Assembly (NCBI GenBank): GCA_028285105.1 | Contig: JANQQE010000011.1 | Location: forward strand, 124,001-188,000 | Direction: 5' to 3' | Length of the DNA: 64,000 nucleotides | From: Alphaproteobacteria bacterium | GTDB lineage: Bacteria > Planctomycetota > Phycisphaerae > UBA1845 | Shown here: positions 1 through 64,000 of the stretch, piece after piece | Position numbering within the stretch: the first letter of the stretch is position 1 | How the letters are laid out: every line of letters begins with the position of its first letter | Made by a program: the position numbers and the translations under genes | Notes under the pieces: generated by a model | The model's database searches: none | What the model was told of the DNA's origin: nothing | What the model saw: only the letters and a program-made list of their open reading frames with translations

Positions 1-63
1 ATGCGAAATTGACACGCGGTAGTACACGTGCAATCCGCATGCCAGAACGCGCCGGAAATCGGA

Positions 64-1374
64 TCAGATTTGCTCCAACGCCAGCTTCAAATCGTCGATG
101 ATGTCGTCGCGGTCCTCCAAACCGACGCTGATGCGGCATCCACCTGGAACGATACCGCGTTCACGTTTTTCGGCGTCGGGAAGCGATGAGTGCGTCATGT
201 TGTAGGGGCACTCGATCAACGTCTTAATTTGCCCGAGCGATACCGCCAGCGTGATGCAATACGAATTTTCGGCGATCCAATCGATGAGCTTTGCGGCAGG
301 CGTGCCGGTTCCGTCTTTGTCTTTGACTTCGAAATAGACCATCGAACCCGGTGCAAACCGATTGCGATAATCGCGCATCTGTTTTTGCGCAAGTCGATGC
401 TGCGGAAATGTTTCCAATCCTGGATACAACACCCGTTCGATTTTTGGATGATCAGCAAGAAACGTTGCCACCCGAATTGCGCTGCTTTGATAGTTCACCA
501 TTCGCGTTGCCAGCGAAGGCAAGCCATAAACCAGGGTTGGCCACGCCGATCTTGGAGCGAGCGAACCACCGAAATCTTTGCGGTAGAAAATTAGCGGATC
601 GTGCAACGATTTCGGGCCAATGACCGCGCCGCCAACATCGGTGCCGAATCCACCGATCGCTTTGGTCAAACTGCAACAGACAACATCGGCACCGAGTTCG
701 AGAGGTCGTTGGCAGAACGGCGTGGCAAACGTATTGTCAACGACGATCCGCACCTTCTGCTCTTCTAGCCGATCCATGTTCGCCTCGTCAGCAACCTTTC
801 GCATTTCGGCAATGTCAATGATCGTCAGATCCGGATTCACGGGCGTTTCGAAATACAGCACACGTGTGTGCGGTGTGATCGCCGCGCGGACGGCATCGGG
901 ATCGGTCATGTCCACCAGCGATGCGTCAATGCGTAAGCGTGGCAGCCAATTGGTCACCAACGAATACGTACATCCGTAGAGCACTTTATGGGCCACGAGA
1001 TGTTCTCCTGAACGGATGAGCGTTCCGAGCGTCGCGTAAATTGCGGCCATCCCCGATGCGAAGGCGAGCGCCATTTCACCTCCTTCTGCGGTAGCGATAT
1101 TGTCTTCCAACATGCCCCGTGTGGGATCGTCGAGTCTGTCGTACACATGGGTCGGCACTTGGCGCGAGTCGCCATCCGGCGTGTGTGCAAACTCCGTGAA
1201 ACCCTGCGCACCACGTTTGACTGAATCCAGGCGAAAGGCAGCGCTACAGGATTGAGGAGGAACGACATGGTGCGAAAAATCCAAACGATCGGTCGGGCTG
1301 TGACCGTGTATCAAGCGGGTGCGAATTCGATGCGACGACTCGGGACATTCCGGAGAATCGTTTTGATTCGACAT
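64..1374 (-). CDS. Cys/Met-metabolism PLP-dependent enzyme (cystathionine gamma-synthase / methionine gamma-lyase family)
   Basis: This 436-residue protein is a fold-type I PLP enzyme of the trans-sulfuration family. The N-terminal third has the substrate-loop region with YDRLDDPTR, then the cofactor-phosphate segment SGMAAIYATLG. The PLP Asp lies in VDNTFATPFCQ, and the Schiff-base Lys, about residue 238, in SLTKAIGG. The C-terminal domain contains SLGQIKTLIECP and SVGLED. The ATG at 1374 is preferred over an upstream start because GGAGG lies seven bases before it. It is the last gene after the dihydroorotate-dehydrogenase-like gene and nifJ on the same strand, with gaps under 20 bases, so one transcript is likely. 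Whether it is a gamma-synthase, a gamma-lyase or an O-acylhomoserine sulfhydrylase cannot be decided from the sequence. The link to PFOR suggests a catabolic lyase that feeds 2-oxoacids, which is inference. Confidence 0.9.
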   Translation of the reverse strand: MSNQNDSPECPESSHRIRTRLIHGHSPTDRLDFSHHVVPPQSCSAAFRLDSVKRGAQGFTEFAHTPDGDSRQVPTHVYDRLDDPTRGMLEDNIATAEGGEMALAFASGMAAIYATLGTLIRSGEHLVAHKVLYGCTYSLVTNWLPRLRIDASLVDMTDPDAVRAAITPHTRVLYFETPVNPDLTIIDIAEMRKVADEANMDRLEEQKVRIVVDNTFATPFCQRPLELGADVVCCSLTKAIGGFGTDVGGAVIGPKSLHDPLIFYRKDFGGSLAPRSAWPTLVYGLPSLATRMVNYQSSAIRVATFLADHPKIERVLYPGLETFPQHRLAQKQMRDYRNRFAPGSMVYFEVKDKDGTGTPAAKLIDWIAENSYCITLAVSLGQIKTLIECPYNMTHSSLPDAEKRERGIVPGGCRISVGLEDRDDIIDDLKLALEQI

Positions 1375-1388
1375 ACAACACCTCCATA

Positions 1389-2387
1389 TTAGACGAACGG
1401 TCGAAAGGTGTTGAGCTCCCTCATGTAGTTGCCCCTTTCGAACGCTGTCGGGTTGGGACATGTGACCTGGTTCATGCTTCCCTGCATTTGCTTAACGCTG
1501 TGATACTCGTGATCTTCCATCCACTCGCGCATGCCTTCGAGAATGAACTGGATTGAAGGGACACCGTTTCGAAGCAACGTCGCGCAAAGCATGGTGACGT
1601 CGGCACCGGCCATCATCATTTTCAGAACGTCGAACGATGTGTACACGCCGGTCGTCGCGGCGAGAGATGCATCGAGGTGGGCGTCGAGGATGGCAATCCA
1701 GCGAAGAGGCAGGCGCATCTCGTGAGGTGCGCTAAAACGCAGGTCGGAAACGATCTCCAGTTCTTCGAGGTCGATGTCGGGCTGATAGAAGCGATTGAAT
1801 AAGACGAGACCGTCCGCGCCTGCATCTTCAAGCTGCTGAGCAAAGTGGGCCATCGCGCTGAAGTACGGACCGAGCTTGACCGCCACGGGAATCGTGACGG
1901 CTTTCTTCACCGCTTCCAGAATGTCGATATGACGTTGCTCGATGTCCCGTCCCGATGTTTCGACGTCGGCTGCAACGAGATAGACGTTCAGTTCGATGCC
2001 ATCGGCACCGGCGTCCTGCATCATGCGGGCGTGTTCCACCCAGCCACCCACCGACGCACCATTGAGACTTCCGATGACGGGGATATCAACGGCTTGCTTC
2101 ACCTTGGCCAGGTTCTCGATGTATTCGTCGGGACCGCGCGGAAACCCCAGGTGGTGCGGCATGTACGAGAGCGCTTCGGCGAAGCTATCGGTCCCGTAAT
2201 CCATGTAATGATCGTGCGCGACCGCGTCGTTTTCGATCTGCTCCTGAAAGAGCGAGTACATCACGATCGCCGCAGCCCCTGCATCTTCCAGTTCGCGGCA
2301 TGAGTCGAGGCTGCGACTGAGCGGGGACGCGCCGGCGACCAACGGGTTCTTCAATTCCATTCCGAGATACGTTGTAGACAGGTCCAT
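1389..2387 (-). CDS. Dihydroorotate dehydrogenase-like TIM-barrel flavoprotein
   Basis: A 332-residue protein with the class 1 dihydroorotate dehydrogenase fold. It starts with MDLSTTYLGMELKNPLVAGA, as in this family, followed by GSLNGASVGGW, the KLGPYFS strand and a phosphate-binding C-terminal part. True class 1 enzymes carry a NxSCPN motif with the catalytic Cys; here the matching place reads ELNVYLVAAD, with no Cys or Ser, so pyrimidine synthesis is doubtful. It sits 17 bases downstream of the pyruvate:ferredoxin oxidoreductase gene and 14 bases upstream of the PLP-enzyme start. Proteins of this type are known as neighbours of nifJ in several bacteria. An FMN-dependent redox role connected to ferredoxin is possible but is inference. 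Confidence 0.85.
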   Translation of the reverse strand: MDLSTTYLGMELKNPLVAGASPLSRSLDSCRELEDAGAAAIVMYSLFQEQIENDAVAHDHYMDYGTDSFAEALSYMPHHLGFPRGPDEYIENLAKVKQAVDIPVIGSLNGASVGGWVEHARMMQDAGADGIELNVYLVAADVETSGRDIEQRHIDILEAVKKAVTIPVAVKLGPYFSAMAHFAQQLEDAGADGLVLFNRFYQPDIDLEELEIVSDLRFSAPHEMRLPLRWIAILDAHLDASLAATTGVYTSFDVLKMMMAGADVTMLCATLLRNGVPSIQFILEGMREWMEDHEYHSVKQMQGSMNQVTCPNPTAFERGNYMRELNTFRPFV

Positions 2388-2404
2388 GACAACGCTCCTG
2401 GGGC

Positions 2405-5400
2405 TTATGAGCCAGCCGCCGCGGTTTCCTTTTTCCCTTGCTTCGCCGGTTCGTCGGTTTTCGGTTTATGGGTTCCGGCGATATCTTCGTAGAACGCCCG
2501 CTGCCGGGCGATTTCAATCTGTTGCGTCTTTCGCAGCGATGCGGCCCGTTTCCCATCCGTTCGATCGAGAACGGCGAATCGGTTTTCCAACCGGGTAAAC
2601 TCGGCGAGCGGGATTTTCGCTGCCGGTGAGTCGAGGTGAAGGGCCCGCTGCGACTCGGCCACGCGCCTTGGGTCGAAGCGATACAGCGGCCAATACCCGC
2701 TCTTGACCGCCGCCTGCTGATTTTTCATCGCGGTGGTCATGTTGATGCCGTGGGCGATGCAGTGGCTGTAGGCGATGATCAGCGACGGACCGTCGAACGA
2801 TTCGGCTTCCATGAATGCCTTCACGCATTGATTGTCATTGGCGCCCATCGCAACCTTGGCGACGTACACGTTCCCGTAACTCATCGCCATGAGGCCCAGA
2901 TCTTTCTTGCCCGCCGGTTTGCCTGCGGCTGCGAATTTGGCGACGGCACCGCGCGGCGTGGCTTTTGAGCATTGCCCGCCGGTGTTGGAGTAAACCTCCG
3001 TATCGAGTACCAGCACGTTGACGTTCGCACCCGAGGCGAGCACATGGTCCAACCCACCAAATCCGATGTCATACGCCCAACCGTCTCCGCCAACGATCCA
3101 CACGCTGCGCTTGACCATCGTGTCGATGACGCTCAACAGGCTTTTCGCCTCGATGCTTTCATTCTCGTCGAGGGCAACCTTCACGCGGGCGACGCGTTCG
3201 CGCTGGGCGATGATGCCGGATTCCGTACTCTGGTCGGCATTGATGATCGACTGCACCAGATCGTCGCCGATGGTGCCGGACAACTGCTCGAGCAATTCGA
3301 TGGCGAATTGTTGCTGCTTGTCGATCGCCACGCGGAAACCCAAACCGAATTCGGCGTTGTCCTCAAACAGCGAGTTCGACCATGCCGGTCCGCGACCGTC
3401 TCGGTTGGTGGTCCATGGCGTCGTCGGCAGGTTGCCGCCATAGATCGACGAGCATCCGGTGGCGTTGGCGACGACAGCCCGATCGCCGAACAGTTGGCTC
3501 ATCAGTTTGACATAAGGCGTTTCACCACAGCCGGCACACGCGCCGGAAAATTCGAAAAGCGGTTCGAGGAACTGCGAACCCTTGACGGAATCGACCTTCA
3601 GTTCCGTACGATCGAACTCGGGGATGTCGAGGAAGAACTCGAAGCTTTCGCGCTCCGGTTCGAGGTGCTCTTCGATCGGGAGCATGGTGATTGCTTTGAA
3701 CTTCGGCATTGCCTTATTCTTCGCCGGGCAGATGTCCACGCAGATCCCGCAACCTGTGCAGTCCTGCGGTGCAACCTGGATCGTGAACTTCAGATCGCTA
3801 TATTCCTTGCCCTTCGCCGGTGCCGATTTGAATTGTGCTGGTGCGCTTGCAAGGCAGTCTTCCTCGAAAGCCTTCATCCGAATCGACGCATGGGGGCAGA
3901 CCATCGCGCACTTGCCGCACTGGATGCAAACGACTTCATCCCAGATCGGGATTTCCTTGGCGATGGTGCGCTTCTCCCACTTCGCCGTTGCGGTTGGGAA
4001 CGTTCCATCGACCGGCATCGCACTGACCGGGAGCAGGTCGCCTTTGTCGGCGATGATTTGTGCGGTCAACGATTTTACGAAGGCGGGCGCTTTGTCGGAA
4101 ACCGCGGGCAGTCGCGTAATGGCGCTCGTTACGGAACCCGGCACCGGTATTTCGTGCAGATTTTCCAGCGCGCTATCGACCGCGCGGAAGTTCATTTCGA
4201 CGACTTTCTCGCCTTTACCGCCGTACGACTTTTTGATCGCCTTCTTGATATGGGCGATGGCTTCGTCGCGCGGCAGCACACCCGAGATCGCAAAGAAGCA
4301 CGATTGCATCAGCGTATTGATGCGTCCGCCGAGTCCGATCTTGCTGGCCACCTCATATGCGTCAATGGCGTACAGTTTGAGTTTCTTGTCGATGATCGCC
4401 TGCTGCACTTCCCTGGGCAGCCGATCCCACACTTCGTTCGATTCAGCACCGATGTTGAGCAACAGCGTCGCACCCGGTTCGACGATGTCGAGGATGTCGT
4501 ACTTCTTGAGAAACTGTTCGTGATGGACGGCTGCGAAGTTGGCCCGGTCGATCAGGTACGACGACTGGATCGGTCGCGGCCCAAACCGCAGGTGCGAGGT
4601 CGTGACCGAACCGGCTTTTTTCGAGTCGTAGACGAAATAGCCCTGGGCGAAGTTGTTAGTTTCTTCACCGATGATCTTGATGGAGTTTTTGTTGGCTCCG
4701 ACGGTTCCATCCGAGCCAAGTCCATAGAACACTGCCCGCACCACATCATCCGATTCCGTGGAGAACTTCTCATCGTATTCAAGCGACAAGTGGGTCACGT
4801 CGTCGTGAATGCCGACGGTGAAGTGATTATTCGGTTGCGGTTTCGTCAGTTCGTCGAAGATGCCTTTGACCATCGCCGGTGAGAATTCCTTCGACGATAA
4901 ACCATAGCGACCGCCGACGATCATCGGGTGGGTCTTGAAACCGTTGCGTCCGGCAACGAATTGTTCCGCAATGGTCGTGACCACATCCTGATACAGCGGT
5001 TCGCCCATCGCCCCTGGCTCCTTGGTGCGGTCGAGTACGGCGACCTTTTGAACGCTGTTGGGTAGGGCTGCGATCAGTGCCTTGCTGTCGAACGGGCGGT
5101 AGAGTCGCACCTTGACGAGGCCGATTTTCTCGCCGGCAGCGACGAGGTGATTCACCGTTTCATGAGCGGCTTCTGCGCCGGATCCCATCATCACGATCAC
5201 GCGCTCGGCATCGGGCGCACCCACGTAATCGAAAAGCCGATACGACCTGCCGGTGATTTCGCCGAATCGGTCCATCATCTGCTGCACGATGTCTGGACAG
5301 TTCGCGTAGAACAGGTTGCACGCCTCGCGCGCTTGAAAGAAAACATCCGGATTTTGTGCCGAACCACGAAGCACCGGATGATCCGGCGAGAGTCCCCGAC

Positions 5401-6001
5401 TGCGATGATCGAGGATGCGATCGATGTTGATGAGTTTCTGGAGTTGCTCGTCGGTGAGCGCTTCAATCTTGGAAACTTCGTGCGACGTTCGGAAACCATC
5501 GAAGAAATGGATGAACGGGATGCGCGCTTCGAGTGTGGCTGCGTGCGCGATGGCGGCCATGTCGGTGACTTCCTGAACCGATCCCGACGACAACATCGCC
5601 CATCCGGTCGAGCGAGTGGCCATCACATCGCTGTGGTCGCCAAAGATGGAAAGGGCGTGGGCTGCGATTGATCGGGCGCTGACATGAAAGACTGCCGGCG
5701 TCAGTTCGCCCGCGATCTTGAACATGTTGGGGATCATCAAGAGCAATCCCTGCGAGGCAGTGAACGTCGTCGTCAGCGCACCGATCTGCACTGAACCATG
5801 CAGCGCGCCAGCCGCTCCGCCCTCGCTCTGCATTTCGACAACTCTCGGCACCGTGCCCCAAAGGTTATGAAGACCTTGGGCTACCCACGCGTCGGAAAGC
5901 TCTCCCATGCCCGAGCTTGGCGTGATCGGGTAGATCGCGATGATCTCACTCGCCCGATAGGCAACGCGTGCAGCGGCTTCGTTTCCGTCGATGGTGATCA
6001 T
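2405..6001 (-). CDS. nifJ: Pyruvate:ferredoxin (flavodoxin) oxidoreductase, single-chain
   Basis: This 1198-residue enzyme oxidises pyruvate with CoA to acetyl-CoA and CO2 and reduces ferredoxin or flavodoxin. Its length fits the fused homodimeric type. The order is: pyrimidine-side TPP domain with IIAIYPITPSSGMGE near residue 25, transketolase C-terminal-like domain, gamma domain (about 420-640), an 8Fe-ferredoxin domain with CIQCGKCAMVCPH (about 690) and CTGCGICVDICPAKN (about 745), and the TPP-binding domain with CAGCGETPY (about 818), ATGCSSIYGGNLPTTPW and GGDGWAYDIGFGG (about 970). The start at 6001 gives the usual N-terminus MITIDGNEAA and has GAGGG eight bases upstream; an upstream ATG at 6064 would add 21 unusual residues. 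It leads the three-gene minus-strand operon. The enzyme is oxygen-sensitive in most species, so a facultative or anaerobic niche is likely. Confidence 0.97.
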   Translation of the reverse strand: MITIDGNEAAARVAYRASEIIAIYPITPSSGMGELSDAWVAQGLHNLWGTVPRVVEMQSEGGAAGALHGSVQIGALTTTFTASQGLLLMIPNMFKIAGELTPAVFHVSARSIAAHALSIFGDHSDVMATRSTGWAMLSSGSVQEVTDMAAIAHAATLEARIPFIHFFDGFRTSHEVSKIEALTDEQLQKLINIDRILDHRSRGLSPDHPVLRGSAQNPDVFFQAREACNLFYANCPDIVQQMMDRFGEITGRSYRLFDYVGAPDAERVIVMMGSGAEAAHETVNHLVAAGEKIGLVKVRLYRPFDSKALIAALPNSVQKVAVLDRTKEPGAMGEPLYQDVVTTIAEQFVAGRNGFKTHPMIVGGRYGLSSKEFSPAMVKGIFDELTKPQPNNHFTVGIHDDVTHLSLEYDEKFSTESDDVVRAVFYGLGSDGTVGANKNSIKIIGEETNNFAQGYFVYDSKKAGSVTTSHLRFGPRPIQSSYLIDRANFAAVHHEQFLKKYDILDIVEPGATLLLNIGAESNEVWDRLPREVQQAIIDKKLKLYAIDAYEVASKIGLGGRINTLMQSCFFAISGVLPRDEAIAHIKKAIKKSYGGKGEKVVEMNFRAVDSALENLHEIPVPGSVTSAITRLPAVSDKAPAFVKSLTAQIIADKGDLLPVSAMPVDGTFPTATAKWEKRTIAKEIPIWDEVVCIQCGKCAMVCPHASIRMKAFEEDCLASAPAQFKSAPAKGKEYSDLKFTIQVAPQDCTGCGICVDICPAKNKAMPKFKAITMLPIEEHLEPERESFEFFLDIPEFDRTELKVDSVKGSQFLEPLFEFSGACAGCGETPYVKLMSQLFGDRAVVANATGCSSIYGGNLPTTPWTTNRDGRGPAWSNSLFEDNAEFGLGFRVAIDKQQQFAIELLEQLSGTIGDDLVQSIINADQSTESGIIAQRERVARVKVALDENESIEAKSLLSVIDTMVKRSVWIVGGDGWAYDIGFGGLDHVLASGANVNVLVLDTEVYSNTGGQCSKATPRGAVAKFAAAGKPAGKKDLGLMAMSYGNVYVAKVAMGANDNQCVKAFMEAESFDGPSLIIAYSHCIAHGINMTTAMKNQQAAVKSGYWPLYRFDPRRVAESQRALHLDSPAAKIPLAEFTRLENRFAVLDRTDGKRAASLRKTQQIEIARQRAFYEDIAGTHKPKTDEPAKQGKKETAAAGS

Positions 6002-6016
6002 TGGGCAGCCCTCATG

Positions 6017-6091
6017 GATCCAATTGAAGTTGCGCTGATGTCCCTTTACGTAGGACGATTGCATCTCTCATGCCACAGAATCAATTGGATC
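6017..6091. promoter_or_regulatory. Paired CAATTG inverted repeat upstream of nifJ
   Basis: GATCCAATTGA at 6017-6027 and its exact inverse TCAATTGGATC at 6081-6091 flank 53 bases in the leader between nifJ and the divergent 6139 gene. Each copy also has the palindromic core CAATTG. The nearer copy is only about 15 bases from the nifJ start. This could be an operator pair or a long-range RNA hairpin. No known regulator site was recognised. Confidence 0.35.
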
Positions 6092-6138
6092 ATTTGGCAC
6101 ATCACTTGCTTGGTTAAAAAGGACGTGCGAGCAATCGA

Positions 6139-6531
6139 ATGCGCCGAAACACGCTCAATTTCGTAGTAGATTCATTGGCGTTGATATCGACGTTGGGCAT
6201 GGTCCTAACCGGTTCTGTGATACGCTACGTCTTGCCGCCTGGCTCTGACGGAAGTAACTGCAAGCCTCGCAAAACTCTTTGGGAATTGAGTCGCCACGAA
6301 TGGGGCGAATTGCATTTCTGGGTGGCGACCGTATGGGGGGGCTTAGTCCTCATACATTTGGCCTTCCATTGGTCTTGGGTTTGTGGAACTATCAACATCT
6401 GGCGAGGTCAGAAGCCAAGACTCTCAACGATTCATCGGGCAGGGTATTTCGTTGTGTTTTTGCTAGCCGTAGTTGGTCTGATCGTCGGCTTTATGATGCG
6501 TGCGGCGGACAGCGCCCACAGAGCGTTGTGA
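6139..6531 (+). CDS. Small membrane protein, DUF4405-like (flavinylation-associated cytochrome type)
   Basis: A 130-residue membrane protein with three hydrophobic segments, at about residues 8-28, 60-80 and 98-118. The central part, ELSRHEWGELHFWVATVWGG followed by LIHLAFHWSW, has the spaced His residues (HEWGELHFW, HLAFHW) seen in DUF4405 cytochrome-b-like proteins, which are thought to bind haem. It has no periplasmic FMN domain or flavin transferase beside it. It is divergent from nifJ, with 137 bases between the two starts. A role in membrane electron transfer is inference from the His pattern. The start ATG has no strong ribosome binding site, so the N-terminus is somewhat uncertain. 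290 bases without a recognised gene follow, up to the tRNA. Confidence 0.65.
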   Translation: MRRNTLNFVVDSLALISTLGMVLTGSVIRYVLPPGSDGSNCKPRKTLWELSRHEWGELHFWVATVWGGLVLIHLAFHWSWVCGTINIWRGQKPRLSTIHRAGYFVVFLLAVVGLIVGFMMRAADSAHRAL

Positions 6532-6783
6532 TAAGCCAGGTGACGCTAAGATAGTAAGATTCATTTGCTGCAAATCGTGTGAGTTCACGCACCTGATTTG
6601 GGGATTTGGCATCAGTGATGCGCTACTACAGCGTGAGAGCAGACGAGAGCCGTCGTGCAATGCAGGCCGTTCCCTTTGGCGACGACCGCACAGTTCAAAA
6701 GCACAAGAAGTCAGAAAGAAACAAACAAGCACAAAATAAGCACAATTCCGGCGGGCGGAAAATTGCATGATGCGCAAACACAA

Positions 6784-6810
6784 GGCAGCCAAGCGTTTAT
6801 GTTGGCTGCC
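6784..6810 (-). terminator. Likely terminator of tRNA-Ser
   Basis: GGCAGCCAA at 6784-6792 pairs perfectly with TTGGCTGCC at 6802-6810 across a nine-base loop. It lies 12 bases beyond the tRNA 3' end. Read on the minus strand it is followed by TTGTGTTTG, a weak T-rich stretch, so a rho-independent terminator or processing hairpin is likely. Confidence 0.6.
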
Positions 6811-6821
6811 TCAGCTACGAA

Positions 6822-6913
<92 letters not shown>

Positions 6914-7035
6914 AAAGTTTTTATTTTATAGAGGGTTACGACATACTCAATTCTGATCGACTTTGATGAAGACAATCGATCCGTTTGATATCCTGCTGCA
7001 TGATCTCGCAAACCGCATTCGGGAGGTTGTTCATC

Positions 7036-7700
7036 ATGGCGACCAAATCTCGTCACAAGCCAAAAAAGCCGTATCCATCATTTCCGTTGACGCCACATCT
7101 GAACGGGCAGTGGTGTAAGAAGATCCGAGGCAAGGTGCATTTCTTCGGAATATGGTCAAACCCGACGGGTGCATTTGCTGAATATCATGCCACATCTGCT
7201 GATTTACATGCTGGGCGTCAACCTCAACCTCAAACAGTATCGGGCGAGGGGTTTACCGTCAAGGATGCCTTCAACCAGTTCCTTAATTGTTCCTTAATTG
7301 GCAAAGGGAGAAGCTCGACAATGATGGAATCGGACTTCGCTGGTTTGAAGATTGTCGCTCCATCTTACTGGAATTCGCAACATCCATCGGGTAAGGGTTT
7401 GCTTGTAAATCAAGTCAGCCCGCTGGATTTTCAACGACATCCAAACCGGCTTGAAAACGCCTTGGTGTGTACGCTCTCCGAAGGCACATCACCGCAATCA
7501 AGGCCGTGTTCAAGTATGCGCATGAAATGGATTTGATGGAACAACCAGTGAAGTTTGGTGCCGATTATTCCATGCCTACTGCGACCCAAGCACGAAAGTC
7601 AAAACTACGCCGTGAACAATCTCACGGGAAGAAACTCGTTACAAAAGAAGAGGTGCATCGTCTATTAGAAGAAAGTCAAGACACGTTCTTACTCATCTGA
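7036..7700 (+). pseudogene. Broken tyrosine recombinase / phage-type integrase
   Basis: The reading frame from ATG 7036 (GGGAGG nine bases before it) encodes MATKSRHKPKKPYPSFPLTP and then a KKIRGKVHFFGIW segment and an SADLHAGRQP segment. This is the N-terminal DNA-binding part of the planctomycete tyrosine integrase family. Near 7455-7470 homology changes frame: the next part, HITAIKAVFKYAHEMDLMEQ (core-binding SAM-like domain), is in the +2 frame and runs to a stop at 7700, just after the linker EVHRLLEES. The catalytic domain with the Arg-His-Arg-Tyr residues is missing. So there is one frameshift and one truncation, and the protein cannot be active. It is probably the scar of an element once inserted next to tRNA-Ser. 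Confidence 0.8.
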
Positions 7701-7878
7701 ACTGTTCAATCTTTCAATCGTTTTGCATCGGCGATTGTTAATTTGGGTTGAGGTGATGGATTGCGCCAGACGTCTGTCACGTGTACGAGCCCCAATAGAA
7801 CTGTATGCAGACTTACACCCGGTCGGACAATTTGCGTCAGCAGAGTCAATTCTCAATCACTGATTTTGCAGTGGAGTA

Positions 7879-7908
7879 TTGACTTCGAGCGATTCAATTG
7901 TTGATAAT
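7879..7908 (+). promoter_or_regulatory. Candidate sigma-70 promoter
   Basis: TTGACT (7879-7884) and GATAAT (7903-7908) are separated by 18 bases. They match the -35 and -10 consensus at five of six positions each. Start of transcription would be near 7915. No gene begins soon after it; a strong terminator follows at 8017. Confidence 0.45.
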
Positions 7909-7914
7909 CAACCT

Positions 7915-8051
7915 ATCTGAGTTGATTCGGTTGCAAGGTTTGCCGAAGAATTGGGTCTTTTGGGGCTTGGGTATCGCGGTCGGCAACTGGGAGCCTGCTG
8001 CGAAAAGGGAAATGAGAGAGATGTGCGCTGTTCGCGCATATCTCTTTTTTT
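7915..8051 (+). ncRNA. Candidate small RNA or terminated leader
   Basis: About 137 bases between a good promoter and a strong terminator, with no convincing open frame. Inside, TTCGG and CCGAA can form a short stem near 7922-7942. No known RNA family was recognised. It could be a stand-alone small RNA, or an attenuated leader of the secreted-protein gene at 8236. In the rest of the 535-base gap (7701-8235) I see only a GGATCG/CGATCC hairpin near 8173-8191. Confidence 0.3.
8017..8051 (+). terminator. Strong rho-independent terminator
   Basis: AGAGATGTGCGC (8017-8028) pairs with GCGCATATCTCT (8034-8045), 12 pairs with one G-U, around a five-base loop. Seven T residues follow (8045-8051). Confidence 0.85.
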
Positions 8052-8235
8052 GCGCGCTGTGTATCTCGATTGTTGTTACTCGGATGTTCTGAGTTGGCGA
8101 GGAGACGCTTTTTCTCCTATGGATTCGAGTTGCGATCAATTCACGACGACTGTTCAACATCCAAGCCGCCGATGGATCGGTGGCGACGATCCAGAGGAAA
8201 AACGGACACGACACTTCAGTTAAGAGGGACGAAGC

Positions 8236-11200
8236 ATGTTGAATTTGTTTAAGAACAATTCGGAGACGATTCACAATCGCGTAGGCGGGCTTTCAAAACT
8301 CTGCGCGGTTGCAGCCGTAACGATTAGCGCCAGCGTCTCGTTCGGCCAGATTGCGACTTCGTTGGTCAATGAGGGCGACGAAGTCGATTCCAATGGTTTC
8401 CCTGGAGACAACATTGGGACCATCAACAACGTTGCGGTCAACAACATCGGCGGGTGGGCGACAACGCTAAATGCCGGTACGACCAGTCATATTTATGGTT
8501 CCGTCGATGGAATCGCGCCGGCTGGCATCATCTTCAGTGAAACCACGGAAGGGCCATTGGTTCAGACAAGCTTTGAGTCACGGTTCGGTATCAGCGACTT
8601 TGGCGATGTTTGTTATAGCGCGTCAGGAAACGGTGGTCCGGATGGCGGGTTCGACTCGGCGTGGGTCAACACCATTGGTTTCGCAATTGAAGGTGCTGAA
8701 ATCACGACGGGGCCACTGGCTGGGTTGTTCTGGTCGTTCGCTTCAGCGCCAACGATGAATGCGAATGGGGTGGGATACTTCTCCGGTGGAACGCGCACAA
8801 CGGTGGGCGGTGGTACGTCAGCCCGCGGTCTGTGGGGGACCGACAGCGAGACCCCGATTCTTTATTCGGGCGATGAATTGCCGGGACTTCCAGCGCCGAT
8901 CGACGGGGGAAGCAGCATCGACTTCAGTTACAAGTTCTCGCGCTTTGGTAGTGCCTACATCCTTGATGGCATCATGGAAACGACCGGAACTGGTCTTCCG
9001 AGCGGCGAAGATCACGTCGTTATCATGGATGGCGCCGGACTATTTCTAGATGGTCAACTGGTTCAAGAGGGAATGATCGTTCCTGTGGCTATTGGCGGCG
9101 ACGGGGCAGAGGAGTGGGGGAGCGGTTTCGATTTCTTCGGCGTCAGCGACATGGGCGAGTATCTTTTTACCGGAGATACCACCGGAGACATATCCAGTGA
9201 CGAGTACCTGGTGTTGAATGGTGCAATTCATCTTCGAGAAGGTGACACGCTTGGCGTTGACACGCTCAGCGGAGCCATCGAAGCAGCTGACATGAATAAC
9301 AATGGTGACTGGGCTGTCGTCTGGCAGATTAGCGGTGTCGGCACATCACTGGTTTACAACGACCAGGTTCTGCTCCGACTTGACGAACAAGTTGACTTCA
9401 ATGGCGACGGCGTCATTGATGCGGGCGACAATGGCGCGACCGTCGATGACTTTGAAGTGTTTACGAATGCGTTGGCTGTTAGCGATCGCGATGCGTCTGG
9501 CAACGTTTCGATTTATCTTCCTCTCGATGTTGATCCCGATGGGCCGGGCGGTTCTTCGACACTTCAGGAAGGTGTCTATAAGATCACCGTGTCGGAACCG
9601 GCAGGTCCCTCTGGCGACCTGGAACTGGTTGTGGTTGACAGTCCGGATCCGCAGGTCAATGTTCCTGGCGATATCGCCTACGCAGTGAAAGTGCGAAACA
9701 ACAGCGATACGGCGATCACTGGCGTGACGGTCACCAGCAATCTCGACGGCGGGCTGACGTTCGATGCCGGTGCTTCCGATGCAATCGCCGTTCATGCTGC
9801 CGGAGTTGTCACTGCCAACCTTGGCACAATCGATGCCAATGCGGTACGCACGTACAAGTTCGTAGCCAATGCGGCGGTCGCTGGTGTTTACACCACAACG
9901 TCGAGCGTCACGGGCGGAGCCGTTGACAGTGTTCCCGGCAATAACGACGCGACAAACGAGACAGAAGTAGGCAAGAAAGCGGACGTTTCAATTCTGATTA
10001 CCGACAGTCCCGATCCGTTGACCGAACCGGGTGGCGCGATCGCATACACGCTGGATATTCTCAACGATGGTCCCTCCAGCGCAACCAACGTCGTCGTCAC
10101 AATGAACCTCGATCCGACAACGACCTTTAATGCCGGTCTGTCCGATCCGGCAGCCATTCATGCGGCTGGCGTGGTCACGATTAACGTGGGCACACTCGCG
10201 AACGACGAAGCGGCCAGTTTTGATGTGGTGGTCAATGTGACAGTGCAGGGTACGATCAGCGTTGACGCTTCAGTGGCAGCCACCGAATCAGATGAGGTTC
10301 CTGCGAACAACAGCGATGCGGAAGATACGCTGTTCCAGTTGACGACCGATCTGGTAATGACCATTTCAGATGCGCCCGATCCGGTGCTTCCTGTGGGCGG
10401 ACAGATCACTTACGACGTTTCGGTCGACAATGATGGTCCTTCCGACGCGACGGGCGTAACTGCCAGCGTCACGTTGGATGACAGCGTGATTGTTTCATCG
10501 GTCGATGCGCCGGGCGTGCATGACGGTTCGCCGTTTGGCGGTGTCGTGACATATGCGATTGGCAGTGTTCCGGCCAACAGCAACGGATTGACTGCGTCGA
10601 TTGTGGTTGATACGACCGAAGTTGGTCGGCCGGTCTGTACGGGTACGACTTCCGGTGGTGGATTTGAGACCGATCCCGACTTGGTCAATAACGATGCGTT
10701 GGTCAATACGTTGGTGATCGACGATGCAAGCGGACTGTCGGTTGGCATTTATTCGAACATTGCCAGCAGTCCAACATCGGATGTTCCAGGGTTGCCTGGC
10801 GCTAAGTTCGGTAGCGGTGTTGACCGTCCGTTCCGCAGCCCGGATGGCAAGTTGTGGGTACTCTCTGCCGACACCGATCTGGGAACAGCGGTTGACGAAG
10901 TCATCATCGTGGGCGACTTCTGCACGAGCGGTGTCCAAATTCAAGAAGGCACGACGACACTCGATCAGGGCGATCAGGTTGGTTTTATCGATCAGGATCT
11001 TTCCATCAACGATGCCGGCCTGTTTGCTTTTGCGACGAATACGAATAACTCTTCGTCTGCGGATGAGGTCATTGTTCGGTCAGATGGCTCAACGCATGTT
11101 GTGATTGCCCGCGAGGGCAGCATCTCGCCTGCGACGGGAGGTAACTACGGTTCCATTCTTGCAGCCGCCAACATTGTCTCTGACAACACGGTTTGGTTCG

Positions 11201-12393
11201 ATGCCGATACAACATTGTCTTCGGCGATGGACCGCTTCCTGCTGAGCAAGAACGGCGTGATTGTTGAAGCGCAGGAAGAGGTCACTGTGCCAACCGGTCA
11301 GGCGGGCGGCGGCACCGATCCGATCAAGGGATTCGTCACCGGAAGCATGCGGGTTGATGCGACTGGAAACAACTTCATTTACATTGGCGATACGAATGGC
11401 GACACCAGTACTGACGAGATGATTGTCGTCAATAATCAGGTCGTTGTGCAGGAAGGTTCAATCATCGCCGGTTCCGGTTTTGCTTCTCCGGCAGACATTG
11501 GTTTTGGCACGGAAGTCTTCATGTCAGCCGACGGTGGCTGGGTTGCACGCGGATCGAACTTTGACGGAAACGACTGGGTGCTTCGTGACGGTGGAGTCTT
11601 GTCTGCAACGGGTGATCCGATCGTTTCCGGAGCAGTGGAATCCTTTGACGATGCACCGTTCAGTGAGGGTTTCTTTATCGTCGCTCAAAACAACGCAGGC
11701 GATTACATCATTGGTTCGAGTACCAGCGCATCCGAGTCAGCGTCGAATTCGGTCCTTACTCTGAATGGCGAAGTTGTGATTGCCCGCGAAGGCGACCCGG
11801 TGGACCTCGACGGCAATGGGCTGGTTGATGACGGAATCCGTATCCGCTCATTCAGCGATGACGATTTGATCCTGACGGAAGACTTGCAGGCTTATGTCCC
11901 GGTCACGTTGCGCGATTTCAATGACGATGGTTCCAATTCGGACATTGGCGATGCGTTCATTCGCTTTAACCTGTGCGGTTTGGCGGGTCCATGCGGTGAT
12001 CTGGATAACGACAAAGATGTCGATGGCGACGACTACGACATCTTCGTCATGGCGTTTGGCACGACGACTTGCGATGCGTCGTACTCGGTATGTGCCGACT
12101 TCGATGAGGACGGCGTGGTGACGCATGTGGACTATCAGCAGTGGTTGCTTTGCTACCGTGACTTTGTCGGTAATCCGTTGGCATCCCCGCCAGTCACGAT
12201 CATGGGAGATTTCGATCGTGACGACGACGTTGACCTGAGCGACTTCGCTGAGTTCCAGACATGTGTGGGGGCGCAATCAGATAGCGTTCCTTGTCGTGCC
12301 CGCTTCGACTTCAATGAGGACAGTGTCGTAACGTTGCTCGATGCCGGCGGACTGACCGACGTGATGACCGGTCCTTCGGTTTCAAATAACTGA
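8236..12393 (+). CDS. Large secreted protein: NxxGxxAF-type repeats, three DUF11 domains, dockerin-like tail
   Basis: A 1385-residue exported protein. A signal peptide (about residues 1-37) has the hydrophobic run LCAVAAVTISASVSFG. Residues about 40-455 and 835-1250 contain repeated units with short NxxGxxxF motifs (NDAGLFAF, SDMGEYLF, NNAGDYII), each often followed by a DExxV..EG(D/S) pattern, as in a beta-propeller-like repeat. Between them are three DUF11 domains (about 460-580, 582-700, 704-830), each beginning D-x-x-DSPDP or DAPDP and ending near VPxNND. The last 130 residues hold two Asp-rich dockerin-like segments, including DNDKDVDGDD and DRDDDVDLSDF. GAGGG lies eight bases before the ATG. 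The function is unknown; a surface structural or adhesive role is plausible. It stands directly before the PEP-CTERM gene on the same strand. Confidence 0.85.
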   Translation: MLNLFKNNSETIHNRVGGLSKLCAVAAVTISASVSFGQIATSLVNEGDEVDSNGFPGDNIGTINNVAVNNIGGWATTLNAGTTSHIYGSVDGIAPAGIIFSETTEGPLVQTSFESRFGISDFGDVCYSASGNGGPDGGFDSAWVNTIGFAIEGAEITTGPLAGLFWSFASAPTMNANGVGYFSGGTRTTVGGGTSARGLWGTDSETPILYSGDELPGLPAPIDGGSSIDFSYKFSRFGSAYILDGIMETTGTGLPSGEDHVVIMDGAGLFLDGQLVQEGMIVPVAIGGDGAEEWGSGFDFFGVSDMGEYLFTGDTTGDISSDEYLVLNGAIHLREGDTLGVDTLSGAIEAADMNNNGDWAVVWQISGVGTSLVYNDQVLLRLDEQVDFNGDGVIDAGDNGATVDDFEVFTNALAVSDRDASGNVSIYLPLDVDPDGPGGSSTLQEGVYKITVSEPAGPSGDLELVVVDSPDPQVNVPGDIAYAVKVRNNSDTAITGVTVTSNLDGGLTFDAGASDAIAVHAAGVVTANLGTIDANAVRTYKFVANAAVAGVYTTTSSVTGGAVDSVPGNNDATNETEVGKKADVSILITDSPDPLTEPGGAIAYTLDILNDGPSSATNVVVTMNLDPTTTFNAGLSDPAAIHAAGVVTINVGTLANDEAASFDVVVNVTVQGTISVDASVAATESDEVPANNSDAEDTLFQLTTDLVMTISDAPDPVLPVGGQITYDVSVDNDGPSDATGVTASVTLDDSVIVSSVDAPGVHDGSPFGGVVTYAIGSVPANSNGLTASIVVDTTEVGRPVCTGTTSGGGFETDPDLVNNDALVNTLVIDDASGLSVGIYSNIASSPTSDVPGLPGAKFGSGVDRPFRSPDGKLWVLSADTDLGTAVDEVIIVGDFCTSGVQIQEGTTTLDQGDQVGFIDQDLSINDAGLFAFATNTNNSSSADEVIVRSDGSTHVVIAREGSISPATGGNYGSILAAANIVSDNTVWFDADTTLSSAMDRFLLSKNGVIVEAQEEVTVPTGQAGGGTDPIKGFVTGSMRVDATGNNFIYIGDTNGDTSTDEMIVVNNQVVVQEGSIIAGSGFASPADIGFGTEVFMSADGGWVARGSNFDGNDWVLRDGGVLSATGDPIVSGAVESFDDAPFSEGFFIVAQNNAGDYIIGSSTSASESASNSVLTLNGEVVIAREGDPVDLDGNGLVDDGIRIRSFSDDDLILTEDLQAYVPVTLRDFNDDGSNSDIGDAFIRFNLCGLAGPCGDLDNDKDVDGDDYDIFVMAFGTTTCDASYSVCADFDEDGVVTHVDYQQWLLCYRDFVGNPLASPPVTIMGDFDRDDDVDLSDFAEFQTCVGAQSDSVPCRARFDFNEDSVVTLLDAGGLTDVMTGPSVSNN

Positions 12394-12419
12394 TGTTGGG
12401 AAGATCATCCGTTTGCGAA

Positions 12420-12456
12420 GTTGCTCGCGCGCAGCCGACGCTGCGATGCGGGCAAC
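12420..12456 (+). repeat. Intercistronic hairpin
   Basis: CGCAGC (12430-12435) pairs with GCTGCG (12440-12445) around CGAC, and the outer GTTGC (12420-12424) pairs with GCAAC (12452-12456) with internal mismatches. There is no T-tract, so it is more likely an RNA-stabilising or processing element than a terminator. Confidence 0.4.
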
Positions 12457-12507
12457 ATTGCAGCGGACAATCGAGAAATTAAAACGTTGAGATGAGGAGA
12501 AAAGAAG

Positions 12508-13092
12508 ATGCTGCAACGACGTAAACCTGTTATGGGGGCGATGGCGACCGCAATGGTTGCTGGCGTCCTGCTGGGGCCAGCGCCTGCAGACGCTACGGTG
12601 GTCGTATCGCTTTCACCGGCAAACCAGGTCGTACCCCTCGTCGATGGGACTGCGACCGTGGATATTGTCGCGGTCATTCCAGAGGCTGACGCCATTGTCG
12701 GTTGGGGGTTGGACCTCGACCTTTTCGGCACGAGCGTGTCGGTGTCGGGTTCGGCAATCAACGAACCAACCTGGACGGCAGTGAGCGGTGTCGATGGCGA
12801 TGGTTTGGCTGGCTTGGTTCCGACGCCTCCCGGTACGGCGATTTGGAGCGACCCGGTGGCCATCGTGCTGGCGACAGTGACATTGTCGCTGGACGAACTG
12901 GGTACGACCGATTTGACGCTGAGCGACGACAATCCTGCCGATCTTTCGGAAGGCTTCGCGCTCGATCCGCCACCGGTTGGTGCATTTGCTGACGTCTCGT
13001 ATCAGCCCGGTTCGATTACTGTGATACCCGAACCTGCCTGCCTGATGCTGTTGATGCTGGGCGGGGCAGCTTGCGTGTCGCGCCGTCGCTAA
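12508..13092 (+). CDS. PEP-CTERM sorted protein with cohesin-like body
   Basis: A 194-residue exported protein with a signal peptide (about 1-30, ending PAPADA). A single domain of about 135 residues follows, then a textbook PEP-CTERM tail: VIPEP, a hydrophobic stretch LMLLMLGGAACV and the end SRRR. This tail is recognised by exosortase, which cuts it and leaves the protein at the surface or in the matrix. The body begins with VVSLSPANQVV and TATVDIVAVIPEA. It continues with IVLATVTLSL and ends SYQPGSITV. That layout resembles the cohesin beta-sandwich, including the final strand. The cohesin resemblance is by eye only. A ribosome binding site AGGAG is in place before the ATG. It is flanked by genes for dockerin-tailed proteins. 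Confidence 0.8.
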   Translation: MLQRRKPVMGAMATAMVAGVLLGPAPADATVVVSLSPANQVVPLVDGTATVDIVAVIPEADAIVGWGLDLDLFGTSVSVSGSAINEPTWTAVSGVDGDGLAGLVPTPPGTAIWSDPVAIVLATVTLSLDELGTTDLTLSDDNPADLSEGFALDPPPVGAFADVSYQPGSITVIPEPACLMLLMLGGAACVSRRR

Positions 13093-13465
13093 GCGGTGAT
13101 GTTGTATTTTTGCAGATTCGCTTGGCATTGATCGCGTCTAGTATGCGCGAAAGTTTTTTGGGTGACGTATGTTGATTTGCGAGCGTACCCATATGACATG
13201 CTGAACAACTTGCGGTGCCCGACGTGCCGATACACCTCGGTTGTCGGGCACTGCAACGATTGTTTCATCAATGACTCTCGCATCGCAGGAATCAGCGATA
13301 GGTTTCATTGTTTAGACACACTTGTTATTTGCCCACCGTTACGCATTCGCGGATTGTCATGCCAACGACAAACCGATTGATCACACTCGCTGGACGGAAT
13401 CACCATCACAACCTGAATCTGCGCCAAAAGTGCGTTGCGCGATTTCCCTGAGGAGTCAAATCGAC
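13093..13465 (+). other. Leader of the subtilase gene with a strong hairpin
   Basis: This 373-base gap has no convincing gene. GTGCCCGAC (13215-13223) and GTCGGGCAC (13243-13251) form a perfect stem that extends outward to 13211/13255 with one G-U pair. The loop can form an inner CCGA/TCGG stem. There is no T-tract. It may be a regulatory leader structure or an operator. A short frame through it has CxxC pairs but is probably fortuitous. Confidence 0.4.
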
Positions 13466-16400
13466 ATGCGGAATAAAGCAAATCGAACGTTCCAACGTAC
13501 AGTACTGTTGAGTACATTTGTCACAGGGTTCATCGCTGTCGGCGCTTCGGCAGGCGAGATTAAATGGCGTTCTGGAACATCTCGCTTGACGCAAGCCTCG
13601 GCACCGGAAACGGCGAACAAACTGGTAACGATGGTGCAGGCCCGCAGTGTGGAAGAAGCGACGCACGTTGTCGTGCAGTTTTCCAATCCGATCACCAAAA
13701 CGCAGAGAAACCAATTGCAGGCGGCTGGCGTTCGCTTGCTGAGTTATCTTGGCGACCATGCGTACTATGCCGTCGCGCAGCCGAATGCATTGGTTGAGCG
13801 AGACATCGCTCAGATCGCAACGTTGAGCAGCGTTACCGATGCTCAGCGTGATTGGAAGCTTCATCCGACATTTTTGCGAAATGAGTTGATGCCCTGGGCG
13901 GATGTGAACGGCGATCCAGCGATTTTTGAGAAAGACACTGAAGCCAAGGTGCGCATCGTCAGGCCCGAAGACGCCGACGCGATTCAGGTAACTGCCCACG
14001 TGTTGTTTCATCCCGACATCGATTTGGATCGGCAGGGGGCAGAAGTGTTGCGGCGGCATCGGGCTGTGATTGTGGGAACGATGCGAAGTGTCAACGGATA
14101 TTTGGTTGAACTACCCTATGCAGAAATTCCATCGCTCGCCGACGAGGATGCGGTACAGTATATCGAACCGCCGCTGCCCAGAATGTCCGAAGTCAACGAC
14201 AGCAACCGGGCCCGCACCGGATCGGACGTCGCCCAGGCAGTTCCCTATAACCTCAATGGTACAGGCGTGAAGGTGATGGTGTACGATGGGGGCAGTGCGC
14301 TCGCCAGCCATGCCGATTTCGGCGGCCGATTGGTCGCCCGTGATTCGTCAGGCCTGTCCGATCACGCCACGCACGTTTCCGGAACGATCGGAGGCGACGG
14401 TACGAACAGCGCCGGCACCAATCGCGGAATGGCCCCCGGCGTTACGATTGAGTCGTATGGATTCGAAACGGGCGGACCGTTGGAAGCCGGGTTCCTGTAC
14501 ACCAATCCCGGAGACCTGGAAGCCGACTATACCGAAGCGATCAACGTCTATGGCGTTGATATCTCGAACAACTCCATCGGTACCAATGTCGCCCCAAACG
14601 GTTTTCCCTGTGCGTGGGAAGGAGACTACAACGCGACGTCGGCGCTGATCGACGCGATCGTTGGCGGGAGTCTTGGTTCGCCGTTTCGCATCGTGTGGGC
14701 AGGCGGAAACGAACGCGGAAACGGTGGCTGCGGAGCCACCTACAACACCATCGCTCCACCTGCCGGCGCCAAGAACCATCTCTCGGTCGGGGCGCTGAAC
14801 AGCAATGACGATTCGGTGACGAACTTTACCGGGTGGGGGCCAACGGATGACGGCCGAATCAAACCCGACTTTGCTGCCCCCGGTTGCCAAACGGGTGGTG
14901 ACGGTGGGGTGACATCGTGTTCGAGCAGTGGTAACTACAACGTCAAATGCGGAACGTCGATGGCTTCACCGACGGTGTGCGGGATGGGCGCTCTCATTCT
15001 CGAAGATTTTCGTGCCAACAAACCGGGTGAACCGGACTTTCGTAATTCAACGCTCAAAGCTGTGCTGGCGCAAACAGCCGTCGATGTTGAGAATCCCGGA
15101 CCGGACTATCGAACGGGCTATGGATCGGTGCGCGTGGTTCCTGCGATCGATTTGATGCGGGCAGGCAACTTTCTGGAAGGCGAAGTCGAACAGGATCAGG
15201 TTGTTCAGGTCCTGGTCGTAGTCGATGCGCTGGATGCGCAGCTCAAAGTGACTTTGGCGTGGGACGATGTGCCGGGTACTCCGGCGGTCGATCCGACGTT
15301 GGTGAATGACCTCGACCTGCGGATCCTCGATGCCAACAGCAATGCGTATCTGCCGTGGACGCTCAATCCGGCTGTCCCGGCGAACAATGCGGTCAAGACG
15401 CAAGCCGATCATACCAACAACATCGAGCAGGTGGTCATCGATGCCCCGCCGCCGGGTGAGTATTTCGTGCAGATCACCGGCTTTAACATTCCGCAGGGGC
15501 CGCAGTCCTTTTCGCTGGCGGCTGAACCGCTGCTGATCAATTGCAGTCCACAGGGCGTGATTCGATTCGATCAGGAAAGCTACAATTGCGACAGTACCGC
15601 GACGATTTCGCTCAACGACTGCGACGTGAATACGAATGATCTGGAAATTGAAACGATCAATATCGTCGTTGTGTCCGACACCGAACCGGGTGGCGAAGTC
15701 ATTACCCTGACCGAAACCAGCTCGCAGTCAGCGAACTTCATCAGTACGGTTCCGTTAGCAATCACCGATGCGGCAGGGGTATTGCACATTGCAGAGGGCG
15801 ACTCGATTACGGCGAGCTACCTCGATGCGGATGACGGTTTTGGCAACACGAATGTTCTGGCTGAAGAGTCCGTCGGGATCGATTGCACTGCGCCGGTCAT
15901 AAGTGCCGTGTCGGCTGTCGATATTGATCCGCGAAGCGCGCGAATCGTATTCAACACAGACGAACCAGCCGTTGGCGTGGTGCGTTACGGAACCGATTGC
16001 GACGATCTGGTCAATGAGGTGGCGGCGATTGGGCTGAATACGTCGCACAGCATTGACATCGAAGGCCTTACCGATGACACGATGTATTTTTACGGCGCCG
16101 AAGCGACCGACCCAGCCGTCAACGTGGCGTTCGATACCAACGGGGCGGCTTGCTACAGCTTTACAACGCCGGAAATCCCCGACTACTTTACGGAAGACTT
16201 TTTGGCTGACTTCGATCTTGGCAACAGTGCGATATTGTATGCACCGAATGGCAGCGTCGATTTCTATAGTTCCTGTACCTTCGAAACATTGGTACTCCCG
16301 ACCGATCCTGCTGGGGGTACGCCGGTGGTTGTTTCAGATACGGGTTCGGTGGAGGTCAATCTTACAGATGGGGCGCAGGTGCATTTGTATGGTGTCTCAT

Positions 16401-19400
16401 ACAACACGGTTTACATCAATGCCAACGGAAACATCACGCTGGTCGGGCCGGACGACGATACGACCGAGACCTTCGATGAACATTTCGATCAACCTCGGAT
16501 ATCATTGTTGTATGACGATCTCGATCCGAGCGAAGGCGGCACGCTAAGCTACAAGCAACTCGCCGATCGTTTCGTCGTTACATGGCAGGACATTTCCGAA
16601 GATGGTGTTAACAACGACAACACGTTTCAGGTTGAATTGTATTACGACGGTCGCGTGCAACTTGCATGGCTGGGCATCGAGGCGAATGACGGCATCGTTG
16701 GGTTGTCGGCTGGTGGCGGTGTACCCGTCGACTTTTTCGAGTCCGATCTTTCAGCCGTCGGCGACTGCGGTCCACGTCCACCATCTGCGGCTGGGCGAAC
16801 GGTTATCGTTGGAGAAAGTCGAACGGCTGACATCGAACTTCTCGCCAGCGACGACGGGCTGCCTGAAATCCCCGGTGCAGTGAGTTATATCATATTGTCG
16901 CTGCCAAGCTACGAACTTCGCGATGCGGGCAACAATCACATCATCTTGCCCGGCGATCTGCCATACAAATTGGTCGGAGGTGGCAATGCCTTGATGTATA
17001 CGCCGACCAATGGTTTCCTCGGTCTCGATACGTTTGACTTCAAAGCAAATGACGGCGGGTCGCCACCGGATGCGGGTGACTCCAACACGGCGACGGTCAC
17101 GGTGCAGGTCGATCCGGTGTTGCAAGTACCTATCTTCGATTCGTTTCCGACGACCGAGTTCGATACCGGATTCTGGTCGGTCGTGTCGCTGGCTGGCATC
17201 GACGACGAGGGAATTGACGAACCGTCGCAACCGTACTCGGCGCGACTGAATGGATCGCCGGCAGGCGGTGACGAATTGCAAACGCACCTTGTCGATTTGA
17301 GCGGTGTCGGCGACGCTCGGTTGGTGTACTGGTTTGAGCGCACCGGCGATGGCGAAAGTCCGGACTCCGGAGACAACTTGCGGGTCGATTACGTGGATAG
17401 CAATGGCAGTTGGCAGTCGCTTCGCGAGTATGCTGGCGATGGCAACGACATGACCAGTTACCAGCGAGAAGACATCTTGCTTCCGTCCGCCGCATTGCAT
17501 GACAGTTTCCGTGCGCGTTTCAGAACGACCGGCACAGCGAGTGCCAACAATATCGACGATTGGTTCATGGACAACGTTTCGGTAACCCGTGGCGATGCGC
17601 CATTTGCCAATGACGTGTTCACTGAAGTGCGACAGGACGATACGGTTGACATTGCATTGGACGGTTCGGACCCGAATCTTGACATACTCGACTTTGTGAT
17701 CGTGTCGTTACCAGTTGGAGGCACGCTCAGCGATCCCAACGGTGGTGCGATCGAATCCCTCGATTTGCCGTATTCGCTCATGGGCAATCAAAACGTAGTG
17801 CGGTATCAGCGATCTGGTACTTTCCTCGGTCTGGATGCGTTTGCCTTCAGGGTCAACGATGGTACGTACGATTCGTTCGATGCGACGGTGAGCGTCGAGG
17901 TTCAGCCGCTGATCGAACTACCATTCGAGGATTCGTTCCCTGACTTCGTGTTCGATGCCCTGAAATGGGGCGATATCCTCGGTGCAACGATTGACGGCAA
18001 CGGTATCAACGAGCCAAGCCCGCCGAATTCCGCACGCCTAAATGGCAGTTCCTCGGTCGGTGACGAGTTGGTTTCGTTTCCGGTCAACCTCGAATCGCAG
18101 AGCGGTATTCGGTTGCGATATGCGTGGCAGCGGACCGGAGATGAGAATTCGCCTGAGGCCGGAGACGATTTGTTCTTCGACTACCTCGATACGAATGGTG
18201 TGTGGCAGAACTTCACGCAGCATCTCGGTGACGGTCCGGACATGACCGACTATGACGTGTCGGATGAATTGCTGCCGGCAGATGCGCTTCACGGAAATTT
18301 CCAACTGCGCATCCGCGTTTCCAGCAATGCCGGTGACGACTGGTTCGTCGATGACGTTAAGATCTATCATCCCGATGCGCCCACCGCCACGAGCCTCAGT
18401 ATTCTGGTCCGGCGATTCGGGTGGGCTGTGATCGATCTGGTTGCCAGCGACCCGACCGAAGACCCGTTGGACTATGCGATTCTGTCGCTTCCGGAGCAGG
18501 GCGAGTTGTACGACACGGGCGATGGTTCGCTAATCGCACCCGGCGCGCTGCCGCATGTGTTGTCTGGCGGTGGGAATCAAGTGCTTTATGCACCGCCGCT
18601 TGGGTATGAAGGCCATGAACAATTTACCTTCCGAGCCAATGACGGTGTGTTCGATTCGACACTGGGAATCATCTCGCTTCAGATCGGCGGACAGCAGCCG
18701 GTGCTGGACTTCCCACTCGATGTCGATCCGGGCTGGTCGACGGAGGGTCTTTGGGCATTCGGCGTACCGCAGGGCATTGATTTCGATCCGTTTTCCGGCG
18801 CGACCGGTACGAATGTTTACGGATACAACCTTGCTGGCAAATACGAAAGCAACCTGTCTCCGACGCATCTGACCACGCCGACGTTCGATCTGTCGTCGGT
18901 TCAAAATGCCGAGCTGCGATTTCAACGGTGGCTTGGCGTTGAAAGCAACTTCTTCGACCATGCGGCGATTGAGATTTCGGTGAATGGTATCGATTGGAAC
19001 GTTGTGTGGGAGCATACGGAAGTCGCGGGCATTTTCGATCGTGCGTGGATCCCACAAAGCATCGACATTTCGGGGGCGGCAGACGGTCAGTCGAACGTGC
19101 AACTTCGCTGGGTGATGGGCGCGACCGACGGTTCAGGTGAATTTGAAGGCTGGAGCATCGACGACATTCAGATATTCGGAGATGTCGTCGCAAGTCCGGG
19201 CGACATCGATACCGATGGCGATGTCGATGGTGCTGACCTGCGAGCGTTTGTCGCGTGCTTGGACGGACCCAATGCGTCGCCCGCACCACCATCGCCGATG
19301 CTCACGCAGGATTGTCTGGATGCATTCGATTTCGATGACGACAACGACATAGATCTGGCCGATTTCGAATCGTTCATCGAAGTGTATACGGGCAATTCAT

Positions 19401-19402
19401 AA
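13466..19402 (+). CDS. Giant secreted subtilisin-family serine protease with dockerin-like tail
   Basis: A 1978-residue exported protease of family S8. The ATG at 13466 is chosen because AGGAG lies ten bases before it and a signal peptide follows (TVLLSTFVTGFIAVGASAG). The catalytic domain spans about residues 260-560. It has Asp274 (VYDGG), His303 (DHATHVSGT), oxyanion Asn415 (AGGNERG) and Ser498 (CGTSMASP). After it come a P-domain-like jelly-roll, Ig or fibronectin-like parts (about 800-930), and two near-repeat modules. Each module pairs a MAM-like sandwich (GDDWF or IDDWF at the end) with a cadherin-like FRANDG-type domain. A last jelly-roll is about 1700-1900. The final 70 residues are a dockerin-like segment with DIDTDGDVDGADL and DDDNDIDLADF. 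The protein would act outside the cell on proteins. Its jelly-roll plus tail matches that of the convergent carboxypeptidase. Confidence 0.92.
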   Translation: MRNKANRTFQRTVLLSTFVTGFIAVGASAGEIKWRSGTSRLTQASAPETANKLVTMVQARSVEEATHVVVQFSNPITKTQRNQLQAAGVRLLSYLGDHAYYAVAQPNALVERDIAQIATLSSVTDAQRDWKLHPTFLRNELMPWADVNGDPAIFEKDTEAKVRIVRPEDADAIQVTAHVLFHPDIDLDRQGAEVLRRHRAVIVGTMRSVNGYLVELPYAEIPSLADEDAVQYIEPPLPRMSEVNDSNRARTGSDVAQAVPYNLNGTGVKVMVYDGGSALASHADFGGRLVARDSSGLSDHATHVSGTIGGDGTNSAGTNRGMAPGVTIESYGFETGGPLEAGFLYTNPGDLEADYTEAINVYGVDISNNSIGTNVAPNGFPCAWEGDYNATSALIDAIVGGSLGSPFRIVWAGGNERGNGGCGATYNTIAPPAGAKNHLSVGALNSNDDSVTNFTGWGPTDDGRIKPDFAAPGCQTGGDGGVTSCSSSGNYNVKCGTSMASPTVCGMGALILEDFRANKPGEPDFRNSTLKAVLAQTAVDVENPGPDYRTGYGSVRVVPAIDLMRAGNFLEGEVEQDQVVQVLVVVDALDAQLKVTLAWDDVPGTPAVDPTLVNDLDLRILDANSNAYLPWTLNPAVPANNAVKTQADHTNNIEQVVIDAPPPGEYFVQITGFNIPQGPQSFSLAAEPLLINCSPQGVIRFDQESYNCDSTATISLNDCDVNTNDLEIETINIVVVSDTEPGGEVITLTETSSQSANFISTVPLAITDAAGVLHIAEGDSITASYLDADDGFGNTNVLAEESVGIDCTAPVISAVSAVDIDPRSARIVFNTDEPAVGVVRYGTDCDDLVNEVAAIGLNTSHSIDIEGLTDDTMYFYGAEATDPAVNVAFDTNGAACYSFTTPEIPDYFTEDFLADFDLGNSAILYAPNGSVDFYSSCTFETLVLPTDPAGGTPVVVSDTGSVEVNLTDGAQVHLYGVSYNTVYINANGNITLVGPDDDTTETFDEHFDQPRISLLYDDLDPSEGGTLSYKQLADRFVVTWQDISEDGVNNDNTFQVELYYDGRVQLAWLGIEANDGIVGLSAGGGVPVDFFESDLSAVGDCGPRPPSAAGRTVIVGESRTADIELLASDDGLPEIPGAVSYIILSLPSYELRDAGNNHIILPGDLPYKLVGGGNALMYTPTNGFLGLDTFDFKANDGGSPPDAGDSNTATVTVQVDPVLQVPIFDSFPTTEFDTGFWSVVSLAGIDDEGIDEPSQPYSARLNGSPAGGDELQTHLVDLSGVGDARLVYWFERTGDGESPDSGDNLRVDYVDSNGSWQSLREYAGDGNDMTSYQREDILLPSAALHDSFRARFRTTGTASANNIDDWFMDNVSVTRGDAPFANDVFTEVRQDDTVDIALDGSDPNLDILDFVIVSLPVGGTLSDPNGGAIESLDLPYSLMGNQNVVRYQRSGTFLGLDAFAFRVNDGTYDSFDATVSVEVQPLIELPFEDSFPDFVFDALKWGDILGATIDGNGINEPSPPNSARLNGSSSVGDELVSFPVNLESQSGIRLRYAWQRTGDENSPEAGDDLFFDYLDTNGVWQNFTQHLGDGPDMTDYDVSDELLPADALHGNFQLRIRVSSNAGDDWFVDDVKIYHPDAPTATSLSILVRRFGWAVIDLVASDPTEDPLDYAILSLPEQGELYDTGDGSLIAPGALPHVLSGGGNQVLYAPPLGYEGHEQFTFRANDGVFDSTLGIISLQIGGQQPVLDFPLDVDPGWSTEGLWAFGVPQGIDFDPFSGATGTNVYGYNLAGKYESNLSPTHLTTPTFDLSSVQNAELRFQRWLGVESNFFDHAAIEISVNGIDWNVVWEHTEVAGIFDRAWIPQSIDISGAADGQSNVQLRWVMGATDGSGEFEGWSIDDIQIFGDVVASPGDIDTDGDVDGADLRAFVACLDGPNASPAPPSPMLTQDCLDAFDFDDDNDIDLADFESFIEVYTGNS

Positions 19403-19438
19403 GACTGAAACCTTGCCCGACTCAGGGGATTCACAAAA

Positions 19439-19469
19439 ATGGCGGTTGCGCGCAAGTCGCAACCGCCAT
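19439..19469. terminator. Hairpin terminator between convergent genes
   Basis: ATGGCGGTTGCG (19439-19450) pairs perfectly with CGCAACCGCCAT (19458-19469). On the minus strand it is followed by a run of T (TTTTTG), so it terminates the carboxypeptidase transcript and probably works in both directions. Confidence 0.8.
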
Positions 19470-19490
19470 GTTCGATTTCATGAAAGCATG

Positions 19491-21788
19491 TTACTCAGCC
19501 GCAGATTGAAACTGGGCAAAGTCGATCAAGTCCACATGGTTGTTATCATCGAAGTCCAGAATCGAGCATCCCGGAGGCGTCGAATCGACCGGTCCCTGCA
19601 CGCAATCTGGGAAAGCGGCTGCATCGCCGGCACTGACGATTGAATCGCCGTTGTAGTCACCCTTGGTCGCAACGCAGCCCTTCGAAAACAACACGATATC
19701 GTCGATATTCCAGCCCGGCAACGTATTCGAGCCGTCGGTCGCCCCCATTCCCCAACGCACATACACAGTCGGTTGATCGTCGGCAACGCTGGAAATGTCG
19801 AACGATTGCGGCGTCCATTCGGTATCGGTTTCGAAAATATTGTCGCTGATGTGATCGGCAGCGGCGGAATACACCTGTGTCCACTCCGTACCGTTGTTGC
19901 TGACCGAGACCGTTGCATCGTCGAAACCGAAAGCCGATTCGACCCCAAGCCATCGCCAGAATCGAAGTTCGACATCGAACTGTCCCGTACAGTCGATTGC
20001 TGTCGTCGTTAAATAGGTCGCCGGCAAGTTGTTGGTGTAATTGCCGTTCAGGTTATAGCCATAAACGTTGGCGCCCGTGTTGCCACTTGTCGGATCGCCG
20101 TTAAAGCTTCCACCGCCCGTTGGCACTCCCCACTCCCAATCGCCTTCCGTTGTCCAACCGGGATCGGTGTCGAGGTCTTCCTGATAGAACGGACCCACAG
20201 CCACCGGTGGATTGAACGGACCCAGTTCTGCCGGCGGGGGCAACGTCGAAACCGTACCCTGGTTGCTGTCTGCTGCGAAGTAGAACTCGGGAGTGGACGT
20301 GCAGTTGGTTGCGGGCAGCGTCGTTTCGTATCCATTGCTGCTGATCTGCGTCAGCATTACTTCGTTGTAAGGACTACTTGGATCGAAGCGATAGTACATC
20401 CGAGCCGTTCCCGCCGTGTAGTCTTCGTATTGCGAATTCACGGTAAGTTGCATTGGAAGATCGACGCCCGGAACAAGCACCTCAGGGATATCGGTTTCCA
20501 GGTCAATGATGACCGGAGAGCGCACGAAGTCGGTATTCGTCAGGTACAAGAGTGCGGGCGTGATCTCTTCGTTATTCGGTATGATTTCTTCAGGGTCCAG
20601 AATAAAGCCGGAACCGAACGGACCCGTTTCCGGACGCAACTCGAAACTGTATGCCAAAATGCCCAGTTGCGCATAAGCCCAATCGAGCGAATCGCCGTTG
20701 ACAGGATAGATCGTTTCGTTGATCGGGCCCGCATCGTAAGTCAATCCGTGGACGTTGAAGATGATATCCTGCATCGCAAGTCCATGTTCTCTGAAGAGAG
20801 CGTCATCCGGGCACAGGTCGGGAATGTATCCCCACGGCCAAAGAATGAGTTGTGTGAAACTGTGAATGTCCATCATCGTTCGGATATTTGGTTGGTTCAG
20901 CATCAAATCGCGCAAGGCAACGGTCTCGGGTTCGGAAAAAGGAAACGGTCCGCGGAATATGGAACTGCTGCCACTGCCGCTTGATCCGTCGTCGTCATAA
21001 CCCCAAGCTTCCCCCCAGTTGCGGTTGATGTCGACGCCGATGGTTCCGTTGGAGTTGATCGTGCGGGTCTTGCGCCAGAGACGATCATCGCTCCACGTGA
21101 ATGCAAACCCGTCGGGGTTGGCAACGGGGACGAGGAATATCTCTGTCTTGTTGACCATGTCGGTGACGATCGGGTCGGTTCCGTAATTCTCAAGAACATG
21201 CTTTGCGAAATAGGTGGGTGTTGTCGTCGTGACCCATTCGCGAGAATGCACGCAGGAGAAATACAATGCGCCTGGCTTGTTTCCTGGAAACGCATCGTTT
21301 GCCAATCGCAGGGCCCAGATGGTGCGACCCTCGCGGCTGGTCCCGATGTCGATCATCGAGGCGAGATTTGGGTAGCGGGTGACCAATTCGTTCATGAACC
21401 AGACAATGCTGCCAACCCCATTGTCGTACTCGTGATAGTCGAGGAAGAAATCGTTATAAGGATCGCCACCGCGAAGGGGGCTTGGTTGTCGTTCGGCGTC
21501 GAAAAGGGCTTGGGCGTTCTCGTGTTTGATGACTGTCGTGACGCCCATGGCCCGTATCGCGACGAGTTGTTCTTCGCTGGCAACGACGTCGAGGCTTCCT
21601 GGCGATGGGGCGCAATCAAGAACGACCGCCCCGGTGGCTTCAATGGCGGAAATCTGCTCGCGCGAAACGTCGTTGATATGAACAAAGCGATGGTTGCGAT
21701 ATTTGTCGGTTGCGCCGGCGCGTACATGGTCAGTCATGGCGCAAGTGGAAACCGCAATCACCAAGACGAAGCGCATCTTTCCAGACAT
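19491..21788 (-). CDS. Secreted zinc carboxypeptidase (family M14) with jelly-roll and dockerin-like tail
   Basis: A 765-residue exported metallocarboxypeptidase. It has a signal peptide (about 1-25), a propeptide-like region (about 30-110) and the M14 catalytic domain (about 115-430). Zinc ligands are His181 and Glu184 in HSREW and His309 in MMDIHSF; the catalytic Glu383 is in SFELRPETG. Substrate-carboxylate residues lie in VDINRNW. A fibronectin-like part follows, then a jelly-roll (about 545-700) with DPGWTTEGDWEWGVP. The final dockerin-like segment has DYNGDSIVSAGD and DDNNHVDLIDF. GGAG seven bases before the ATG supports the start. It would remove C-terminal residues from extracellular peptides, complementing the nearby subtilase with which it converges. 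Confidence 0.93.
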   Translation of the reverse strand: MSGKMRFVLVIAVSTCAMTDHVRAGATDKYRNHRFVHINDVSREQISAIEATGAVVLDCAPSPGSLDVVASEEQLVAIRAMGVTTVIKHENAQALFDAERQPSPLRGGDPYNDFFLDYHEYDNGVGSIVWFMNELVTRYPNLASMIDIGTSREGRTIWALRLANDAFPGNKPGALYFSCVHSREWVTTTTPTYFAKHVLENYGTDPIVTDMVNKTEIFLVPVANPDGFAFTWSDDRLWRKTRTINSNGTIGVDINRNWGEAWGYDDDGSSGSGSSSIFRGPFPFSEPETVALRDLMLNQPNIRTMMDIHSFTQLILWPWGYIPDLCPDDALFREHGLAMQDIIFNVHGLTYDAGPINETIYPVNGDSLDWAYAQLGILAYSFELRPETGPFGSGFILDPEEIIPNNEEITPALLYLTNTDFVRSPVIIDLETDIPEVLVPGVDLPMQLTVNSQYEDYTAGTARMYYRFDPSSPYNEVMLTQISSNGYETTLPATNCTSTPEFYFAADSNQGTVSTLPPPAELGPFNPPVAVGPFYQEDLDTDPGWTTEGDWEWGVPTGGGSFNGDPTSGNTGANVYGYNLNGNYTNNLPATYLTTTAIDCTGQFDVELRFWRWLGVESAFGFDDATVSVSNNGTEWTQVYSAAADHISDNIFETDTEWTPQSFDISSVADDQPTVYVRWGMGATDGSNTLPGWNIDDIVLFSKGCVATKGDYNGDSIVSAGDAAAFPDCVQGPVDSTPPGCSILDFDDNNHVDLIDFAQFQSAAE

Positions 21789-21961
21789 GATTAATCTCCG
21801 TACTCGTTCTTGTTCGACTGGCGTGATGAGCCAGTCTGCATGCGAATATTTTGCAGCCTCTGAATTGTAATCGATGAAGTCGGGTGAACGCCACCGCTTA
21901 TAGCGCGGTCTGAAACGGTGTGATTTGGGGATTGATACGAAGTAAGGGCAGCGCAGGATGG

Positions 21962-22747
21962 TTAATTCTGGCTCGTTGCGACCTCTTCGACTTGCGCGTC
22001 TGGATTGGCTTGATCGTGTGGCATGGATTGATCTTGGGGGCTGGATTGATCGTGTTGGTTGGGTTGATCTTTGGGGTCTGACCGATCTGGCGGGTTGGAT
22101 TCATCTTGATTCGGCTGGGATGTGCCATCAAGGTTGAGGGCAAGTCTGACAAGTTCGAGGCAAGCCTGAATTTCGTCTGAACCGGCTTCGTTGATGATCA
22201 TTTGTCGAAGTTCATCAATGACCGTCAGTGCCTGCTCGACAGGACCGGCTTCGTGGGCCAGATTGACAGCATATCGCTCGTATTGGGTGGTTTGCTGTGC
22301 CTGAAGCGTCTGAAGTGGCGGCGGGGGATGTGCGTCTTCCGGGGTGTCGTCGAACCAAGTCAAGTCGATCGGTGAATCGAAATTTACGCCAGCAAAGTGA
22401 ACGTGACCCCAAACATTCTTGCAGTGCGCGATGGTACCATCAATGCTCAGGAGTTCGCCATCGACTGTTGTAAGGTGAAGCCGGCAGCGCGTCGATGCGT
22501 GAACATAACTGCCTGTAAAGAAGCCGATTCCACCTTCACTTAAATCGTATGATCGGACGACATACTTCGCGGTTGTTCCGCCTGGTTGAGCAATGTCCAC
22601 TGCCATCCGCATGAAGTTCGTTCGACGCCGAGACCAGCGTCTCTTCGCATCGGAATCGCGCAACTCCTTCGAAACGATCACGGCAAGTTCGCGATCCGTC
22701 ATTCGGAGCGTGTCTAAGTATTTTCGATCTTCAGCTTTATATGACAT
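21962..22747 (-). CDS. PilZ-domain protein (c-di-GMP binding) with hexapeptide-repeat tail
   Basis: A 261-residue cytoplasmic protein. The PilZ domain covers about residues 35-130, with the Arg-rich switch RRWSRRRTNF and the binding motif DLSEGGIGF, which together bind c-di-GMP. A helical part (about 150-210) follows. The last 50 residues are a tandem hexapeptide repeat of P-x-D-Q type, encoded by 18-base repeats. PilZ proteins transmit c-di-GMP level to motility, adhesion or secretion; here it lies near chemotaxis genes and exported proteins. The target is unknown. The 173 bases upstream of the carboxypeptidase start contain nothing recognised. Confidence 0.88.
   Translation of the reverse strand: MSYKAEDRKYLDTLRMTDRELAVIVSKELRDSDAKRRWSRRRTNFMRMAVDIAQPGGTTAKYVVRSYDLSEGGIGFFTGSYVHASTRCRLHLTTVDGELLSIDGTIAHCKNVWGHVHFAGVNFDSPIDLTWFDDTPEDAHPPPPLQTLQAQQTTQYERYAVNLAHEAGPVEQALTVIDELRQMIINEAGSDEIQACLELVRLALNLDGTSQPNQDESNPPDRSDPKDQPNQHDQSSPQDQSMPHDQANPDAQVEEVATSQN
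22007..22114 (-). repeat. 18-bp tandem repeat in the PilZ gene
   Basis: Six consecutive 18-base units with consensus near GGATTGATCTTGGGGGCT. They encode the hexapeptides NQDESN, PPDRSD, PKDQPN, QHDQSS, PQDQSM and PHDQAN. Because units are multiples of three, copy number can change without a frameshift. Confidence 0.85.
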
Positions 22748-23593
22748 TTTCAGCGGCCCTTAGGGGTTGAATCGGACCAGCCGTATTTTCAGATTAGATG
22801 AACGTGTTTGGGAACGAAAAAAACTGGCATTTGTATACACCCGCACTGCATCCGTTCAGGAATAATTAAGGCCGCACTTTGGGCCAATTGCGAGTGAGGG
22901 GGTAGGTGCATAGAAGTATGGTGGCGATAATCCATGCGTTCCGAGAGCCGAAAACGCATTTGTCTTAGCACGATTGGTGAGGCGAGTGTGTCTTAGAATT
23001 GATCCGACATCGGTTCGAGGCCTTGCATTTTGATATGGGCAAAATACCCCATCCTTGAAATGGGCCAGCATCTCGACGACCGTCGAATTGCGATGAAGGC
23101 GCCTACAACGACTACCAGAAGACAACATCGGCATGGTTCTAACGTCGCAATCGCCGAACTCAGCAAGACGATTGTTCAAAGACTGCTGAATTCTTGGTCG
23201 AGAATTCACTGAATTCAAGATCGTCTGCGCCCGTACACTCCGATAACGATTCGGCTAAATGGCGGTTCCCTTTATTCTTATGGGCGGACGCCAAACTTGA
23301 GCAATACCCAAGCGGTTTGGACGAATTAATTCTAATCACACCTCCGTCGCGTACCGAAAGATCACTTAACCAGAACAAGAATTCGCACGTCTGAAATCGT
23401 ATGTCAGTGGAATTGTGATAACGAAGTTCAAACGCGCGTCGCATTCTGGAATACGGTTGATTGAGATTTGACGCAGCGACCGTCAACAAGAATTCGATAC
23501 GTCGGCTGTCATTTGAGTAGGCGCCTTGGTTCGATGAGATTTACATTCGTTCGCGTCGTCATCGGGTTGTGGCAAGAAACCTTGGAATCGCGG
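22748..23593. other. Gene-poor region of about 850 bases
   Basis: Only short, unconvincing open frames are present, none with a good ribosome binding site or a recognisable family. Several GAATTC sites cluster around 23188-23217. It separates the divergent PilZ and chemoreceptor genes, so both promoters should lie here. Confidence 0.5.
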
Positions 23594-23609
23594 TGGCTCG
23601 GCCGTTGCC
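23594..23609 (+). promoter_or_regulatory. Candidate sigma-54 promoter of the chemoreceptor gene
   Basis: TGGCTC-GGCCG-TTGCC matches the -24/-12 consensus TGGCAC-N5-TTGC at all but one core position, with the GG and GC dinucleotides exactly ten bases apart. Transcription would start near 23620, about 20 bases before the ATG. No activator site was identified. Confidence 0.4.
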
Positions 23610-23640
23610 AGTTCACCCACTAGTGCAAAGAGAGAGATCA

Positions 23641-25479
23641 ATGGCGAGACAAACCAAGACCACAAAAAAGTCGGTGAACAAGAGCAGCAACTCGGGCAAG
23701 ATGTTCCAGAGAATGGTCGAAGACACGCCGGCCAACATCATCTTGGCCGACAAAGACTTCAACATCACCTACGTCAATCCGGCGACCATCAAGAACCTGA
23801 CGCCCCTCGCGCATTTGCTGCCGATCCCGATCGAGGCTTTGGTGGGGACCAACATCGACGCATTCCACAAGGATCCGGCGCATCAGCGGCGAATTTTGAG
23901 CAATCCCAGCAATCTTCCATACAAAGCTCCGATCCAGCTTGGCGACCGGAAGTTGGAACTCATGGTGAATGCTGTTTACGACGAGAAGGGCGATGTTGCC
24001 GGGACGATGGTCACCTGGGACTTTATCGATGCTGAAAAGATTCGACTCGAAGAGTTGGCACAAGACAATGCGGGAAAACTCGCAGCAATCGGCCGTGCGC
24101 AAGCCGTCATCGAATTCGACCTCGACGGCACCATTCGCGAGGCCAACGACAACTTCGTCAACGCCTTGGGATACACGCACGATGAAATCAAGGGCCGTCA
24201 CCACAGCATGTTCGTTGAAGACTCACATCGGCAAAGCCACGAATACACCGAGTTGTGGGCGTCGTTGAATCGTGGTGAATTTAGAGCAGGTGAATTCAAA
24301 CGCATTGCCAAGGGCGGCAAAGAGATTTGGATACAGGCTTCTTACAACCCGATTCTCGACCTCGAAGGTAAGCCGGTCAAGGTCGTCAAATATGCCACTG
24401 ACGTCACTGCGCAAGTGATCGCCCGCGACGAAATCGGGAATCTGATCAAGACCGCGCTTGATGGCGACCTCACTGCGAGCGCAGACACGTCACGCCTCGA
24501 AGGCGAATTCCACGACATGGTGGAAAATGTCAACAAACTGGTTTCCAAACTTTGCGATACCATGCTTCAGGTTTCAAGTGCCGTTGAACAAATCGACGAC
24601 GGTGCATCGCAGGTGACGGGATCGAGCCAGCAGTTGTCCGAAGGTGCCAGCGAGCAAGCCGCATCTCTTGAAGAAACATCGTCATCGCTTGAAGAGATGG
24701 CCGCCATGACCCGCACCAACGCAAGCAACGCAGCACAGGTCAACGATTTGTCCGGATCGGCACGCGACGCGGCAAACGAAGGCGATCAGACCATGGGCCA
24801 ACTCAATCAGGCCATGTCGGATATCAATGCGTCATCCGAGAAAATCAGCAAGATCATCAAGGTTATCGAAGAGATTGCGTTCCAGACCAACCTGCTTGCT
24901 CTTAACGCAGCCGTCGAAGCGGCTCGTGCGGGTGAACATGGTAAGGGATTCGCCGTCGTCGCCGACGAGGTTCGCAATCTAGCTCAGCGAGCAGCCCAGG
25001 CGGCTGGCGAAACAACCAGTCTGATCGACGAGTCGGTCAAGAAAGCTCAGGAAGGTACGACCGTCGCAACAAGTGTGGGCCAAGCCCTGACGTCGATCGT
25101 CGAGCAGATCAACAAGGTATCGGATCTCGTAGACGGCATCTCGAAAGCTTCTGATGAGCAGGCCCAAGGCGTCGATCAGGTCAACACTGCCGTTACGCAG
25201 ATGAACACCGTAACGCAGCAGAATGCGGCTGGTTCTGAAGAATTGGCTGCGGCGGCTGAAGAAATGTCGTCACAAGTCGCATGCCTGCGAGAGATGATCG
25301 GACAATACAAGTTGGCAGAGGGTGGAACCAGTCAAAGCGCTCAAGGTTTCGCCGGTCAGAAGTTTGCCAATCAATCACGAATGACACAATCGCCTGGGCG
25401 ACAGCCGGTCGGGGCTGGCGCTGGTGCGAGCGACAGCGATTTCTTACCCATGGGGGACGATGACCTGTCGTCATTCTAA
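23641..25479 (+). CDS. Soluble PAS-PAS methyl-accepting chemotaxis protein
   Basis: A 612-residue cytoplasmic chemoreceptor with no membrane segments. The first PAS domain is about residues 20-130, with [13 protein letters not shown]. The second is about 150-260, with [14 protein letters not shown] and [13 protein letters not shown] helical linker follows (about 260-330). The signalling domain (about 340-560) contains the conserved hairpin tip [21 protein letters not shown] and [17 protein letters not shown]. Methylation-helix regions flank it. The ATG at 23641 is chosen over an upstream one because GAGAG precedes it and the N-terminus [10 protein letters not shown] is hydrophilic. It sits before cheW. 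It would sense an internal signal such as redox or a small ligand and control CheA through CheW. The cofactor of the PAS domains is unknown. Confidence 0.95.
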
Positions 25480-25518
25480 TCGCGTTGACCGAATCAGTAT
25501 CTCGGTATCAACGTGTCG

Positions 25519-25570
25519 TCAATCGCCCCCCGGGTTCCGCAGATTCATGCGAGCCTGTGGGGGCGATTGA
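25519..25570 (+). repeat. Strong intercistronic hairpin between mcp and cheW
   Basis: TCAATCGCCCCC (25519-25530) pairs perfectly with GGGGGCGATTGA (25559-25570). Inside, GGTT/AGCC and CGCA/TGCG can add eight further pairs around a six-base loop. There is no T-tract, so it is more likely an RNA-stability or differential-expression element than a plain terminator. Confidence 0.6.
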
Positions 25571-25633
25571 ATGTTTGGCCGACCCCTGTATGTAGGCCGC
25601 ATCAAAAATCGCTTAAGACGAGGTTACCGCAGC

Positions 25634-26131
25634 ATGGGCGCAACAGCATCAGAGTCAACGCAATCAAATTCAAATCAAGCGAGTCATTCGAAGGACTTGG
25701 GAGGGAAGTATCTCACGTTTCGATTGGCGGGCGAATTTTATGGCGTCGAGATTCGCAAAGTCAGTGAGATCAATGGAATCGTTGACATCACCTCCATTCC
25801 GCGCTCGCTCGATTTCATGAAAGGCGTTATCAATCTTCGCGGTAAAATTATTCCCGTCATCGATCTACGCATGCGGTTGGGAATGCAAGAAGCCGAACAC
25901 ACTGACGAAACCTGCATAATCGTTGTCAATGTCGCGCGAGAGGTCGGACTTGTGGTTGACAGTGTTTCCGAGGTCCTCGACATAGACGGCGATCTCATCA
26001 ATCCCGCCCCTTCAATGGGCAGCAGTGCCTCTCGATCGTACATCCTCGGGATCGCAAAAGTCGAAGAAACCATGAAGATTCTTCTTGATATCGATCTGGT
26101 TCTCGCTGAGGGCGCCAACATGGAAGCATGA
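25634..26131 (+). CDS. cheW: CheW chemotaxis adaptor
   Basis: A 165-residue adaptor that couples chemoreceptors to the kinase CheA. After a polar N-terminal tail (about 25 residues) the CheW domain has KYLTFRLAGEFYGVEI, VRKVSEIN-type strand, FMKGVINLRGKIIPVIDLR and GLVVDSVSEVL. These are the typical conserved blocks. The ATG at 25634 is taken because an upstream ATG adds unrelated residues; GAGG lies about ten bases ahead. It follows the soluble chemoreceptor, with a hairpin in the gap. No cheA, cheB or cheR is in this window. Confidence 0.93.
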   Translation: MGATASESTQSNSNQASHSKDLGGKYLTFRLAGEFYGVEIRKVSEINGIVDITSIPRSLDFMKGVINLRGKIIPVIDLRMRLGMQEAEHTDETCIIVVNVAREVGLVVDSVSEVLDIDGDLINPAPSMGSSASRSYILGIAKVEETMKILLDIDLVLAEGANMEA

Positions 26132-26192
26132 CTTCGAGTCGATTTGGCTTCGTAATCCCCACAATAGCGTCATCGCAGATTGCTCGTAATGC

Positions 26193-27545
26193 TTACGGGA
26201 CGAGCCTCTCTGCGAATTCTACGAAGTCGGCCAGGTCAACGTCGCTACCGCCGTCAAAGTCGAACGCTTCAATACAATTGGCTTGTGTGACGCCCGGCAG
26301 CAAGGGGTTCGGGGCAATTCCAGGACCGTTGGCACAGTCCGCGAAGTATTCAAAATCGTTCAAGTCTACGTCACCGTCGCAATCCCAATCGCCCAAACAT
26401 GGAAGTGGCGGATCGATCAGATATCGCAAGATGTCAGGCATTCGAATTGCCCAGTAGAACTCGTTGTGCATGTGGTTTTGAGCCTCGACGGATAGAAGAT
26501 CATTACCTTCGACAAACCCCTGTCCAATTGCAATGTCACGCATTGCCCGCAGATTGGCGATTCCCGATTCAGCCGTACCCATGTCCTGGTAAAAACGACT
26601 CAATTCGTCGGGTTTCGACGCGGTGACTGCATGGCTGAGTATTTGTTGGCCTGACCACCAATAGGATGGGGATACGCCCGCGATCCGACCCCAGACATCA
26701 TCGTATTCGTAACCAGCGTAGACCGAGATCAAACCGCCCAGCGACGAACCGGCCATGTAGGTTTTCGCGTGACCCGATTGGGTGCGGTAGCGCAGATTGA
26801 CTTCTGGAATCAGAATATCCCGGATGGCTTGAAGGTATCCATCGCCACCGCCACCGCATCCGAATGCGTTGTCGGCCCACGGGGTGTATTCGTCACATCG
26901 TGAACTGCTGTTTTCGACACCGACCACGATGATCGGTTCGATCTCGCGGTTGCCAATGAGCGATTCGCAAGCTTCGTCCACCTGCCATTCGCCCGCAAAG
27001 CTGGTCGCCTCATCGAAGAGGTTCTGTCCGTCATGCATGTACAGTACGGGGTAGCTGTCGGAACTCTCGAAGTAATCGGGCGGCAGGTAGACCCAGCAGC
27101 GGCGACCACCCAAAAAGGGAGCGAACACAAACGACTCGACGTGGCCGGTGATTGTCGATGGCTGAATGTCAGCCCAGTTTGCAACGACGTGGTTGATGGT
27201 CTCGGTGCCCTGAGGCGTGTGTACGCGGTTGGGGATTTCCTCACCGGTCGATCCCTTCTCAACCGTCTGCCAACTTCCTCGTGTGAACTTGTACTGAATG
27301 GGTATGGCGTCTGGCAGGCTGAGCGTGATTTCCCAGGAACCATCTGTCTGCTCCGTGAGCGCGTAAGCGGGATCGCCCGGGTTCCAGCTTTGAAAGTCGC
27401 CTGCTATGTAGATCAAGTCCCCCGATGGTGTGGAATCGGGAACTTCCACTCGAATGGTAATCGTCGCACCTATAGCAATTTCAGTGACAAAAAAGAAAGT
27501 CATGAAGGACGCAATAACAAAGGGGAAGGACACGGAACGGCGCAT
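26193..27545 (-). CDS. Secreted esterase with N-terminal carbohydrate-binding-like domain and dockerin-like tail
   Basis: A 450-residue exported hydrolase. A signal peptide (1-27) is followed by an Ig-like domain (about 28-125) resembling CBM20/CBM48 starch-binding modules, with YIAGDFQSWNPGDP. The esterase domain (about 130-380) belongs to the enterochelin-esterase / esterase D group. It has YMHDGQNLFD, nucleophile Ser268 in GSSLGG and probable catalytic His360 in HNEFYW. The final 65 residues are a dockerin-like tail with DWDCDGDVDLNDF and GGSDVDLADF. The start has GGAG seven bases upstream. It may remove acyl groups from polysaccharides or other esters outside the cell; the substrate is inference. 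It faces cheW tail to tail. Confidence 0.9.
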   Translation of the reverse strand: MRRSVSFPFVIASFMTFFFVTEIAIGATITIRVEVPDSTPSGDLIYIAGDFQSWNPGDPAYALTEQTDGSWEITLSLPDAIPIQYKFTRGSWQTVEKGSTGEEIPNRVHTPQGTETINHVVANWADIQPSTITGHVESFVFAPFLGGRRCWVYLPPDYFESSDSYPVLYMHDGQNLFDEATSFAGEWQVDEACESLIGNREIEPIIVVGVENSSSRCDEYTPWADNAFGCGGGGDGYLQAIRDILIPEVNLRYRTQSGHAKTYMAGSSLGGLISVYAGYEYDDVWGRIAGVSPSYWWSGQQILSHAVTASKPDELSRFYQDMGTAESGIANLRAMRDIAIGQGFVEGNDLLSVEAQNHMHNEFYWAIRMPDILRYLIDPPLPCLGDWDCDGDVDLNDFEYFADCANGPGIAPNPLLPGVTQANCIEAFDFDGGSDVDLADFVEFAERLVP

Positions 27546-27821
27546 GATCGAACTCCGATTCAAATGGTACTGACCGATGGACCCAAGAATTATAGCACAC
27601 GTAGCCGCAAATGCAGTTGTACAGGTGGTTGCAGGGTGTTGATTACGGATCATTGGATGAGCCCTTCACCGGTGCGATTCGTCGAGAAGTTTGCAACGAT
27701 GCAGGAAGTGGTTGGGGAGAAGCCAAGACGACTACTCGGGCTTTTTGCCGGGAATCCAATCAAGGAGCCGTGAAACGCACCCTGCATTTTCATGCAAAAG
27801 ACAAGATCGAACGGCTGCTGG
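27546..27821. other. Gap between esterase and carbonic anhydrase genes
   Basis: No convincing gene. It must hold the esterase promoter (minus strand). The carbonic anhydrase promoter is annotated just after it. Confidence 0.4.
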
Positions 27822-27850
27822 GTGACCAACTTTGTTTCTTGTATTAGAAT
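27822..27850 (+). promoter_or_regulatory. Candidate promoter of the carbonic anhydrase gene
   Basis: GTGACC (27822-27827) and TAGAAT (27845-27850) with a 17-base spacer. Start would be near 27857, giving a leader of about 53 bases before the GGAG site and ATG at 27910. Confidence 0.45.
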
Positions 27851-27909
27851 CCCATTACAAAAACGTACCAAAAAGAAAAAAATTTCAAACGCCAAGGGAG
27901 TCTTTGACG

Positions 27910-28548
27910 ATGCGCAAACTGATTGACGGAATTCAGCGGTTTCAGCAGGATGTGGTCCCGACTGAAAAGCAACTCTTCGAGGAACTCGCCAACGGGCAGC
28001 ATCCGGTGGCTTTATTCATCACTTGTTCGGATTCGCGCGTCGACCCAAATCTCGTCACCCAAACCAAACCCGGCGAAATATTCGTGTTGCGAACGGCGGG
28101 CAACATCGTCCCACCGTATGACGCGCTGCACAGTGGAGAAGCTGCGACAATCGAGTATGCGGTTAAAGTGCTGAAGGTTCCCGATATCATTGTGTGCGGC
28201 CACTCCCATTGTGGCGCGGTCGCAGGACTGCTCAAGCCTGCATCAATCGAAACGCTGCCGGCCGTTCGTGACGTTCTCAAATATGCTGACAAGACTGCCC
28301 TAGTCATGCGCGAAGAGTTTGGTGACGTTACCGAACCGGCTGAACGCTTAACCGTTGGCGTGCAGCAAAACGTTCTCAACCAGATCGAAAACCTGCGCAC
28401 GCATCCATCCGTCGCCGAAGCGCTGGATGCCAAGGCCCTTGAAATTCATGGGTGGGTGTATGCGTTTGAGAGCGGCGTGGTGACCACTTATGACCCGAGT
28501 TCAAAGCGATTCGTCGACGTCGCTGAGGGGGCCAAACCGGCGTTCTGA
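27910..28548 (+). CDS. Beta-class carbonic anhydrase
   Basis: A 212-residue zinc enzyme that interconverts CO2 and bicarbonate. Zinc ligands are Cys39, His98 and Cys101, and the Asp41-Arg43 dyad lies in TCSDSRVDP; GHSHCGAV carries the other ligands. The C-terminal helix-strand pattern with ALEIHGWVYAFESG is typical. The start at 27910 has GGAG ten bases upstream. It is a single gene, convergent with the methyltransferase gene. It could supply bicarbonate for carboxylases (a biotin ligase gene is close) or help pH balance; the link is inference. Confidence 0.95.
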   Translation: MRKLIDGIQRFQQDVVPTEKQLFEELANGQHPVALFITCSDSRVDPNLVTQTKPGEIFVLRTAGNIVPPYDALHSGEAATIEYAVKVLKVPDIIVCGHSHCGAVAGLLKPASIETLPAVRDVLKYADKTALVMREEFGDVTEPAERLTVGVQQNVLNQIENLRTHPSVAEALDAKALEIHGWVYAFESGVVTTYDPSSKRFVDVAEGAKPAF

Positions 28549-28589
28549 ATTGCCGGCTTTCACGATCTCAATGATCGCAGGAATTGGAG

Positions 28590-29273
28590 CTATGCCACTT
28601 CGCCAATCGTGGCACAGAGCGGCATCCAAAAATTGAACTTGCGACGCCGGATGTTGATGAAGTCTGCATCTCGAAAGTACCCGTCGATCTGCGACCAGGG
28701 GGCGTGGTGAACGTTTTTTTCGATGCGGGCAATGATGACGTCGAAGGTCACCCAGCCAACCGTATTATCGCGGAACCCGTCGATTAGAACGAACCGTCCT
28801 TGGGGCCGAAGGATGCGATGGATGTTGCGGACAACGGCGGCTTGGTCGGGGTAATGATGAAACGAGTTTGAACACGTCACCACGTCGAAAGTGTCGTTTG
28901 CAAAAGGAAGAAACTCGCTGTCTGCTGCGGTGAATCGAACGCGGTGGGTCAGATCCACGTTCTCGAATTTCTTGCTGGCGACGTCGCACATCGCCGGTGA
29001 ATAGTCGAGTCCGACGATTTCGATGGGCCAATCGCCTCGCGACAGAATCGATGCCAGTTCACCGGTGCCGCAGCCTATATCCAGCACGCGCATCGGGCGA
29101 TTATGTTGGTTATACCAGTTCGCGATTTCTTCCGTCAGCACGCGATAGGACGGACGAAACAAAAACACATGCAACAAAGAACGATCGTAGCTACCCGCCC
29201 AGGATTCAAACTCCTCACGGGCGAGGGCTTTCATTTCTTCGGCGTTTTGCTCTGCTGGAATTTCGACTGACAT
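28590..29273 (-). CDS. Class I SAM-dependent methyltransferase
   Basis: A 227-residue methyltransferase of the UbiE/Methyltransf_11 type. Motif I is VLDIGCGTGELA, motif II is near GLDYSPAM, and the post-motif strand is FDVVTCSNSFHHYPD, followed by LRPQGRFVLIDG. An ATG at 29273 gives MSVEIPAEQ; an upstream TTG is possible. The C-terminal part is hydrophobic (TVGWVTFDVIIARIE), as in quinone- or lipid-modifying members. The substrate cannot be told. It lies between carbonic anhydrase and clpC with no obvious operon partner. Confidence 0.85.
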   Translation of the reverse strand: MSVEIPAEQNAEEMKALAREEFESWAGSYDRSLLHVFLFRPSYRVLTEEIANWYNQHNRPMRVLDIGCGTGELASILSRGDWPIEIVGLDYSPAMCDVASKKFENVDLTHRVRFTAADSEFLPFANDTFDVVTCSNSFHHYPDQAAVVRNIHRILRPQGRFVLIDGFRDNTVGWVTFDVIIARIEKNVHHAPWSQIDGYFRDADFINIRRRKFNFWMPLCATIGEVA

Positions 29274-29385
29274 GGCTGGCTGCAATCCATTGCGTATTGA
29301 AGTCGATTGGATTCATTGGACAGTTCGAAACAAAGCATAACCGCGGTCGCAACGGTCGTCGAACTAAAGTTCAGTCTGGCGGCAC

Positions 29386-29424
29386 GAAAAAAGGGCGACG
29401 TGAACTCATGGCCCGCGTCGCCCT
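29386..29424 (-). terminator. Terminator of clpC
   Basis: On the minus strand, AGGGCGACG (29416-29424) pairs with CGTCGCCCT (29392-29400) across a 15-base loop and is followed directly by six T residues. It lies about 40 bases past the clpC stop. Confidence 0.85.
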
Positions 29425-29464
29425 GTATTGATTCTGAATGTATCGTTTCTGAATTGTCGACTGA

Positions 29465-31999
29465 CTAAGTCGCGTCGGCGACGTCTGCACCAGCTCCGAC
29501 AGCTTCGTTTTCATCTGGCTTATCGCCAGCGACCAGAAGCCCTTCGAAAACAAGCATGGGCAGATCGTCGTCGGTGGCAGCCGGTCGAACCGAGACCACC
29601 ACGCGATTCTTACCCGAATACGAATCACGAAGCATCGCCTCAGAAAGCGGATCTTCGACGTACTGCTCAATCGCACGACGCAGTGGACGGGCACCGAATT
29701 TTTCGTCGGTTCCGCGTTCGATGAGGAAGTCTTTCGCCTCGTCGGTCAATTCGAGTTCCAGCCCCTTGGCCTTCAGACGCCCAGCCAACTTGGCGACCTC
29801 GAGATCGATGATCTGCACCAGATCGTCGTGGACGAGTTTGTGGAAGACCACGATTTCGTCGAGACGGTTGATAAACTCAGGACGGAAATGGTTTTCCAAT
29901 TCGCCTTGGAGGGTTTCTTTCATCTTTGCATACGACACGTCATCGTCTTGCTTCTGAAAACCGAACGACGTCTCGTGCGTGATCTTCGCCGCGCCAACGT
30001 TGCTCGTCATGATGATGATCGTGTTCTTGAAGTCCACATAGCGACCGAACGAATCGGTTAGGCGACCTTCTTCCATAATCTGGAGCAACATGTTGAAGAC
30101 ATCGGGATGTGCCTTTTCGATTTCGTCGAACAGCACCACCGAGTAAGGCCGACGGCGAATACGCTCGGTCAACTGACCGCCTTCTTCGTACCCGACGTAT
30201 CCTGGAGGCGCACCAACCAGGCGCGAAACGTTGTGCTTCTCCATGTATTCCGACATGTCGAGAATCATCAACGCATCGGGATCGCCAAACATGAATTCGG
30301 CGAGGCACTTACCCAGGTACGTCTTTCCAACACCTGACGGGCCAACAAAGATGAAGCTGCCCATCGGGCGGTTCGGGTCCTTCAAACCGCTGCGTGAGCG
30401 GCGTACCGCGCGGGCGATGGCTTTGACGGCTTCGTCCTGACTGACCACCTTGCGATGCAACTCTTCCTCAAGCTGCAGCAGGCGTTCGACCTCGTCTTTT
30501 TCCATCCGCATGAGCGGAATTCCGGTCATCGAACTGACGACTTCGGCGATGATTTCATCATCCACCTCACCATCGAATTCCTGAATCTTGTCACGCCATT
30601 GCTTCTTGAGTTCGATCTTCTGCGTCTTGAGCGTTTCGGACTTGTCACGCAGTTCAGCCGCTCGTTCGTAGTCTGCACCGCGGACGGCTTCGTCCTTTTC
30701 TGCATTGACCCGATCAACGTCGCGCTCAAGCTCGGTAAGATCCGGTGGTTTGGTCATCGACTTTAGTCTGACGCGAGCGCCAGCTTCGTCGATGATGTCG
30801 ATGGATTTATCCGGCTGAACCCTGCCGGAAATGTATCGACCTGACAGCTCAACCGCCGTCTTGAGGGCTTGATCGGTAATGCGAACGCGGTGATGTGCTT
30901 CGTAGCGATCGCGCAGCCCCTTGAGGATTTCAACCGTTTCCTCTTCGGACGGCGGTTCTACGATGATTTGCTGGAATCGGCGCTCAAGTGCACCGTCTTT
31001 TTCGATGTACTTGCGATATTCATCGAGTGTGGTTGCGCCAATGCACTGAATCTCGCCACGGGATAGGGCGGGCTTGAGTACGTTCGAAGCGTCGATTGCG
31101 CCTTCCGCGCCACCAGCACCCACGAGCGTGTGCAATTCGTCGATGAACAAGATCACGTTGCGTGCGCGACGAACTTCGTTCATCACCGACTTGATGCGTT
31201 CTTCAAATTGGCCTCGATACTTCGTGCCAGCAACCATCATCGCAAGGTCGAGGACGACGATTCGGCGGTCGGCGAGGATTTCCGGGATGTCGTTTTCGAC
31301 GATCTTGGTGGCCAGGCCTTCAACGATCGCTGTCTTACCAACGCCGGCTTCACCCAAGAGGACGGGGTTGTTCTTCTGTCGACGACAAAGAATTTGTACG
31401 ACGCGCTCGATTTCGTGAGTCCGGCCAATAACCGGGTCAAGCTTGCTTGATCGGGCAAGTTCAGTCAGATCGCGTCCAAACGAATCGAGGGCAGGCGTCT
31501 TGCTTTTCTTATTTGGCTGGGCTTCACCCGAGACCACACCGCCCGCCTCTTCAGCTTCAGCGCCCGCACCGAGTAAATTCAAGACTTCTTCACGAACCTC
31601 GTCGAGCTTGAGGTTCAGGTTCATCAACACCTGAGCCGCAACCCCGTCTTGCTCACGAAGTAATCCGAGCAGCAGATGTTCGGTACCGACATAGTTGTGG
31701 TTGAGGTTACGTGCTTCTTCGATGGCGTATTCGATGACCTTCTTTGCGCGTGGCGTTTGGGGAAGGCGGCCCATGGTGACCATGTCGGGTCCGCTCTTGA
31801 CGAGCTTCTCGACTTCCAGGCGCACCTTGCGCAGGTCCACATCGATGTTCTTGAGAACGTTTGCACCGACGCCCGATCCTTCCTTGACCAATCCAAGAAG
31901 GACATGCTCGGTGCCAATGTACTCATGGTTGAACCGCTGAGCCTCCTGATTGGCCAGCGCCATGACTTTTCGTGCCCGATCCGTAAACCGTTCGAACAT
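29465..31999 (-). CDS. clpC: ClpC, AAA+ unfoldase of the Clp protease
   Basis: An 844-residue Hsp100 ATPase that unfolds substrates and feeds them to ClpP. The double Clp-N domain is at 1-145. The first AAA+ domain has Walker A GEAGVGKT near 221 and Walker [16 protein letters not shown] domain (about 410-470) with [14 protein letters not shown] marks the C type, distinct from ClpA. The second AAA+ domain has GPSGVGKT near 552. An LGF-type ClpP-docking loop is not obvious by eye. GGGAG lies eight bases before the ATG. The upstream gap holds a candidate promoter. ClpS is also encoded in this window, at 61345. Confidence 0.97.
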
Positions 32000-32142
32000 G
32001 TTATCTGCTCCCGCTCACACGTTGATAAACTGGTCAACCCGCCAACTGCTGGTGCCCAGTGTAGTTTCATTCACCTGTGTAGTTTCACTCAAACGACCCG
32101 CCAGAATGCAGTAGGATCGAAAGACTCATCCTTGACACACCG

Positions 32143-32171
32143 ATTCTAGCAGTCGCCAGATAGGGCGTCCA
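32143..32171 (-). promoter_or_regulatory. Candidate promoter of clpC
   Basis: On the minus strand TGGACG and TAGAAT are 17 bases apart. Transcription would start near 32136, giving a leader of about 137 bases. No CIRCE or CtsR-type site was seen in the 385-base gap 32000-32384. Confidence 0.4.
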
Positions 32172-32176
32172 CTTTG

Positions 32177-32210
32177 GCAAGACCCGTTGACATGAAACAC
32201 GGGTTCTTGC
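32177..32210. repeat. Inverted repeat upstream of the clpC promoter
   Basis: GCAAGACCCGT and ACGGGTTCTTGC form an 11-pair hairpin with one bulged base. It lies just upstream of the candidate -35 box. It may be an operator or the end of the birA transcript; no T-tract follows. Confidence 0.4.
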
Positions 32211-32384
32211 AACTGGTAGTTGCCAAATGTGTATCGGCAAGGATTCACCGACAAACCATTGTTACGAACACCCTATTACAGTCCGCATCCGGATTGTTTC
32301 AACGAGATTGAACTTCTGACATGCTGCCTGCATCGAGAGATTTGAATTCGCCCCGGACTCGGGTATTTCACAGGCAGCGGGCAG

Positions 32385-33185
32385 TTACATCGTCAGGCTC
32401 AATACAGACGTGTTGGACGCCTTGAAATGCCGTCTGCCGCCTTCGTCCAGTTGCAGAACGATGGCAGCCGTCGGGTCGATGTCGATCAGGTTGCCTGAAA
32501 TCCGATGTCCGTTTTCCTGCAAAACGCACCTTCCCCCGAGACCGGCTGCCAAAGTGCGCCATTCCGCACAAATCACCTCAGCCGACCAACAATCGGCATG
32601 GCGAATCCGATTGTCGAGGGCGTTGAGTACAGCGGCTAGAACGAGTTCTCGATGAATAGCCGCATCCGATTCGAGGTCCAACGATGTTGCCCGGTCGCGA
32701 ATCGATTCATCGAAGTGGCCCCGATGTTGCAGGCAGTTGATCCCAAACCCAATGGCGTATCGAATGGCTTTACCGCCCGAGGTCTGCGCTTCGATTAAGA
32801 TTCCCGAGAGTTTTCGTCCGCGATGGATCAGGTCGTTGGGCCATTTGATCTCGCACCGCAAACCGGTCGCTTCAAAGATACCCTCAGCAAGAGCGATGGG
32901 GACGACCAGCGAGAGGAGGTTGGCATCGATGGAACCGTCGTCGTTCAACCCAACGGTACAGAGCAGCCCTGCACCAGCCGGGCAATGCCATTGATGACCG
33001 CGACGTCCTCGGCCTTGAATTTGCTTTTCAGCCACCACGACCGCGCCGTCGATCTCGCAAGCCGGCATCTCCAACACGTGTCGGTTCGTACTGTCCACTT
33101 CGTCGATGACATGGATGGAACGTCGGATGCGCGCGGTCGTGAGTACATCTTCAACGAGTTTTGAATTAAGCCTTCCAAGGTCCAT
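32385..33185 (-). CDS. birA: Biotin-[acetyl-CoA-carboxylase] ligase
   Basis: A 266-residue protein that attaches biotin to carrier proteins via biotinyl-AMP. The biotinyl-AMP loop is GRGRRGHQWHCP, preceded by VDSTN, with the catalytic KWPNDL and a GKLSGILIE-type strand (HRGRKLSGILIE). A C-terminal SH3-like domain follows. There is no N-terminal DNA-binding helix-turn-helix, so it is a class I ligase and not a biotin repressor. It is read divergently from the MBL hydrolase gene. Confidence 0.93.
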   Translation of the reverse strand: MDLGRLNSKLVEDVLTTARIRRSIHVIDEVDSTNRHVLEMPACEIDGAVVVAEKQIQGRGRRGHQWHCPAGAGLLCTVGLNDDGSIDANLLSLVVPIALAEGIFEATGLRCEIKWPNDLIHRGRKLSGILIEAQTSGGKAIRYAIGFGINCLQHRGHFDESIRDRATSLDLESDAAIHRELVLAAVLNALDNRIRHADCWSAEVICAEWRTLAAGLGGRCVLQENGHRISGNLIDIDPTAAIVLQLDEGGRRHFKASNTSVLSLTM

Positions 33186-33286
33186 GATTGGAGGTTAGGC
33201 TAAGACTCGACGTCTGGTCAATAGACTGAAAAGTCCGGTCAATAAACTGGCAGAATCCCGAAATCGTGCTGTATTGAATCCGATTC

Positions 33287-34051
33287 ATGGTCACATTCTC
33301 TGCACAATCCGGTTCCAACGGCAACTGCATCTACGTCGAAACGGACGATGTCCGCTTGCTCTTCGATGCCGGGATCAGCGGCAAGCAACTCCAACAAAGG
33401 ATGGCCGAACACGGTCGATCGCCTTGCGACGTTGACGCCTTGCTCATTTCGCACGAACACAGCGATCACATTCGCTGCGCCGGCATCTATACGCGCAAGT
33501 TCGGTTTGCCCATCTACATGACACGACCCACGCATTACGCCATTCAATGCGATTTGGGCAGACTCGACGATATTCGTCACTTCATCGCCGGCGATACGCT
33601 CGAATTCGGCGCGACGAAGGTACACACCTTTTCGACACCGCACGATGCCGTCGATGGCGTGGTGTTTATTGTCGAACACGACGAGAAAAAGTTGGCAATC
33701 CTCACTGACCTGGGATACGCATTTGAGAATCTAGACGTATTGTTGGCGTCGGTGGACGCGGCATATCTTGAGAGCAACTACGATGTCGACATGCTGCACT
33801 TGGGTGAGTATCCAGCATTTTTGAAAGCAAGGATTCGCGGAAAGGGCGGTCACCTTTCAAATTGCGAAGCAGCCAATGTCATGAAACGTGTGGCGTCGAA
33901 GCGTCATCAGTGGATCGCGCTGTCGCACCTCAGTGGTCAAAACAATACGCCAGACATTGCGCTGGACACCCACCGCCATACTGTGGGAAAATCGTTTCCG
34001 TTCGATGTGTCATCGCGCGAGGGGGTATCCATATTGCGAACCGTAAGTTGA
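33287..34051 (+). CDS. MBL-fold metallo-hydrolase (WalJ/YycJ-like)
   Basis: A 254-residue protein of the metallo-beta-lactamase fold. The dinuclear metal motif SHEHSDH is at 55-61; further metal residues are near TPHDAVDGV, LTDLGYA and ALSHLS. GSNGNCIYVE at the N-terminus is typical of the YycJ/WalJ group, which are thought to be single-strand-specific 5' exonucleases or related nucleases. No clear ribosome binding site precedes the ATG. Its substrate is not known. It is divergent from birA. Confidence 0.88.
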   Translation: MVTFSAQSGSNGNCIYVETDDVRLLFDAGISGKQLQQRMAEHGRSPCDVDALLISHEHSDHIRCAGIYTRKFGLPIYMTRPTHYAIQCDLGRLDDIRHFIAGDTLEFGATKVHTFSTPHDAVDGVVFIVEHDEKKLAILTDLGYAFENLDVLLASVDAAYLESNYDVDMLHLGEYPAFLKARIRGKGGHLSNCEAANVMKRVASKRHQWIALSHLSGQNNTPDIALDTHRHTVGKSFPFDVSSREGVSILRTVS

Positions 34052-34092
34052 AACGCCTATGATTCTGACGTTTACTATGGAATCAGACGTTG

Positions 34093-34488
34093 CTACTTGC
34101 GACGCATCGAAAAGTTCCCGGCTTTGCGGCCTTTGGCGCCTGAATAAAATCCTACGAACGTATCGCCGCTGATTTGTCCGGTCCAGGTATAGACCCCGCC
34201 GTCTGCTTCTCCCAGATCGGCTTGCCCCTGAAAGAAAATGGTCTTCGCTTTCTTTCGCCCGTCCATCCGAACCTTGTACGCGAACTCGCGATTGCAGTAG
34301 CCGGTGAATGTCGCCCGCCACAGTTCGTCATCGCCCGGTATGACCACGCATTCCAATTTACCGCCCGGACCGCGGCCTTCGGACTTCCACGTTCCGCTCC
34401 ATTCTGAACTCTTCGATTGCACGCAGCCACTAACCAAGGCAACGATTGCGATGAGTCCGATGTAGAAATGGTTGCTTGCAGAGTTCAT
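34093..34488 (-). CDS. Small lipoprotein of unknown function
   Basis: A 131-residue protein with a lipoprotein signal: hydrophobic run YIGLIAIVALVSG and lipid-anchor Cys22 in LVSGC. The rest is a small beta-rich domain with SGTWKSEG, FTGYCNREF and GGVYTWTGQISG, resembling proteins that bind lipid-like or peptidoglycan ligands only in a general way. GGAG lies seven bases before the ATG. It may be the last gene of the smpB-tag-nfi group, with 36 bases between. No function can be assigned. Confidence 0.75.
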   Translation of the reverse strand: MNSASNHFYIGLIAIVALVSGCVQSKSSEWSGTWKSEGRGPGGKLECVVIPGDDELWRATFTGYCNREFAYKVRMDGRKKAKTIFFQGQADLGEADGGVYTWTGQISGDTFVGFYSGAKGRKAGNFSMRRK

Positions 34489-34524
34489 TTGCGTTCTCCG
34501 AATGCGCCCGAATCAACTTTGAAT

Positions 34525-35217
34525 TCAATTGGTATCGTCGGCATCCTCGCTCGTCAATTTTGCGACTAGAATATCGGCTTGGCGGGTGGGTTCGGGTAGG
34601 CGATAACCGCACGCACAGTCCAAGGACACCTTGCGGGCAGCCTCGAGATCGATCAGATGCCCGACGCTGATATAGACGGGTTTGACGTTGTCTCGCGTTC
34701 GCAGCGCCAGCCCCACTTGTTCAGTACCAACTTTCAAAATACGCGACGACCCCCGGCGTGTTGCCGGTTCCGCGTGCTTGCCAATCAAGCGACTTTTGCC
34801 GCATCCGATCGCCGGAATGTTGCAGATATACCCAAGATGACAGGCGATCCCGAATCGGCGCGGATGGGCGATGCCGTGACCGTCGCACATGATGGCTTCC
34901 ACCGGCCCGCGAATCTTGCGAAGGGCAGCGAGGGCGGCAGGTGCTTCGCGGAACGAAAGTAATCCGGGGATATAGGGCATGCGTACCACCCGTTTTGCAT
35001 GCGCCGATTCAACAATGCACTTCGCATCTCGATCCCAAACAACCGCCGCAGCGATGCAGTGCGTCAGACTCTCGGTGAACGCCAGATCAATGCCAGCGAT
35101 AAAGCGCAAACGCTTAGTGGGTTTGCGGACGACGATTTTGTCAGCGAGTTTCTTTTGAACCGCAATGGCCTGCCTTGGTGTAAGCGACCAGCGGTGGGGC
35201 GTGGGCTTGAACTTCAT
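34525..35217 (-). CDS. nfi: Endonuclease V (deoxyinosine 3' endonuclease)
   Basis: A 230-residue DNA-repair nuclease that cuts beside deoxyinosine from adenine deamination. The metal-binding residues fit the family: Asp44 (IAGIDLAF), Glu91 (LLSFREAP) and Asp112 (MCDGHGIAHPRRFG). The wedge motif PYIPGLLSFRE is present. The start at 35217 overlaps the tag stop as ATGA, so translation is probably coupled. A longer frame upstream only reads through tag. It shares an operon with tag, also a base-damage repair gene. Confidence 0.95.
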   Translation of the reverse strand: MKFKPTPHRWSLTPRQAIAVQKKLADKIVVRKPTKRLRFIAGIDLAFTESLTHCIAAAVVWDRDAKCIVESAHAKRVVRMPYIPGLLSFREAPAALAALRKIRGPVEAIMCDGHGIAHPRRFGIACHLGYICNIPAIGCGKSRLIGKHAEPATRRGSSRILKVGTEQVGLALRTRDNVKPVYISVGHLIDLEAARKVSLDCACGYRLPEPTRQADILVAKLTSEDADDTN

Positions 35218-35813
35218 CGCTTGTTTGTTTTTCCACCGAGTTGTGGATGGCGATAACAATCGACCGTGTGGTCGTTGACCATTCCCACGGCTTGCATCAA
35301 GGCATAACAGATGGTCGAACCGACAAATCGAAACTCGCGTTTCTTCAGGTCGCGACTCATGGCGTGAGATTCCTTGGTGGTGGCTGGCACATCCTTCATC
35401 CGTTTCCATTTGTTTTGGATGGACTTACCACCGACGAACTGCCATAGATATGCGTCGAAGCTGCCGAATTCTTTCTGAACCTTCAGGAAAGCCTGTGCGT
35501 TGGAAACCGTTGAATTGATTTTGAGACGGTTTCGAACAATTCCCGGATCGGCAAGCAACGCTTCGATTTTCTTTTCGTCGTACTTAGAAATCTTTTTGGC
35601 GTTGAATCGATCGAATACTGTGCGATAGTGCGGTCGCTTCTTAAGAATCGTGTCCCAACTCAGACCGGCTTGCGCGCCTTCGAGGATTAAAAACTCAAAC
35701 AACAAACGATCGTCATGGACCGGAACACCCCATTCTTCGTCGTGGTATTTGACGGCTAATTCGTTGGACGCCCATCCGCATCGTACCATTTCCTTGGCGG
35801 TTGCCTTCGACAT
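35214..35813 (-). CDS. tag: DNA-3-methyladenine glycosylase I
   Basis: A 199-residue glycosylase that removes 3-methyladenine from DNA. The family signatures are CGWASN at the N-terminus, with zinc ligands Cys12 and His24, YHDEEWGVPVHDD, and the C-terminal HTVDCYRH with the other zinc ligands. The central SWDTILKKRPHYR is also typical. It starts 12 bases downstream of smpB and overlaps nfi by four bases. The three genes form a short operon linking trans-translation and alkylation or deamination repair. Confidence 0.96.
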   Translation of the reverse strand: MSKATAKEMVRCGWASNELAVKYHDEEWGVPVHDDRLLFEFLILEGAQAGLSWDTILKKRPHYRTVFDRFNAKKISKYDEKKIEALLADPGIVRNRLKINSTVSNAQAFLKVQKEFGSFDAYLWQFVGGKSIQNKWKRMKDVPATTKESHAMSRDLKKREFRFVGSTICYALMQAVGMVNDHTVDCYRHPQLGGKTNKR

Positions 35814-35825
35814 AATGATGATCCA

Positions 35826-36290
35826 CTAGCGACGCATTGCCCGTTTCATCTCACGCATCTGATCTTTCTTCTTAAGGTCTTGTCGCTTGTCGCCTTGGGT
35901 CTTGCCCCGGGCGAGCGCCAACGTCAGCTTGCACAAACCACGATCGTTGAAATAAATCCGCAGCGGGACCAGGGTTTGGCCGCGTTGATGCACCTTGGGC
36001 AGCAGTTTCAAAATCTCACGTTTGTGCAGCAGTGCTTTCCTTGACCGCTTGGGTTCGTGATTCATCACATTCCCATGCTTGTATGGCGGAATGTTGGCAC
36101 CGATCAGCCACACTTCATGCCCGTCGATCCGGGCGTATGCCTCATCCAGCGAAGCGCCGCCTTGTCGCAGGCTTTTGACCTCGGTACCCAGCAAAACCAG
36201 CCCACATTCGATTTTTTCGAGGATTTCGAATTTATGGGAGGCTTTCTTGTTGCGTATGGAGGGCGATTCTGATTTGCTGTTCTTGGACAT
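35826..36290 (-). CDS. smpB: SsrA-binding protein
   Basis: A 154-residue RNA-binding protein that brings tmRNA to stalled ribosomes. It has GLVLLGTEVKSLR, the DEAYARIDGHEVWL strand, and the basic C-terminal tail KKDQMREMKRAMRR. No tmRNA gene was recognised nearby. First gene of the minus-strand group with tag and nfi; divergent from the sigma-factor gene. Confidence 0.97.
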   Translation of the reverse strand: MSKNSKSESPSIRNKKASHKFEILEKIECGLVLLGTEVKSLRQGGASLDEAYARIDGHEVWLIGANIPPYKHGNVMNHEPKRSRKALLHKREILKLLPKVHQRGQTLVPLRIYFNDRGLCKLTLALARGKTQGDKRQDLKKKDQMREMKRAMRR

Positions 36291-36463
36291 AAGTCTTTGC
36301 CGAAACTATCCTTAGGGCAAAATCGGGTTCGTACTGACAGATATTCCGCCAAACTGCCCAAGACACGATGTGGATCTACAATGCTACAGTTACTGGACAT
36401 TCTAGGACGCAGCAAAAGGAACGCAACGGATCGCAGACTGACGCATACAAGGGGCAGGGTGAT

Positions 36464-37096
36464 ATGGATGTGAAGAACTCTCAGGAAGGGTCAGCCCCTC
36501 TGGATCGATCGGAGGAACTGCTTCTGGTGCAGAAGGCAAAGCGCCAGGACCCAGCCGCCATGCGCGCCTTGATCGACGCCCACAAGCAGCGACTCTTTGC
36601 GTTCGTCTGGCGGATGCACCGCAATCACCACGACGCCGAAGAGATCTGCCAGGACGCTTTCTTAAAGGCTTTCGGGGCAATCGATTCTTTCAACCCGGAC
36701 TATCGATTCAGCACATGGTTGTTCACCATTGCTTATCGGGTCACCTTGAACACGTTGCGTAAGAAACGTGCGGTTGCAGGTGAAATGGACTGGACCCGAT
36801 ATCCGTCGGACGAACCGGAAGCTGGGCATGAGCTGGCCGCCTCGGAAGAAGCTGAGAAGCTTAAAGAGATGATCTGGGGTTCGGTGGATCAGTTGACACC
36901 ACCACAACGGGCGACTGTCTTGTTGTTCTACAAGCAGCAGATGGGTTGTCAGGAAATCGCCACGATACTGGAAACGCCGGTTGCGACGGTGAAGAGCCAT
37001 CTGCACCGCGCCCGCGCGAAGCTCAAAGATATTTTGTCGCCAGCATTGGAAGAAATGTCCGGATCGCATCGCATCCTTGGCGAGTTAGCCGGTTAG
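36464..37096 (+). CDS. ECF-type RNA polymerase sigma factor
   Basis: A 210-residue sigma-70 family factor of the extracytoplasmic type. Region 2 contains HRNHHDAEEICQDAFLKAF and FSTWLFTIAYR; region 4 contains a helix-turn-helix, GCQEIATILETPVATVKSHL. Region 3 is absent, as in ECF factors. The start at 36464 gives MDVKNSQEG with AGGGG upstream; a longer frame begins near 36368 but has no support. The next gene encodes a zinc-finger anti-sigma factor, so the pair forms a membrane-stress type switch. The signal is unknown. Confidence 0.92.
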   Translation: MDVKNSQEGSAPLDRSEELLLVQKAKRQDPAAMRALIDAHKQRLFAFVWRMHRNHHDAEEICQDAFLKAFGAIDSFNPDYRFSTWLFTIAYRVTLNTLRKKRAVAGEMDWTRYPSDEPEAGHELAASEEAEKLKEMIWGSVDQLTPPQRATVLLFYKQQMGCQEIATILETPVATVKSHLHRARAKLKDILSPALEEMSGSHRILGELAG

Positions 37097-37185
37097 AAGA
37101 GGTAGAGAGGACAGGCAAAGTAACGATCATCGGTGCCTGCAAGGAACGGTAGTTGGCCATTTGTGGTCTGAGGTTCGAGCAACAC

Positions 37186-37902
37186 ATGAACTGCGAACAA
37201 TCACGAAACCTATTTGACGCCTATCTGGACAAGTCGCTGACCGGTACGTTGGCGACGGAGTTCGGTGCCCATCAACTGGCGTGCAGTCATTGCAGACGCG
37301 AACTGGCGCTCATGGAAGTCGCCGGCCACGTCATTGCAACCGACAATGAAGCACCGCTGCTGAGCGACGAATTCACAGAGCGATTGGTTGAGTGCGCCGC
37401 CGATAAGGTCAAACCGCGAACACTTAAGTTTTCACGAACACTCTGGTTCGCTTTGCCGGCTGCGATGGCTGCGTGTTTGACAATGGTCGTCTGGCTTGGC
37501 GGCGAAGACGATTCCAGTGCCACGAATCTGAACGGCGAAGAAGTCAAGGTGTTGGGTTTCAAGGATGAAGTCGAATCGAGCGACGAAATTTATGAAAACG
37601 TGTTAAAGGCATTAAGCCTCGATCCAACCAATGAAGAACTAAAACGAAAAGCAGACATTCTTCGTGCGAAAAGCGAAAAAATAATTGGCGATTCGCGTAA
37701 GGGTGCGTCACTATTGCAGGACTACAGCAAGGATGCGATAAAAGAAATCGTCGGGTCAGTGCCGAACAATGCTGCACCGAGTGTGCCCGTTCAGAAATCC
37801 GATTCCAAGGATGCTTTCGAGTCGCAGGATGAATCAGCGCAAGGTCAAGAGACCGGTTCCACCGACGGCAAGCGGTCCCAACCGCTTACGGAAGAACTGT
37901 AA
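37186..37902 (+). CDS. Zinc-finger anti-sigma factor, membrane-anchored
   Basis: A 238-residue protein. The N-terminal zinc-binding anti-sigma domain has Cys3, His29, Cys33 and Cys36 (FGAHQLACSHC). A transmembrane helix (about 85-105) has FALPAAMAACLTMVVWL. The C-terminal part (about 130-238) is polar and helical and would lie outside the cytoplasm; it is rich in Ser, Glu and Gln near its end. It would hold the upstream ECF factor inactive until a signal arrives. The ATG at 37186 is preferred over an upstream TTG. Its last 74 bases overlap the next gene in another frame. Confidence 0.85.
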   Translation: MNCEQSRNLFDAYLDKSLTGTLATEFGAHQLACSHCRRELALMEVAGHVIATDNEAPLLSDEFTERLVECAADKVKPRTLKFSRTLWFALPAAMAACLTMVVWLGGEDDSSATNLNGEEVKVLGFKDEVESSDEIYENVLKALSLDPTNEELKRKADILRAKSEKIIGDSRKGASLLQDYSKDAIKEIVGSVPNNAAPSVPVQKSDSKDAFESQDESAQGQETGSTDGKRSQPLTEEL

Positions 37903-39880
37903 GTTCATCAAATTTCCCAAGACTCAATCCCCAGTCATTCGGTTCAGCGTTCGTCGAGCATTCTTGACGACCGCTGTTCTTGTTTTGACGTTGGCCCATT
38001 GCACCTTTGGCGACGACCGCAAGCCATATCCGATTCCGAACATTGCAAAATACGTACCGGCAGATACCGGGCTTTTGGTGTATTCTGATCGAATTCTCGC
38101 TACCGACGTTGAGTTGCACGAGGACGGCATCTTCCAATTGATGTTAAAGCTCAGCGGTGGAAGCCCCGTTGGCTGGAAGGGGATGCTGGCCCAATCATTG
38201 GGGCTCGATTCAAACGCCGCCCTTCGCGAAATTCTCAAGGAACGCCTCGCGATCGCCGCACCCGATTGGGATCATCTCGAAAACGGTGTCATCATCGTCG
38301 ATCAATACAACAAGCGCTTGCTTCAACTCGTGACGGGCAGGGGGCGCATCAAGAATCAGGAGAAGGACAACGACGTCAATATCTTTCAAACGCCTGGCGG
38401 AATGTGGGTCGCCGCCAATAAGCGAATCCTGATTCTGTCGCAACGAACGGGCGGACAATCGCTTTTTCGCAGATGTGCAAGACTGCTCGCGGGATCGAAC
38501 AAACAACCATTGGCGGCTGACCGCATGTTTCGTTCGTGCGTCACATCTTTGCCGCGTGAAAGCAAGGCGTGTTTGTATTGGAGCGATGATGCGAAGCGGG
38601 CAAACGCCAAAACCCCGCTCTGGGAAGTATCCAAGAACCACGCCATCGGACTTCAAGGCCGCCAAAATGTCCTCGAAGTGACGCACGTCGGAACGGTCAA
38701 TTCCAACGGTGTGGAGGGGTATCGCCCTAGGGTCAAGTTCCAGCAGGTTCGGCAACTTCCGCAGACAACGCTGGTCAGTTGGTCGACATCCATCCATTGG
38801 CGGGAGTTCCTGTCCGATCCAAATTTGAGTCCGATGTTCGTTGACCTGCTTAAGATCGTCGGCGTGTTTGGTGAGAACGGGCAAGCCGACATTCGCGAAG
38901 ACATCGTCGCCAATCTCGGACCGCGATGCACCATCATCATAGGGGCTGATTTCGCGGATAAGAATCTGCGCCCCAGCGCTGCGATCCTCGTCGAGTCGGT
39001 AGACAGTCAGGCAATTGCAACGGCCATCGACAAGTACATCGGAGACCAGGTCGAGTCCGAGCGATCGCCGGAAGCAACCGAAAACGCATCTGCAAAAATT
39101 CGTTCGATCGCACTTCCCAACCGTCCCGCTGCCGCACGAGGAAATACCGTTGGCGCACTGATTGCTCAGGACTTCGTTCCATCATATGCAGCGATTGACG
39201 GCTGGTTCGTCGTTTCGTCGTCTCCTCAGCACGCTCAGGAAATCATCGAAGCCGGGCAAGGCAAGTCGCCGCGACTTGAAGATGTGTTGCCAATTCATGC
39301 CCATGCGCATCGTGTTAAACGAGCGACCGATCTCGTCCTGGTTCAGCCGTCATTTCTCCATGGCATTTTGCAATTCTGGGAGAGTCAGCTTATTTCGCAA
39401 ACCGGGCCCAAGAGAAACGATTCGCGCCTTGGCATCGAAATTCAAAAAGAAGTGAGCCGCGGCCAGGTGGTGGTTGTCAACGTCGATTCAAATGGCGTAG
39501 CGGCTGGCAAGTTGGTCCCTGGCGATCGAATCGTGGCATGCAATGCCATCCTGCTCAATCTGGAAAATCCGAACAAGCACCTCAAAGACATGCTAGCTGC
39601 CGTGCAGGATTCGATTGTCTTACGGGTGGTACGGGGCGACGACGTGTTGGATGTTTCCATACCAAAACCCATTCAAAGCGCGCCCAGCGGAAGTTCGCGA
39701 ATCGATGAGTTGTTGGCCGGCGCGGAACCGTTTCAATCATTGTTTCTCAACTCGACGATCGCCCTGTACATCAAGGAGCGCCCAGCCGATGGATTGGCTG
39801 TCACGCGCCTGGCGATCGAGTTAAACCGGGAAGGGATGCAATCCAAGCCACAAGAGGCCGGGCGAACCGGGTCGCCGTAG
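37829..39880 (+). CDS. PDZ-domain exported protein of unknown function
   Basis: A roughly 683-residue protein. A hydrophobic helix (VRRAFLTTAVLVLTLAHCTFG) near residue 40-65 is a signal peptide or anchor. Then comes a long region (about 70-520) of the kind seen in planctomycete DUF3352-like proteins, with IPNIAKYVPADTGLLVYSD. A PDZ-like domain (about 537-613) has GVAAGKLVPGDRIVACN. The true start is uncertain: ATGs at 37769, 37811 and 37829 all lie inside the anti-sigma gene and none has a clear ribosome binding site. It is the third gene of the ECF operon. PDZ proteins often sense misfolded periplasmic proteins, so a link to the sigma signal is plausible but unproved. Confidence 0.7.
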   Translation: MNQRKVKRPVPPTASGPNRLRKNCKFIKFPKTQSPVIRFSVRRAFLTTAVLVLTLAHCTFGDDRKPYPIPNIAKYVPADTGLLVYSDRILATDVELHEDGIFQLMLKLSGGSPVGWKGMLAQSLGLDSNAALREILKERLAIAAPDWDHLENGVIIVDQYNKRLLQLVTGRGRIKNQEKDNDVNIFQTPGGMWVAANKRILILSQRTGGQSLFRRCARLLAGSNKQPLAADRMFRSCVTSLPRESKACLYWSDDAKRANAKTPLWEVSKNHAIGLQGRQNVLEVTHVGTVNSNGVEGYRPRVKFQQVRQLPQTTLVSWSTSIHWREFLSDPNLSPMFVDLLKIVGVFGENGQADIREDIVANLGPRCTIIIGADFADKNLRPSAAILVESVDSQAIATAIDKYIGDQVESERSPEATENASAKIRSIALPNRPAAARGNTVGALIAQDFVPSYAAIDGWFVVSSSPQHAQEIIEAGQGKSPRLEDVLPIHAHAHRVKRATDLVLVQPSFLHGILQFWESQLISQTGPKRNDSRLGIEIQKEVSRGQVVVVNVDSNGVAAGKLVPGDRIVACNAILLNLENPNKHLKDMLAAVQDSIVLRVVRGDDVLDVSIPKPIQSAPSGSSRIDELLAGAEPFQSLFLNSTIALYIKERPADGLAVTRLAIELNREGMQSKPQEAGRTGSP

Positions 39881-39884
39881 AATC

Positions 39885-40451
39885 ATGCGAGGGCACTCAA
39901 AATCCAACGCACCGAATGCATACCTGGCGCTGGGAACCAATCTGGGCGACCGTCGCGAAAACCTCAGAGAAGCGGTTCGGCTGCTGACTGAAAGCGACTC
40001 GCTCAGATTGAGATTGGTCGCCAGTCTTTACGAAACGGCGCCAGTTGGCGGCCCGCAAGAACAATCTGATTACTTCAATTCTGCGATTTCGATTTCAACC
40101 AGATTGGACGCACCGACGCTCTTGAAACATTGTCTCGATGTCGAGCGAATGATGGGCCGGGTGCGCAAACAGGCCAATGGCCCGCGTAATATCGATATCG
40201 ATATGTTGATTTACGAAGACCTGCAAATTGAATTGCCGGATCTGACCATTCCACATCCACGCATGCATTTGCGCCGATTTGTTTTGACGCCTATGGTTGA
40301 GATCGCTCCCGACCTGCGCCATCCGGCGATTGGTGCAACGATGAAGGATTTGCTGGATCAACTGGCTGAGGATGATGGCAAAGTCCGTTGCGTTGAAACA
40401 GCCGATTGGTGCCAGGATTTTGCGAAAGAAAACTTTGCGGTCGACGACTAG
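39885..40451 (+). CDS. folK: 2-amino-4-hydroxy-6-hydroxymethyldihydropteridine diphosphokinase
   Basis: A 188-residue enzyme of folate synthesis that transfers diphosphate from ATP to the pterin. Family signatures are LALGTNLGDRRENL, YETAPVGGPQEQSDYFN, and the catalytic GPRNIDIDMLIY followed by PHPRMHLRRFVL. It begins five bases after the PDZ gene and overlaps the end of mntR tail to tail by four bases. No other folate gene is present. Confidence 0.95.
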   Translation: MRGHSKSNAPNAYLALGTNLGDRRENLREAVRLLTESDSLRLRLVASLYETAPVGGPQEQSDYFNSAISISTRLDAPTLLKHCLDVERMMGRVRKQANGPRNIDIDMLIYEDLQIELPDLTIPHPRMHLRRFVLTPMVEIAPDLRHPAIGATMKDLLDQLAEDDGKVRCVETADWCQDFAKENFAVDD

Positions 40452-40897
40452 GAATTCTCGTCAGTGAACTTGCGCATCGCTCGCAGCGTGGCTGGGCTAA
40501 TGTGATGTTCGATCCCTTCCGCATCAATCTCTGCCGAATCGGCGGGCACACCCAATGCGAGGAGAAATTGCAACACAGTCTGATGACGTTTACGGGCGTT
40601 GTCGGCGATGCGTTTGCCCTTGGGCGTTAAGAAGATTGATCGGTACGGTTGCGACGTAACCAGTCCATCGCGTTTCAATCGAGCCACCGTTTTGGTTACG
40701 GTCACGTGGCTGACGCCGAGTTGGTTGGCAATGTCCACCGCCCGGGCCTCACCATTCTCGGATGTGAGGTCGTCAATCATCTCCAGATAATCCTCAGCTA
40801 ATTCCTTGGCGTGATCGCTGCGAATTCGTTCGAATCGAGTCTTTGCAACCACCGTGTTGGCTGTCGGGCTTTCGGTTTTGGGTTCTGATTTGCTCAT
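40448..40897 (-). CDS. mntR: MntR-type manganese-responsive repressor
   Basis: A 149-residue DtxR/MntR family regulator. The N-terminal winged helix has EARAVDIANQLGVSHVTVTKT. The dimerisation and metal domain has RKRHQTVLQFLLALGV and DAEGIEHHIS; the His and two Glu/His groups fit the metal sites of MntR. It resembles the enterobacterial MntR more than the Bacillus type by eye. AGGAAG lies seven bases before the ATG. It is divergent from the metal ABC transporter genes, so it probably controls both. Confidence 0.9.
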   Translation of the reverse strand: MSKSEPKTESPTANTVVAKTRFERIRSDHAKELAEDYLEMIDDLTSENGEARAVDIANQLGVSHVTVTKTVARLKRDGLVTSQPYRSIFLTPKGKRIADNARKRHQTVLQFLLALGVPADSAEIDAEGIEHHISPATLRAMRKFTDENS

Positions 40898-40921
40898 TTT
40901 CGGGCTTCCTGCCTGTGTGAC

Positions 40922-40953
40922 CGGCTGGTTTCGGGTTCGGCTGGTTTCGGGTA
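40922..40953. repeat. 16-bp tandem direct repeat in mntR leader
   Basis: CGGCTGGTTTCGGGTT at 40922-40937 is followed directly by CGGCTGGTTTCGGGTA at 40938-40953. It lies just upstream of mntR on the minus strand. Function unknown. Confidence 0.6.
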
Positions 40954-40996
40954 GTGGCTACAAACATGTTAATGCATTGTTTTAATCTCGTCACAC

Positions 40997-41025
40997 TTGA
41001 CGGTCGATGGTTATCAATATAGCAT
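40997..41025 (+). promoter_or_regulatory. Candidate promoter of the metal transporter operon
   Basis: TTGACG (40997-41002) and TAGCAT (41020-41025) are exactly 17 bases apart. Start would be near 41032, giving a leader of about 60 bases to the ATG at 41094. The MntR-box candidate covers the -10. Confidence 0.55.
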
Positions 41026-41037
41026 AGGCTCTATTAT
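41016..41037. promoter_or_regulatory. Candidate MntR operator
   Basis: ATAGCATAGGCTCTATT (41019-41035) matches the enterobacterial MntR box, recalled as AACATAGCAAAGGCTATGTT, at 14 of 17 positions over the shared part. It overlaps the -10 box. Together with an MntR gene of similar type, this suggests repression by manganese. The consensus is from memory. Confidence 0.5.
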
Positions 41038-41093
41038 GTAACTATGTCAATATATCGGCCAAAATGCTGAATTTCTTTTTCGGAGTCACTTGG

Positions 41094-42080
41094 ATGATTC
41101 GCACCAATTTTACGTTGTTGATGGGCTTGATGCTCATCGGTGGGGGCGTTAGCTCGTGCGCCCGCGCCAATTCCGCAGGCGGGCCCGAATCGTATCCCTA
41201 CACCATCACCTGCACTACCGGAATGGTCGCCGACATTGTCAGTGAGATCGCCGGCGACAAAGGCAAGGTCAGCAGCATCATCGGCTCGGGGATCGATCCG
41301 CATCTTTACAGTGCGACTCGTAACGACGTTGTTCGATTGATCAAGAGCGACATCGTTTTCTACAGCGGTTTGATGCTCGAAGGCAAGATGAGCGATGCAT
41401 TTGTGCGGGTGGGGCGATCGCGTCCGGTGTATGCTGTCACGGAACTGATCGACAAAAAGTTTCTCTTGGAACCGCCGGAGTTTGCCGGGCATTCCGATCC
41501 TCATGTATGGATGGATGTGAGCCTCTGGAAACAATGCACCGAAATGGTGACGAAGACGCTGAGCAAGTTCGACGCCAATAATGCTGCGTACTACCAAGAG
41601 AATTTCAAGAGATATGCAGATGAGTTGGATCGGCTGGACGAGTATGCGAAGAAATGCATTGCGACGATTCCAAAAGAACGAAGGATTCTTGTCACCGCTC
41701 ACGATGCCTTCAACTACTTTGCAAACGCATACGATCTGGAAGTGCGGGGAATCCAAGGCATCAGCACCGAATCGGAAGCTGGCATTGCAGACATCAATCG
41801 CCTGGTCGAAATGATTTGTCAGCGAAAAATCCAAGCAGTCTTTGTCGAATCTTCGGTGTCCGACAAGAACATCAAAGCATTGCTCGAAGGTGCCGGCGCG
41901 CGCGATCATAAGGTCAAAATCGGTGGGACGCTATTCTCCGACGCGATGGCCGAATCGGGAACGTACGAGGGGACCTACATCGGCATGATCGATCACAACG
42001 TCACGACAATCACCCGGGCCCTTGGCGGGCAAGCCGACGAAAAAGGGATGCAGGGAAAACTGTCCGGCGCTGAGAAATGA
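41094..42080 (+). CDS. troA: TroA-type metal-binding lipoprotein of ABC transporter
   Basis: A 328-residue cluster A-I substrate-binding lipoprotein. Signal peptide and lipobox end at Cys22 (GVSSC). The four metal residues fit TroA: His70 (GIDPHLYSAT), His137 (DPHVWMDV), His203 (VTAHDAFNYFA) and Asp283 (GTLFSDAM). TroA binds Mn and Zn with high affinity; the His in the third position separates it from PsaA/MntC, which have Glu. ATG 41094 with GGAG eight bases before is preferred over an ATG 30 bases upstream. It heads the transporter operon under an MntR-box candidate, so Mn is the likely substrate. Confidence 0.93.
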   Translation: MIRTNFTLLMGLMLIGGGVSSCARANSAGGPESYPYTITCTTGMVADIVSEIAGDKGKVSSIIGSGIDPHLYSATRNDVVRLIKSDIVFYSGLMLEGKMSDAFVRVGRSRPVYAVTELIDKKFLLEPPEFAGHSDPHVWMDVSLWKQCTEMVTKTLSKFDANNAAYYQENFKRYADELDRLDEYAKKCIATIPKERRILVTAHDAFNYFANAYDLEVRGIQGISTESEAGIADINRLVEMICQRKIQAVFVESSVSDKNIKALLEGAGARDHKVKIGGTLFSDAMAESGTYEGTYIGMIDHNVTTITRALGGQADEKGMQGKLSGAEK

Positions 42081-42117
42081 CCAACGCAGACCAAGGCCTG
42101 CAATCGGAGTACATCGT

Positions 42118-42930
42118 TTGACGCCTTCTAAAACATCGCAAGCCAGACTTCAGATCGATCAAGTCCACCACGACAACGAGTCGCCGTTGTCGATCCACGA
42201 CATGACAGTGGCGTATCATCGCAAACCAGTGCTATGGGACATCGATTACGCGGCTCCACAAGGCAAACTCGTGGGCATCGTCGGACCGAACGGAGCAGGC
42301 AAGAGCACGCTCATTAAGGCCTGCCTCGACTTGGTGCCGAGGGCATCTGGCAGCGTGCGTATCTATGGCAAGCGCTACAAAGAGCAGCGCAGCGCGGTCG
42401 GTTACGTCCCCCAGCGAGAAAGCGTCGATTGGGATTTCCCCGCGAGCGCGCTTGACGTCGTGACCATGGGGCGGTATGGCCGCATCCCCTGGTGCATTCC
42501 ACCCGGCAAGAGTGATCGGGAAGCCGCTCTTCATGCCTTAAATCAAACCGGGATGGGCGACTATGCCAACCGCCAAATCAGCAAGCTTTCGGGCGGACAG
42601 CAGCAGCGCGTTTTTCTTGCTCGGGCCTTGGTTCAAGATGCCCGGGTTTATTTCATGGACGAACCCTTCGCCGGCGTCGACGCCGCAACCGAATCCGCGA
42701 TCGTCACCCTGCTTCGTGAACTTCGAGAACGGGGAAGAACGGTGTTGGTTGTTCATCACGACTTGCAAAGCGTTCCCGAATACTTCGACGAGGTGTTGCT
42801 GTTGAACATGCGGATCGTCGCTGCCGGTCCGACATCAGCGGTGTTTACCGAGGAGAATCTGCAAAAGACCTATGGCGGACGATTGACGCTACTCAGTGAG
42901 GCCGCCGAAGCCATCGCCCGTAATGGGTGA
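42118..42930 (+). CDS. troB: Metal ABC transporter ATP-binding protein
   Basis: A 270-residue ATPase. Walker A is GPNGAGKST, the Q-loop lies near GYVPQRESVDW, the signature is LSGGQQQR, Walker B is VYFMDEPFAGVD, and the switch His is in VVHHDL. A TTG at 42118 with GGAG eight bases ahead is the best start; longer reading would overlap troA. It powers the import by TroA and the two permeases. The next gene starts within a few bases. Confidence 0.93.
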   Translation: MTPSKTSQARLQIDQVHHDNESPLSIHDMTVAYHRKPVLWDIDYAAPQGKLVGIVGPNGAGKSTLIKACLDLVPRASGSVRIYGKRYKEQRSAVGYVPQRESVDWDFPASALDVVTMGRYGRIPWCIPPGKSDREAALHALNQTGMGDYANRQISKLSGGQQQRVFLARALVQDARVYFMDEPFAGVDAATESAIVTLLRELRERGRTVLVVHHDLQSVPEYFDEVLLLNMRIVAAGPTSAVFTEENLQKTYGGRLTLLSEAAEAIARNG

Positions 42931-42938
42931 GCCATCTC

Positions 42939-44396
42939 ATGCGATCACCAGCCCGAACATTCTCAACGGTTTTGATGGGCATACTGATGCTCGGCATTTT
43001 CGTCGCCGCGTCGACCCCTGCGTTCGGGCAAGATGGAACGTCTTCGCCTCGCACGATCACCGATACCCGTTTCGTTTGGCCGAGCTGGGATAGCATTGTA
43101 CGCGTGGCACTCATGCGCGATCACAACACCCGAATCGTGGTACTTGGAACGACGCTGCTGGGGTTGGCGGCTGGACTTGTTGGGACGTTTGCGTATCTGC
43201 GCCGAAGGGCGTTGATGGGCGACGCTTTAAGTCATGCGACGTTACCCGGTGTCGCATTGGCGTTTTTGATCACCGGCGAGAAGAACCTTCCGTTCTTGCT
43301 TATCGGCGCGACGGTCACGGGTATTCTCGGCGTGCTGGCGGTGCTGGCGATCCGGCAGTCTTCGCGCATTCGTGAGGACGCGGCAATCGGTATCGTACTG
43401 AGCGTTTTATTCGGCGCTGGGATGGCACTGATGAGCGTGATTCAATCGACGTCTAATGGCAACGCTGCCGGGTTGGACCAATTCATTTACGGCAAAGCAG
43501 CGTCGATGATTCGAAGCGACGCCCGAATGATCGGCATCACCGCATTGGTGGTCGTTGTGGGAACCGTCTTATTGTTCAAGGAATTCCGCATCGTTTGCTT
43601 CGATCAGGACTTTGCGACATCGATGGGGCGCAACGCGACCGTTGTCGATCTATTCATGATGGGGTTCGTCGTTTTGACGACCGTCATCGGGTTGCAGGCG
43701 GTTGGACTGATCCTCATCGTTGCGATGTTGATTATTCCAGCGGCGGCGGCTCGATTCTGGACTGACGATTTGAAGATGATGACGGTCGTTGCCGGTGGGA
43801 TCGGGGCGCTCAGCGGTTGGTTGGGGGCGTCCATCAGTGCGCTGCTTCCGAAGATGCCAACCGGTGCGATCATCGTTTTGACTGCCGGTGCTTTGTTCAT
43901 CTTCAGCATGACGTTCGCTGTACGCCGCGGAATCTTGGCAGGGGCAGTGCGACGAATCCGATTGCGCCGCCGCATTGCGCTTCAGCACCTGCTTCGAGCG
44001 ATGGCCGAAATTGAAGAGCGCACCGGCCAACCGACTTCGGTTGATTCAAACGAACTCTTGACCATGCGAAGTTGGGTCAAAAGCGACCTGCGAAAGTTAA
44101 CCTCGCGCGCGGCCGGTGCGGGGCTCATCGACAAAAAAAGCTGGTCGGAACTTAAGTTGACGCAGTTGGGCCGTACGCACGCTCAGCGCATCTTGCGCAA
44201 CCATCGCCTGTGGGAAACCTACTTAATCGAACATGCCGACATCGCCCCGTCGCACGTCGATCGCGACGCCGACGAAATCGAGCACGTCCTTTCTGAAAGA
44301 CTAATTCGAGAATTGGAAGCAACTCTGGAGGCGGGCAAGGACATTCCGCCGTCGCCCCATGAATCCATGCCAGAATTCGCGGGGGCCAAGCCATGA
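42939..44396 (+). CDS. troC: Metal ABC transporter permease fused to a DtxR-like domain
   Basis: A 485-residue protein of two parts. After a signal-like N-terminus (MGILMLGIFVAASTPAFGQ) the ABC-3 permease spans about residues 55-340, with RRRALMGDALSHATLPGVA and AVGLILIVAMLIIPAAAARF. The C-terminal 140 residues have a winged-helix-like stretch and then the iron-dependent-repressor dimerisation domain, with RNHRLWETYLIEHA and HVDRDADEIEHVLSERLI. Permeases normally lack this. Both permeases in the operon carry it, so it may sense cytosolic metal and gate transport. The ATG at 42939 follows the troB stop with GGTGAG upstream; a GTG at 42927 is an alternative. Confidence 0.9.
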   Translation: MRSPARTFSTVLMGILMLGIFVAASTPAFGQDGTSSPRTITDTRFVWPSWDSIVRVALMRDHNTRIVVLGTTLLGLAAGLVGTFAYLRRRALMGDALSHATLPGVALAFLITGEKNLPFLLIGATVTGILGVLAVLAIRQSSRIREDAAIGIVLSVLFGAGMALMSVIQSTSNGNAAGLDQFIYGKAASMIRSDARMIGITALVVVVGTVLLFKEFRIVCFDQDFATSMGRNATVVDLFMMGFVVLTTVIGLQAVGLILIVAMLIIPAAAARFWTDDLKMMTVVAGGIGALSGWLGASISALLPKMPTGAIIVLTAGALFIFSMTFAVRRGILAGAVRRIRLRRRIALQHLLRAMAEIEERTGQPTSVDSNELLTMRSWVKSDLRKLTSRAAGAGLIDKKSWSELKLTQLGRTHAQRILRNHRLWETYLIEHADIAPSHVDRDADEIEHVLSERLIRELEATLEAGKDIPPSPHESMPEFAGAKP

Positions 44397-45697
44397 CTGA
44401 ATGGATATGGTCGATCGATGGTTGGATCGTCGCGGCTGGCGCGTTTGCCGCGATGGCGTGTGCGCTTCCGGGAACGTTTCTGGTCCTTCGCAAGATGAGC
44501 CTGATGGGCGACGCCATCTCCCACGCGGTTTTGCCCGGATTGGCGATCGCATTTTTGATCACGCACAGTCGCGGCGTTCTGCCGATGTTCGTTGGTGCGG
44601 TGATCGTCGGTGTATTGACTGCGGTCGGAACGCAGGTCATCACCCGTTATGGCAAGGTCGAAAGCGGGGCGGCGATGGGGGTCGTGTTCAGCATCTTCTT
44701 TGCGTTGGGGTTGGTGCTAATTCGCCAAGCCGCCGACCATGTGGACCTTGACCCTGGTTGCGTGCTGTATGGAAATCTCTCACAAATTCCGCTCGATTCT
44801 CTTGACGGAAGCATACCGCCTGCTGTCATCAACGTCGGACTCGCGCTGCTGTTAAACATCACGTTCGTCGGACTCTTGTACAAAGAATTGAAAATTTGCG
44901 CATTCGATCCGCAACTCGCAACCACGGTGGGGATCAATGCGAACGTCATGCATTACTTGCTGATGATCGTCGTCGCAATCACCACGGTCGCCAGCTTCGA
45001 AGCCGTCGGTTCCATTCTCGTCATCGCCATGCTGATCGTCCCACCGGCGGCTGCCCGGCTGCTGTCGGATCGACTTGGCACAACGCTCATCCTCGCGGTG
45101 ACGATTGCTGCAACGTCTGCGGTTCTGGGGCATTTGTCGGCACTGCGAGGTCCGAAGTGGATTGGACTCGATTCGTCGGTGTCGATCGAGACAGCCGCCA
45201 TGATCGCGGTGATGACGGGCGTGATCTTCACCCTGACACTGCTGGTCGCGCCAAAGTATGGATTGATCGGACGATGGTATCAGCGACTCGGACTGGCCCT
45301 TCAGATCGTTCGCGAAGACATGCTGGGCATCCTCTACCGATGGTTTGAACACCGCCCGGACGAACATATCCTCAAAGATGATCTGCTAAAAGCTGTCGGG
45401 CGCGGCATCCTTGCGCGATTTGCTCTTGGATCGTTGAAGCGGCGACAAGCGATCGAGTACGTCGGTGGAGAGGGCATCCGCCTCAGCGATTCCGGCAAAG
45501 ACGCAGCCACCAAGTTGGTCCGCGATCATCGGTTGTGGGAAGGGTATATGGCCACCCACTTCGACCTTCCACTCGACCATTTGCACGAACCGGCAGAACG
45601 CGTCGAACACTACATCAGCGAAGACCTCAGCGAACTTCTCAAACAAGAGATGGGCGACTTGGGCGAAGACCCGCACGGTCGAAAAATCCCCGAGTGA
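44393..45697 (+). CDS. troD: Second metal ABC transporter permease fused to a DtxR-like domain
   Basis: A 434-residue protein. The ABC-3 permease (about 1-285) has RKMSLMGDAISHAVLPGLAI and AVGSILVIAMLIVPPAAARLL. The C-terminal 145 residues contain a winged-helix-like stretch (HRPDEHILKDDLLKAV, ALGSLKRRQAI) and the DtxR dimerisation domain with RDHRLWEGYMATHF and EPAERVEHYISEDL. The start overlaps the troC stop as ATGA, so translation is coupled. With troC it forms a likely heterodimeric channel, as in TroABCD systems, with a DtxR-like tail on each half. Confidence 0.92.
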   Translation: MTEWIWSIDGWIVAAGAFAAMACALPGTFLVLRKMSLMGDAISHAVLPGLAIAFLITHSRGVLPMFVGAVIVGVLTAVGTQVITRYGKVESGAAMGVVFSIFFALGLVLIRQAADHVDLDPGCVLYGNLSQIPLDSLDGSIPPAVINVGLALLLNITFVGLLYKELKICAFDPQLATTVGINANVMHYLLMIVVAITTVASFEAVGSILVIAMLIVPPAAARLLSDRLGTTLILAVTIAATSAVLGHLSALRGPKWIGLDSSVSIETAAMIAVMTGVIFTLTLLVAPKYGLIGRWYQRLGLALQIVREDMLGILYRWFEHRPDEHILKDDLLKAVGRGILARFALGSLKRRQAIEYVGGEGIRLSDSGKDAATKLVRDHRLWEGYMATHFDLPLDHLHEPAERVEHYISEDLSELLKQEMGDLGEDPHGRKIPE

Positions 45698-45784
45698 TCG
45701 CATGATTGGCTGGCTGGTTGGATGATTTCTGCCCGCTCCTGTAAGATTCCCACATAAACCTCTAATCTTTCAGGAGCCATCTCG

Positions 45785-46966
45785 ATGCTCAAGAATGTCT
45801 ATATCGTCGGCGGATGCAGAACTCCGTTGGGCGCATTTCAAGGAACCCTTTCAACCGTGCCAGCCGCCCAACTCGGTGCGACAGCGATCAAGGGAACCCT
45901 GGACCGAAGCGGAATCAAACCGTCCGACGTTGACGAGGTCTTCATGGGCAACGTCATCGGAGCGGGGCTGGGTCAAAACATCGCAAGACAATGCAGCCTC
46001 GGTGCGGGCATCGGAAACGAAGTCGGCTGCACGACGATTAATAAGGTATGCGGTTCGTCGATGCGCTCGATTATCCACGCGGCGCAGGCGATTCAATGCG
46101 ACGACATGGGACTCGCCATTGCGGGGGGTGTCGAGAGCATGTCGGGTGCGCCGTACCTTCTGCCGAAAGCACGCAGCGGATACCGGATGGGCAATGGCGA
46201 AGTCGTCGATTCGATGGTCCATGATGGTTTGTGGGATGTTTACAACGATGTTCATATGGGCAACTGCGGGGATAAGACGGCGGCTGACTATGGCTTTACC
46301 CGTGAAGAGCAGGATGCATTTGCCATCGAAAGTTTCAAGAGAGCGATCAAAGCCCGAGACGAGGGCATCAGCGCCGCAATGATCGAAGCCGTCGAAGTTA
46401 AAAGTCGCAAGGGCAGCACCGTTGTCGAAAAGGACGAAAATCCCGAGAAGTTCGTCGAAGGAAAGATCGCCGCGTTGAGGCCAGCATTCGCCAAGGATGG
46501 AACGGTGACGGCCGGCAATGCGTCGAGCATCAACGATGGTGCGGCGTCCTGTGTCGTGGTTGGTGAAGATCGCATGAAAGCGCTCGGCATCAAACCGCAG
46601 GCTCGTATCCTCGGCCATGCCAATGTCGCGATGGAACCGACGCAGTTTACCGTTGCGCCAATTCATGCCATCCGGAAGCTGTCGGATCGATTGAATCTTA
46701 AACTGGCTGACGTCGATTTGTTCGAGATCAATGAAGCGTTTTCGGTGGTGGCGATGGCCGCAATCCGGGATTTAGAACTCGATCATGCAAAAGTGAACGT
46801 CTTCGGTGGGGCGGTGGCACTGGGGCATCCGCTGGGTGCGACCGGGGCGCGAATCACGATCACGTTGGCCCAGGCGCTGGCAGTGTCCAATAAGCGAATC
46901 GGTATCGCAGCACTGTGCATAGGTGGTGGCGAGGCCAGTGCCATTGCAATTGAACGAGTCGATTAG
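45785..46966 (+). CDS. Acetyl-CoA acetyltransferase (thiolase)
   Basis: A 393-residue thiolase of the short, biosynthetic type. Nucleophile Cys89 is in INKVCGSSMRS, catalytic His348 in LGHPLGATGAR, and Cys378 in CIGGGEASA. AGGAG lies eight bases before the ATG. It condenses two acetyl-CoA to acetoacetyl-CoA or the reverse. It stands between the metal operon and the complex I operon with no partner gene for beta-oxidation nearby, so the pathway is not clear. Confidence 0.95.
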   Translation: MLKNVYIVGGCRTPLGAFQGTLSTVPAAQLGATAIKGTLDRSGIKPSDVDEVFMGNVIGAGLGQNIARQCSLGAGIGNEVGCTTINKVCGSSMRSIIHAAQAIQCDDMGLAIAGGVESMSGAPYLLPKARSGYRMGNGEVVDSMVHDGLWDVYNDVHMGNCGDKTAADYGFTREEQDAFAIESFKRAIKARDEGISAAMIEAVEVKSRKGSTVVEKDENPEKFVEGKIAALRPAFAKDGTVTAGNASSINDGAASCVVVGEDRMKALGIKPQARILGHANVAMEPTQFTVAPIHAIRKLSDRLNLKLADVDLFEINEAFSVVAMAAIRDLELDHAKVNVFGGAVALGHPLGATGARITITLAQALAVSNKRIGIAALCIGGGEASAIAIERVD

Positions 46967-47068
46967 CGTCGAAGAGGCATTGCCTGCCAAATTCACAGGC
47001 GCGGTTTTCAATGGCTTTGGGTTGGACAAAAATGTTCGTAAATGCCGAGTGTTTCTGGGTATAAACGG

Positions 47069-47097
47069 TTGCGACTTATTCGCGGGATGCCTAGAAT
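47069..47097 (+). promoter_or_regulatory. Candidate promoter of the nuo operon
   Basis: TTGCGA (47069-47074) and TAGAAT (47092-47097) with a 17-base spacer. Start would be near 47104, about 77 bases before nuoI. Confidence 0.55.
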
Positions 47098-47180
47098 CCC
47101 AGCCCTCGGTTACGCCAGAGCGATAGGGCGCTCGAATCGAACGGACCTCAAAAGCGTGACCATAAGGCGAAACATGAGCC

Positions 47181-47873
47181 ATGCGCGACTATTTTCATAA
47201 CATTTATTCGTCTCTGCGGACCATTCTGATCGGTATGCGGATCACCATCCGCTACTGCTTTGCAAAGACGGTTACCGTGCAATATCCCGATGTTGCACCC
47301 GCACTTCAGCCGCGATACCGCGGTTTTCACTGGTTTGAAATTGAAAAATGCATCGCCTGCGACATGTGTGCCAAAGCCTGTCCGGTGGATTGCATCTATA
47401 TCGAAAAGACCGGCCCGCGGAAGATCGACAAGGAGACCGGGGTGGCCAAAGGTGGGGCGATGACCCGCTATGCCATCGATTACTCCAAGTGCATGTTCTG
47501 TGCCTTGTGCGTTCCGCCTTGCCCGACCGACTGCATCCACATGGGCAATGTCCACGACCTGTCCGGATATGACCGCAAGTCGATGGTGGTTGAATTCACC
47601 GATCTGGCGAAGGAAGGCTTGCAGACGCCTCGACCGCTGTGGATGCAGAAAGACAAACTTCCCGAATGGGCGCAGGATCGCAAGCAGGAGTGGATCGACA
47701 ACGCTGGCGGGCGCGAGCAGGTCATGGTTGAGGCGATGACCGAACAGAAGCCACCGCCGAAAAAATCTGCCCCAAAAAAGGAAGTACCGAAGAAGGAAGA
47801 CCCGCCCAAAGGCGATGCTTCCAAAGACGGTGACTCGAAAAACGATTCGACCAAGGAGCAATCGGAATCCTGA
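47181..47873 (+). CDS. nuoI: NADH-quinone oxidoreductase subunit I
   Basis: A 230-residue subunit carrying two 4Fe-4S clusters that pass electrons from the peripheral arm toward NuoB. Ligands are Cys57, 60, 63, 67 (CIACDMCAKACP) and Cys104, 107, 110, 114 (CMFCALCVPPCP). The N-terminal helix anchors it to the membrane. The tail (about 185-230) is an unusual Lys/Asp/Pro-rich extension (KKSAPKKEVPKKED). It is the first gene of the operon, an unusual place. The stop overlaps the nuoA ATG by one base. Confidence 0.95.
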   Translation: MRDYFHNIYSSLRTILIGMRITIRYCFAKTVTVQYPDVAPALQPRYRGFHWFEIEKCIACDMCAKACPVDCIYIEKTGPRKIDKETGVAKGGAMTRYAIDYSKCMFCALCVPPCPTDCIHMGNVHDLSGYDRKSMVVEFTDLAKEGLQTPRPLWMQKDKLPEWAQDRKQEWIDNAGGREQVMVEAMTEQKPPPKKSAPKKEVPKKEDPPKGDASKDGDSKNDSTKEQSES

Positions 47874-48406
47874 TGTGTATTAGCCCGATGGTCCAGACAA
47901 TTAGCACAATAGGCAATTCGGTATCTGCCAATATTTTGGCAACAACAATTGATCCCGGCGACACCAATGTCGAACTTGTTTTCGGCATCATGCTGTTCAC
48001 GGTGACGGGCATCGTTTTTATTGTTGCTGCTTTGTTTGCAGGCAGCCTCATCCGCCCGAAACTTCCGCATCCCGAGAAAGCCTCAACCTACGAATGCGGC
48101 GAGCCGGCGATCGGTGAAAGTTGGGTGCAGTTCGACCTGCGCTTTTATATCGTCGCATTATTCTTCATCGTGTTCGATGTAGAAATTGCCTTGCTTTGGC
48201 CGTGGGCGGTCGTCTTCCGACAGTTCAGAGATGCCGGAAACGGATCGCTCGCCCTCTTTGGCATGCTGTTTTTTCTGGTACCGATTTTGGTTGGGTTCCT
48301 GTACGAATGGCGCTTCGGTTACCTCGATTGGGTCCGTTCGGACGAAGGCCAACGGGAGTCCGAATGGGGTATCACAACGCCATCTATGTCGGAGTCGTTC
48401 TCATGA
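47873..48406 (+). CDS. nuoA: NADH-quinone oxidoreductase subunit A
   Basis: A 177-residue membrane subunit with three helices. [14 protein letters not shown] and [20 protein letters not shown] are the usual loop and second helix. The N-terminus (about 30 residues) is longer than usual; a later ATG at 47888 is possible. The end overlaps nuoB by four bases. Confidence 0.93.
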
Positions 48407-48927
48407 GCTGGATCGAAAACCGATTTGAAGAAGGCCTGATGATGACCTCGGTCGACTGGGCACTAAACTGGGCACGATCCAGCAGCGTTTGGCCGATGAC
48501 GTTCGGTCTGGCATGTTGTGCCATCGAGATGATGGCCGTCGGTGCTTCACGATTCGATATTGACCGTTTCGGGGCGGGTGCGTTTCGTGCGACGCCAAGG
48601 CAAAGCGATCTAATGATCGTCGCAGGAACCGTCACCTACAAGATGGCAAGCCGGCTCAAACGACTCTACAACCAGATGCCCGATCCCAAGTACGTCATGG
48701 CAATGGGCGCATGCACGATCGGTGGCGGGCCGTACTTCAAGCACGGTTACCACGTGGTCAAGGGCGTCGATCTGGTCGTTCCTGTTGATATTTACATCCC
48801 CGGTTGCCCGCCCCGACCCGAGGCGCTTCTGGAAGGCTTGATGCGGTTGCAAGATAAGATTCGCCATGAATCGCGAGCGATCGACCGGGTGGCTGAATCC
48901 AATCAACAACAATTGGCAAATGTCTAG
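48403..48927 (+). CDS. nuoB: NADH-quinone oxidoreductase subunit B
   Basis: A 174-residue subunit that holds the N2 4Fe-4S cluster next to the quinone site. Ligands are Cys38 and Cys39 ([11 protein letters not shown]), Cys104 (GACTIGGG) and Cys135 (PGCPPRPEA). The ATG at 48403 overlaps the nuoA stop (ATGA) and has GGAG eight bases ahead; a longer frame from 48121 only reads through nuoA. Confidence 0.96.
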
Positions 48928-48958
48928 TTTATTGGAGTTTGAAAAAGAGTGACACTTA

Positions 48959-49492
48959 ATGTCATTTGAAGAAATCTGCCAAGTACTCAAGAGTCAGTTC
49001 GGCGATGCGATCGAAGAGACCGCAGTCGATAGCTGTCGTCCGTTTGTGACCATCAACGCGGACAAGTGGAGCGAAGTTGCAGCGTTTCTGCGCAACGATG
49101 ACCGGATGGCGTTTGATTTTCTGCAATGTATTTCCGCCATTGATCTTCTCGCAGAGGACAAGCTGGCTTGCGTATATGACCTGGCTGCGATTTCGCCCGT
49201 GTCATCGACGCAGGACATGACGTATCTTCGCGAGTTGGCGGTCCGGGTGGTGACCGATCGCAATGCACCGCAGATTCCTTCGGTCGCCCACGTATGGGCC
49301 GCCGCCGATTGGCATGAGCGTGAAGCGTTCGACATGATGGGCATCGATTTTCCGGGTCATCCAAATCTCGAGCGTATCCTTTGTCCCGACGACTGGGTTG
49401 GTTATCCGCTTCGCAAAGATTATGCCCACCCGCTTGAGTATCACGGAATCCCTGGAACGACCGAACACGAATTGAAAAGCCCGCGACACTAG
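48959..49492 (+). CDS. nuoC: NADH-quinone oxidoreductase subunit C
   Basis: A 177-residue peripheral-arm subunit. The family signature WHEREAFDMMGIDFPGHPNL and RKDYAHPLEY are present. NuoC and NuoD are separate here, not fused. It begins 31 bases after nuoB. Confidence 0.94.
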   Translation: MSFEEICQVLKSQFGDAIEETAVDSCRPFVTINADKWSEVAAFLRNDDRMAFDFLQCISAIDLLAEDKLACVYDLAAISPVSSTQDMTYLRELAVRVVTDRNAPQIPSVAHVWAAADWHEREAFDMMGIDFPGHPNLERILCPDDWVGYPLRKDYAHPLEYHGIPGTTEHELKSPRH

Positions 49493-49534
49493 CCTTCTGG
49501 TATTCAAGGGCGTGTCTGGAAGCAGTTAAAAGCA

Positions 49535-50737
49535 ATGGCCAATACGATCGCACCAAACAATCCGGCTGAGAACTCAGCCCCCAGACAAGCGGACGTTCGC
49601 ACCGAAGAGATGCTCGTCAACATGGGGCCACAACATCCATCTACGCACGGTGTGTTGCGAGTCGTGTTGCGTACCGACGGTGAGATGGTGCTCGAATCGG
49701 TTCCGCACATTGGATACCTGCATCGCTGTGCCGAGAAGATCGGCGAGAACGTTGCTCCGTATCAGTACGTTCCGTACACCGACCGGATGGACTACCTGGC
49801 TGGGATGAACAACAACCAGGCATTTGCGTTGGCCGTCGAAAAGCTTACCGGTTTGGAAGTGCCCGAGCGAGCAAAGTACATCCGCGTGATGTTTTCCGAG
49901 TTAAATAGAATCGCGTCGCACCTCGTGGCGATCGGCACTTATGGCCTCGACATGGGCGCATTCACGCCGTTTTTGTATTGTTTCCGTGAACGCGAGATGC
50001 TGCTCGACCTGTTCGAATCGGCCTGCGGTGCCCGCTTGACGTACAGCTACATTACGATTGGCGGCGTGACCGATGATCTGCCCGAAAACTTCGTAGACGT
50101 ATGCAGCGAATTCCTCGATTACTTCGAACCGAAGATCGACGATTACAATAATCTGCTTAGCTACAACCATATTTTCGTGAAGCGAACCGGCAACGTCGGA
50201 GTGGTCTCCGCGGAAGACGCCATTCGTTTTGGCTTGAGCGGACCCGTGCTTCGCGGCAGCGGCGTCAAATTCGACCTGCGTAAGGCAAAACCATACGAAA
50301 TCTACGATCGTTTCGACTTTGATGTGCCCGTCGGTCTGCCCGGGGGAACGGCGGAAATCCCGCGCGGCGTCGTCGTTGGCGATTGTTGGAGTCGCTATTA
50401 CGTTCGGGTGAAGGAAATGGTCGAGTCGGTCAAGATCATCCGGCAGTGTCTGCGCGACATTCCAGATGCCGACGAAAAAGAGGGTGTTTGCAACAAGAAG
50501 TGCAAAACCGTCAAACTGCCCGATGACGAAGTCTACATGGAAATCGAGAATCCGCGCGGTCAACTTGGGTTCTATGTGAAGGGTGATGGTTCGGCGATCC
50601 CGGCCAGGGTCAAAGCCAGGGGGCCGAGCTTCTGCAATCTCTGTGTTCTCGAATACGCCGGGAAGAATTGTCTATTGGCGGACATTCCGGCGATCATCGG
50701 AAGCATGGACGTTGTGATGGGCGAGGTTGACCGTTAG
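49535..50737 (+). CDS. nuoD: NADH-quinone oxidoreductase subunit D
   Basis: A 400-residue 49-kDa-type subunit that forms the quinone pocket with NuoB. NMGPQHPSTHGVLRVVL carries the quinone-site His; RGSGVKFDLRK and GRQLGFYV-type segment (PRGQLGFYVKGDG) follow, with PSFCNL and MGEVDR at the end. It is derived from a hydrogenase large subunit without the nickel Cys pairs. A 125-base gap with a promoter candidate follows. Confidence 0.96.
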   Translation: MANTIAPNNPAENSAPRQADVRTEEMLVNMGPQHPSTHGVLRVVLRTDGEMVLESVPHIGYLHRCAEKIGENVAPYQYVPYTDRMDYLAGMNNNQAFALAVEKLTGLEVPERAKYIRVMFSELNRIASHLVAIGTYGLDMGAFTPFLYCFREREMLLDLFESACGARLTYSYITIGGVTDDLPENFVDVCSEFLDYFEPKIDDYNNLLSYNHIFVKRTGNVGVVSAEDAIRFGLSGPVLRGSGVKFDLRKAKPYEIYDRFDFDVPVGLPGGTAEIPRGVVVGDCWSRYYVRVKEMVESVKIIRQCLRDIPDADEKEGVCNKKCKTVKLPDDEVYMEIENPRGQLGFYVKGDGSAIPARVKARGPSFCNLCVLEYAGKNCLLADIPAIIGSMDVVMGEVDR

Positions 50738-50783
50738 CGGTCGGCGAATGCCTGCGTCAGATCATTTTTGCTTATAAGTCTTT

Positions 50784-50811
50784 TTGCGTGTTGTATTTGA
50801 ATCGTTACAAT
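50784..50811 (+). promoter_or_regulatory. Candidate internal promoter before nuoH
   Basis: TTGCGT (50784-50789) and TACAAT (50806-50811) with a 16-base spacer, in the only long gap of the operon. It may give a separate transcript for the membrane subunits. Confidence 0.4.
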
Positions 50812-50862
50812 CCGCCGCTCTTGGCAGGGTAGATTGCAAACGCTTGATCAGGGAACGTCAAA

Positions 50863-52386
50863 GTGACGCAGTTCTCCGTCCCTTGGAAACAAAGTCCACC
50901 GCTTGAACATCGCGGACCCGCGCGGGGTGTCGTTGCGCTTGCGCGATTCGTATACTCAGCCGCTGCGCCCATCGTCAGTCGGTTCCCCGGATTGATCCTG
51001 ACTTCGGCGATCGTGTTTTCGACGCTGGCGGTCTGGATTCACTGGGAATTGTTCAGCTATCTCGAAACGATCGCAGCCAGCGATCTCAACGGTACGGCCA
51101 AAAGCATTTGGGGCCAATCGCTGACCGTTGGCGAAATCGGTGCTTACCTTCAATCGAATTCGGTGGCGGCTGGCGGAGTTTTGAAGTACCTGCTTTGGCC
51201 GCTTCAGATGGAACTTTTCCGCGACATTGTCGGATTGGCAGCGATTTTTCAATTGTTCAACCTGATTCCCGTTTACGCCATCTGGTGGGAACGAAAGGTG
51301 GCTGGCCGAATTCAATCCCGCATGGGACCGATGCGTGTTGGCGGTTGGCATGGTTGGGCGCAGTCGTTTGCCGACGGCGTCAAACTCGTCGCCAAGGAAG
51401 ACCTCGTCCCCGCCCAAGCCGACGGGATGCTTTTTAAGATCGCCCCGTATCTGGCGTTTGTGCCTTCGCTGCTCGCATTTTTGTGCTTCCCGCTTGGTTC
51501 GTATTGGGTGTTCCGCAATGTGGACGTGGCGTTGATCTTCATCATTGCAATGGTCGGTATTGAAGTGGTTGGTGTTATCGTTGCAGGTTGGGCGAGCAAC
51601 AACAAATGGAGCGTCTACGGCGCGATGCGTGAGGCGTGCCAGATGGTGTCATATGAGATACCTATGACAACCGTTTTGCTTGTTCCGATCATGACGGCTG
51701 GCACCTTGAACATGGTGCAGATTGGCGATGCGCAGTCTGGCGGATGGTTTACTTGGAACGCATTCCACAACCCGTTCACGTTCATTGCATTTATTACGTA
51801 TTACATCGCATCACTGGCCAACTGTAAGCGGGCACCGTTTGACCTTCCTGAATCGGAGAGTGAACTGGTCGCCGGTTTCCATACCGAGTATTCCGGGTTC
51901 CGCTGGTCGCTGTTTTTCTTTGCGGAATATGCGGCGATGTTCGTGGTTAGCGGGTTGGCCGTAACGCTCTTCCTGGGCGCATGGCACACACCACTGCCAA
52001 GCACATGGGCGTTTGAAGAAACGTCATTATTCAAGATTCTCCTCAACGGCATCCTGTTCAGCAGCCCATTCTGGTTTATTTTCAAATGCTTCATCTTCAT
52101 CTACATCCAGTTGTGGATTCGCTGGACGTTGCCGCGCATTCGCATCGATCAGGTGCTGTATTCGTGCGTGCAGGTGATGTTCCCGATTGCGTGCGTTGCT
52201 CTAGTGGGGCATGCGGTCTGGATGGTGCTGCTCGACGGGTCGATGTTCTCGACTTTGATTCGCTGGGTGCTTGGATTGATTTTCGCCGCGGTGACTTTCG
52301 GGTTCCTTTCGGTGGCAGCGTTCGGATATCGCAATGGCCGCCGAATGGTGGGTTACCTCGCGGTCAAGCAGTTGCCCGGTTCGTAG
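50863..52386 (+). CDS. nuoH: NADH-quinone oxidoreductase subunit H (extended)
   Basis: A 507-residue membrane subunit that links the quinone site to the proton-pumping arm. The core has WWERKVAGRIQSRMGPMRVGG, KLVAKEDLVPAQAD and ELVAGFHTEYSG. It is much longer than the usual 330-430 residues: the first 115 residues add a polar start, one extra helix (LILTSAIVFSTLAVWIHW) and a loop. A GTG start is used, with AGGGA eight bases ahead. Confidence 0.94.
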   Translation: MTQFSVPWKQSPPLEHRGPARGVVALARFVYSAAAPIVSRFPGLILTSAIVFSTLAVWIHWELFSYLETIAASDLNGTAKSIWGQSLTVGEIGAYLQSNSVAAGGVLKYLLWPLQMELFRDIVGLAAIFQLFNLIPVYAIWWERKVAGRIQSRMGPMRVGGWHGWAQSFADGVKLVAKEDLVPAQADGMLFKIAPYLAFVPSLLAFLCFPLGSYWVFRNVDVALIFIIAMVGIEVVGVIVAGWASNNKWSVYGAMREACQMVSYEIPMTTVLLVPIMTAGTLNMVQIGDAQSGGWFTWNAFHNPFTFIAFITYYIASLANCKRAPFDLPESESELVAGFHTEYSGFRWSLFFFAEYAAMFVVSGLAVTLFLGAWHTPLPSTWAFEETSLFKILLNGILFSSPFWFIFKCFIFIYIQLWIRWTLPRIRIDQVLYSCVQVMFPIACVALVGHAVWMVLLDGSMFSTLIRWVLGLIFAAVTFGFLSVAAFGYRNGRRMVGYLAVKQLPGS

Positions 52387-52418
52387 TTGCAAATAAGGGT
52401 TTGTTGTTGAAAGCAGAC

Positions 52419-53072
52419 ATGACGCTTCGACTTAATCAACTCATGGTGTTCGCAACCCCCATCATCATCGCGACGTTGGTGGTGATCGCACCGGTACAGG
52501 CTGCCGACACTGAGCTTCCGCAATCGGAACAGGGTCTGACGCTCTCGGATCAGGGCATTCAAAAGTCCGCCGATGGCGGGATGCTCGAAGCGTTAATGTT
52601 CTACATCTGTGCTGCCGTCGTTTTGGGAAGCGGATTGGCGATCTGCCTGTCAAAGAACATTGTCCGGATGGCTGTGTACCTTTTCGGTACGCTGGCATCG
52701 GTCGCACTGATGTATTTCCTGCTGCTTGCCAACTTCATCGGCGTCATTCAATTGATTGTCTATGCCGGTGGCACGCTGATTCTGTTGATCTTCGGCGTCA
52801 TGCTCACGAGTAAATCGCCCTGGGCGAAGTTTGACGTCAAGCGAAACGAAATGATCGCTGCTGGCGTGATTTGCGCGTTGTTTGCAGGCATGCTGCTGAT
52901 GGTCGTCGTGAACGCAGAATGGCCGCTCGAAACCGACGCCGTCGTGGTCGGTTCGTCGATGACGCAATTTGGTTCGGCGCTCTTAACCGACTACCTCGTT
53001 CCGTTTGAAGCAATGAGCGTGCTGCTGCTGGTCGTGATGATCGGCGCGGCCTACATGGCCCGACAGGAATAA
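52419..53072 (+). CDS. nuoJ: NADH-quinone oxidoreductase subunit J
   Basis: A 217-residue membrane subunit with about five helices, including GVIQLIVYAGGTLILLIFGVM, which is typical. The N-terminus has a signal-peptide-like helix (VFATPIIIATLVVIAPVQAA) and then a polar 30-residue stretch before the first core helix. This is longer than usual. The ATG at 52419 is 32 bases after nuoH. Confidence 0.92.
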   Translation: MTLRLNQLMVFATPIIIATLVVIAPVQAADTELPQSEQGLTLSDQGIQKSADGGMLEALMFYICAAVVLGSGLAICLSKNIVRMAVYLFGTLASVALMYFLLLANFIGVIQLIVYAGGTLILLIFGVMLTSKSPWAKFDVKRNEMIAAGVICALFAGMLLMVVVNAEWPLETDAVVVGSSMTQFGSALLTDYLVPFEAMSVLLLVVMIGAAYMARQE

Positions 53073-53100
53073 ATTGTTGTTTGCACTTTTTGAGTGACGC

Positions 53101-53415
53101 ATGTTTGAAATTGGACTGACACATTATCTGGTGGTTGCGACGCTGCTTTTCGTGATGGGCATCTATGTGATGATGACCAAGCGAAACGCGATCGGCATCC
53201 TCATCGGCGTCGAGATGGTGCTGAACGGTGCCAATATCAATCTCGTCGCGTTCAACCGTTACAACGGCATGAGCGGAATCGACGGGCAGATCACCAGTTT
53301 GTTCGTCATCGTACTCGCTGCGGCAGAGGCTGCCCTTGCCGTTGCGATTTGCATGAATTTCTACAAGAACCTGAACACCGTGGACGTCGATCACGGTGAT
53401 ACGCTCGCTGGATAG
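53101..53415 (+). CDS. nuoK: NADH-quinone oxidoreductase subunit K
   Basis: A 104-residue subunit with three helices. It has the conserved Glu in GVEMVLNGANINL and the second Glu in AAAEAALAVAI, both in proton transfer. It matches the usual length. Confidence 0.95.
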   Translation: MFEIGLTHYLVVATLLFVMGIYVMMTKRNAIGILIGVEMVLNGANINLVAFNRYNGMSGIDGQITSLFVIVLAAAEAALAVAICMNFYKNLNTVDVDHGDTLAG

Positions 53416-53447
53416 TCTCGGCTCTAAGATGGTTGACTTTAGAACCC

Positions 53448-55796
53448 ATGGGTAACTACGAAATCGCATTATGCCTCGGCGTTGTCGCACCGCTCTTTAT
53501 GTTCGCGGTGTTGGCATTTGTTGGCCATCGCATCGGCAAACCGACGTCGGGTTGGGTGGCGGTGCTTGGTGTTTTGATCAGCCTTGGCTGTGCGACGTAC
53601 GTCCTCACCGGATGGCTTTCCGCAACCGACAAAGCCGCCCTGATGGCGACCACCGGTTACGACTGGGTGGTACTCAATCTATTCGGCAATGAAATGCCCA
53701 TTGAGTTCAAGGTCAAACTAGATGGGCTGACCGTGATGATGTACTTCATGGTCACGCTGGTTTCGACCTGCATTTTCGTATTCAGCATCGGTTACATGGC
53801 CGGTCACTCCGACGAAGTTGACGGCCAATGCAAGTTTCATCGATTCTTCTGCTACCTGTCGCTGTTCGAATTCTCGATGCTGGGCCTGCTCATTTCGAGC
53901 AGTATTTTCTTTTTGTTCGTATTCTGGGAACTGGTCGGGTTGTGCAGCTATCTGCTGATCGGTTTCTACTTCGATAAGAAGTTCGCGTCCAACGCTGCGA
54001 TGAAGGCGTTCATCACCAACCGCGTGGGGGACTTCGGCTTTTTGCTGGGGCTGATGCTGGTTTTCGTTTTCCTACAAACGTTCGACCTCGACCAAGCCGC
54101 AGCGACATTCCGCAATCAGTATGAAACGCAGTCCGGAATCTTCGCAGCCGACATCGACATCCTCGGGTGGCATGTTTCGGGGATGGACCTTGCGACGCTG
54201 ATGGGGATCGGCTTGTTCTGCGGTGCCATGGGTAAGAGTGCCCAGTTCCCACTGCATGTCTGGCTGCCCGACGCGATGGCCGGTCCGACTCCGGTTAGTG
54301 CGTTGATCCATGCGGCGACGATGGTGGCGGCGGGCGTGTATCTGGTTGCTCGCGTGTTCCGCCTGCTAACGCCCGATGCGCAGTTCTTCATCGCGGTCAT
54401 CGGTTGCATCACATTGACGATCACGGCGCTGATTGCGATCGTCCAGATCGACATCAAGAAGGTTCTGGCCTATTCGACCTTGTCGCAGCTCGGCTACATG
54501 ATTTTCGGCATGGGCGTAGGCGCCTGGCCGGCAGCTTTGTTCCACCTGATCACGCACGCATTCTTTAAGGCGATGATGTTCCTCGGTAGCGGCCAGGTCA
54601 TTGAAGGCTGCCATCACGTTCAAGACATGCGCAAGATGGGCGGGCTTCGAAAGAAGATGCCCGTTACGTGTTGGACTTTCTTGATCGGCGTTGCTGCGAT
54701 CGCGGGTGTCGGTATTCCCGGTGCGCACATTGGTTTGGGTGGATACTTCAGCAAAGACGAAGTTCTCGCAGTTGCCTATGAGCGCGCTTACAACTGGGAA
54801 GATCGCTTTGGCGGCCATGCGGCTGAGGGGGGGCACCGTGAAGGCGATGCCCACTCCGCTGCACCTGCATTGCGTAGCGGTCAGGTCATCTTCGCTTCCG
54901 GCGGCGAACACGCTGATTCGCATGCCGATGCGGGTCACGGCGGGGGCCATCATGACGATCCGGTTCTCGCCGGAATTGCGGCCAAGCAGCACAAGATTCC
55001 CAAGTGGATGTTCTGGTTACCCATCATCATCGCCTATGTCACACCGTTTTACATGATGCGTTGCTGGTGGATGACGTTTATGGGCAAACCCCGCGACGAA
55101 GAAGTGCATCACCATGCCCACGAATCGCCGCTGATGTGGGCACCGCTGATTGTGCTGGCAGCAGGTACGCTCATATCGAGCTTTTATATGTTCCGTCCGG
55201 AATTAGGTGAAGCAGCCGCTCATGCAACGCAGGCACCGTTGGTTGTTTCAGTCGATGGCGAAGTGCCGAACAAAGCCCAACATGAATTGCTAGGCCTATC
55301 GCACGACAAAGACAAGGACCCGCACGCAGCACTCATTGGCATAGTCGGTTTCGCGTGGGTTGCCGGAATCGGACTCGCCATCTTGATCTACCGCAACGGC
55401 CTCGATCTCGCCGAACGCATTCGGCGCTTGCCGCTCATACGATTCTTCCATTGGTGTCTGATGGAGAAGCTGTTCTTCGATCACATTTACGACACGGTGC
55501 TGGTCGGCGGAACCAAGTGGGTACTGGCCCAGGTCTCGCGGGCGGTGGACACCTACATCATCGATGGCATCGCGAACTTGCTTGGTCGCTCAACCGTGCG
55601 GATTGCCGAGTTTTCGGGCAACATCATGGACACGGGCGGGGTGGATGGTCTGGTCGATGCCATTGGCGAATCGACGCAGGGCGTTGGCGAGATGGTTCGT
55701 CAACCGCAGACCGGAAAGATTCGCAACTACATTATGTTTGGAACTGCTGGGGCAGTGCTTGTGCTCGCCGCGATGATCGCGGTGGTGTTGAGTTGA
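53448..55796 (+). CDS. nuoL: NADH-quinone oxidoreductase subunit L, with His-rich insertion
   Basis: A 782-residue antiporter-like proton-pumping subunit, longer than the usual 610-660. The core has FVFWELVGLCSYLLIGF, the Lys/His helix HVWLPDAMAGPTPVSALIHA and KVLAYSTLSQLGYM. Residues about 452-515 hold a His/Gly/Asp-rich insertion (HADSHADAGHGGGHHDD), with more His near 555 (HHHAHE). This could bind metal or be a flexible loop. The ATG at 53448 gives a sensible N-terminus; a TTG five codons upstream is possible. Confidence 0.95.
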   Translation: MGNYEIALCLGVVAPLFMFAVLAFVGHRIGKPTSGWVAVLGVLISLGCATYVLTGWLSATDKAALMATTGYDWVVLNLFGNEMPIEFKVKLDGLTVMMYFMVTLVSTCIFVFSIGYMAGHSDEVDGQCKFHRFFCYLSLFEFSMLGLLISSSIFFLFVFWELVGLCSYLLIGFYFDKKFASNAAMKAFITNRVGDFGFLLGLMLVFVFLQTFDLDQAAATFRNQYETQSGIFAADIDILGWHVSGMDLATLMGIGLFCGAMGKSAQFPLHVWLPDAMAGPTPVSALIHAATMVAAGVYLVARVFRLLTPDAQFFIAVIGCITLTITALIAIVQIDIKKVLAYSTLSQLGYMIFGMGVGAWPAALFHLITHAFFKAMMFLGSGQVIEGCHHVQDMRKMGGLRKKMPVTCWTFLIGVAAIAGVGIPGAHIGLGGYFSKDEVLAVAYERAYNWEDRFGGHAAEGGHREGDAHSAAPALRSGQVIFASGGEHADSHADAGHGGGHHDDPVLAGIAAKQHKIPKWMFWLPIIIAYVTPFYMMRCWWMTFMGKPRDEEVHHHAHESPLMWAPLIVLAAGTLISSFYMFRPELGEAAAHATQAPLVVSVDGEVPNKAQHELLGLSHDKDKDPHAALIGIVGFAWVAGIGLAILIYRNGLDLAERIRRLPLIRFFHWCLMEKLFFDHIYDTVLVGGTKWVLAQVSRAVDTYIIDGIANLLGRSTVRIAEFSGNIMDTGGVDGLVDAIGESTQGVGEMVRQPQTGKIRNYIMFGTAGAVLVLAAMIAVVLS

Positions 55797-55840
55797 TTGG
55801 CCCATTCGAAAAATAGCCTTCGGGCAAAGGACGAATTGCT

Positions 55841-57496
55841 GTGGACCAACATTTGATCAGTTGGATCGTTTTCCTGCCGATGATTGCCGGCATCGTGCTG
55901 CTGTTTGTGCCGCGCGAGTTGGTGAAGTGGGTGGCGCTGTTCGGCAGCGGGTTGGCGTTTGTGCTGTCGTTGCTTCTGTTCAAAACGTTCTGGGGTGGAG
56001 ATGCAGCCGCCATTTTCGGCGACACATATGGCACCCTTCATCACGTTGAGCGAGCCAGTTGGATCACGGGCAACAAGTTCAACATCGAATACTTTGTCGG
56101 TCTCGACGGGCTGAGTTTCCCGCTGTTCATTCTAACGACGTTCGTGTCGCTGCTGGCCTGCCTCGCGAGTTTCAATTTCGATTCGTGGAAGATCAACAAG
56201 GGCATCAAGGCGTACTTCTTTCTGTTTCTGCTTCTGGAAACGGGCATGCTGGGCGTGTTCGTCTCGCTCGACTTCTTCTTGTTTTATGTGTTCTGGGAAG
56301 TCATGTTGCTGCCGATGTATTTTCTCATTGGCGTGTGGGGCGGTGAACGGCGCGAATATGCGGCGATCAAGTTCTTTATCTTTACGCTGGCTGGCTCGGT
56401 ATTGATGCTGGTCGGGCTGGTAGCGATGTTCTTCTACAGCGCCGATGCCGTTGCCGAGTATCCTGAGATCGCCACGAGCTATCACACCGGTGCGCCGCTC
56501 ACGACCGGAACCTTCGACCTGATCGAACTCGCCACCAACGACGCCATTCAGAAGTACTTTGGCGCGGCCAGCACGACGCTGCTAAATGTTCGATTTGCTC
56601 CGTTGATGTTCATGTTCCTGTTCATCGGGTTCGCGATCAAACTGCCTTGCGTACCCGTGCATACGTGGCTGCCGGATGCGCACGTGCAAGCCCCAACGCC
56701 GATCTCCATGATCCTAGCTGGTGTGCTTTTGAAGATGGGCGGGTATGGATTCCTGCGGTTGTGTTATGGCATCTTCCCGGTGGGCGGTGAATTCTGGGCA
56801 GGATTCCTCGCCGTCATCGCGGTCATCAGCATCCTTTACGGTGCGTTATGTGCGATGGCTCAGGACGATTTCAAGAAACTCGTGGCGTACAGTTCCGTGT
56901 CGCACATGGGTTATGTGCTGCTCGGTGTGTGCGTGATGACCACGACCGGGTTCCAGGGGGCAATGTTCCAGATGATCGCCCACGGAATCAGCTCGCCGAT
57001 GTGCTTCTTTTTGGTCGGTGTGATTTACGACCGTGCCCACCATCGTCAGATCAACAAGTTCGGTGGGTTGTGGCTATCCATGCCGCGGTACGGATCGATG
57101 GCCACCCTCGGCTTCTTTGCATCGCTCGGCTTGCCGGGCTTGTGCGGGTTTGTCGGTGAGGCATACGTCTTACTCGGAACGTTCCAAGCCGGTCCGAAGT
57201 TTGATTGGGCGTACACCGCCGCCATTTGTGCTGCCTTTGGAGTGGTACTGACCGCCGGTTACATCCTCTGGGTGATTCAGCGTGTGTACCTCGGATCGGT
57301 CCGCGAGGAATATAAAGGGTTCCCGGAAGCGAATGGTCGCGAGATGTTGATTCTGGCTCCCTTGGGTGCGCTTTGCATTTTGTTGGGCGTCCTTCCGAAG
57401 CAAACCGTTTTCGACTTTATGAACGGCACGCTCAATCTGCTGGTTGACCAGATGAATGCCGTCACGCAGGTCGCGATGGCTGCAACTGGCGGCTAG
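55841..57496 (+). CDS. nuoM: NADH-quinone oxidoreductase subunit M
   Basis: A 551-residue proton-pumping subunit. It has FYVFWEVMLLPMYFLIGVWG with the conserved Glu, PVHTWLPDAHVQAPTPISM and KKLVAYSSVSHMGYVLLG with the key Lys and His. GTG start with AAGGA ahead. It lies 44 bases after nuoL. Confidence 0.96.
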   Translation: MDQHLISWIVFLPMIAGIVLLFVPRELVKWVALFGSGLAFVLSLLLFKTFWGGDAAAIFGDTYGTLHHVERASWITGNKFNIEYFVGLDGLSFPLFILTTFVSLLACLASFNFDSWKINKGIKAYFFLFLLLETGMLGVFVSLDFFLFYVFWEVMLLPMYFLIGVWGGERREYAAIKFFIFTLAGSVLMLVGLVAMFFYSADAVAEYPEIATSYHTGAPLTTGTFDLIELATNDAIQKYFGAASTTLLNVRFAPLMFMFLFIGFAIKLPCVPVHTWLPDAHVQAPTPISMILAGVLLKMGGYGFLRLCYGIFPVGGEFWAGFLAVIAVISILYGALCAMAQDDFKKLVAYSSVSHMGYVLLGVCVMTTTGFQGAMFQMIAHGISSPMCFFLVGVIYDRAHHRQINKFGGLWLSMPRYGSMATLGFFASLGLPGLCGFVGEAYVLLGTFQAGPKFDWAYTAAICAAFGVVLTAGYILWVIQRVYLGSVREEYKGFPEANGREMLILAPLGALCILLGVLPKQTVFDFMNGTLNLLVDQMNAVTQVAMAATGG

Positions 57497-57535
57497 TTAC
57501 AAGTATTAGAATTTTGAATTGGATAACGTTTCACC

Positions 57536-59191
57536 GTGACTGAATTGATCGCCGAAATCCCAACGTGGTCTCCAAACGCCGCAGAGTTTCTGACGTTTTC
57601 GCCCGAGTTGGCGTGGGTGGGGACGCTGTGCCTGATCATGCTGGCGCCGTTGGCGATCGGTCGAGACGCGCGAATGACTGCCGGCTTGGCGATGGTCGGC
57701 ATCGCGGTGACCGCATTCTTCACGTTCAAAGTCATGGGCATCGTGTCCACAGAGGGGCCCAAGACCGGACTCACGCCAAACCTCGCCGGCGGGATGCTCA
57801 TCGCTGACAACCTCTCGCTGTTTTTCAAGGTGCTGTTGCTGGCGTTTCTTATCGGCGTCAGCGTACTGTGGATGTCGGTGTCTGCCGCCAAGGAAGATGA
57901 CGCACCTGAGTTTTTTGTACTGTTAATCGGTAGCGCCCTTGGCATGTCGTTGATGGTCAGTACGCATAATATTCTGATGATGATGGTGGCAATTGAATTC
58001 GCGTCGCTGCCGAGTTACGCCATCGTCGGATTCAACAAGCACAAACGCATCGCGGCAGAGGCTTCGTTGAAATACATGATCTTCGGCGCGGTCAGCGCGG
58101 CCATCATGTTGTACGGAGCGAGTCTGATTTACGGCTTCTTCGGAACACTGGATGTCACGCTGATCGCCTCCAACGTCGGACCTGTTCTGGCCGCTGGCGG
58201 GGCGAACCGACTGCTGATCGGCTTGGCGATGTTCTGTGTGTTTGCAGGCATCGCTTTCAAGATATCGGCCGTCCCGTTTCACTTTTGGTGTCCGGACGCT
58301 TTTCAAGGGGCCAAGACCGAAGTCACCGCCTGGCTCAGCGTTGCAAGCAAGGCGGCTGGCCTCTTGTTGCTGATGCGTTTGGCCAATGTCTTTTGCCAAA
58401 ACGCAGGTGCGGAGGTGCTTCGCGGCGTGGCGATCGTGATCGCCGTCGTCGCGACGTTGACGTGTACCATCGGTAACTTAGCGGCATACAAACAGACGTC
58501 GATCAAACGAATGCTGGCGTATTCGTCGATCGCCCATGCCGGATACATGATGGCGGCGGCGGCTATTTTGGTCGATGCGGGCACGGTCGAATCGTTTACC
58601 GCGATCAGTGCAGTATTGGCATACGTCGTGGTTTACATGCTGATGAACCTCGGCGCGTTCGGCGTTGTCGCCCTGGTGGAATCCCGAAATGGCGAGGATG
58701 ATTCAATCACCGCGTTTGCCGGTTTGGGTTGGAAGTCACCCGCCCTTGCGATTCCGATGCTGTTTTGTTTGGTGTCGTTGGTTGGCATTCCTCCGTTTGC
58801 GGGATTTATCACCAAGTGGTATTTGCTGGCCGCGCTTGGCGAAGCCGCCAGCGGTTTGTATTGGGCACTGGCGATCGTCATCGTGATCAACACGCTCATC
58901 AGCCTGTGGTATTACATGCGGGTCGTTGTTCAGATGTTCCTGAAGGAATCCGACACGCCGGCGGCTGACGTTCCGATGTCGGGCACGCTGCTGGTCAACG
59001 TTTGCGGAATCTTGTTGATTGTGCTGCTGGTTTTGAGCAACCCACTCAAGGAACGCGCCGATCGATATTCTGCCGGATTGTTTTCGCCAGTGGTAGCGGG
59101 ATTGGCTGCTCAACCTGATGAAGAATCGCTGGCCCGGTCAAACGATCCCGTGGGCGGTGAACCTGTGGCGAAGGACGCGCAAGGTGGATAA
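57536..59191 (+). CDS. nuoN: NADH-quinone oxidoreductase subunit N
   Basis: A 551-residue proton-pumping subunit. It has EFASLPSYAIVGFNKHKR, VPFHFWCPDAFQGA and SIKRMLAYSSIAHAGYMM. GTG start. The last eight bases overlap the start of the ferritin-like gene. Confidence 0.95.
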   Translation: MTELIAEIPTWSPNAAEFLTFSPELAWVGTLCLIMLAPLAIGRDARMTAGLAMVGIAVTAFFTFKVMGIVSTEGPKTGLTPNLAGGMLIADNLSLFFKVLLLAFLIGVSVLWMSVSAAKEDDAPEFFVLLIGSALGMSLMVSTHNILMMMVAIEFASLPSYAIVGFNKHKRIAAEASLKYMIFGAVSAAIMLYGASLIYGFFGTLDVTLIASNVGPVLAAGGANRLLIGLAMFCVFAGIAFKISAVPFHFWCPDAFQGAKTEVTAWLSVASKAAGLLLLMRLANVFCQNAGAEVLRGVAIVIAVVATLTCTIGNLAAYKQTSIKRMLAYSSIAHAGYMMAAAAILVDAGTVESFTAISAVLAYVVVYMLMNLGAFGVVALVESRNGEDDSITAFAGLGWKSPALAIPMLFCLVSLVGIPPFAGFITKWYLLAALGEAASGLYWALAIVIVINTLISLWYYMRVVVQMFLKESDTPAADVPMSGTLLVNVCGILLIVLLVLSNPLKERADRYSAGLFSPVVAGLAAQPDEESLARSNDPVGGEPVAKDAQGG

Positions 59192-59615
59192 TCACAACGT
59201 CATCCGAACGGTCAGTGCGCTTTACAGTGAACTGTCGGCAGGCATGTTGCTGTATCTTGGCGATATTGCGGCATTCGTCAGCGATGCGGACGTGTCGATT
59301 GCAGCGTCGATCACAGAGATGGCCCATGAAGAAAAAGGTTGCCTCCAGAGGTTGGCCGAACTTCTAGATTCGCTCGACGCCACGCCCGGACCCCCAAAAG
59401 TCCACGCAGATGTCGCTGCGTTGCCTTACAACAAGGTCAACATTCTGATACCGCGTTTGATCAAAAATAAACAGCACTTGCTCGATCGCTGCAAGCAAGC
59501 CGGTCAATGGGTCGCTGGACATGCGGCTGCAACGGAGTGTATTTCTCTCGTTACAAATCGCCACAAAGAACATCTCGAAAAGCTCAGCGGCTTGTCTCAG
59601 CCACAGGCAACGTAG
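59184..59615 (+). CDS. Ferritin-like four-helix protein at the end of the nuo operon
   Basis: A 143-residue, mostly helical protein. The first helix has ALYSELSAGMLLYLGD, the second ITEMAHEEKGCLQRL with an ExxH motif like a diiron site. The third (LIPRLIKNKQHLLDRC) lacks Glu, and the fourth is ECISLVTNRHKEHLEKL. It resembles ferritin-like proteins, but a full set of iron ligands is not seen, so metal binding is uncertain. The GTG start overlaps the nuoN stop, with AAGGA eight bases ahead, which shows co-translation with complex I. A role in assembly or protection of the complex is possible, but inference. Confidence 0.7.
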   Translation: MDNHNVIRTVSALYSELSAGMLLYLGDIAAFVSDADVSIAASITEMAHEEKGCLQRLAELLDSLDATPGPPKVHADVAALPYNKVNILIPRLIKNKQHLLDRCKQAGQWVAGHAAATECISLVTNRHKEHLEKLSGLSQPQAT

Positions 59616-59642
59616 GCTTTCGGGGTCCAAACCAATCAAACA

Positions 59643-59671
59643 TTGCAAGTCATATTCGTGGCTCCTAAAAT
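59643..59671 (+). promoter_or_regulatory. Candidate promoter of miaB
   Basis: TTGCAA (59643-59648) and TAAAAT (59666-59671), 17-base spacer. Start would be near 59678. Confidence 0.55.
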
Positions 59672-59737
59672 ACACGGGTGTAAAATGCGCATGTGCGGTT
59701 CGTTGGACCTGCCACGCTGAAAATCACTGGAATCGGT

Positions 59738-61300
59738 ATGGATCCTCAACCCAGAATGAGCAAATCGGTCTACGTCGAGACGATGGGCTGTCAAATGAAT
59801 GTGCTCGACAGCGAGTTGGTCGTCGGGCAGCTTCTCGCAAAGGATTATGTTACGACCGATTCGGTAGACCATGCCGACGTGTTTCTGGTCAATACATGCA
59901 GTGTGCGGGACCACGCCGAGCAGAAAGCCCTCTCGCGTTTGGGCACGGCGAAGAAGCCCAAGCTGAACAACCCTAACATGGTCATCGGTGTCATCGGGTG
60001 CATGGCCGAGCGCGACCCGGACGGTGTGTTTGCGAAGATTCCCTACGTCGATCTCGTGTGCGGACCGGGCGAACTCAACAAAGTCCCCGCGATGATCGAA
60101 GAGGTTCAGGAAACGCGAAGTCGCGCTGTGGCACTGACCCTCGACAAAAAGCGTAACAGCAACCTGCTCGATCGAACACTCGATTTCGATTCGGTCGAAG
60201 CGCTGGACCTATCGCGCGAGCCTGCCCCAAATGCGAACGTGCTGCAATCGTACATCCGCATCCAGCGCGGTTGCGATAAGTTTTGCACGTTTTGCGTCGT
60301 TCCGTTTACGCGCGGTAAAGAACGATCGCGACCGCCAGAGCAGATCGTCGAAGAGGCGAAGATGTTGGCTGGGCGCGGTGCGAAGGAAGTCACGTTGCTG
60401 GGGCAAACGGTCAACAGCTACCTGCATCAAGACTCCGGTACCGCCGTCAACATGGCCGACCTGCTCTACCGCCTCAACGATGTCGATGGATTGGAACGTA
60501 TTCGCTTCGTGACGAGTTATCCGGGCGATTTCCGCGACGAGATTTTTGAGGCGATGCGCGACCTGCCGAAAGTCTGCGAATACCTGCACTTGCCGGCTCA
60601 AAGCGGATCGAACGCAGTCCTCAAGCGGATGAAGCGGCAGTACTCGGTCGAGGTTTATGAGAAACTGCTCGCACGCGGACGCGAATTTGTCCCGAACATG
60701 ACGATTGCCAGCGACTTCATCGTGGGTTTTTGCGGCGAAACCGAAGCCGAGTTTGAAGAGAGCTTGGCATTGATGGAGCGGATTCGCTTCAAGAATATAT
60801 TCTGCTTCAAGTATTCACCGCGCCCCAATACCGTCGCCGACCGGGGCATGACCGATGACATCCCCGACGCGGTCAAGCGCGATCGCAACCGCCGGATGCT
60901 CCAACTTCAGGAACGAATCTCGCTCGCCCAGACGCAGGCCATGATCGGCGAAACGGTGGAGATTCTCGTCGAGGGATACAGCAAAGCCGCGATCAAAGCC
61001 CAGGAAGCTGAACAAACCCGAGGTGAAGAAATAAGCTGGCGGCGGTCCGATCAACTGGTTGGCAGAACGTCGTCGGATCGCATCGTGGTGTTTTGCGGCG
61101 ATGAATCGCACATCGGTTCAATGACAAAAATCAAGATCAACGGAGCAACGGCTCTCACGCTTTTTGGCGACCCGGTCGATAAACCTGTTGAGACAAGGCA
61201 TCGTTCGGCCAATGATCCGGCGGCGCACACCCATCCATCGCAGCATCAGCCGTTGGTGCGTCACGACAATGGCGGAATCTCGATTCCGATTTCACGGTAG
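59738..61300 (+). CDS. miaB: tRNA-2-methylthio-N6-dimethylallyladenosine synthase
   Basis: A 520-residue radical-SAM methylthiotransferase that modifies A37 of tRNAs reading UNN codons. The N-terminal cluster is held by Cys18, Cys54 and Cys88 (VETMGCQMN, VNTCSVRD, GCMAER); the radical-SAM cluster by Cys179, 183 and 186 (GCDKFCTFCVVP). A TRAM domain (about 395-465) follows, then a 35-residue His-rich extension. ATG 59738 is preferred over one 45 bases upstream; ATG 59756 is also possible. Confidence 0.95.
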   Translation: MDPQPRMSKSVYVETMGCQMNVLDSELVVGQLLAKDYVTTDSVDHADVFLVNTCSVRDHAEQKALSRLGTAKKPKLNNPNMVIGVIGCMAERDPDGVFAKIPYVDLVCGPGELNKVPAMIEEVQETRSRAVALTLDKKRNSNLLDRTLDFDSVEALDLSREPAPNANVLQSYIRIQRGCDKFCTFCVVPFTRGKERSRPPEQIVEEAKMLAGRGAKEVTLLGQTVNSYLHQDSGTAVNMADLLYRLNDVDGLERIRFVTSYPGDFRDEIFEAMRDLPKVCEYLHLPAQSGSNAVLKRMKRQYSVEVYEKLLARGREFVPNMTIASDFIVGFCGETEAEFEESLALMERIRFKNIFCFKYSPRPNTVADRGMTDDIPDAVKRDRNRRMLQLQERISLAQTQAMIGETVEILVEGYSKAAIKAQEAEQTRGEEISWRRSDQLVGRTSSDRIVVFCGDESHIGSMTKIKINGATALTLFGDPVDKPVETRHRSANDPAAHTHPSQHQPLVRHDNGGISIPISR

Positions 61301-61344
61301 ATCGCGCAACGTCAAGTTATTGGATTCACGAAAGCATTCGATTC

Positions 61345-61704
61345 ATGTCAGACAATAGGCCAAACACAACAACGATCGAAGCTATGGCACCTGCCCGCGC
61401 CGAACCCAAGCGCAACGCCAAACCGAAACGCCAGCCGCCATACAACGTGATCCTGCTCGACGATGATGACCATTCATACGAGTACGTCATCATAATGCTG
61501 AACCGGCTCTTCGGTCACAAGCTTGAGGATGCGTTTCGCATGGCCTGCGAAGTGGATCATTCCGGTAGAGTAATCGTCGATACGACCACGATGGAGCGGG
61601 CCGAACTCAAACGCGATCAGATCCACAGCTTTGGCCGCGACCAACGCATCGCCCGCTGCAAGGGTTGCATGTCGGCAGTCATCGAACCCTGCCCTACATC
61701 ATAA
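61345..61704 (+). CDS. clpS: Clp protease adaptor ClpS
   Basis: A 119-residue adaptor for N-degron substrates. It has the core PYNVILLDDDDHSYEYVI with the Asp-rich N-terminal turn, the helix MLNRLFGHKLEDAF, and GRVIVDTTTMERAELKRDQI. A polar N-terminal tail (about 30 residues) precedes it, as is usual. The partner ATPase would be ClpC (29465), as no ClpA is seen. The C-terminus CKGCMSAVIEPC is Cys-rich and unusual. It starts 44 bases after miaB, so may share its transcript. Confidence 0.93.
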   Translation: MSDNRPNTTTIEAMAPARAEPKRNAKPKRQPPYNVILLDDDDHSYEYVIIMLNRLFGHKLEDAFRMACEVDHSGRVIVDTTTMERAELKRDQIHSFGRDQRIARCKGCMSAVIEPCPTS

Positions 61705-61810
61705 TTCATCTGGCAATCGATATTTGAGATGCAACCAACTGGGCGGCGACAGGTAGGATGTTGTGCGTCGCAAGCTATGAATGAGAGTATCATCGACCAG
61801 AGGTGCCTGT

Positions 61811-64000
61811 ATGTCGCCAACCATTCGTATCTTCTTGTTTGCATTGGCGTCATGCGTCGCCAGTGGTTGCACGCCGACGCAAAATCCGGGTAATGGCGGA
61901 GGCGGTTCCACCGTCACGCTGGACATCAGTTCCAACGGCGTGTTCATTGTCGGTGGTTCGGGCAACATTTCGCGGCGTCTTCCCATTGACATCACCAGCC
62001 AACTACCCGCAATCGCACCGCAGAACGCGACGATTTCGATCGCTGAAGCTGACATCATTATCGCCGACAATCCCAGTCAACCTGACGTTGGCACATCGGG
62101 AGTTGTCGTGGTCACCTTACGCTTTGAAGCCGACATGACGACCAATGCGTGTCAATCGGCAGTTCAGGAAACACCGATTACGGTCAATCACTTGGAAAAC
62201 GCTGTCACGACCATTTCCCCCGAATCAATCACCGTTTCGACGACTGGCTTGGAATCAATGCTGGCGGGCGAGTTCAGTATGTGCGTGTCGGTTTCAACGA
62301 CCATCGCGCGAACTGTCACGCTCAATCGCATCAATGTTAATTTCGGCGAACCGCCACCGATAGTTGCAAACAGTTGCGCGGAGATACTCGCGCTACCGCA
62401 GGTGCAGGATGCAATAGTTCAGTTGGTTGCGGCATCGCAAAGTTTCTCGCTGCCTTCCGGTCCGCAACCGCCAAATATTGAGGACTCATATGCGTTGACA
62501 CAGGAAACAACGTTCGACCCGGATGGCAGCGATGTTGGCCGCACGCAAACGGGTACGATCGTTTTTTCAAACCAACAATCGCAGACCATCAATCGCAGTG
62601 GATTCGACTCCAACGTCAGCCAGTTCATCGTGGGTGATGCAACCAGCGTCGGTCTTTGCGTTATCAGCCGCACCAACGACGCTATTTGCGACCAAACCAT
62701 TGCTCGACTCGAATCGATGTCCGTTGATCCTGACACCGGTGAACTCACTGGGCAATTCCTTTCAGTAGCCGTGCGACGACATGGTGGATTAAGTCCATCG
62801 TGCGGAGCAACGGGCGATTTCGTCTTTGGCGATGTCCGGTTTCAGTCGCAATCGGGATCGTTGGTACGTCGTCGCGCTAAGATTCCAGTCGCGGAAACCA
62901 TCACGCCCGACCTGTTGCAATTGGCCCCAAGCGGTGATGCAGGTGTGTTCAGCGACATCGGAAGCGGTGTCGTCACACAGTTTGAATCGATCAATCCATT
63001 TGCACTGACGACGGTCCCCATTCCCGAATCGTTGGCACCGTTGGGGACAAGCGCTCTGGGATACTCGCCTACCGGTTCAGTTCTTTCGGTCATCACCGAT
63101 CAGCCGGACGCCGGGGTATCGTTCAATGCAGTGACACTAGACGTCATCCGCCAGACCGAAACCACGACTGCAGATTACATTGGCGAGATTGTCGATTTCG
63201 ATTTACAAGAAACCCGCGTGTATGTGCCTGCAACATCTGAAGATTTTGCCGATCGCGTCACCATCCTTCGAACGGACGACAGCGTATTCGCGGACGAAGT
63301 GCGACGAATGCAAACGCCCGATGGGGATGTGCCGGTGTACGCCCGTCTGAGTCCTGACGGTGCGTTGATGGCCACGCTTTTGGAAGACCTGTCTCCCATC
63401 GGACAAGCCGGCGAATTGATTTTTGCCAACGTCGATCGAACCAACCCGAACTTCATCATCCCTCCTCTCGATCTGATCAGTGATGCCGGCGGAACGGTTC
63501 TTGGCCAACAGTTGGTATACGCCCCCGATGGCAGTCGCGTGTTCCTGGCTGGTCTAGGAGCAGTCGTTTCGGTTGAAACTGCGGAACCTTTTGCCATTTC
63601 GCGAATCGACGTGAGTGATGGTGCCAACGATAACCCGGTTGCACTGGCGCTGAGCGGTGATGGTGAAGTACTTGCAGTGGCGGTCGACGATGCGGCTGGT
63701 CAGGTCAACTTTGCGATTGTCGATGTGGCGACCGAACAAGTCATTCACACCACGCGCTTACCTGGAATCGACCCGCGCGGCGCGGTGGACATCGCACACT
63801 TCGAGATCAGCCGCGTTGCGATCGTTGCCAATGCGGTGAATCAGGTCATCGCCATCCAGACGGTAGAACCATTCGCAACCTCCCAGCCACTTTCAGTCGC
63901 AGACGTTCCTGAACGAAACACGGTGGGGCGGTTGGCCGCATCGGGCGACGTGATTGCGGTGTCGAACGTTGACGAACCAGCGATCTATCTTTTCGAAGTT
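61811..64000 (+). CDS. Large lipoprotein, incomplete at window edge
   Basis: An open frame of 730 codons with no stop up to the window end. A lipoprotein signal (residues 1-20) ends at Cys20 in CVASGC, followed by a Gly-rich linker (NPGNGGGGS). Residues about 30-330 are beta-rich with scattered Cys. The later part (about 420-730) has repeats with SPDGALMATL, APDGSRVFLAG and SGDGEVLAVAV, like a beta-propeller. AGAGG lies seven bases before the ATG. The function is unknown; binding of partners at the cell surface or in the periplasm is plausible. Confidence 0.8.
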   Translation, partial: MSPTIRIFLFALASCVASGCTPTQNPGNGGGGSTVTLDISSNGVFIVGGSGNISRRLPIDITSQLPAIAPQNATISIAEADIIIADNPSQPDVGTSGVVVVTLRFEADMTTNACQSAVQETPITVNHLENAVTTISPESITVSTTGLESMLAGEFSMCVSVSTTIARTVTLNRINVNFGEPPPIVANSCAEILALPQVQDAIVQLVAASQSFSLPSGPQPPNIEDSYALTQETTFDPDGSDVGRTQTGTIVFSNQQSQTINRSGFDSNVSQFIVGDATSVGLCVISRTNDAICDQTIARLESMSVDPDTGELTGQFLSVAVRRHGGLSPSCGATGDFVFGDVRFQSQSGSLVRRRAKIPVAETITPDLLQLAPSGDAGVFSDIGSGVVTQFESINPFALTTVPIPESLAPLGTSALGYSPTGSVLSVITDQPDAGVSFNAVTLDVIRQTETTTADYIGEIVDFDLQETRVYVPATSEDFADRVTILRTDDSVFADEVRRMQTPDGDVPVYARLSPDGALMATLLEDLSPIGQAGELIFANVDRTNPNFIIPPLDLISDAGGTVLGQQLVYAPDGSRVFLAGLGAVVSVETAEPFAISRIDVSDGANDNPVALALSGDGEVLAVAVDDAAGQVNFAIVDVATEQVIHTTRLPGIDPRGAVDIAHFEISRVAIVANAVNQVIAIQTVEPFATSQPLSVADVPERNTVGRLAASGDVIAVSNVDEPAIYLFEV

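Follow-up and report, generated by a model that had tools for sequence, protein, structure and literature searches.

Does the small cohesin-like protein encoded in this stretch of DNA act as a surface receptor for the secreted proteins around it, and if so, for which of them? The question arises from the first-pass annotation of the window (the whole stretch analysed, 64,000 nucleotides), which placed a cohesin-like protein with an exosortase tail, encoded from position 12508, among four proteins with paired Asp-rich, dockerin-like segments (8236, 13466, 19491, and 26193, each named here by the lowest position of its gene) and proposed a surface-docked, non-cellulosomal degradation complex. 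All of the genes described there are open reading frames at those places (Table 1). Our analysis favors a narrower arrangement: with a probability of about 0.68, we consider the 12508 protein to be a surface anchor that carries one cohesin, is sorted by the exosortase, and has a dockerin client of its own encoded beside it.

Table 1. Genes, dockerin domains, and sites around the cohesin-fold gene (window positions)
Feature	Position	Strand	Remark
Large secreted protein, 1385 aa	8236..12393	+	Two dockerin pairs at its end; proposed to be held by the 12508 cohesin as its client
Doc-A, first dockerin of 8236	11992..12180	+	Cohesin-linked subtype; loops 33 residues apart
Doc-B, second dockerin of 8236	12202..12375	+	General type, by alignment; AlphaFold2 residues 67-127 match dockerins
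Shine-Dalgarno-like GAGGAG	12494..12499	+	8 nt ahead of the 12508 ATG
Cohesin-fold PEP-CTERM protein, 194 aa	12508..13092	+	Proposed monovalent surface anchor
Terminator-like hairpins 3' of cohesin gene	13081..13150	+	Weak
Secreted S8 subtilase, 1978 aa	13466..19402	+	General-type dockerin tail 19196-19399
Secreted M14 carboxypeptidase, 765 aa	19491..21788	-	General-type dockerin tail 19494-19664
Secreted esterase with CBM20-like N-domain	26193..27653	-	General-type dockerin tail 26196-26396

The 12508 protein is laid out as a signal peptide (about residues 1 to 28, called by inspection), a single cohesin (about residues 29 to 173), and a PEP-CTERM segment (residues 173 to 194). A PEP motif, a hydrophobic stretch, and a basic end follow one another at the C terminus of this secreted protein, the features by which a PEP-CTERM tail is recognized. 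TIGR02595 matched the C terminus at 17.0 bits (cut-off 16); the Pfam PEP-CTERM model, with a cut-off of 20.7 bits, gave 17.8 bits when the protein was scanned singly and passed at 21.9 bits in the genome scan. The exosortase tail noticed earlier is confirmed, and the cohesin-like body is supported by structure prediction. An AlphaFold2 model built from 19 natural sequences reached a pLDDT of 86.8 and a pTM of 0.85. When this model was compared with the PDB by Foldseek, 34 matches had E <= 0.001; these were the top 34 rows, and every one was a cohesin or cohesin-bearing entry. Structural alignment by VIA-align gave a best Z of 13.1 over 129 residues at 2.6 A, and its top 47 rows were cohesins. 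The predicted fold of the 12508 body is thus that of a cohesin beta-sandwich.

Recognition at the level of sequence was much fainter. Pfam Cohesin (PF00963), a match to which is a detection aid and not a defining cohesin trait, found nothing in the 12508 protein, in 26 family members, or anywhere in the genome, and a profile of the family searched against PDB sequences reached a ScaC cohesin weakly (E 0.43). Relatives in the genome collection were scanned for with a 9-row alignment, the 26-row version being too varied. The closest homologues come from the Phycisphaerae MAGs OFTM112, UBA1845, and 8_bin.52, on the same contigs as the listed same-genus genomes.

No terminator-like site was found between 12393 and 12508. 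Hairpin evidence in the region is weak as a whole, with nine terminator-like sites against 6.3 +/- 3.0 in shuffled sequences. The 8236 and 12508 genes share a common frame, but we rejected the idea of a single read-through protein, as the two are separated by two TGA stops and 12508 has a ribosome site of its own.

The dockerin-like segments reported on the four flanking proteins were also recovered. Paired 12-residue EF-type loops end the 8236, 13466, 19491, and 26193 proteins, giving ten loops in five pairs, of which 8236 carries two. Three of these proteins had been called a protease, a carboxypeptidase, and an esterase, and we agree with those assignments (S8 subtilase, M14 family, and an esterase with a CBM20-like domain). 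The fourth, 8236, has a body made of three DUF11 repeats and NxxGxxAF-type repeats. Its tandem tail was modelled by AlphaFold2 with a pLDDT of 90.5 and has helices after the loops. Residues 1-63 of the model (Doc-A) match dockerins, as do those of the second domain. Foldseek placed a double dockerin first and returned nearly all dockerin-bearing chains, with non-dockerin chains near the bottom only; the E values were weak (best 0.011), and VIA gave a Z of at most 7.4. These comparisons support a predicted dockerin fold for the modelled tail, which is the 8236 tandem. Dockerin_1 (PF00404) matched the tails in the window below its cut-off, and it passed the cut-off in a second cassette of the same genome and in several relatives and partners; given this and the fold matches, "dockerin" is a fitting name. 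In the VIA rows, Doc-A lay mostly on type II dockerins and Doc-B mostly on type I, an observation to which we give no weight as all Z values were below 8.

The two dockerins of 8236 belong to different subtypes. Doc-A follows the pattern CGDLDxDxDVDxxDYxxF...ADFDxDGxVTxVDYQxWLxCYRDF; Doc-B is of the general type, and so are the three enzyme tails of the window (S8, M14, and esterase), none of which is a Doc-A. NCBIfam NF041540 (GC-type dockerin domain-anchored proteins) weakly matched 9 of 17 Doc-A domains, with a best E of 1e-4; that family names a tail, not a receptor.

How much the closeness of these tails to the 12508 gene means depends on the genome around them. This genome (4.8 Mb in 36 contigs) carries at least 142 dockerin-like domains (E <= 0.01), a lower bound since 150 of 233 candidates were scored, and other 20-kb stretches of it hold four to five dockerin genes each. 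We therefore rejected the idea that the 20-kb cluster of tails is special in itself, and closeness alone is weak evidence that the tails belong to 12508. An exosortase gene and further cohesin-like PEP-CTERM genes were sought in the same genome. One exosortase gene passed the Pfam cut-off (PF09721, 184.5 bits), on a contig (C7) other than that of the window; its neighbors, read by eye, are an aminotransferase, a nucleotide-sugar decarboxylase/epimerase, and a UDP-glucose dehydrogenase, which places it in a polysaccharide cluster. The 12508 family has two members, 12508 itself and one on contig C35, and none of the other PEP-CTERM proteins of the genome was related to the cohesin profile by sequence (top probability 3.5%). 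A search for a multi-cohesin scaffoldin returned nothing with Pfam Cohesin and these two single-cohesin proteins with the family; the Pfam model misses this family too, and a diverged array could escape it.

A more specific link emerged when the subtypes were considered separately. Both cohesin genes lie directly downstream of a gene for a long secreted protein ending in two dockerin pairs, which on contig C35 is a 2164-aa S8 subtilase, and the only two strong Doc-A domains of the genome sit directly upstream of its only two 12508-family cohesins. A Doc-A model built without this genome scored 89.7 to 91 bits on 8236, 73 on the C35 cassette, and 32 on the next-best domain among the dockerin loci fetched from the genome; a model including this genome gave the same score gap genome-wide.

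The same arrangement recurs in related genomes. In a set of 100 of these, 63 cohesin hits were scored, and 45 of them have a Doc-A domain just upstream on the same strand; with a single exception, it lies no more than 450 nt from the cohesin domain. Three further hits have a weaker Doc-A upstream. The rows of the Doc-A model were chosen for adjoining cohesins, so the independent count, which leaves aside the contigs that fed the model, is the one to use: 28 of 46. For comparison, of 33 other PEP-CTERM genes in the window's genome, 4 are preceded by a dockerin gene at a distance of up to about 450 nt. The link of 12508 to the gene just upstream is far beyond this background. Gaps within cassettes of relatives are about 40 to 210 nt. 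The conserved cassette element is the first dockerin, Doc-A, with both EF loops conserved across cassettes and mostly 33 residues apart. In about eleven cassettes Doc-A is the sole dockerin of the upstream protein, so it is not the general type that accompanies the cohesin.

Counted by genome, 29 of the 100 have both cohesin and Doc-A, 7 the cohesin only, 7 Doc-A only, and 57 neither (Fisher p 3e-12, a statistic that ignores phylogeny). Pairwise distances among cohesins and among Doc-A domains correlate with r 0.73; when partners were re-paired within genomes, r averaged 0.57 with a maximum of 0.731, and 0 of 2000 re-pairings reached the observed value. Operon inheritance alone, without binding, can yield such a correlation. 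The association also has its exceptions. Eighteen of the 63 cohesin hits have no scored upstream Doc-A, some of them at contig ends, but examples in genomes G010, G068, G082, and G092 lack it despite having enough flank. Seven genomes have a strong Doc-A with no cohesin detected, and in several Doc-A domains outnumber cohesins; Doc-A genes standing apart from a cohesin encode bodies with S8, P-domain, Kelch, or FG-GAP modules, as would be expected if docking occurs in trans. Both models were also run in a shallow search of about 390 other genomes of the phylum, with 8 and 16 candidates per genome scored; the cohesin model matched nothing, and the Doc-A model gave just sub-50-bit matches, in three genomes. 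The pair is also present in two MAGs labelled Myxococcota and Thermoleophilia, for which binning errors are possible.

Client bodies vary while the Doc-A/cohesin pair stays constant. Within cassettes, they include DUF11 (the window), S8 subtilase (C35 and its orthologues), P-domain, GEVED, and PKD proteins. TSP3-like repeats were also seen by eye in some of them. Annotation covered the cassette clients and the proteins of the window. The cassette of the window is itself conserved, with 8236 orthologues immediately upstream of the cohesin at loci L040, L041, L042, L045, and L048. Members of the genus retain the gene order 8236, 12508, S8 protease, with 75-86% identity over most segments. The order recurs at 43-56% identity in G059 and G069 (loci L045 and L048), two genomes from a different family, where the S8 homologue itself bears a Doc-A-like dockerin. 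Judging from these S8 tails, a protease as a Doc-A client is plausibly a theme. The M14 gene is syntenic with the cassette within the genus; the examined flanks of orthologous cassettes, which stop near the expected place of the esterase gene, did not contain it.

Taken together, predicted folds, the sorting tail, the exosortase gene, gene order, the subtype link, co-occurrence, and co-inheritance form the basis of the anchor reading, from which we infer the binding of cohesin to Doc-A, its calcium dependence, the place of anchoring, and the task of the client. The signal peptide would export 12508, and the exosortase would recognize its PEP-CTERM tail, so that the cohesin ends up either at the surface of the cell or within the matrix of exopolysaccharide. 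There it would bind Doc-A of the 8236 protein, presumably with calcium, and so hold that protein at the surface. The two genes would then form a docking cassette in which the client body is exchangeable, and the C35 cassette would play the same role for a subtilase. The pairing suggests a dedicated plug-and-socket, separate from any machinery for cellulose degradation, by which secreted proteins are kept attached to the cell, and the clients probably serve extracellular protein or polymer turnover, or adhesion. Having one cohesin, 12508 would take one client at a time and have no scaffold role.

This leaves the general-type tails. A tentative and rather unlikely extension is that docking is two-tiered across the order, with PEP-CTERM single cohesins holding Doc-A proteins while the second, general-type dockerins that many of those proteins carry and the more than 100 general tails use a different receptor set. 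Were this so, proteins of the 8236 type would act as adaptors that link the cell surface to a large pool of secreted enzymes, and the whole would be a surface machine distinct from the cellulosome.

A less probable alternative keeps the contact and changes its purpose: the Doc-A/cohesin pair may join two surface proteins, or cap or protect the client during export, with PEP-CTERM sorting putting both into the matrix of polysaccharide, where they would form a layer with a structural or adhesive role. Many client bodies are indeed repeat or adhesive (DUF11, PKD, beta-helix, FG-GAP, TSP3-like) and not enzymes, the exosortase gene sits in a polysaccharide cluster, and the Doc-A proteins of the two MAGs labelled Myxococcota and Thermoleophilia have what appears to be a sorting tail of their own, which does not fit a simple split into anchor and client. 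In most genomes, however, the anchor is on the cohesin protein and none is apparent on the client, which speaks against this alternative.

The arrangement originally proposed, a single degradation complex whose four tails all dock on 12508 at the surface, is more doubtful still. All four proteins are secreted and end in EF-hand tails, and a 20-kb stretch holds them all. Within the genus, the S8 and M14 genes travel with the cassette, and Doc-A does occur on S8 proteins in the C35 cassette and in G059 and G069. Yet the three enzyme tails of the window are of the type found more than 100 times in the genome, cassettes whose upstream protein has Doc-A alone show that this type does not track the cohesin, and a single cohesin means a single client. 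Of that proposal, the predicted cohesin fold, the predicted dockerin fold of the 8236 tail, PEP-CTERM sorting, and a probably non-cellulosomal setting are supported, and service to all four tails is not. That fold and gene order are real while the cohesin no longer binds dockerins, leaving a linked relic or two proteins acting apart, is most improbable: a common fold does not prove function, and dockerin binding by 12508 is inferred, but subtype-specific co-occurrence persists across genomes despite changing client bodies, and both EF loops are conserved.

Single-cohesin anchors of the OlpA (Clostridium thermocellum) and ScaE (Ruminococcus flavefaciens) type are attached to the cell by SLH domains or sortase. 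In these, one cell-tied cohesin holds a dockerin protein, as proposed for 12508, whose fold matches cellulosomal cohesins; the present case differs in its exosortase signal and in that neither a multi-cohesin scaffoldin nor a Pfam Cohesin match was found in the genome. PEP-CTERM/exosortase sorting is a known system (PMC1569441). It involves a signal peptide, a C-terminal PEP-CTERM segment, and an exosortase gene in a polysaccharide locus. The same features are found here, and what differs is the cargo, a cohesin fold paired with a dockerin protein. The "planctosome" hypothesis concerns freshwater Planctomycetes (PMC6461901): for the lineage Nemodlikiaceae it describes non-cellulosomal cohesin/dockerin modules and proposes peptidases as their clients, M14 carboxypeptidases among them. 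Our locus resembles it in having modules of this kind in Planctomycetes and an M14 peptidase, and P-domains are also found in clients here. The proposed planctosome, however, has an anchor of 2,210 aa that bears a lamin-tail domain, together with an adaptor combining cohesin and dockerin, and exosortase goes unmentioned (PMC6461901). Here the two-gene cassette pairs a dockerin subtype with a PEP-CTERM protein of 194 aa that has a single cohesin. In ANME archaea, too, dockerin and cohesin proteins are numerous and unconnected with the use of cellulose; as far as the available text of those papers goes, scaffoldin-like proteins with several cohesins occur in these archaea and no such two-gene cassette is described (PMC9012536, PMC5244752).

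In the literature searched, no paper unites PEP-CTERM with cohesin or dockerin, and the anchor reading would bring exosortase sorting and cohesin-dockerin docking together. More than 100 dockerin-like tails in this genome had no known receptor, and one subtype, Doc-A, now gets a specific candidate partner. The cassettes, two in this genome and at least six in one relative, also provide a compact set of natural cohesin-dockerin pairs from which pairing rules may be worked out.

At least six cassettes of a Doc-A protein gene and a cohesin gene are found in a single relative (G072, loci L239 to L245), Doc-A being the dockerin subtype usually encoded directly upstream of a 12508-family cohesin. 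Their Doc-A tails are closely alike (VPGDLDxDxDVDLxDYNxFLAAYGS...), and the cassettes offer a natural panel for specificity tests. In the genome that contains the window, the second cassette is adjoined by the gene of a large protein, whose C-terminal end is GIDVDCSATCGP, and by a PEP-CTERM gene; this position is conserved within the genus, with related arrangements at L051 and L055.

Four further PEP-CTERM genes in this genome are each preceded by a dockerin-tailed gene, and these may represent additional receptor/client pairs; no cohesin likeness was detected in the sequences of the four. Another PEP-CTERM protein, on C33, looked cohesin-like by eye, and sequence-profile comparison with the 12508 family gave a probability of <1%.

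Features outside the window
Feature	Locus	Position
PEP-CTERM gene	L121 (C6)	
PEP-CTERM gene	L117 (C13)	
PEP-CTERM gene	L118 (C27)	
PEP-CTERM gene	L119 (C34)	
PEP-CTERM gene (229 aa)	L125 (C33:52000-63000)	ends near C33:58414
Gene of 1468-aa protein, then PEP-CTERM gene	L116 (C35)	1473-6795
Doc-A protein end with CGLLG(V/I)E...RRRR tail	L056	5085-5360
Doc-A protein end with CGLLG(V/I)E...RRRR tail	L057	227-511

The cohesin-family domain also forms the N terminus of long proteins (open frames of 810 and 925 aa in L034, G014:C86, and L038, G045:C106, respectively), in which Cys-rich repeats replace the PEP-CTERM tail. Doc-A proteins from MAGs labelled Myxococcota and Thermoleophilia (L056 and L057) carry a CGLLG(V/I)E...RRRR tail of their own, which resembles a C-terminal sorting signal.

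Follow-up and report, generated by a model that had tools for sequence, protein, structure and literature searches.

Peptidase ends sharing a jelly roll and dockerin-like tail, beside a probable cohesin–dockerin gene pair, in a Phycisphaerae genome

Two convergent genes for secreted hydrolases, in a bacterium whose nearest named relatives are Phycisphaerae MAGs, end in the same kind of cassette, a jelly roll followed by a dockerin-like tail, which raises the question of how both came by it, what it does for the enzymes and what its dockerin might be docked to. The genes lie in a 64,000-nucleotide stretch of contig JANQQE010000011.1 (the window), and Pfam bears out the catalytic domains, and the coordinates the convergent arrangement, given in the preliminary description, with a small open reading frame of predicted cohesin fold directly preceding the subtilase (Table 1). 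Counted from its first start the subtilase is 2026 aa long, but the methionine at 13466, ahead of a signal-peptide-like stretch, is the likelier start.

Table 1. Features of the locus in window coordinates, with the evidence for each.
Feature	Position	Strand	Evidence
Secreted protein upstream of cohesin	8236..12393	+	NxxGxxAF repeats, three DUF11, two terminal dockerins
A6-subtype dockerin of upstream protein	11992..12171	+	A6 profile E 1.4e-28, 94.8 bits
Generic (A5-like) dockerin following the A6 dockerin	12205..12390	+	A5 profile; calcium-loop patterns
Cohesin-fold surface protein (predicted)	12508..13092	+	Signal-peptide-like start, one cohesin-like domain (mature, 12595 to about 13020), PEP-CTERM signal; AF2, Foldseek, VIA-align
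PEP-CTERM anchor signal of cohesin-fold protein	13024-13089	+	TIGR02595
Secreted subtilase	13322..19402	+	Peptidase_S8 E 5.8e-34; three Big_9; cassette at C-terminal end
Subtilase cassette, whole	18716-19399	+	End of ORF 13322-19402
Subtilase MAM-like jelly roll	18716..19195	+	BLASTP cassette alignment; choice_anch_J score below cut-off
Subtilase generic dockerin-like tail	19196..19399	+	Two calcium-loop patterns; A5 profile E 2.8e-22
Secreted zinc carboxypeptidase (M14)	19491..21788	-	Peptidase_M14 E 6.5e-77; cassette at C-terminal end
Carboxypeptidase cassette, whole	19494-20174	-	End of ORF 19491-21788
Carboxypeptidase generic dockerin-like tail	19494..19664	-	Two calcium-loop patterns; A5 profile E 1.5e-24
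Carboxypeptidase MAM-like jelly roll	19665..20174	-	BLASTP cassette alignment; fold matches of low-confidence model
Esterase with CBM_20 and generic dockerin	26193..27653	-	PF00756 E 4.7e-23; CBM_20 E 2.8e-6; A5 E 3.1e-22

The likeness of the two ends, first noticed in a handful of motifs, is beyond chance: in a BLASTP alignment of 231 aa (E 3e-52) the subtilase and carboxypeptidase tails are 48% identical, and their local alignment scores 505, where 500 shuffles averaged 39.9 (sd 6.5) and never exceeded 68. The similarity spans the entire jelly roll and dockerin-like tail, so it is not a matter of the listed motifs with weak similarity between them. In the nucleotide alignment just patches at about 70-74% remain, and where the residues are identical only 15 of 39 fourfold sites carry the same base, which together indicate an old relation and no recent copying. 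The preliminary description had explained the likeness by duplication of the cassette, or exchange (gene conversion), between the convergent neighbours, an origin with which identity across the whole cassette would agree but which we consider very improbable. The tree places the neighbours' cassettes apart, each clustering with its own orthologues, which occupy the corresponding position in three congeners (100% bootstrap) and to which the M14 cassette is 81-86% and the S8 cassette up to 87% identical, and other copies in the genome are equally similar, the carboxypeptidase cassette being 53% identical to that of its neighbour and 54, 50 and 55% identical to three others. Forcing both neighbours into one clade was not rejected (p 0.22), and a very old exchange is therefore possible. 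A single lineage of M14 cassettes was rejected by the same kind of constraint test (p 0.002), and the tree shows repeated recombination of jelly roll with catalytic domain (12 or more changes). The best explanation is that domain shuffling carried the cassette onto unrelated peptidase families and that descent has preserved it here. The cassette tree omits the duplicate locus L113 (= L100) and a second tree omits two distant first jelly rolls; L154 took its S1 label from its neighbour L119, and the labels of L093-L095 come from motifs or orthology rather than from a Pfam scan.

In the genome and in the relatives scanned, the proteins that bear the jelly roll are nearly all peptidases, which supports and sharpens the earlier suggestion that the cassette is a shared targeting part of an enzyme set. 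All five copies in the genome are on peptidases, as are those of relatives in 38 of 40 scanned ORFs, a non-random sample hand-picked from the better-scoring matches and further loci; these peptidases, own genome and relatives together, belong to six families. A nearby non-peptidase offers a comparison: the esterase of Table 1, whose A5 match at C4:150202 corresponds to window position 26202, gave no jelly-roll match when searched. The cassette is best explained as a peptidase accessory module consisting of a MAM-like jelly roll and then a calcium-type dockerin, in which the jelly roll probably holds substrate or steadies the catalytic domain. Its best profile and fold matches are the choice-of-anchor J model NF038128 and the immune inhibitor A MAM-like domain PF20773, both also found on peptidases, and it falls below both curated cut-offs, suggesting a separate branch. 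For NF038128 (cut-off 30 bits) the whole subtilase scored 29.5 and its cassette 27.1, with no match to the M14 cassette; PF20773 reached 16.3 bits (cut-off 26.9). For a predicted model of the carboxypeptidase cassette, VIA-align gave Z 9.1 with reelin and Z 8.6 with immune inhibitor A2 (4yu6_B), and Foldseek found 4yu5_A (E 7.8e-5); the AF2 model is poor (pLDDT 62.6) and these fold matches are weak support.

The tails that follow the jelly rolls are dockerin-like by their calcium loops, with complete 12-residue patterns occurring twice in the S8 tail, twice in the M14 tail and four times in the protein upstream of the cohesin. PF00404 scores of 12.7 bits (subtilase), 16.9 (M14) and 14.5 (upstream protein) all lie below the cut-off of 22.9, which other genes of the genome exceed (27 matches at E <= 0.001). 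The GC-type dockerin NF041540 (cut-off 29 bits) matched none of the window tails scanned and gave 9.1 bits for an S1 cassette at C1 in the same genome. Both peptidase tails are of the generic A5 type, not A6, by a profile of 15 rows that has the S8 and M14 tails among them. Dockerin genes number about 134 in this genome and nearly all are generic.

A candidate receptor lies directly ahead of the subtilase. The small PEP-CTERM protein encoded there is probably a single-domain cohesin that standard databases miss, a reading that draws on its predicted structure. The AF2 model (pLDDT 75.5, pTM 0.70), built on 12 sequences and the best of five whose mean pLDDT ran from 75.5 down to 51.2, retrieved cohesins at all of PDB ranks 1-32 with Foldseek (best E 2.2e-6), and the best VIA-align match had Z 11.5 with an rmsd of 2.8 over 126 aligned residues. 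Against the solved cohesins 5n5p_C, 4uyp_A and 2vo8 the predicted beta sandwich gave Z 11.3-11.5 at 9-15% identity, and a non-cohesin protein came next at Z 9.2. A profile-profile comparison with the Pfam cohesins of relatives returned a probability of 45% (E 2.2e-4), while two controls reached 0.3% and 0.1%. At the sequence level Pfam PF00963 did not match the protein at E <= 10 or anything in the whole genome at E <= 1, and a PDB sequence search with the protein found nothing. Its C-terminal signal scored 17 bits with TIGR02595 (PEP_CTERM, cut-off 16), and 21.9 bits with PF07589 in the genome search and 17.8 in the protein scan (cut-off 20.7). With one exosortase gene in the genome (PF09721, E 4.1e-54), the cohesin is predicted to be held at the cell surface by exosortase. 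Exactly two A1 cohesins (E < 1e-15) occur in the genome, as ORFs of 198 and 193 aa. The idea that every PEP-CTERM protein beside a dockerin gene is a cohesin was rejected, the cohesin profile recognising none of 26 scanned above chance level (best E 0.01). By eye, the PEP-CTERM proteins C33:58352 and C35:41043 look cohesin-like; the latter has no dockerin neighbour within the 10 kb read.

What accompanies the cohesin is the A6 dockerin. The genome holds exactly two A6 dockerins (E <= 1e-9), each adjoining one A1 cohesin, with the second pair on C35, and scoring 94.8 and 86.9 bits, with 22.6 bits for the best other ORF in the own-genome set scanned. Across the first 40 genomes 17 of 23 loci have A6 and A1 adjacent, in the same order and strand, and in genomes outside the A6 profile the count is 13 of 20, all with A6 upstream on the same strand and none downstream or opposite. 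By genome, A6 is present in 12 of 13 with A1 and 7 of 27 without it (Fisher p 1e-4), and excluding the four congeners leaves 8 of 9 versus 7 of 27 (p 0.0015). Since the proteins upstream of the cohesin vary (a DUF11 protein, a subtilase, GEVED, MAM and FG-GAP proteins), the cohesin is associated with the A6 dockerin and not with any single protein family. Against the pairing, among the 39 non-adjacent A6 matches none of the 25 inspected with a simple pattern had a PEP-CTERM ORF directly downstream. The adjacent cohesin as direct partner of the S8 and M14 dockerins was dropped as a candidate, these tails being generic A5 and the cohesin tracking A6.

We favour, with moderate confidence, the reading that the locus combines a peptidase accessory cassette with a dedicated surface cohesin/A6-dockerin pair. 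On sequence and model evidence the A1 cohesin and A6 dockerin probably form a dedicated pair with exosortase anchoring, in which the A6 dockerin encoded immediately upstream would be the cognate plug of the PEP-CTERM cohesin, and large secreted proteins would be clipped onto the surface through it; that the pair binds, that it is anchored and that it serves proteolysis at the surface are inferences. Because the dockerins of the S8 and M14 peptidases are generic, these enzymes would be expected to sit in a complex, at the surface or outside the cell, through some generic receptor or, alternatively, by weaker binding to the same PEP-CTERM cohesin. The genes of the locus could instead be mere neighbours, with secreted-protein genes clustering, jelly roll and dockerin being ordinary shuffled domains and the cohesin-fold protein bearing no particular relation to the dockerins. 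Such clustering is real, in that 14 of 33 PEP-CTERM genes, most with non-cohesin domains, have a same-strand dockerin gene no more than 500 bp away, so that adjacency by itself is no proof of binding, and 2 of 13 tested PEP-CTERM/dockerin pairs proved to be paralogues with alternative anchors. (For this test 11 weak dockerin matches of 149 were dropped and two added from another search; of 44 PEP-CTERM matches, ten below cut-off and one 2368-aa ORF were dropped; gene ends were estimated from open-frame lengths, and random genes were placed on 16 of 36 contigs.) We nevertheless think chance neighbourhood unlikely, as it explains neither why only the A6 subtype, out of all the dockerin genes, stands at both cohesins, nor the fixed order in 13 of 20 independent loci with none downstream, nor the co-occurrence of A6 and A1 across genomes.

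Less likely still is that the dockerin-like tails are calcium-dependent folding or export tags for a sorting machine and the cohesin-fold protein a co-inherited adhesin or matrix protein. The great excess of dockerin genes over the two A1 cohesins in a genome with zero Pfam cohesins would fit such tags, as would the A6 dockerins of seven genomes that lack A1 and the non-cohesin structural match at Z 9.2. Such tags leave the specific tracking of A1 cohesin by the A6 subtype unaccounted for, and Pfam cohesins, present in 20 of the 40 relatives, show that cohesin–dockerin systems are at home in the group. Extending the dedicated-pair reading, we tentatively suggest, with somewhat less than even confidence, an order-wide exosortase-anchored display in which a PEP-CTERM cohesin and its private dockerin form an orthogonal two-gene lock-and-key unit, other PEP-CTERM/dockerin pairs would act alike, and the more than 100 generic dockerin proteins, together with their jelly-roll peptidases, would add a further and larger layer of docking, giving a plug-in surface proteolysis machine.

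Non-cellulosomal cohesin and dockerin modules were reportedly the subject of Peer et al. in 2009. Like those, the modules here stand outside cellulosomes; they differ in a cohesin that PF00963 misses and that is joined to PEP-CTERM, and in a pairing deduced from conserved gene order. Unlike in the cellulosome, a multi-cohesin scaffold is not seen at the locus, and both A1 cohesins of the genome are small ORFs. The planctosome of Nemodlikiaceae (Phycisphaerae) is a non-cellulosic complex built on cohesins and proposed to degrade proteins, with M12B and M14 peptidases, dockerin-tailed M14 carboxypeptidases among them, an adaptor carrying dockerin plus cohesin, and a 2,210 aa lamin-tail anchor protein with P-domains and a cohesin (PMC6461901). 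The present locus shares the bacterial class and a dockerin-tailed M14 peptidase; it differs in its small single-cohesin PEP-CTERM protein with a dedicated dockerin subtype and in its peptidase-specific jelly roll. We read the locus as a new variant of this non-cellulosomal theme. It bears on enzyme display in planctomycetes by linking exosortase anchoring with cohesin–dockerin docking, and in a group whose genomes encode more than 100 dockerin-tailed proteins the A1/A6 gene pair names a testable receptor and ligand. Protein engineering also gains a candidate pair of orthogonal binding partners, and the peptidase-only jelly roll offers a marker for finding surface proteases.

The C-terminal cassettes of the subtilase and the convergent M14 carboxypeptidase, each a jelly roll of ~160-170 residues followed by a dockerin-like tail that holds two complete calcium-loop patterns, align over 231 residues at 48% identity (E 3e-52), a score far exceeding those of 500 shuffles, and the likeness between the two ends noted in the preliminary description is thus real and long. 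The relation is old, because third bases at fourfold sites agree at just 15/39 positions. The further proposal of a duplication or exchange between these neighbours is not borne out. A genome-wide search of the source genome (G000; 4.8 Mb, 97.8% complete) recovered five near-complete jelly rolls, the two in the window and those at C1:557020, C10:581561 and C34:28051 (C, contig), and the carboxypeptidase cassette is no closer to its neighbour (53% identity) than to the three other copies (54, 50 and 55%). Its orthologues in three congeners share 81-86% identity, with the subtilase cassette adjoining each, and in a tree of 55 jelly rolls the window cassettes fall in separate, fully supported clades, each with its own orthologues; a constraint placing both in one clade was not rejected (p 0.22). 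The best cassette match was below E 1e-30 in 28/40 genomes searched (G000 included). Since the catalytic family must have changed 12 times or more on the jelly-roll tree, and a single clade of all M14 cassettes was rejected (p 0.002), the jelly roll has repeatedly moved between catalytic domains.

Features of the window discussed in the text
Feature	Position	Strand	Remark
Upstream DUF11 gene	8236-12393		C-terminal end of two dockerins, the first of A6 subtype
Predicted cohesin-fold ORF (194 aa)	12508-13092	+	Between upstream gene and subtilase; signal-peptide-like start, PEP-CTERM signal
Subtilase jelly-roll-like domains	17102-17611, 17882-18421		Alternate with Big_9; mutual identity 48% (E 2e-50); only remotely like the C-terminal jelly roll
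Subtilase cassette	18716-19399	+	Protein alignment
Carboxypeptidase cassette	19494-20174	-	Protein alignment
Chemotaxis-like ORFs	23569-26131		Methyl-accepting chemotaxis protein-like, then CheW-like; by reading the translation
Esterase	26193-27653		Dockerin present, jelly roll absent

The preliminary description had suggested looking for further copies and the catalytic domains they accompany, and in Pfam scans all five G000 copies sit on peptidases (three S8, one M14, one trypsin-type S1), as do 38 of 40 ORFs of relatives (S8, M14, S1, C1, C25 gingipain-type and M28), the 40 being our pick from the better-scoring matches. Of the other two, L151 (G032) carries the jelly roll on a Porphyromonas-type peptidyl-arginine-deiminase-family protein, and the first 900 residues of L132 gave no Pfam match; nor did L139, an additional ORF beyond the 40. 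Gingipain-type bearers are found at loci L125, L127, L144, L145 and L153. Dockerin-like tails end most cassette ORFs; L147 has a hydrophobic anchor-like tail in its place. The DUF11 protein, like the esterase, has dockerins and lacks the jelly roll. The predicted cassette model is weak (pLDDT 62.6), its best fold matches being reelin repeats, Eph-receptor ligand-binding domains and the MAM-type domains of peptidases (immune inhibitor A2, enteropeptidase, meprin). We read the jelly roll as a probable MAM-like accessory domain for peptidases, putatively substrate-binding or enzyme-steadying. The cassette is an accessory module specific to peptidases, old and spread by shuffling, which is a well-supported if modest finding.

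The surprising part of the locus is a PEP-CTERM cohesin and its private dockerin, a putative binding pair that would represent a new variant of non-cellulosomal docking. A Pfam scan of the cohesin-fold ORF returned the PEP-CTERM motif (17 bits, cut-off 16) and nothing else, and the PF00963 cohesin model had no match in the whole of G000, which has one exosortase gene. In the AF2 model, built from 12 sequences (pLDDT 75.5, pTM 0.70), cohesins fill Foldseek ranks 1-32 (VIA-align Z 11.5), and a profile-profile comparison of its family (A1) with the Pfam-recognised cohesins of relatives gave a probability of 45% (E 2.2e-4); two control profiles reached 0.3% and 0.1%. In the A6 dockerin subtype the second loop is followed by an invariant Trp and an invariant Tyr (12-row alignment). 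G000 has ~134 dockerin genes, of which exactly two match A6 at E <= 1e-9 (C4:135992, in the window, and C35:177673), scoring 94.8 and 86.9 bits with the next scanned ORF at 22.6; its A1 cohesins likewise number exactly two (E < 1e-15; C4:136541 and C35:176761), and dockerin and cohesin adjoin at both loci. As A6-bearing proteins differ (a DUF11 protein in the window, a subtilase on C35, and GEVED-, MAM- and FG-GAP-containing proteins elsewhere), the companion of the cohesin is the A6 dockerin and not a single protein family.

The 40 genomes hold 23 A1 loci, and at 17 of them an A6 dockerin precedes the cohesin on its own strand, no more than 1 kb away, a count that is partly circular because 11 of the 17 supplied rows of the A6 profile; of the remaining six, three (G009 C14, G009 C123, G018 C710) run into a contig end upstream. 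A class-wide search, which found A1 in 32/397 genomes, gave a cleaner test: it returned 30 loci, ten from genomes already used, and of the 20 from outside the first 40 genomes, 13 have A6 upstream, no more than 600 bp away and on the cohesin's strand, and none has it downstream or on the opposite strand. A6 is present in 12/13 genomes with A1 vs 7/27 without (Fisher p 1e-4), or 8/9 vs 7/27 with four congeners left out (p 0.0015), p-values that are guides only because the genomes are related. One locus (L108, G039) holds the two-gene unit three times in tandem: a large ORF with a terminal A6 dockerin, then an A1 cohesin.

Adjacency alone is a habit of G000, as for 14/33 of its PEP-CTERM genes a dockerin gene is no more than 500 bp away, in every case with matching strand (chance expectation 0.41; maximum 4 in 2000 placements), with diverse domains and most of the dockerin-adjacent proteins not cohesin-like; examples are L167, L168, L172 and L175-L183. 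The cause may be alternative anchoring, joint display or additional lock-and-key pairing, and paralogues with different anchors account for 2/13 pairs. At L169:4313-6421 (C33), an ORF whose dockerin tail is of repeat type, with the motif GDRQVVAQ twice, precedes a PEP-CTERM protein that is cohesin-like by eye, possibly a second private pair. The subtype specificity of A6 is stronger evidence for the pairing than adjacency. Some genomes have A6 without a clear A1 (G031, G033, G008), and in the 25 inspected of 39 A6 matches not adjoining A1, no PEP-CTERM ORF lay directly downstream. Both window peptidases carry the generic dockerin, not A6; subtilases in G032 (C71) and G000 (C35) carry both, which hints at a possible join between docking layers. 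A Pfam-recognised cohesin in a congener (L195, G004 C267; 228-aa ORF with a hydrophobic C-terminal anchor) is a candidate receptor for the generic dockerins; no such gene was found in G000.

The idea of a proteolytic complex built on cohesins and dockerins is not new for Phycisphaerae, since PMC6461901 proposes a 'planctosome' in Nemodlikiaceae, in which dockerin-binding M12B and M14 peptidases assemble on cohesin proteins with a lamin-tail domain anchor; PMC11840708 cites it. PMC11557425 describes a cohesin-dockerin-cohesin protein in a planctomycete-group bacterium, and passages of PMC5244752 report ANME archaea with dockerins, cohesins and exosortases, not joined together there. In the literature searched, dockerin with PEP-CTERM, cohesin with PEP-CTERM, or all three never appeared together; dockerin and exosortase do co-occur, in one paper. 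Among named relatives, those closest to the window are Phycisphaerae MAGs, which include UBA1845.
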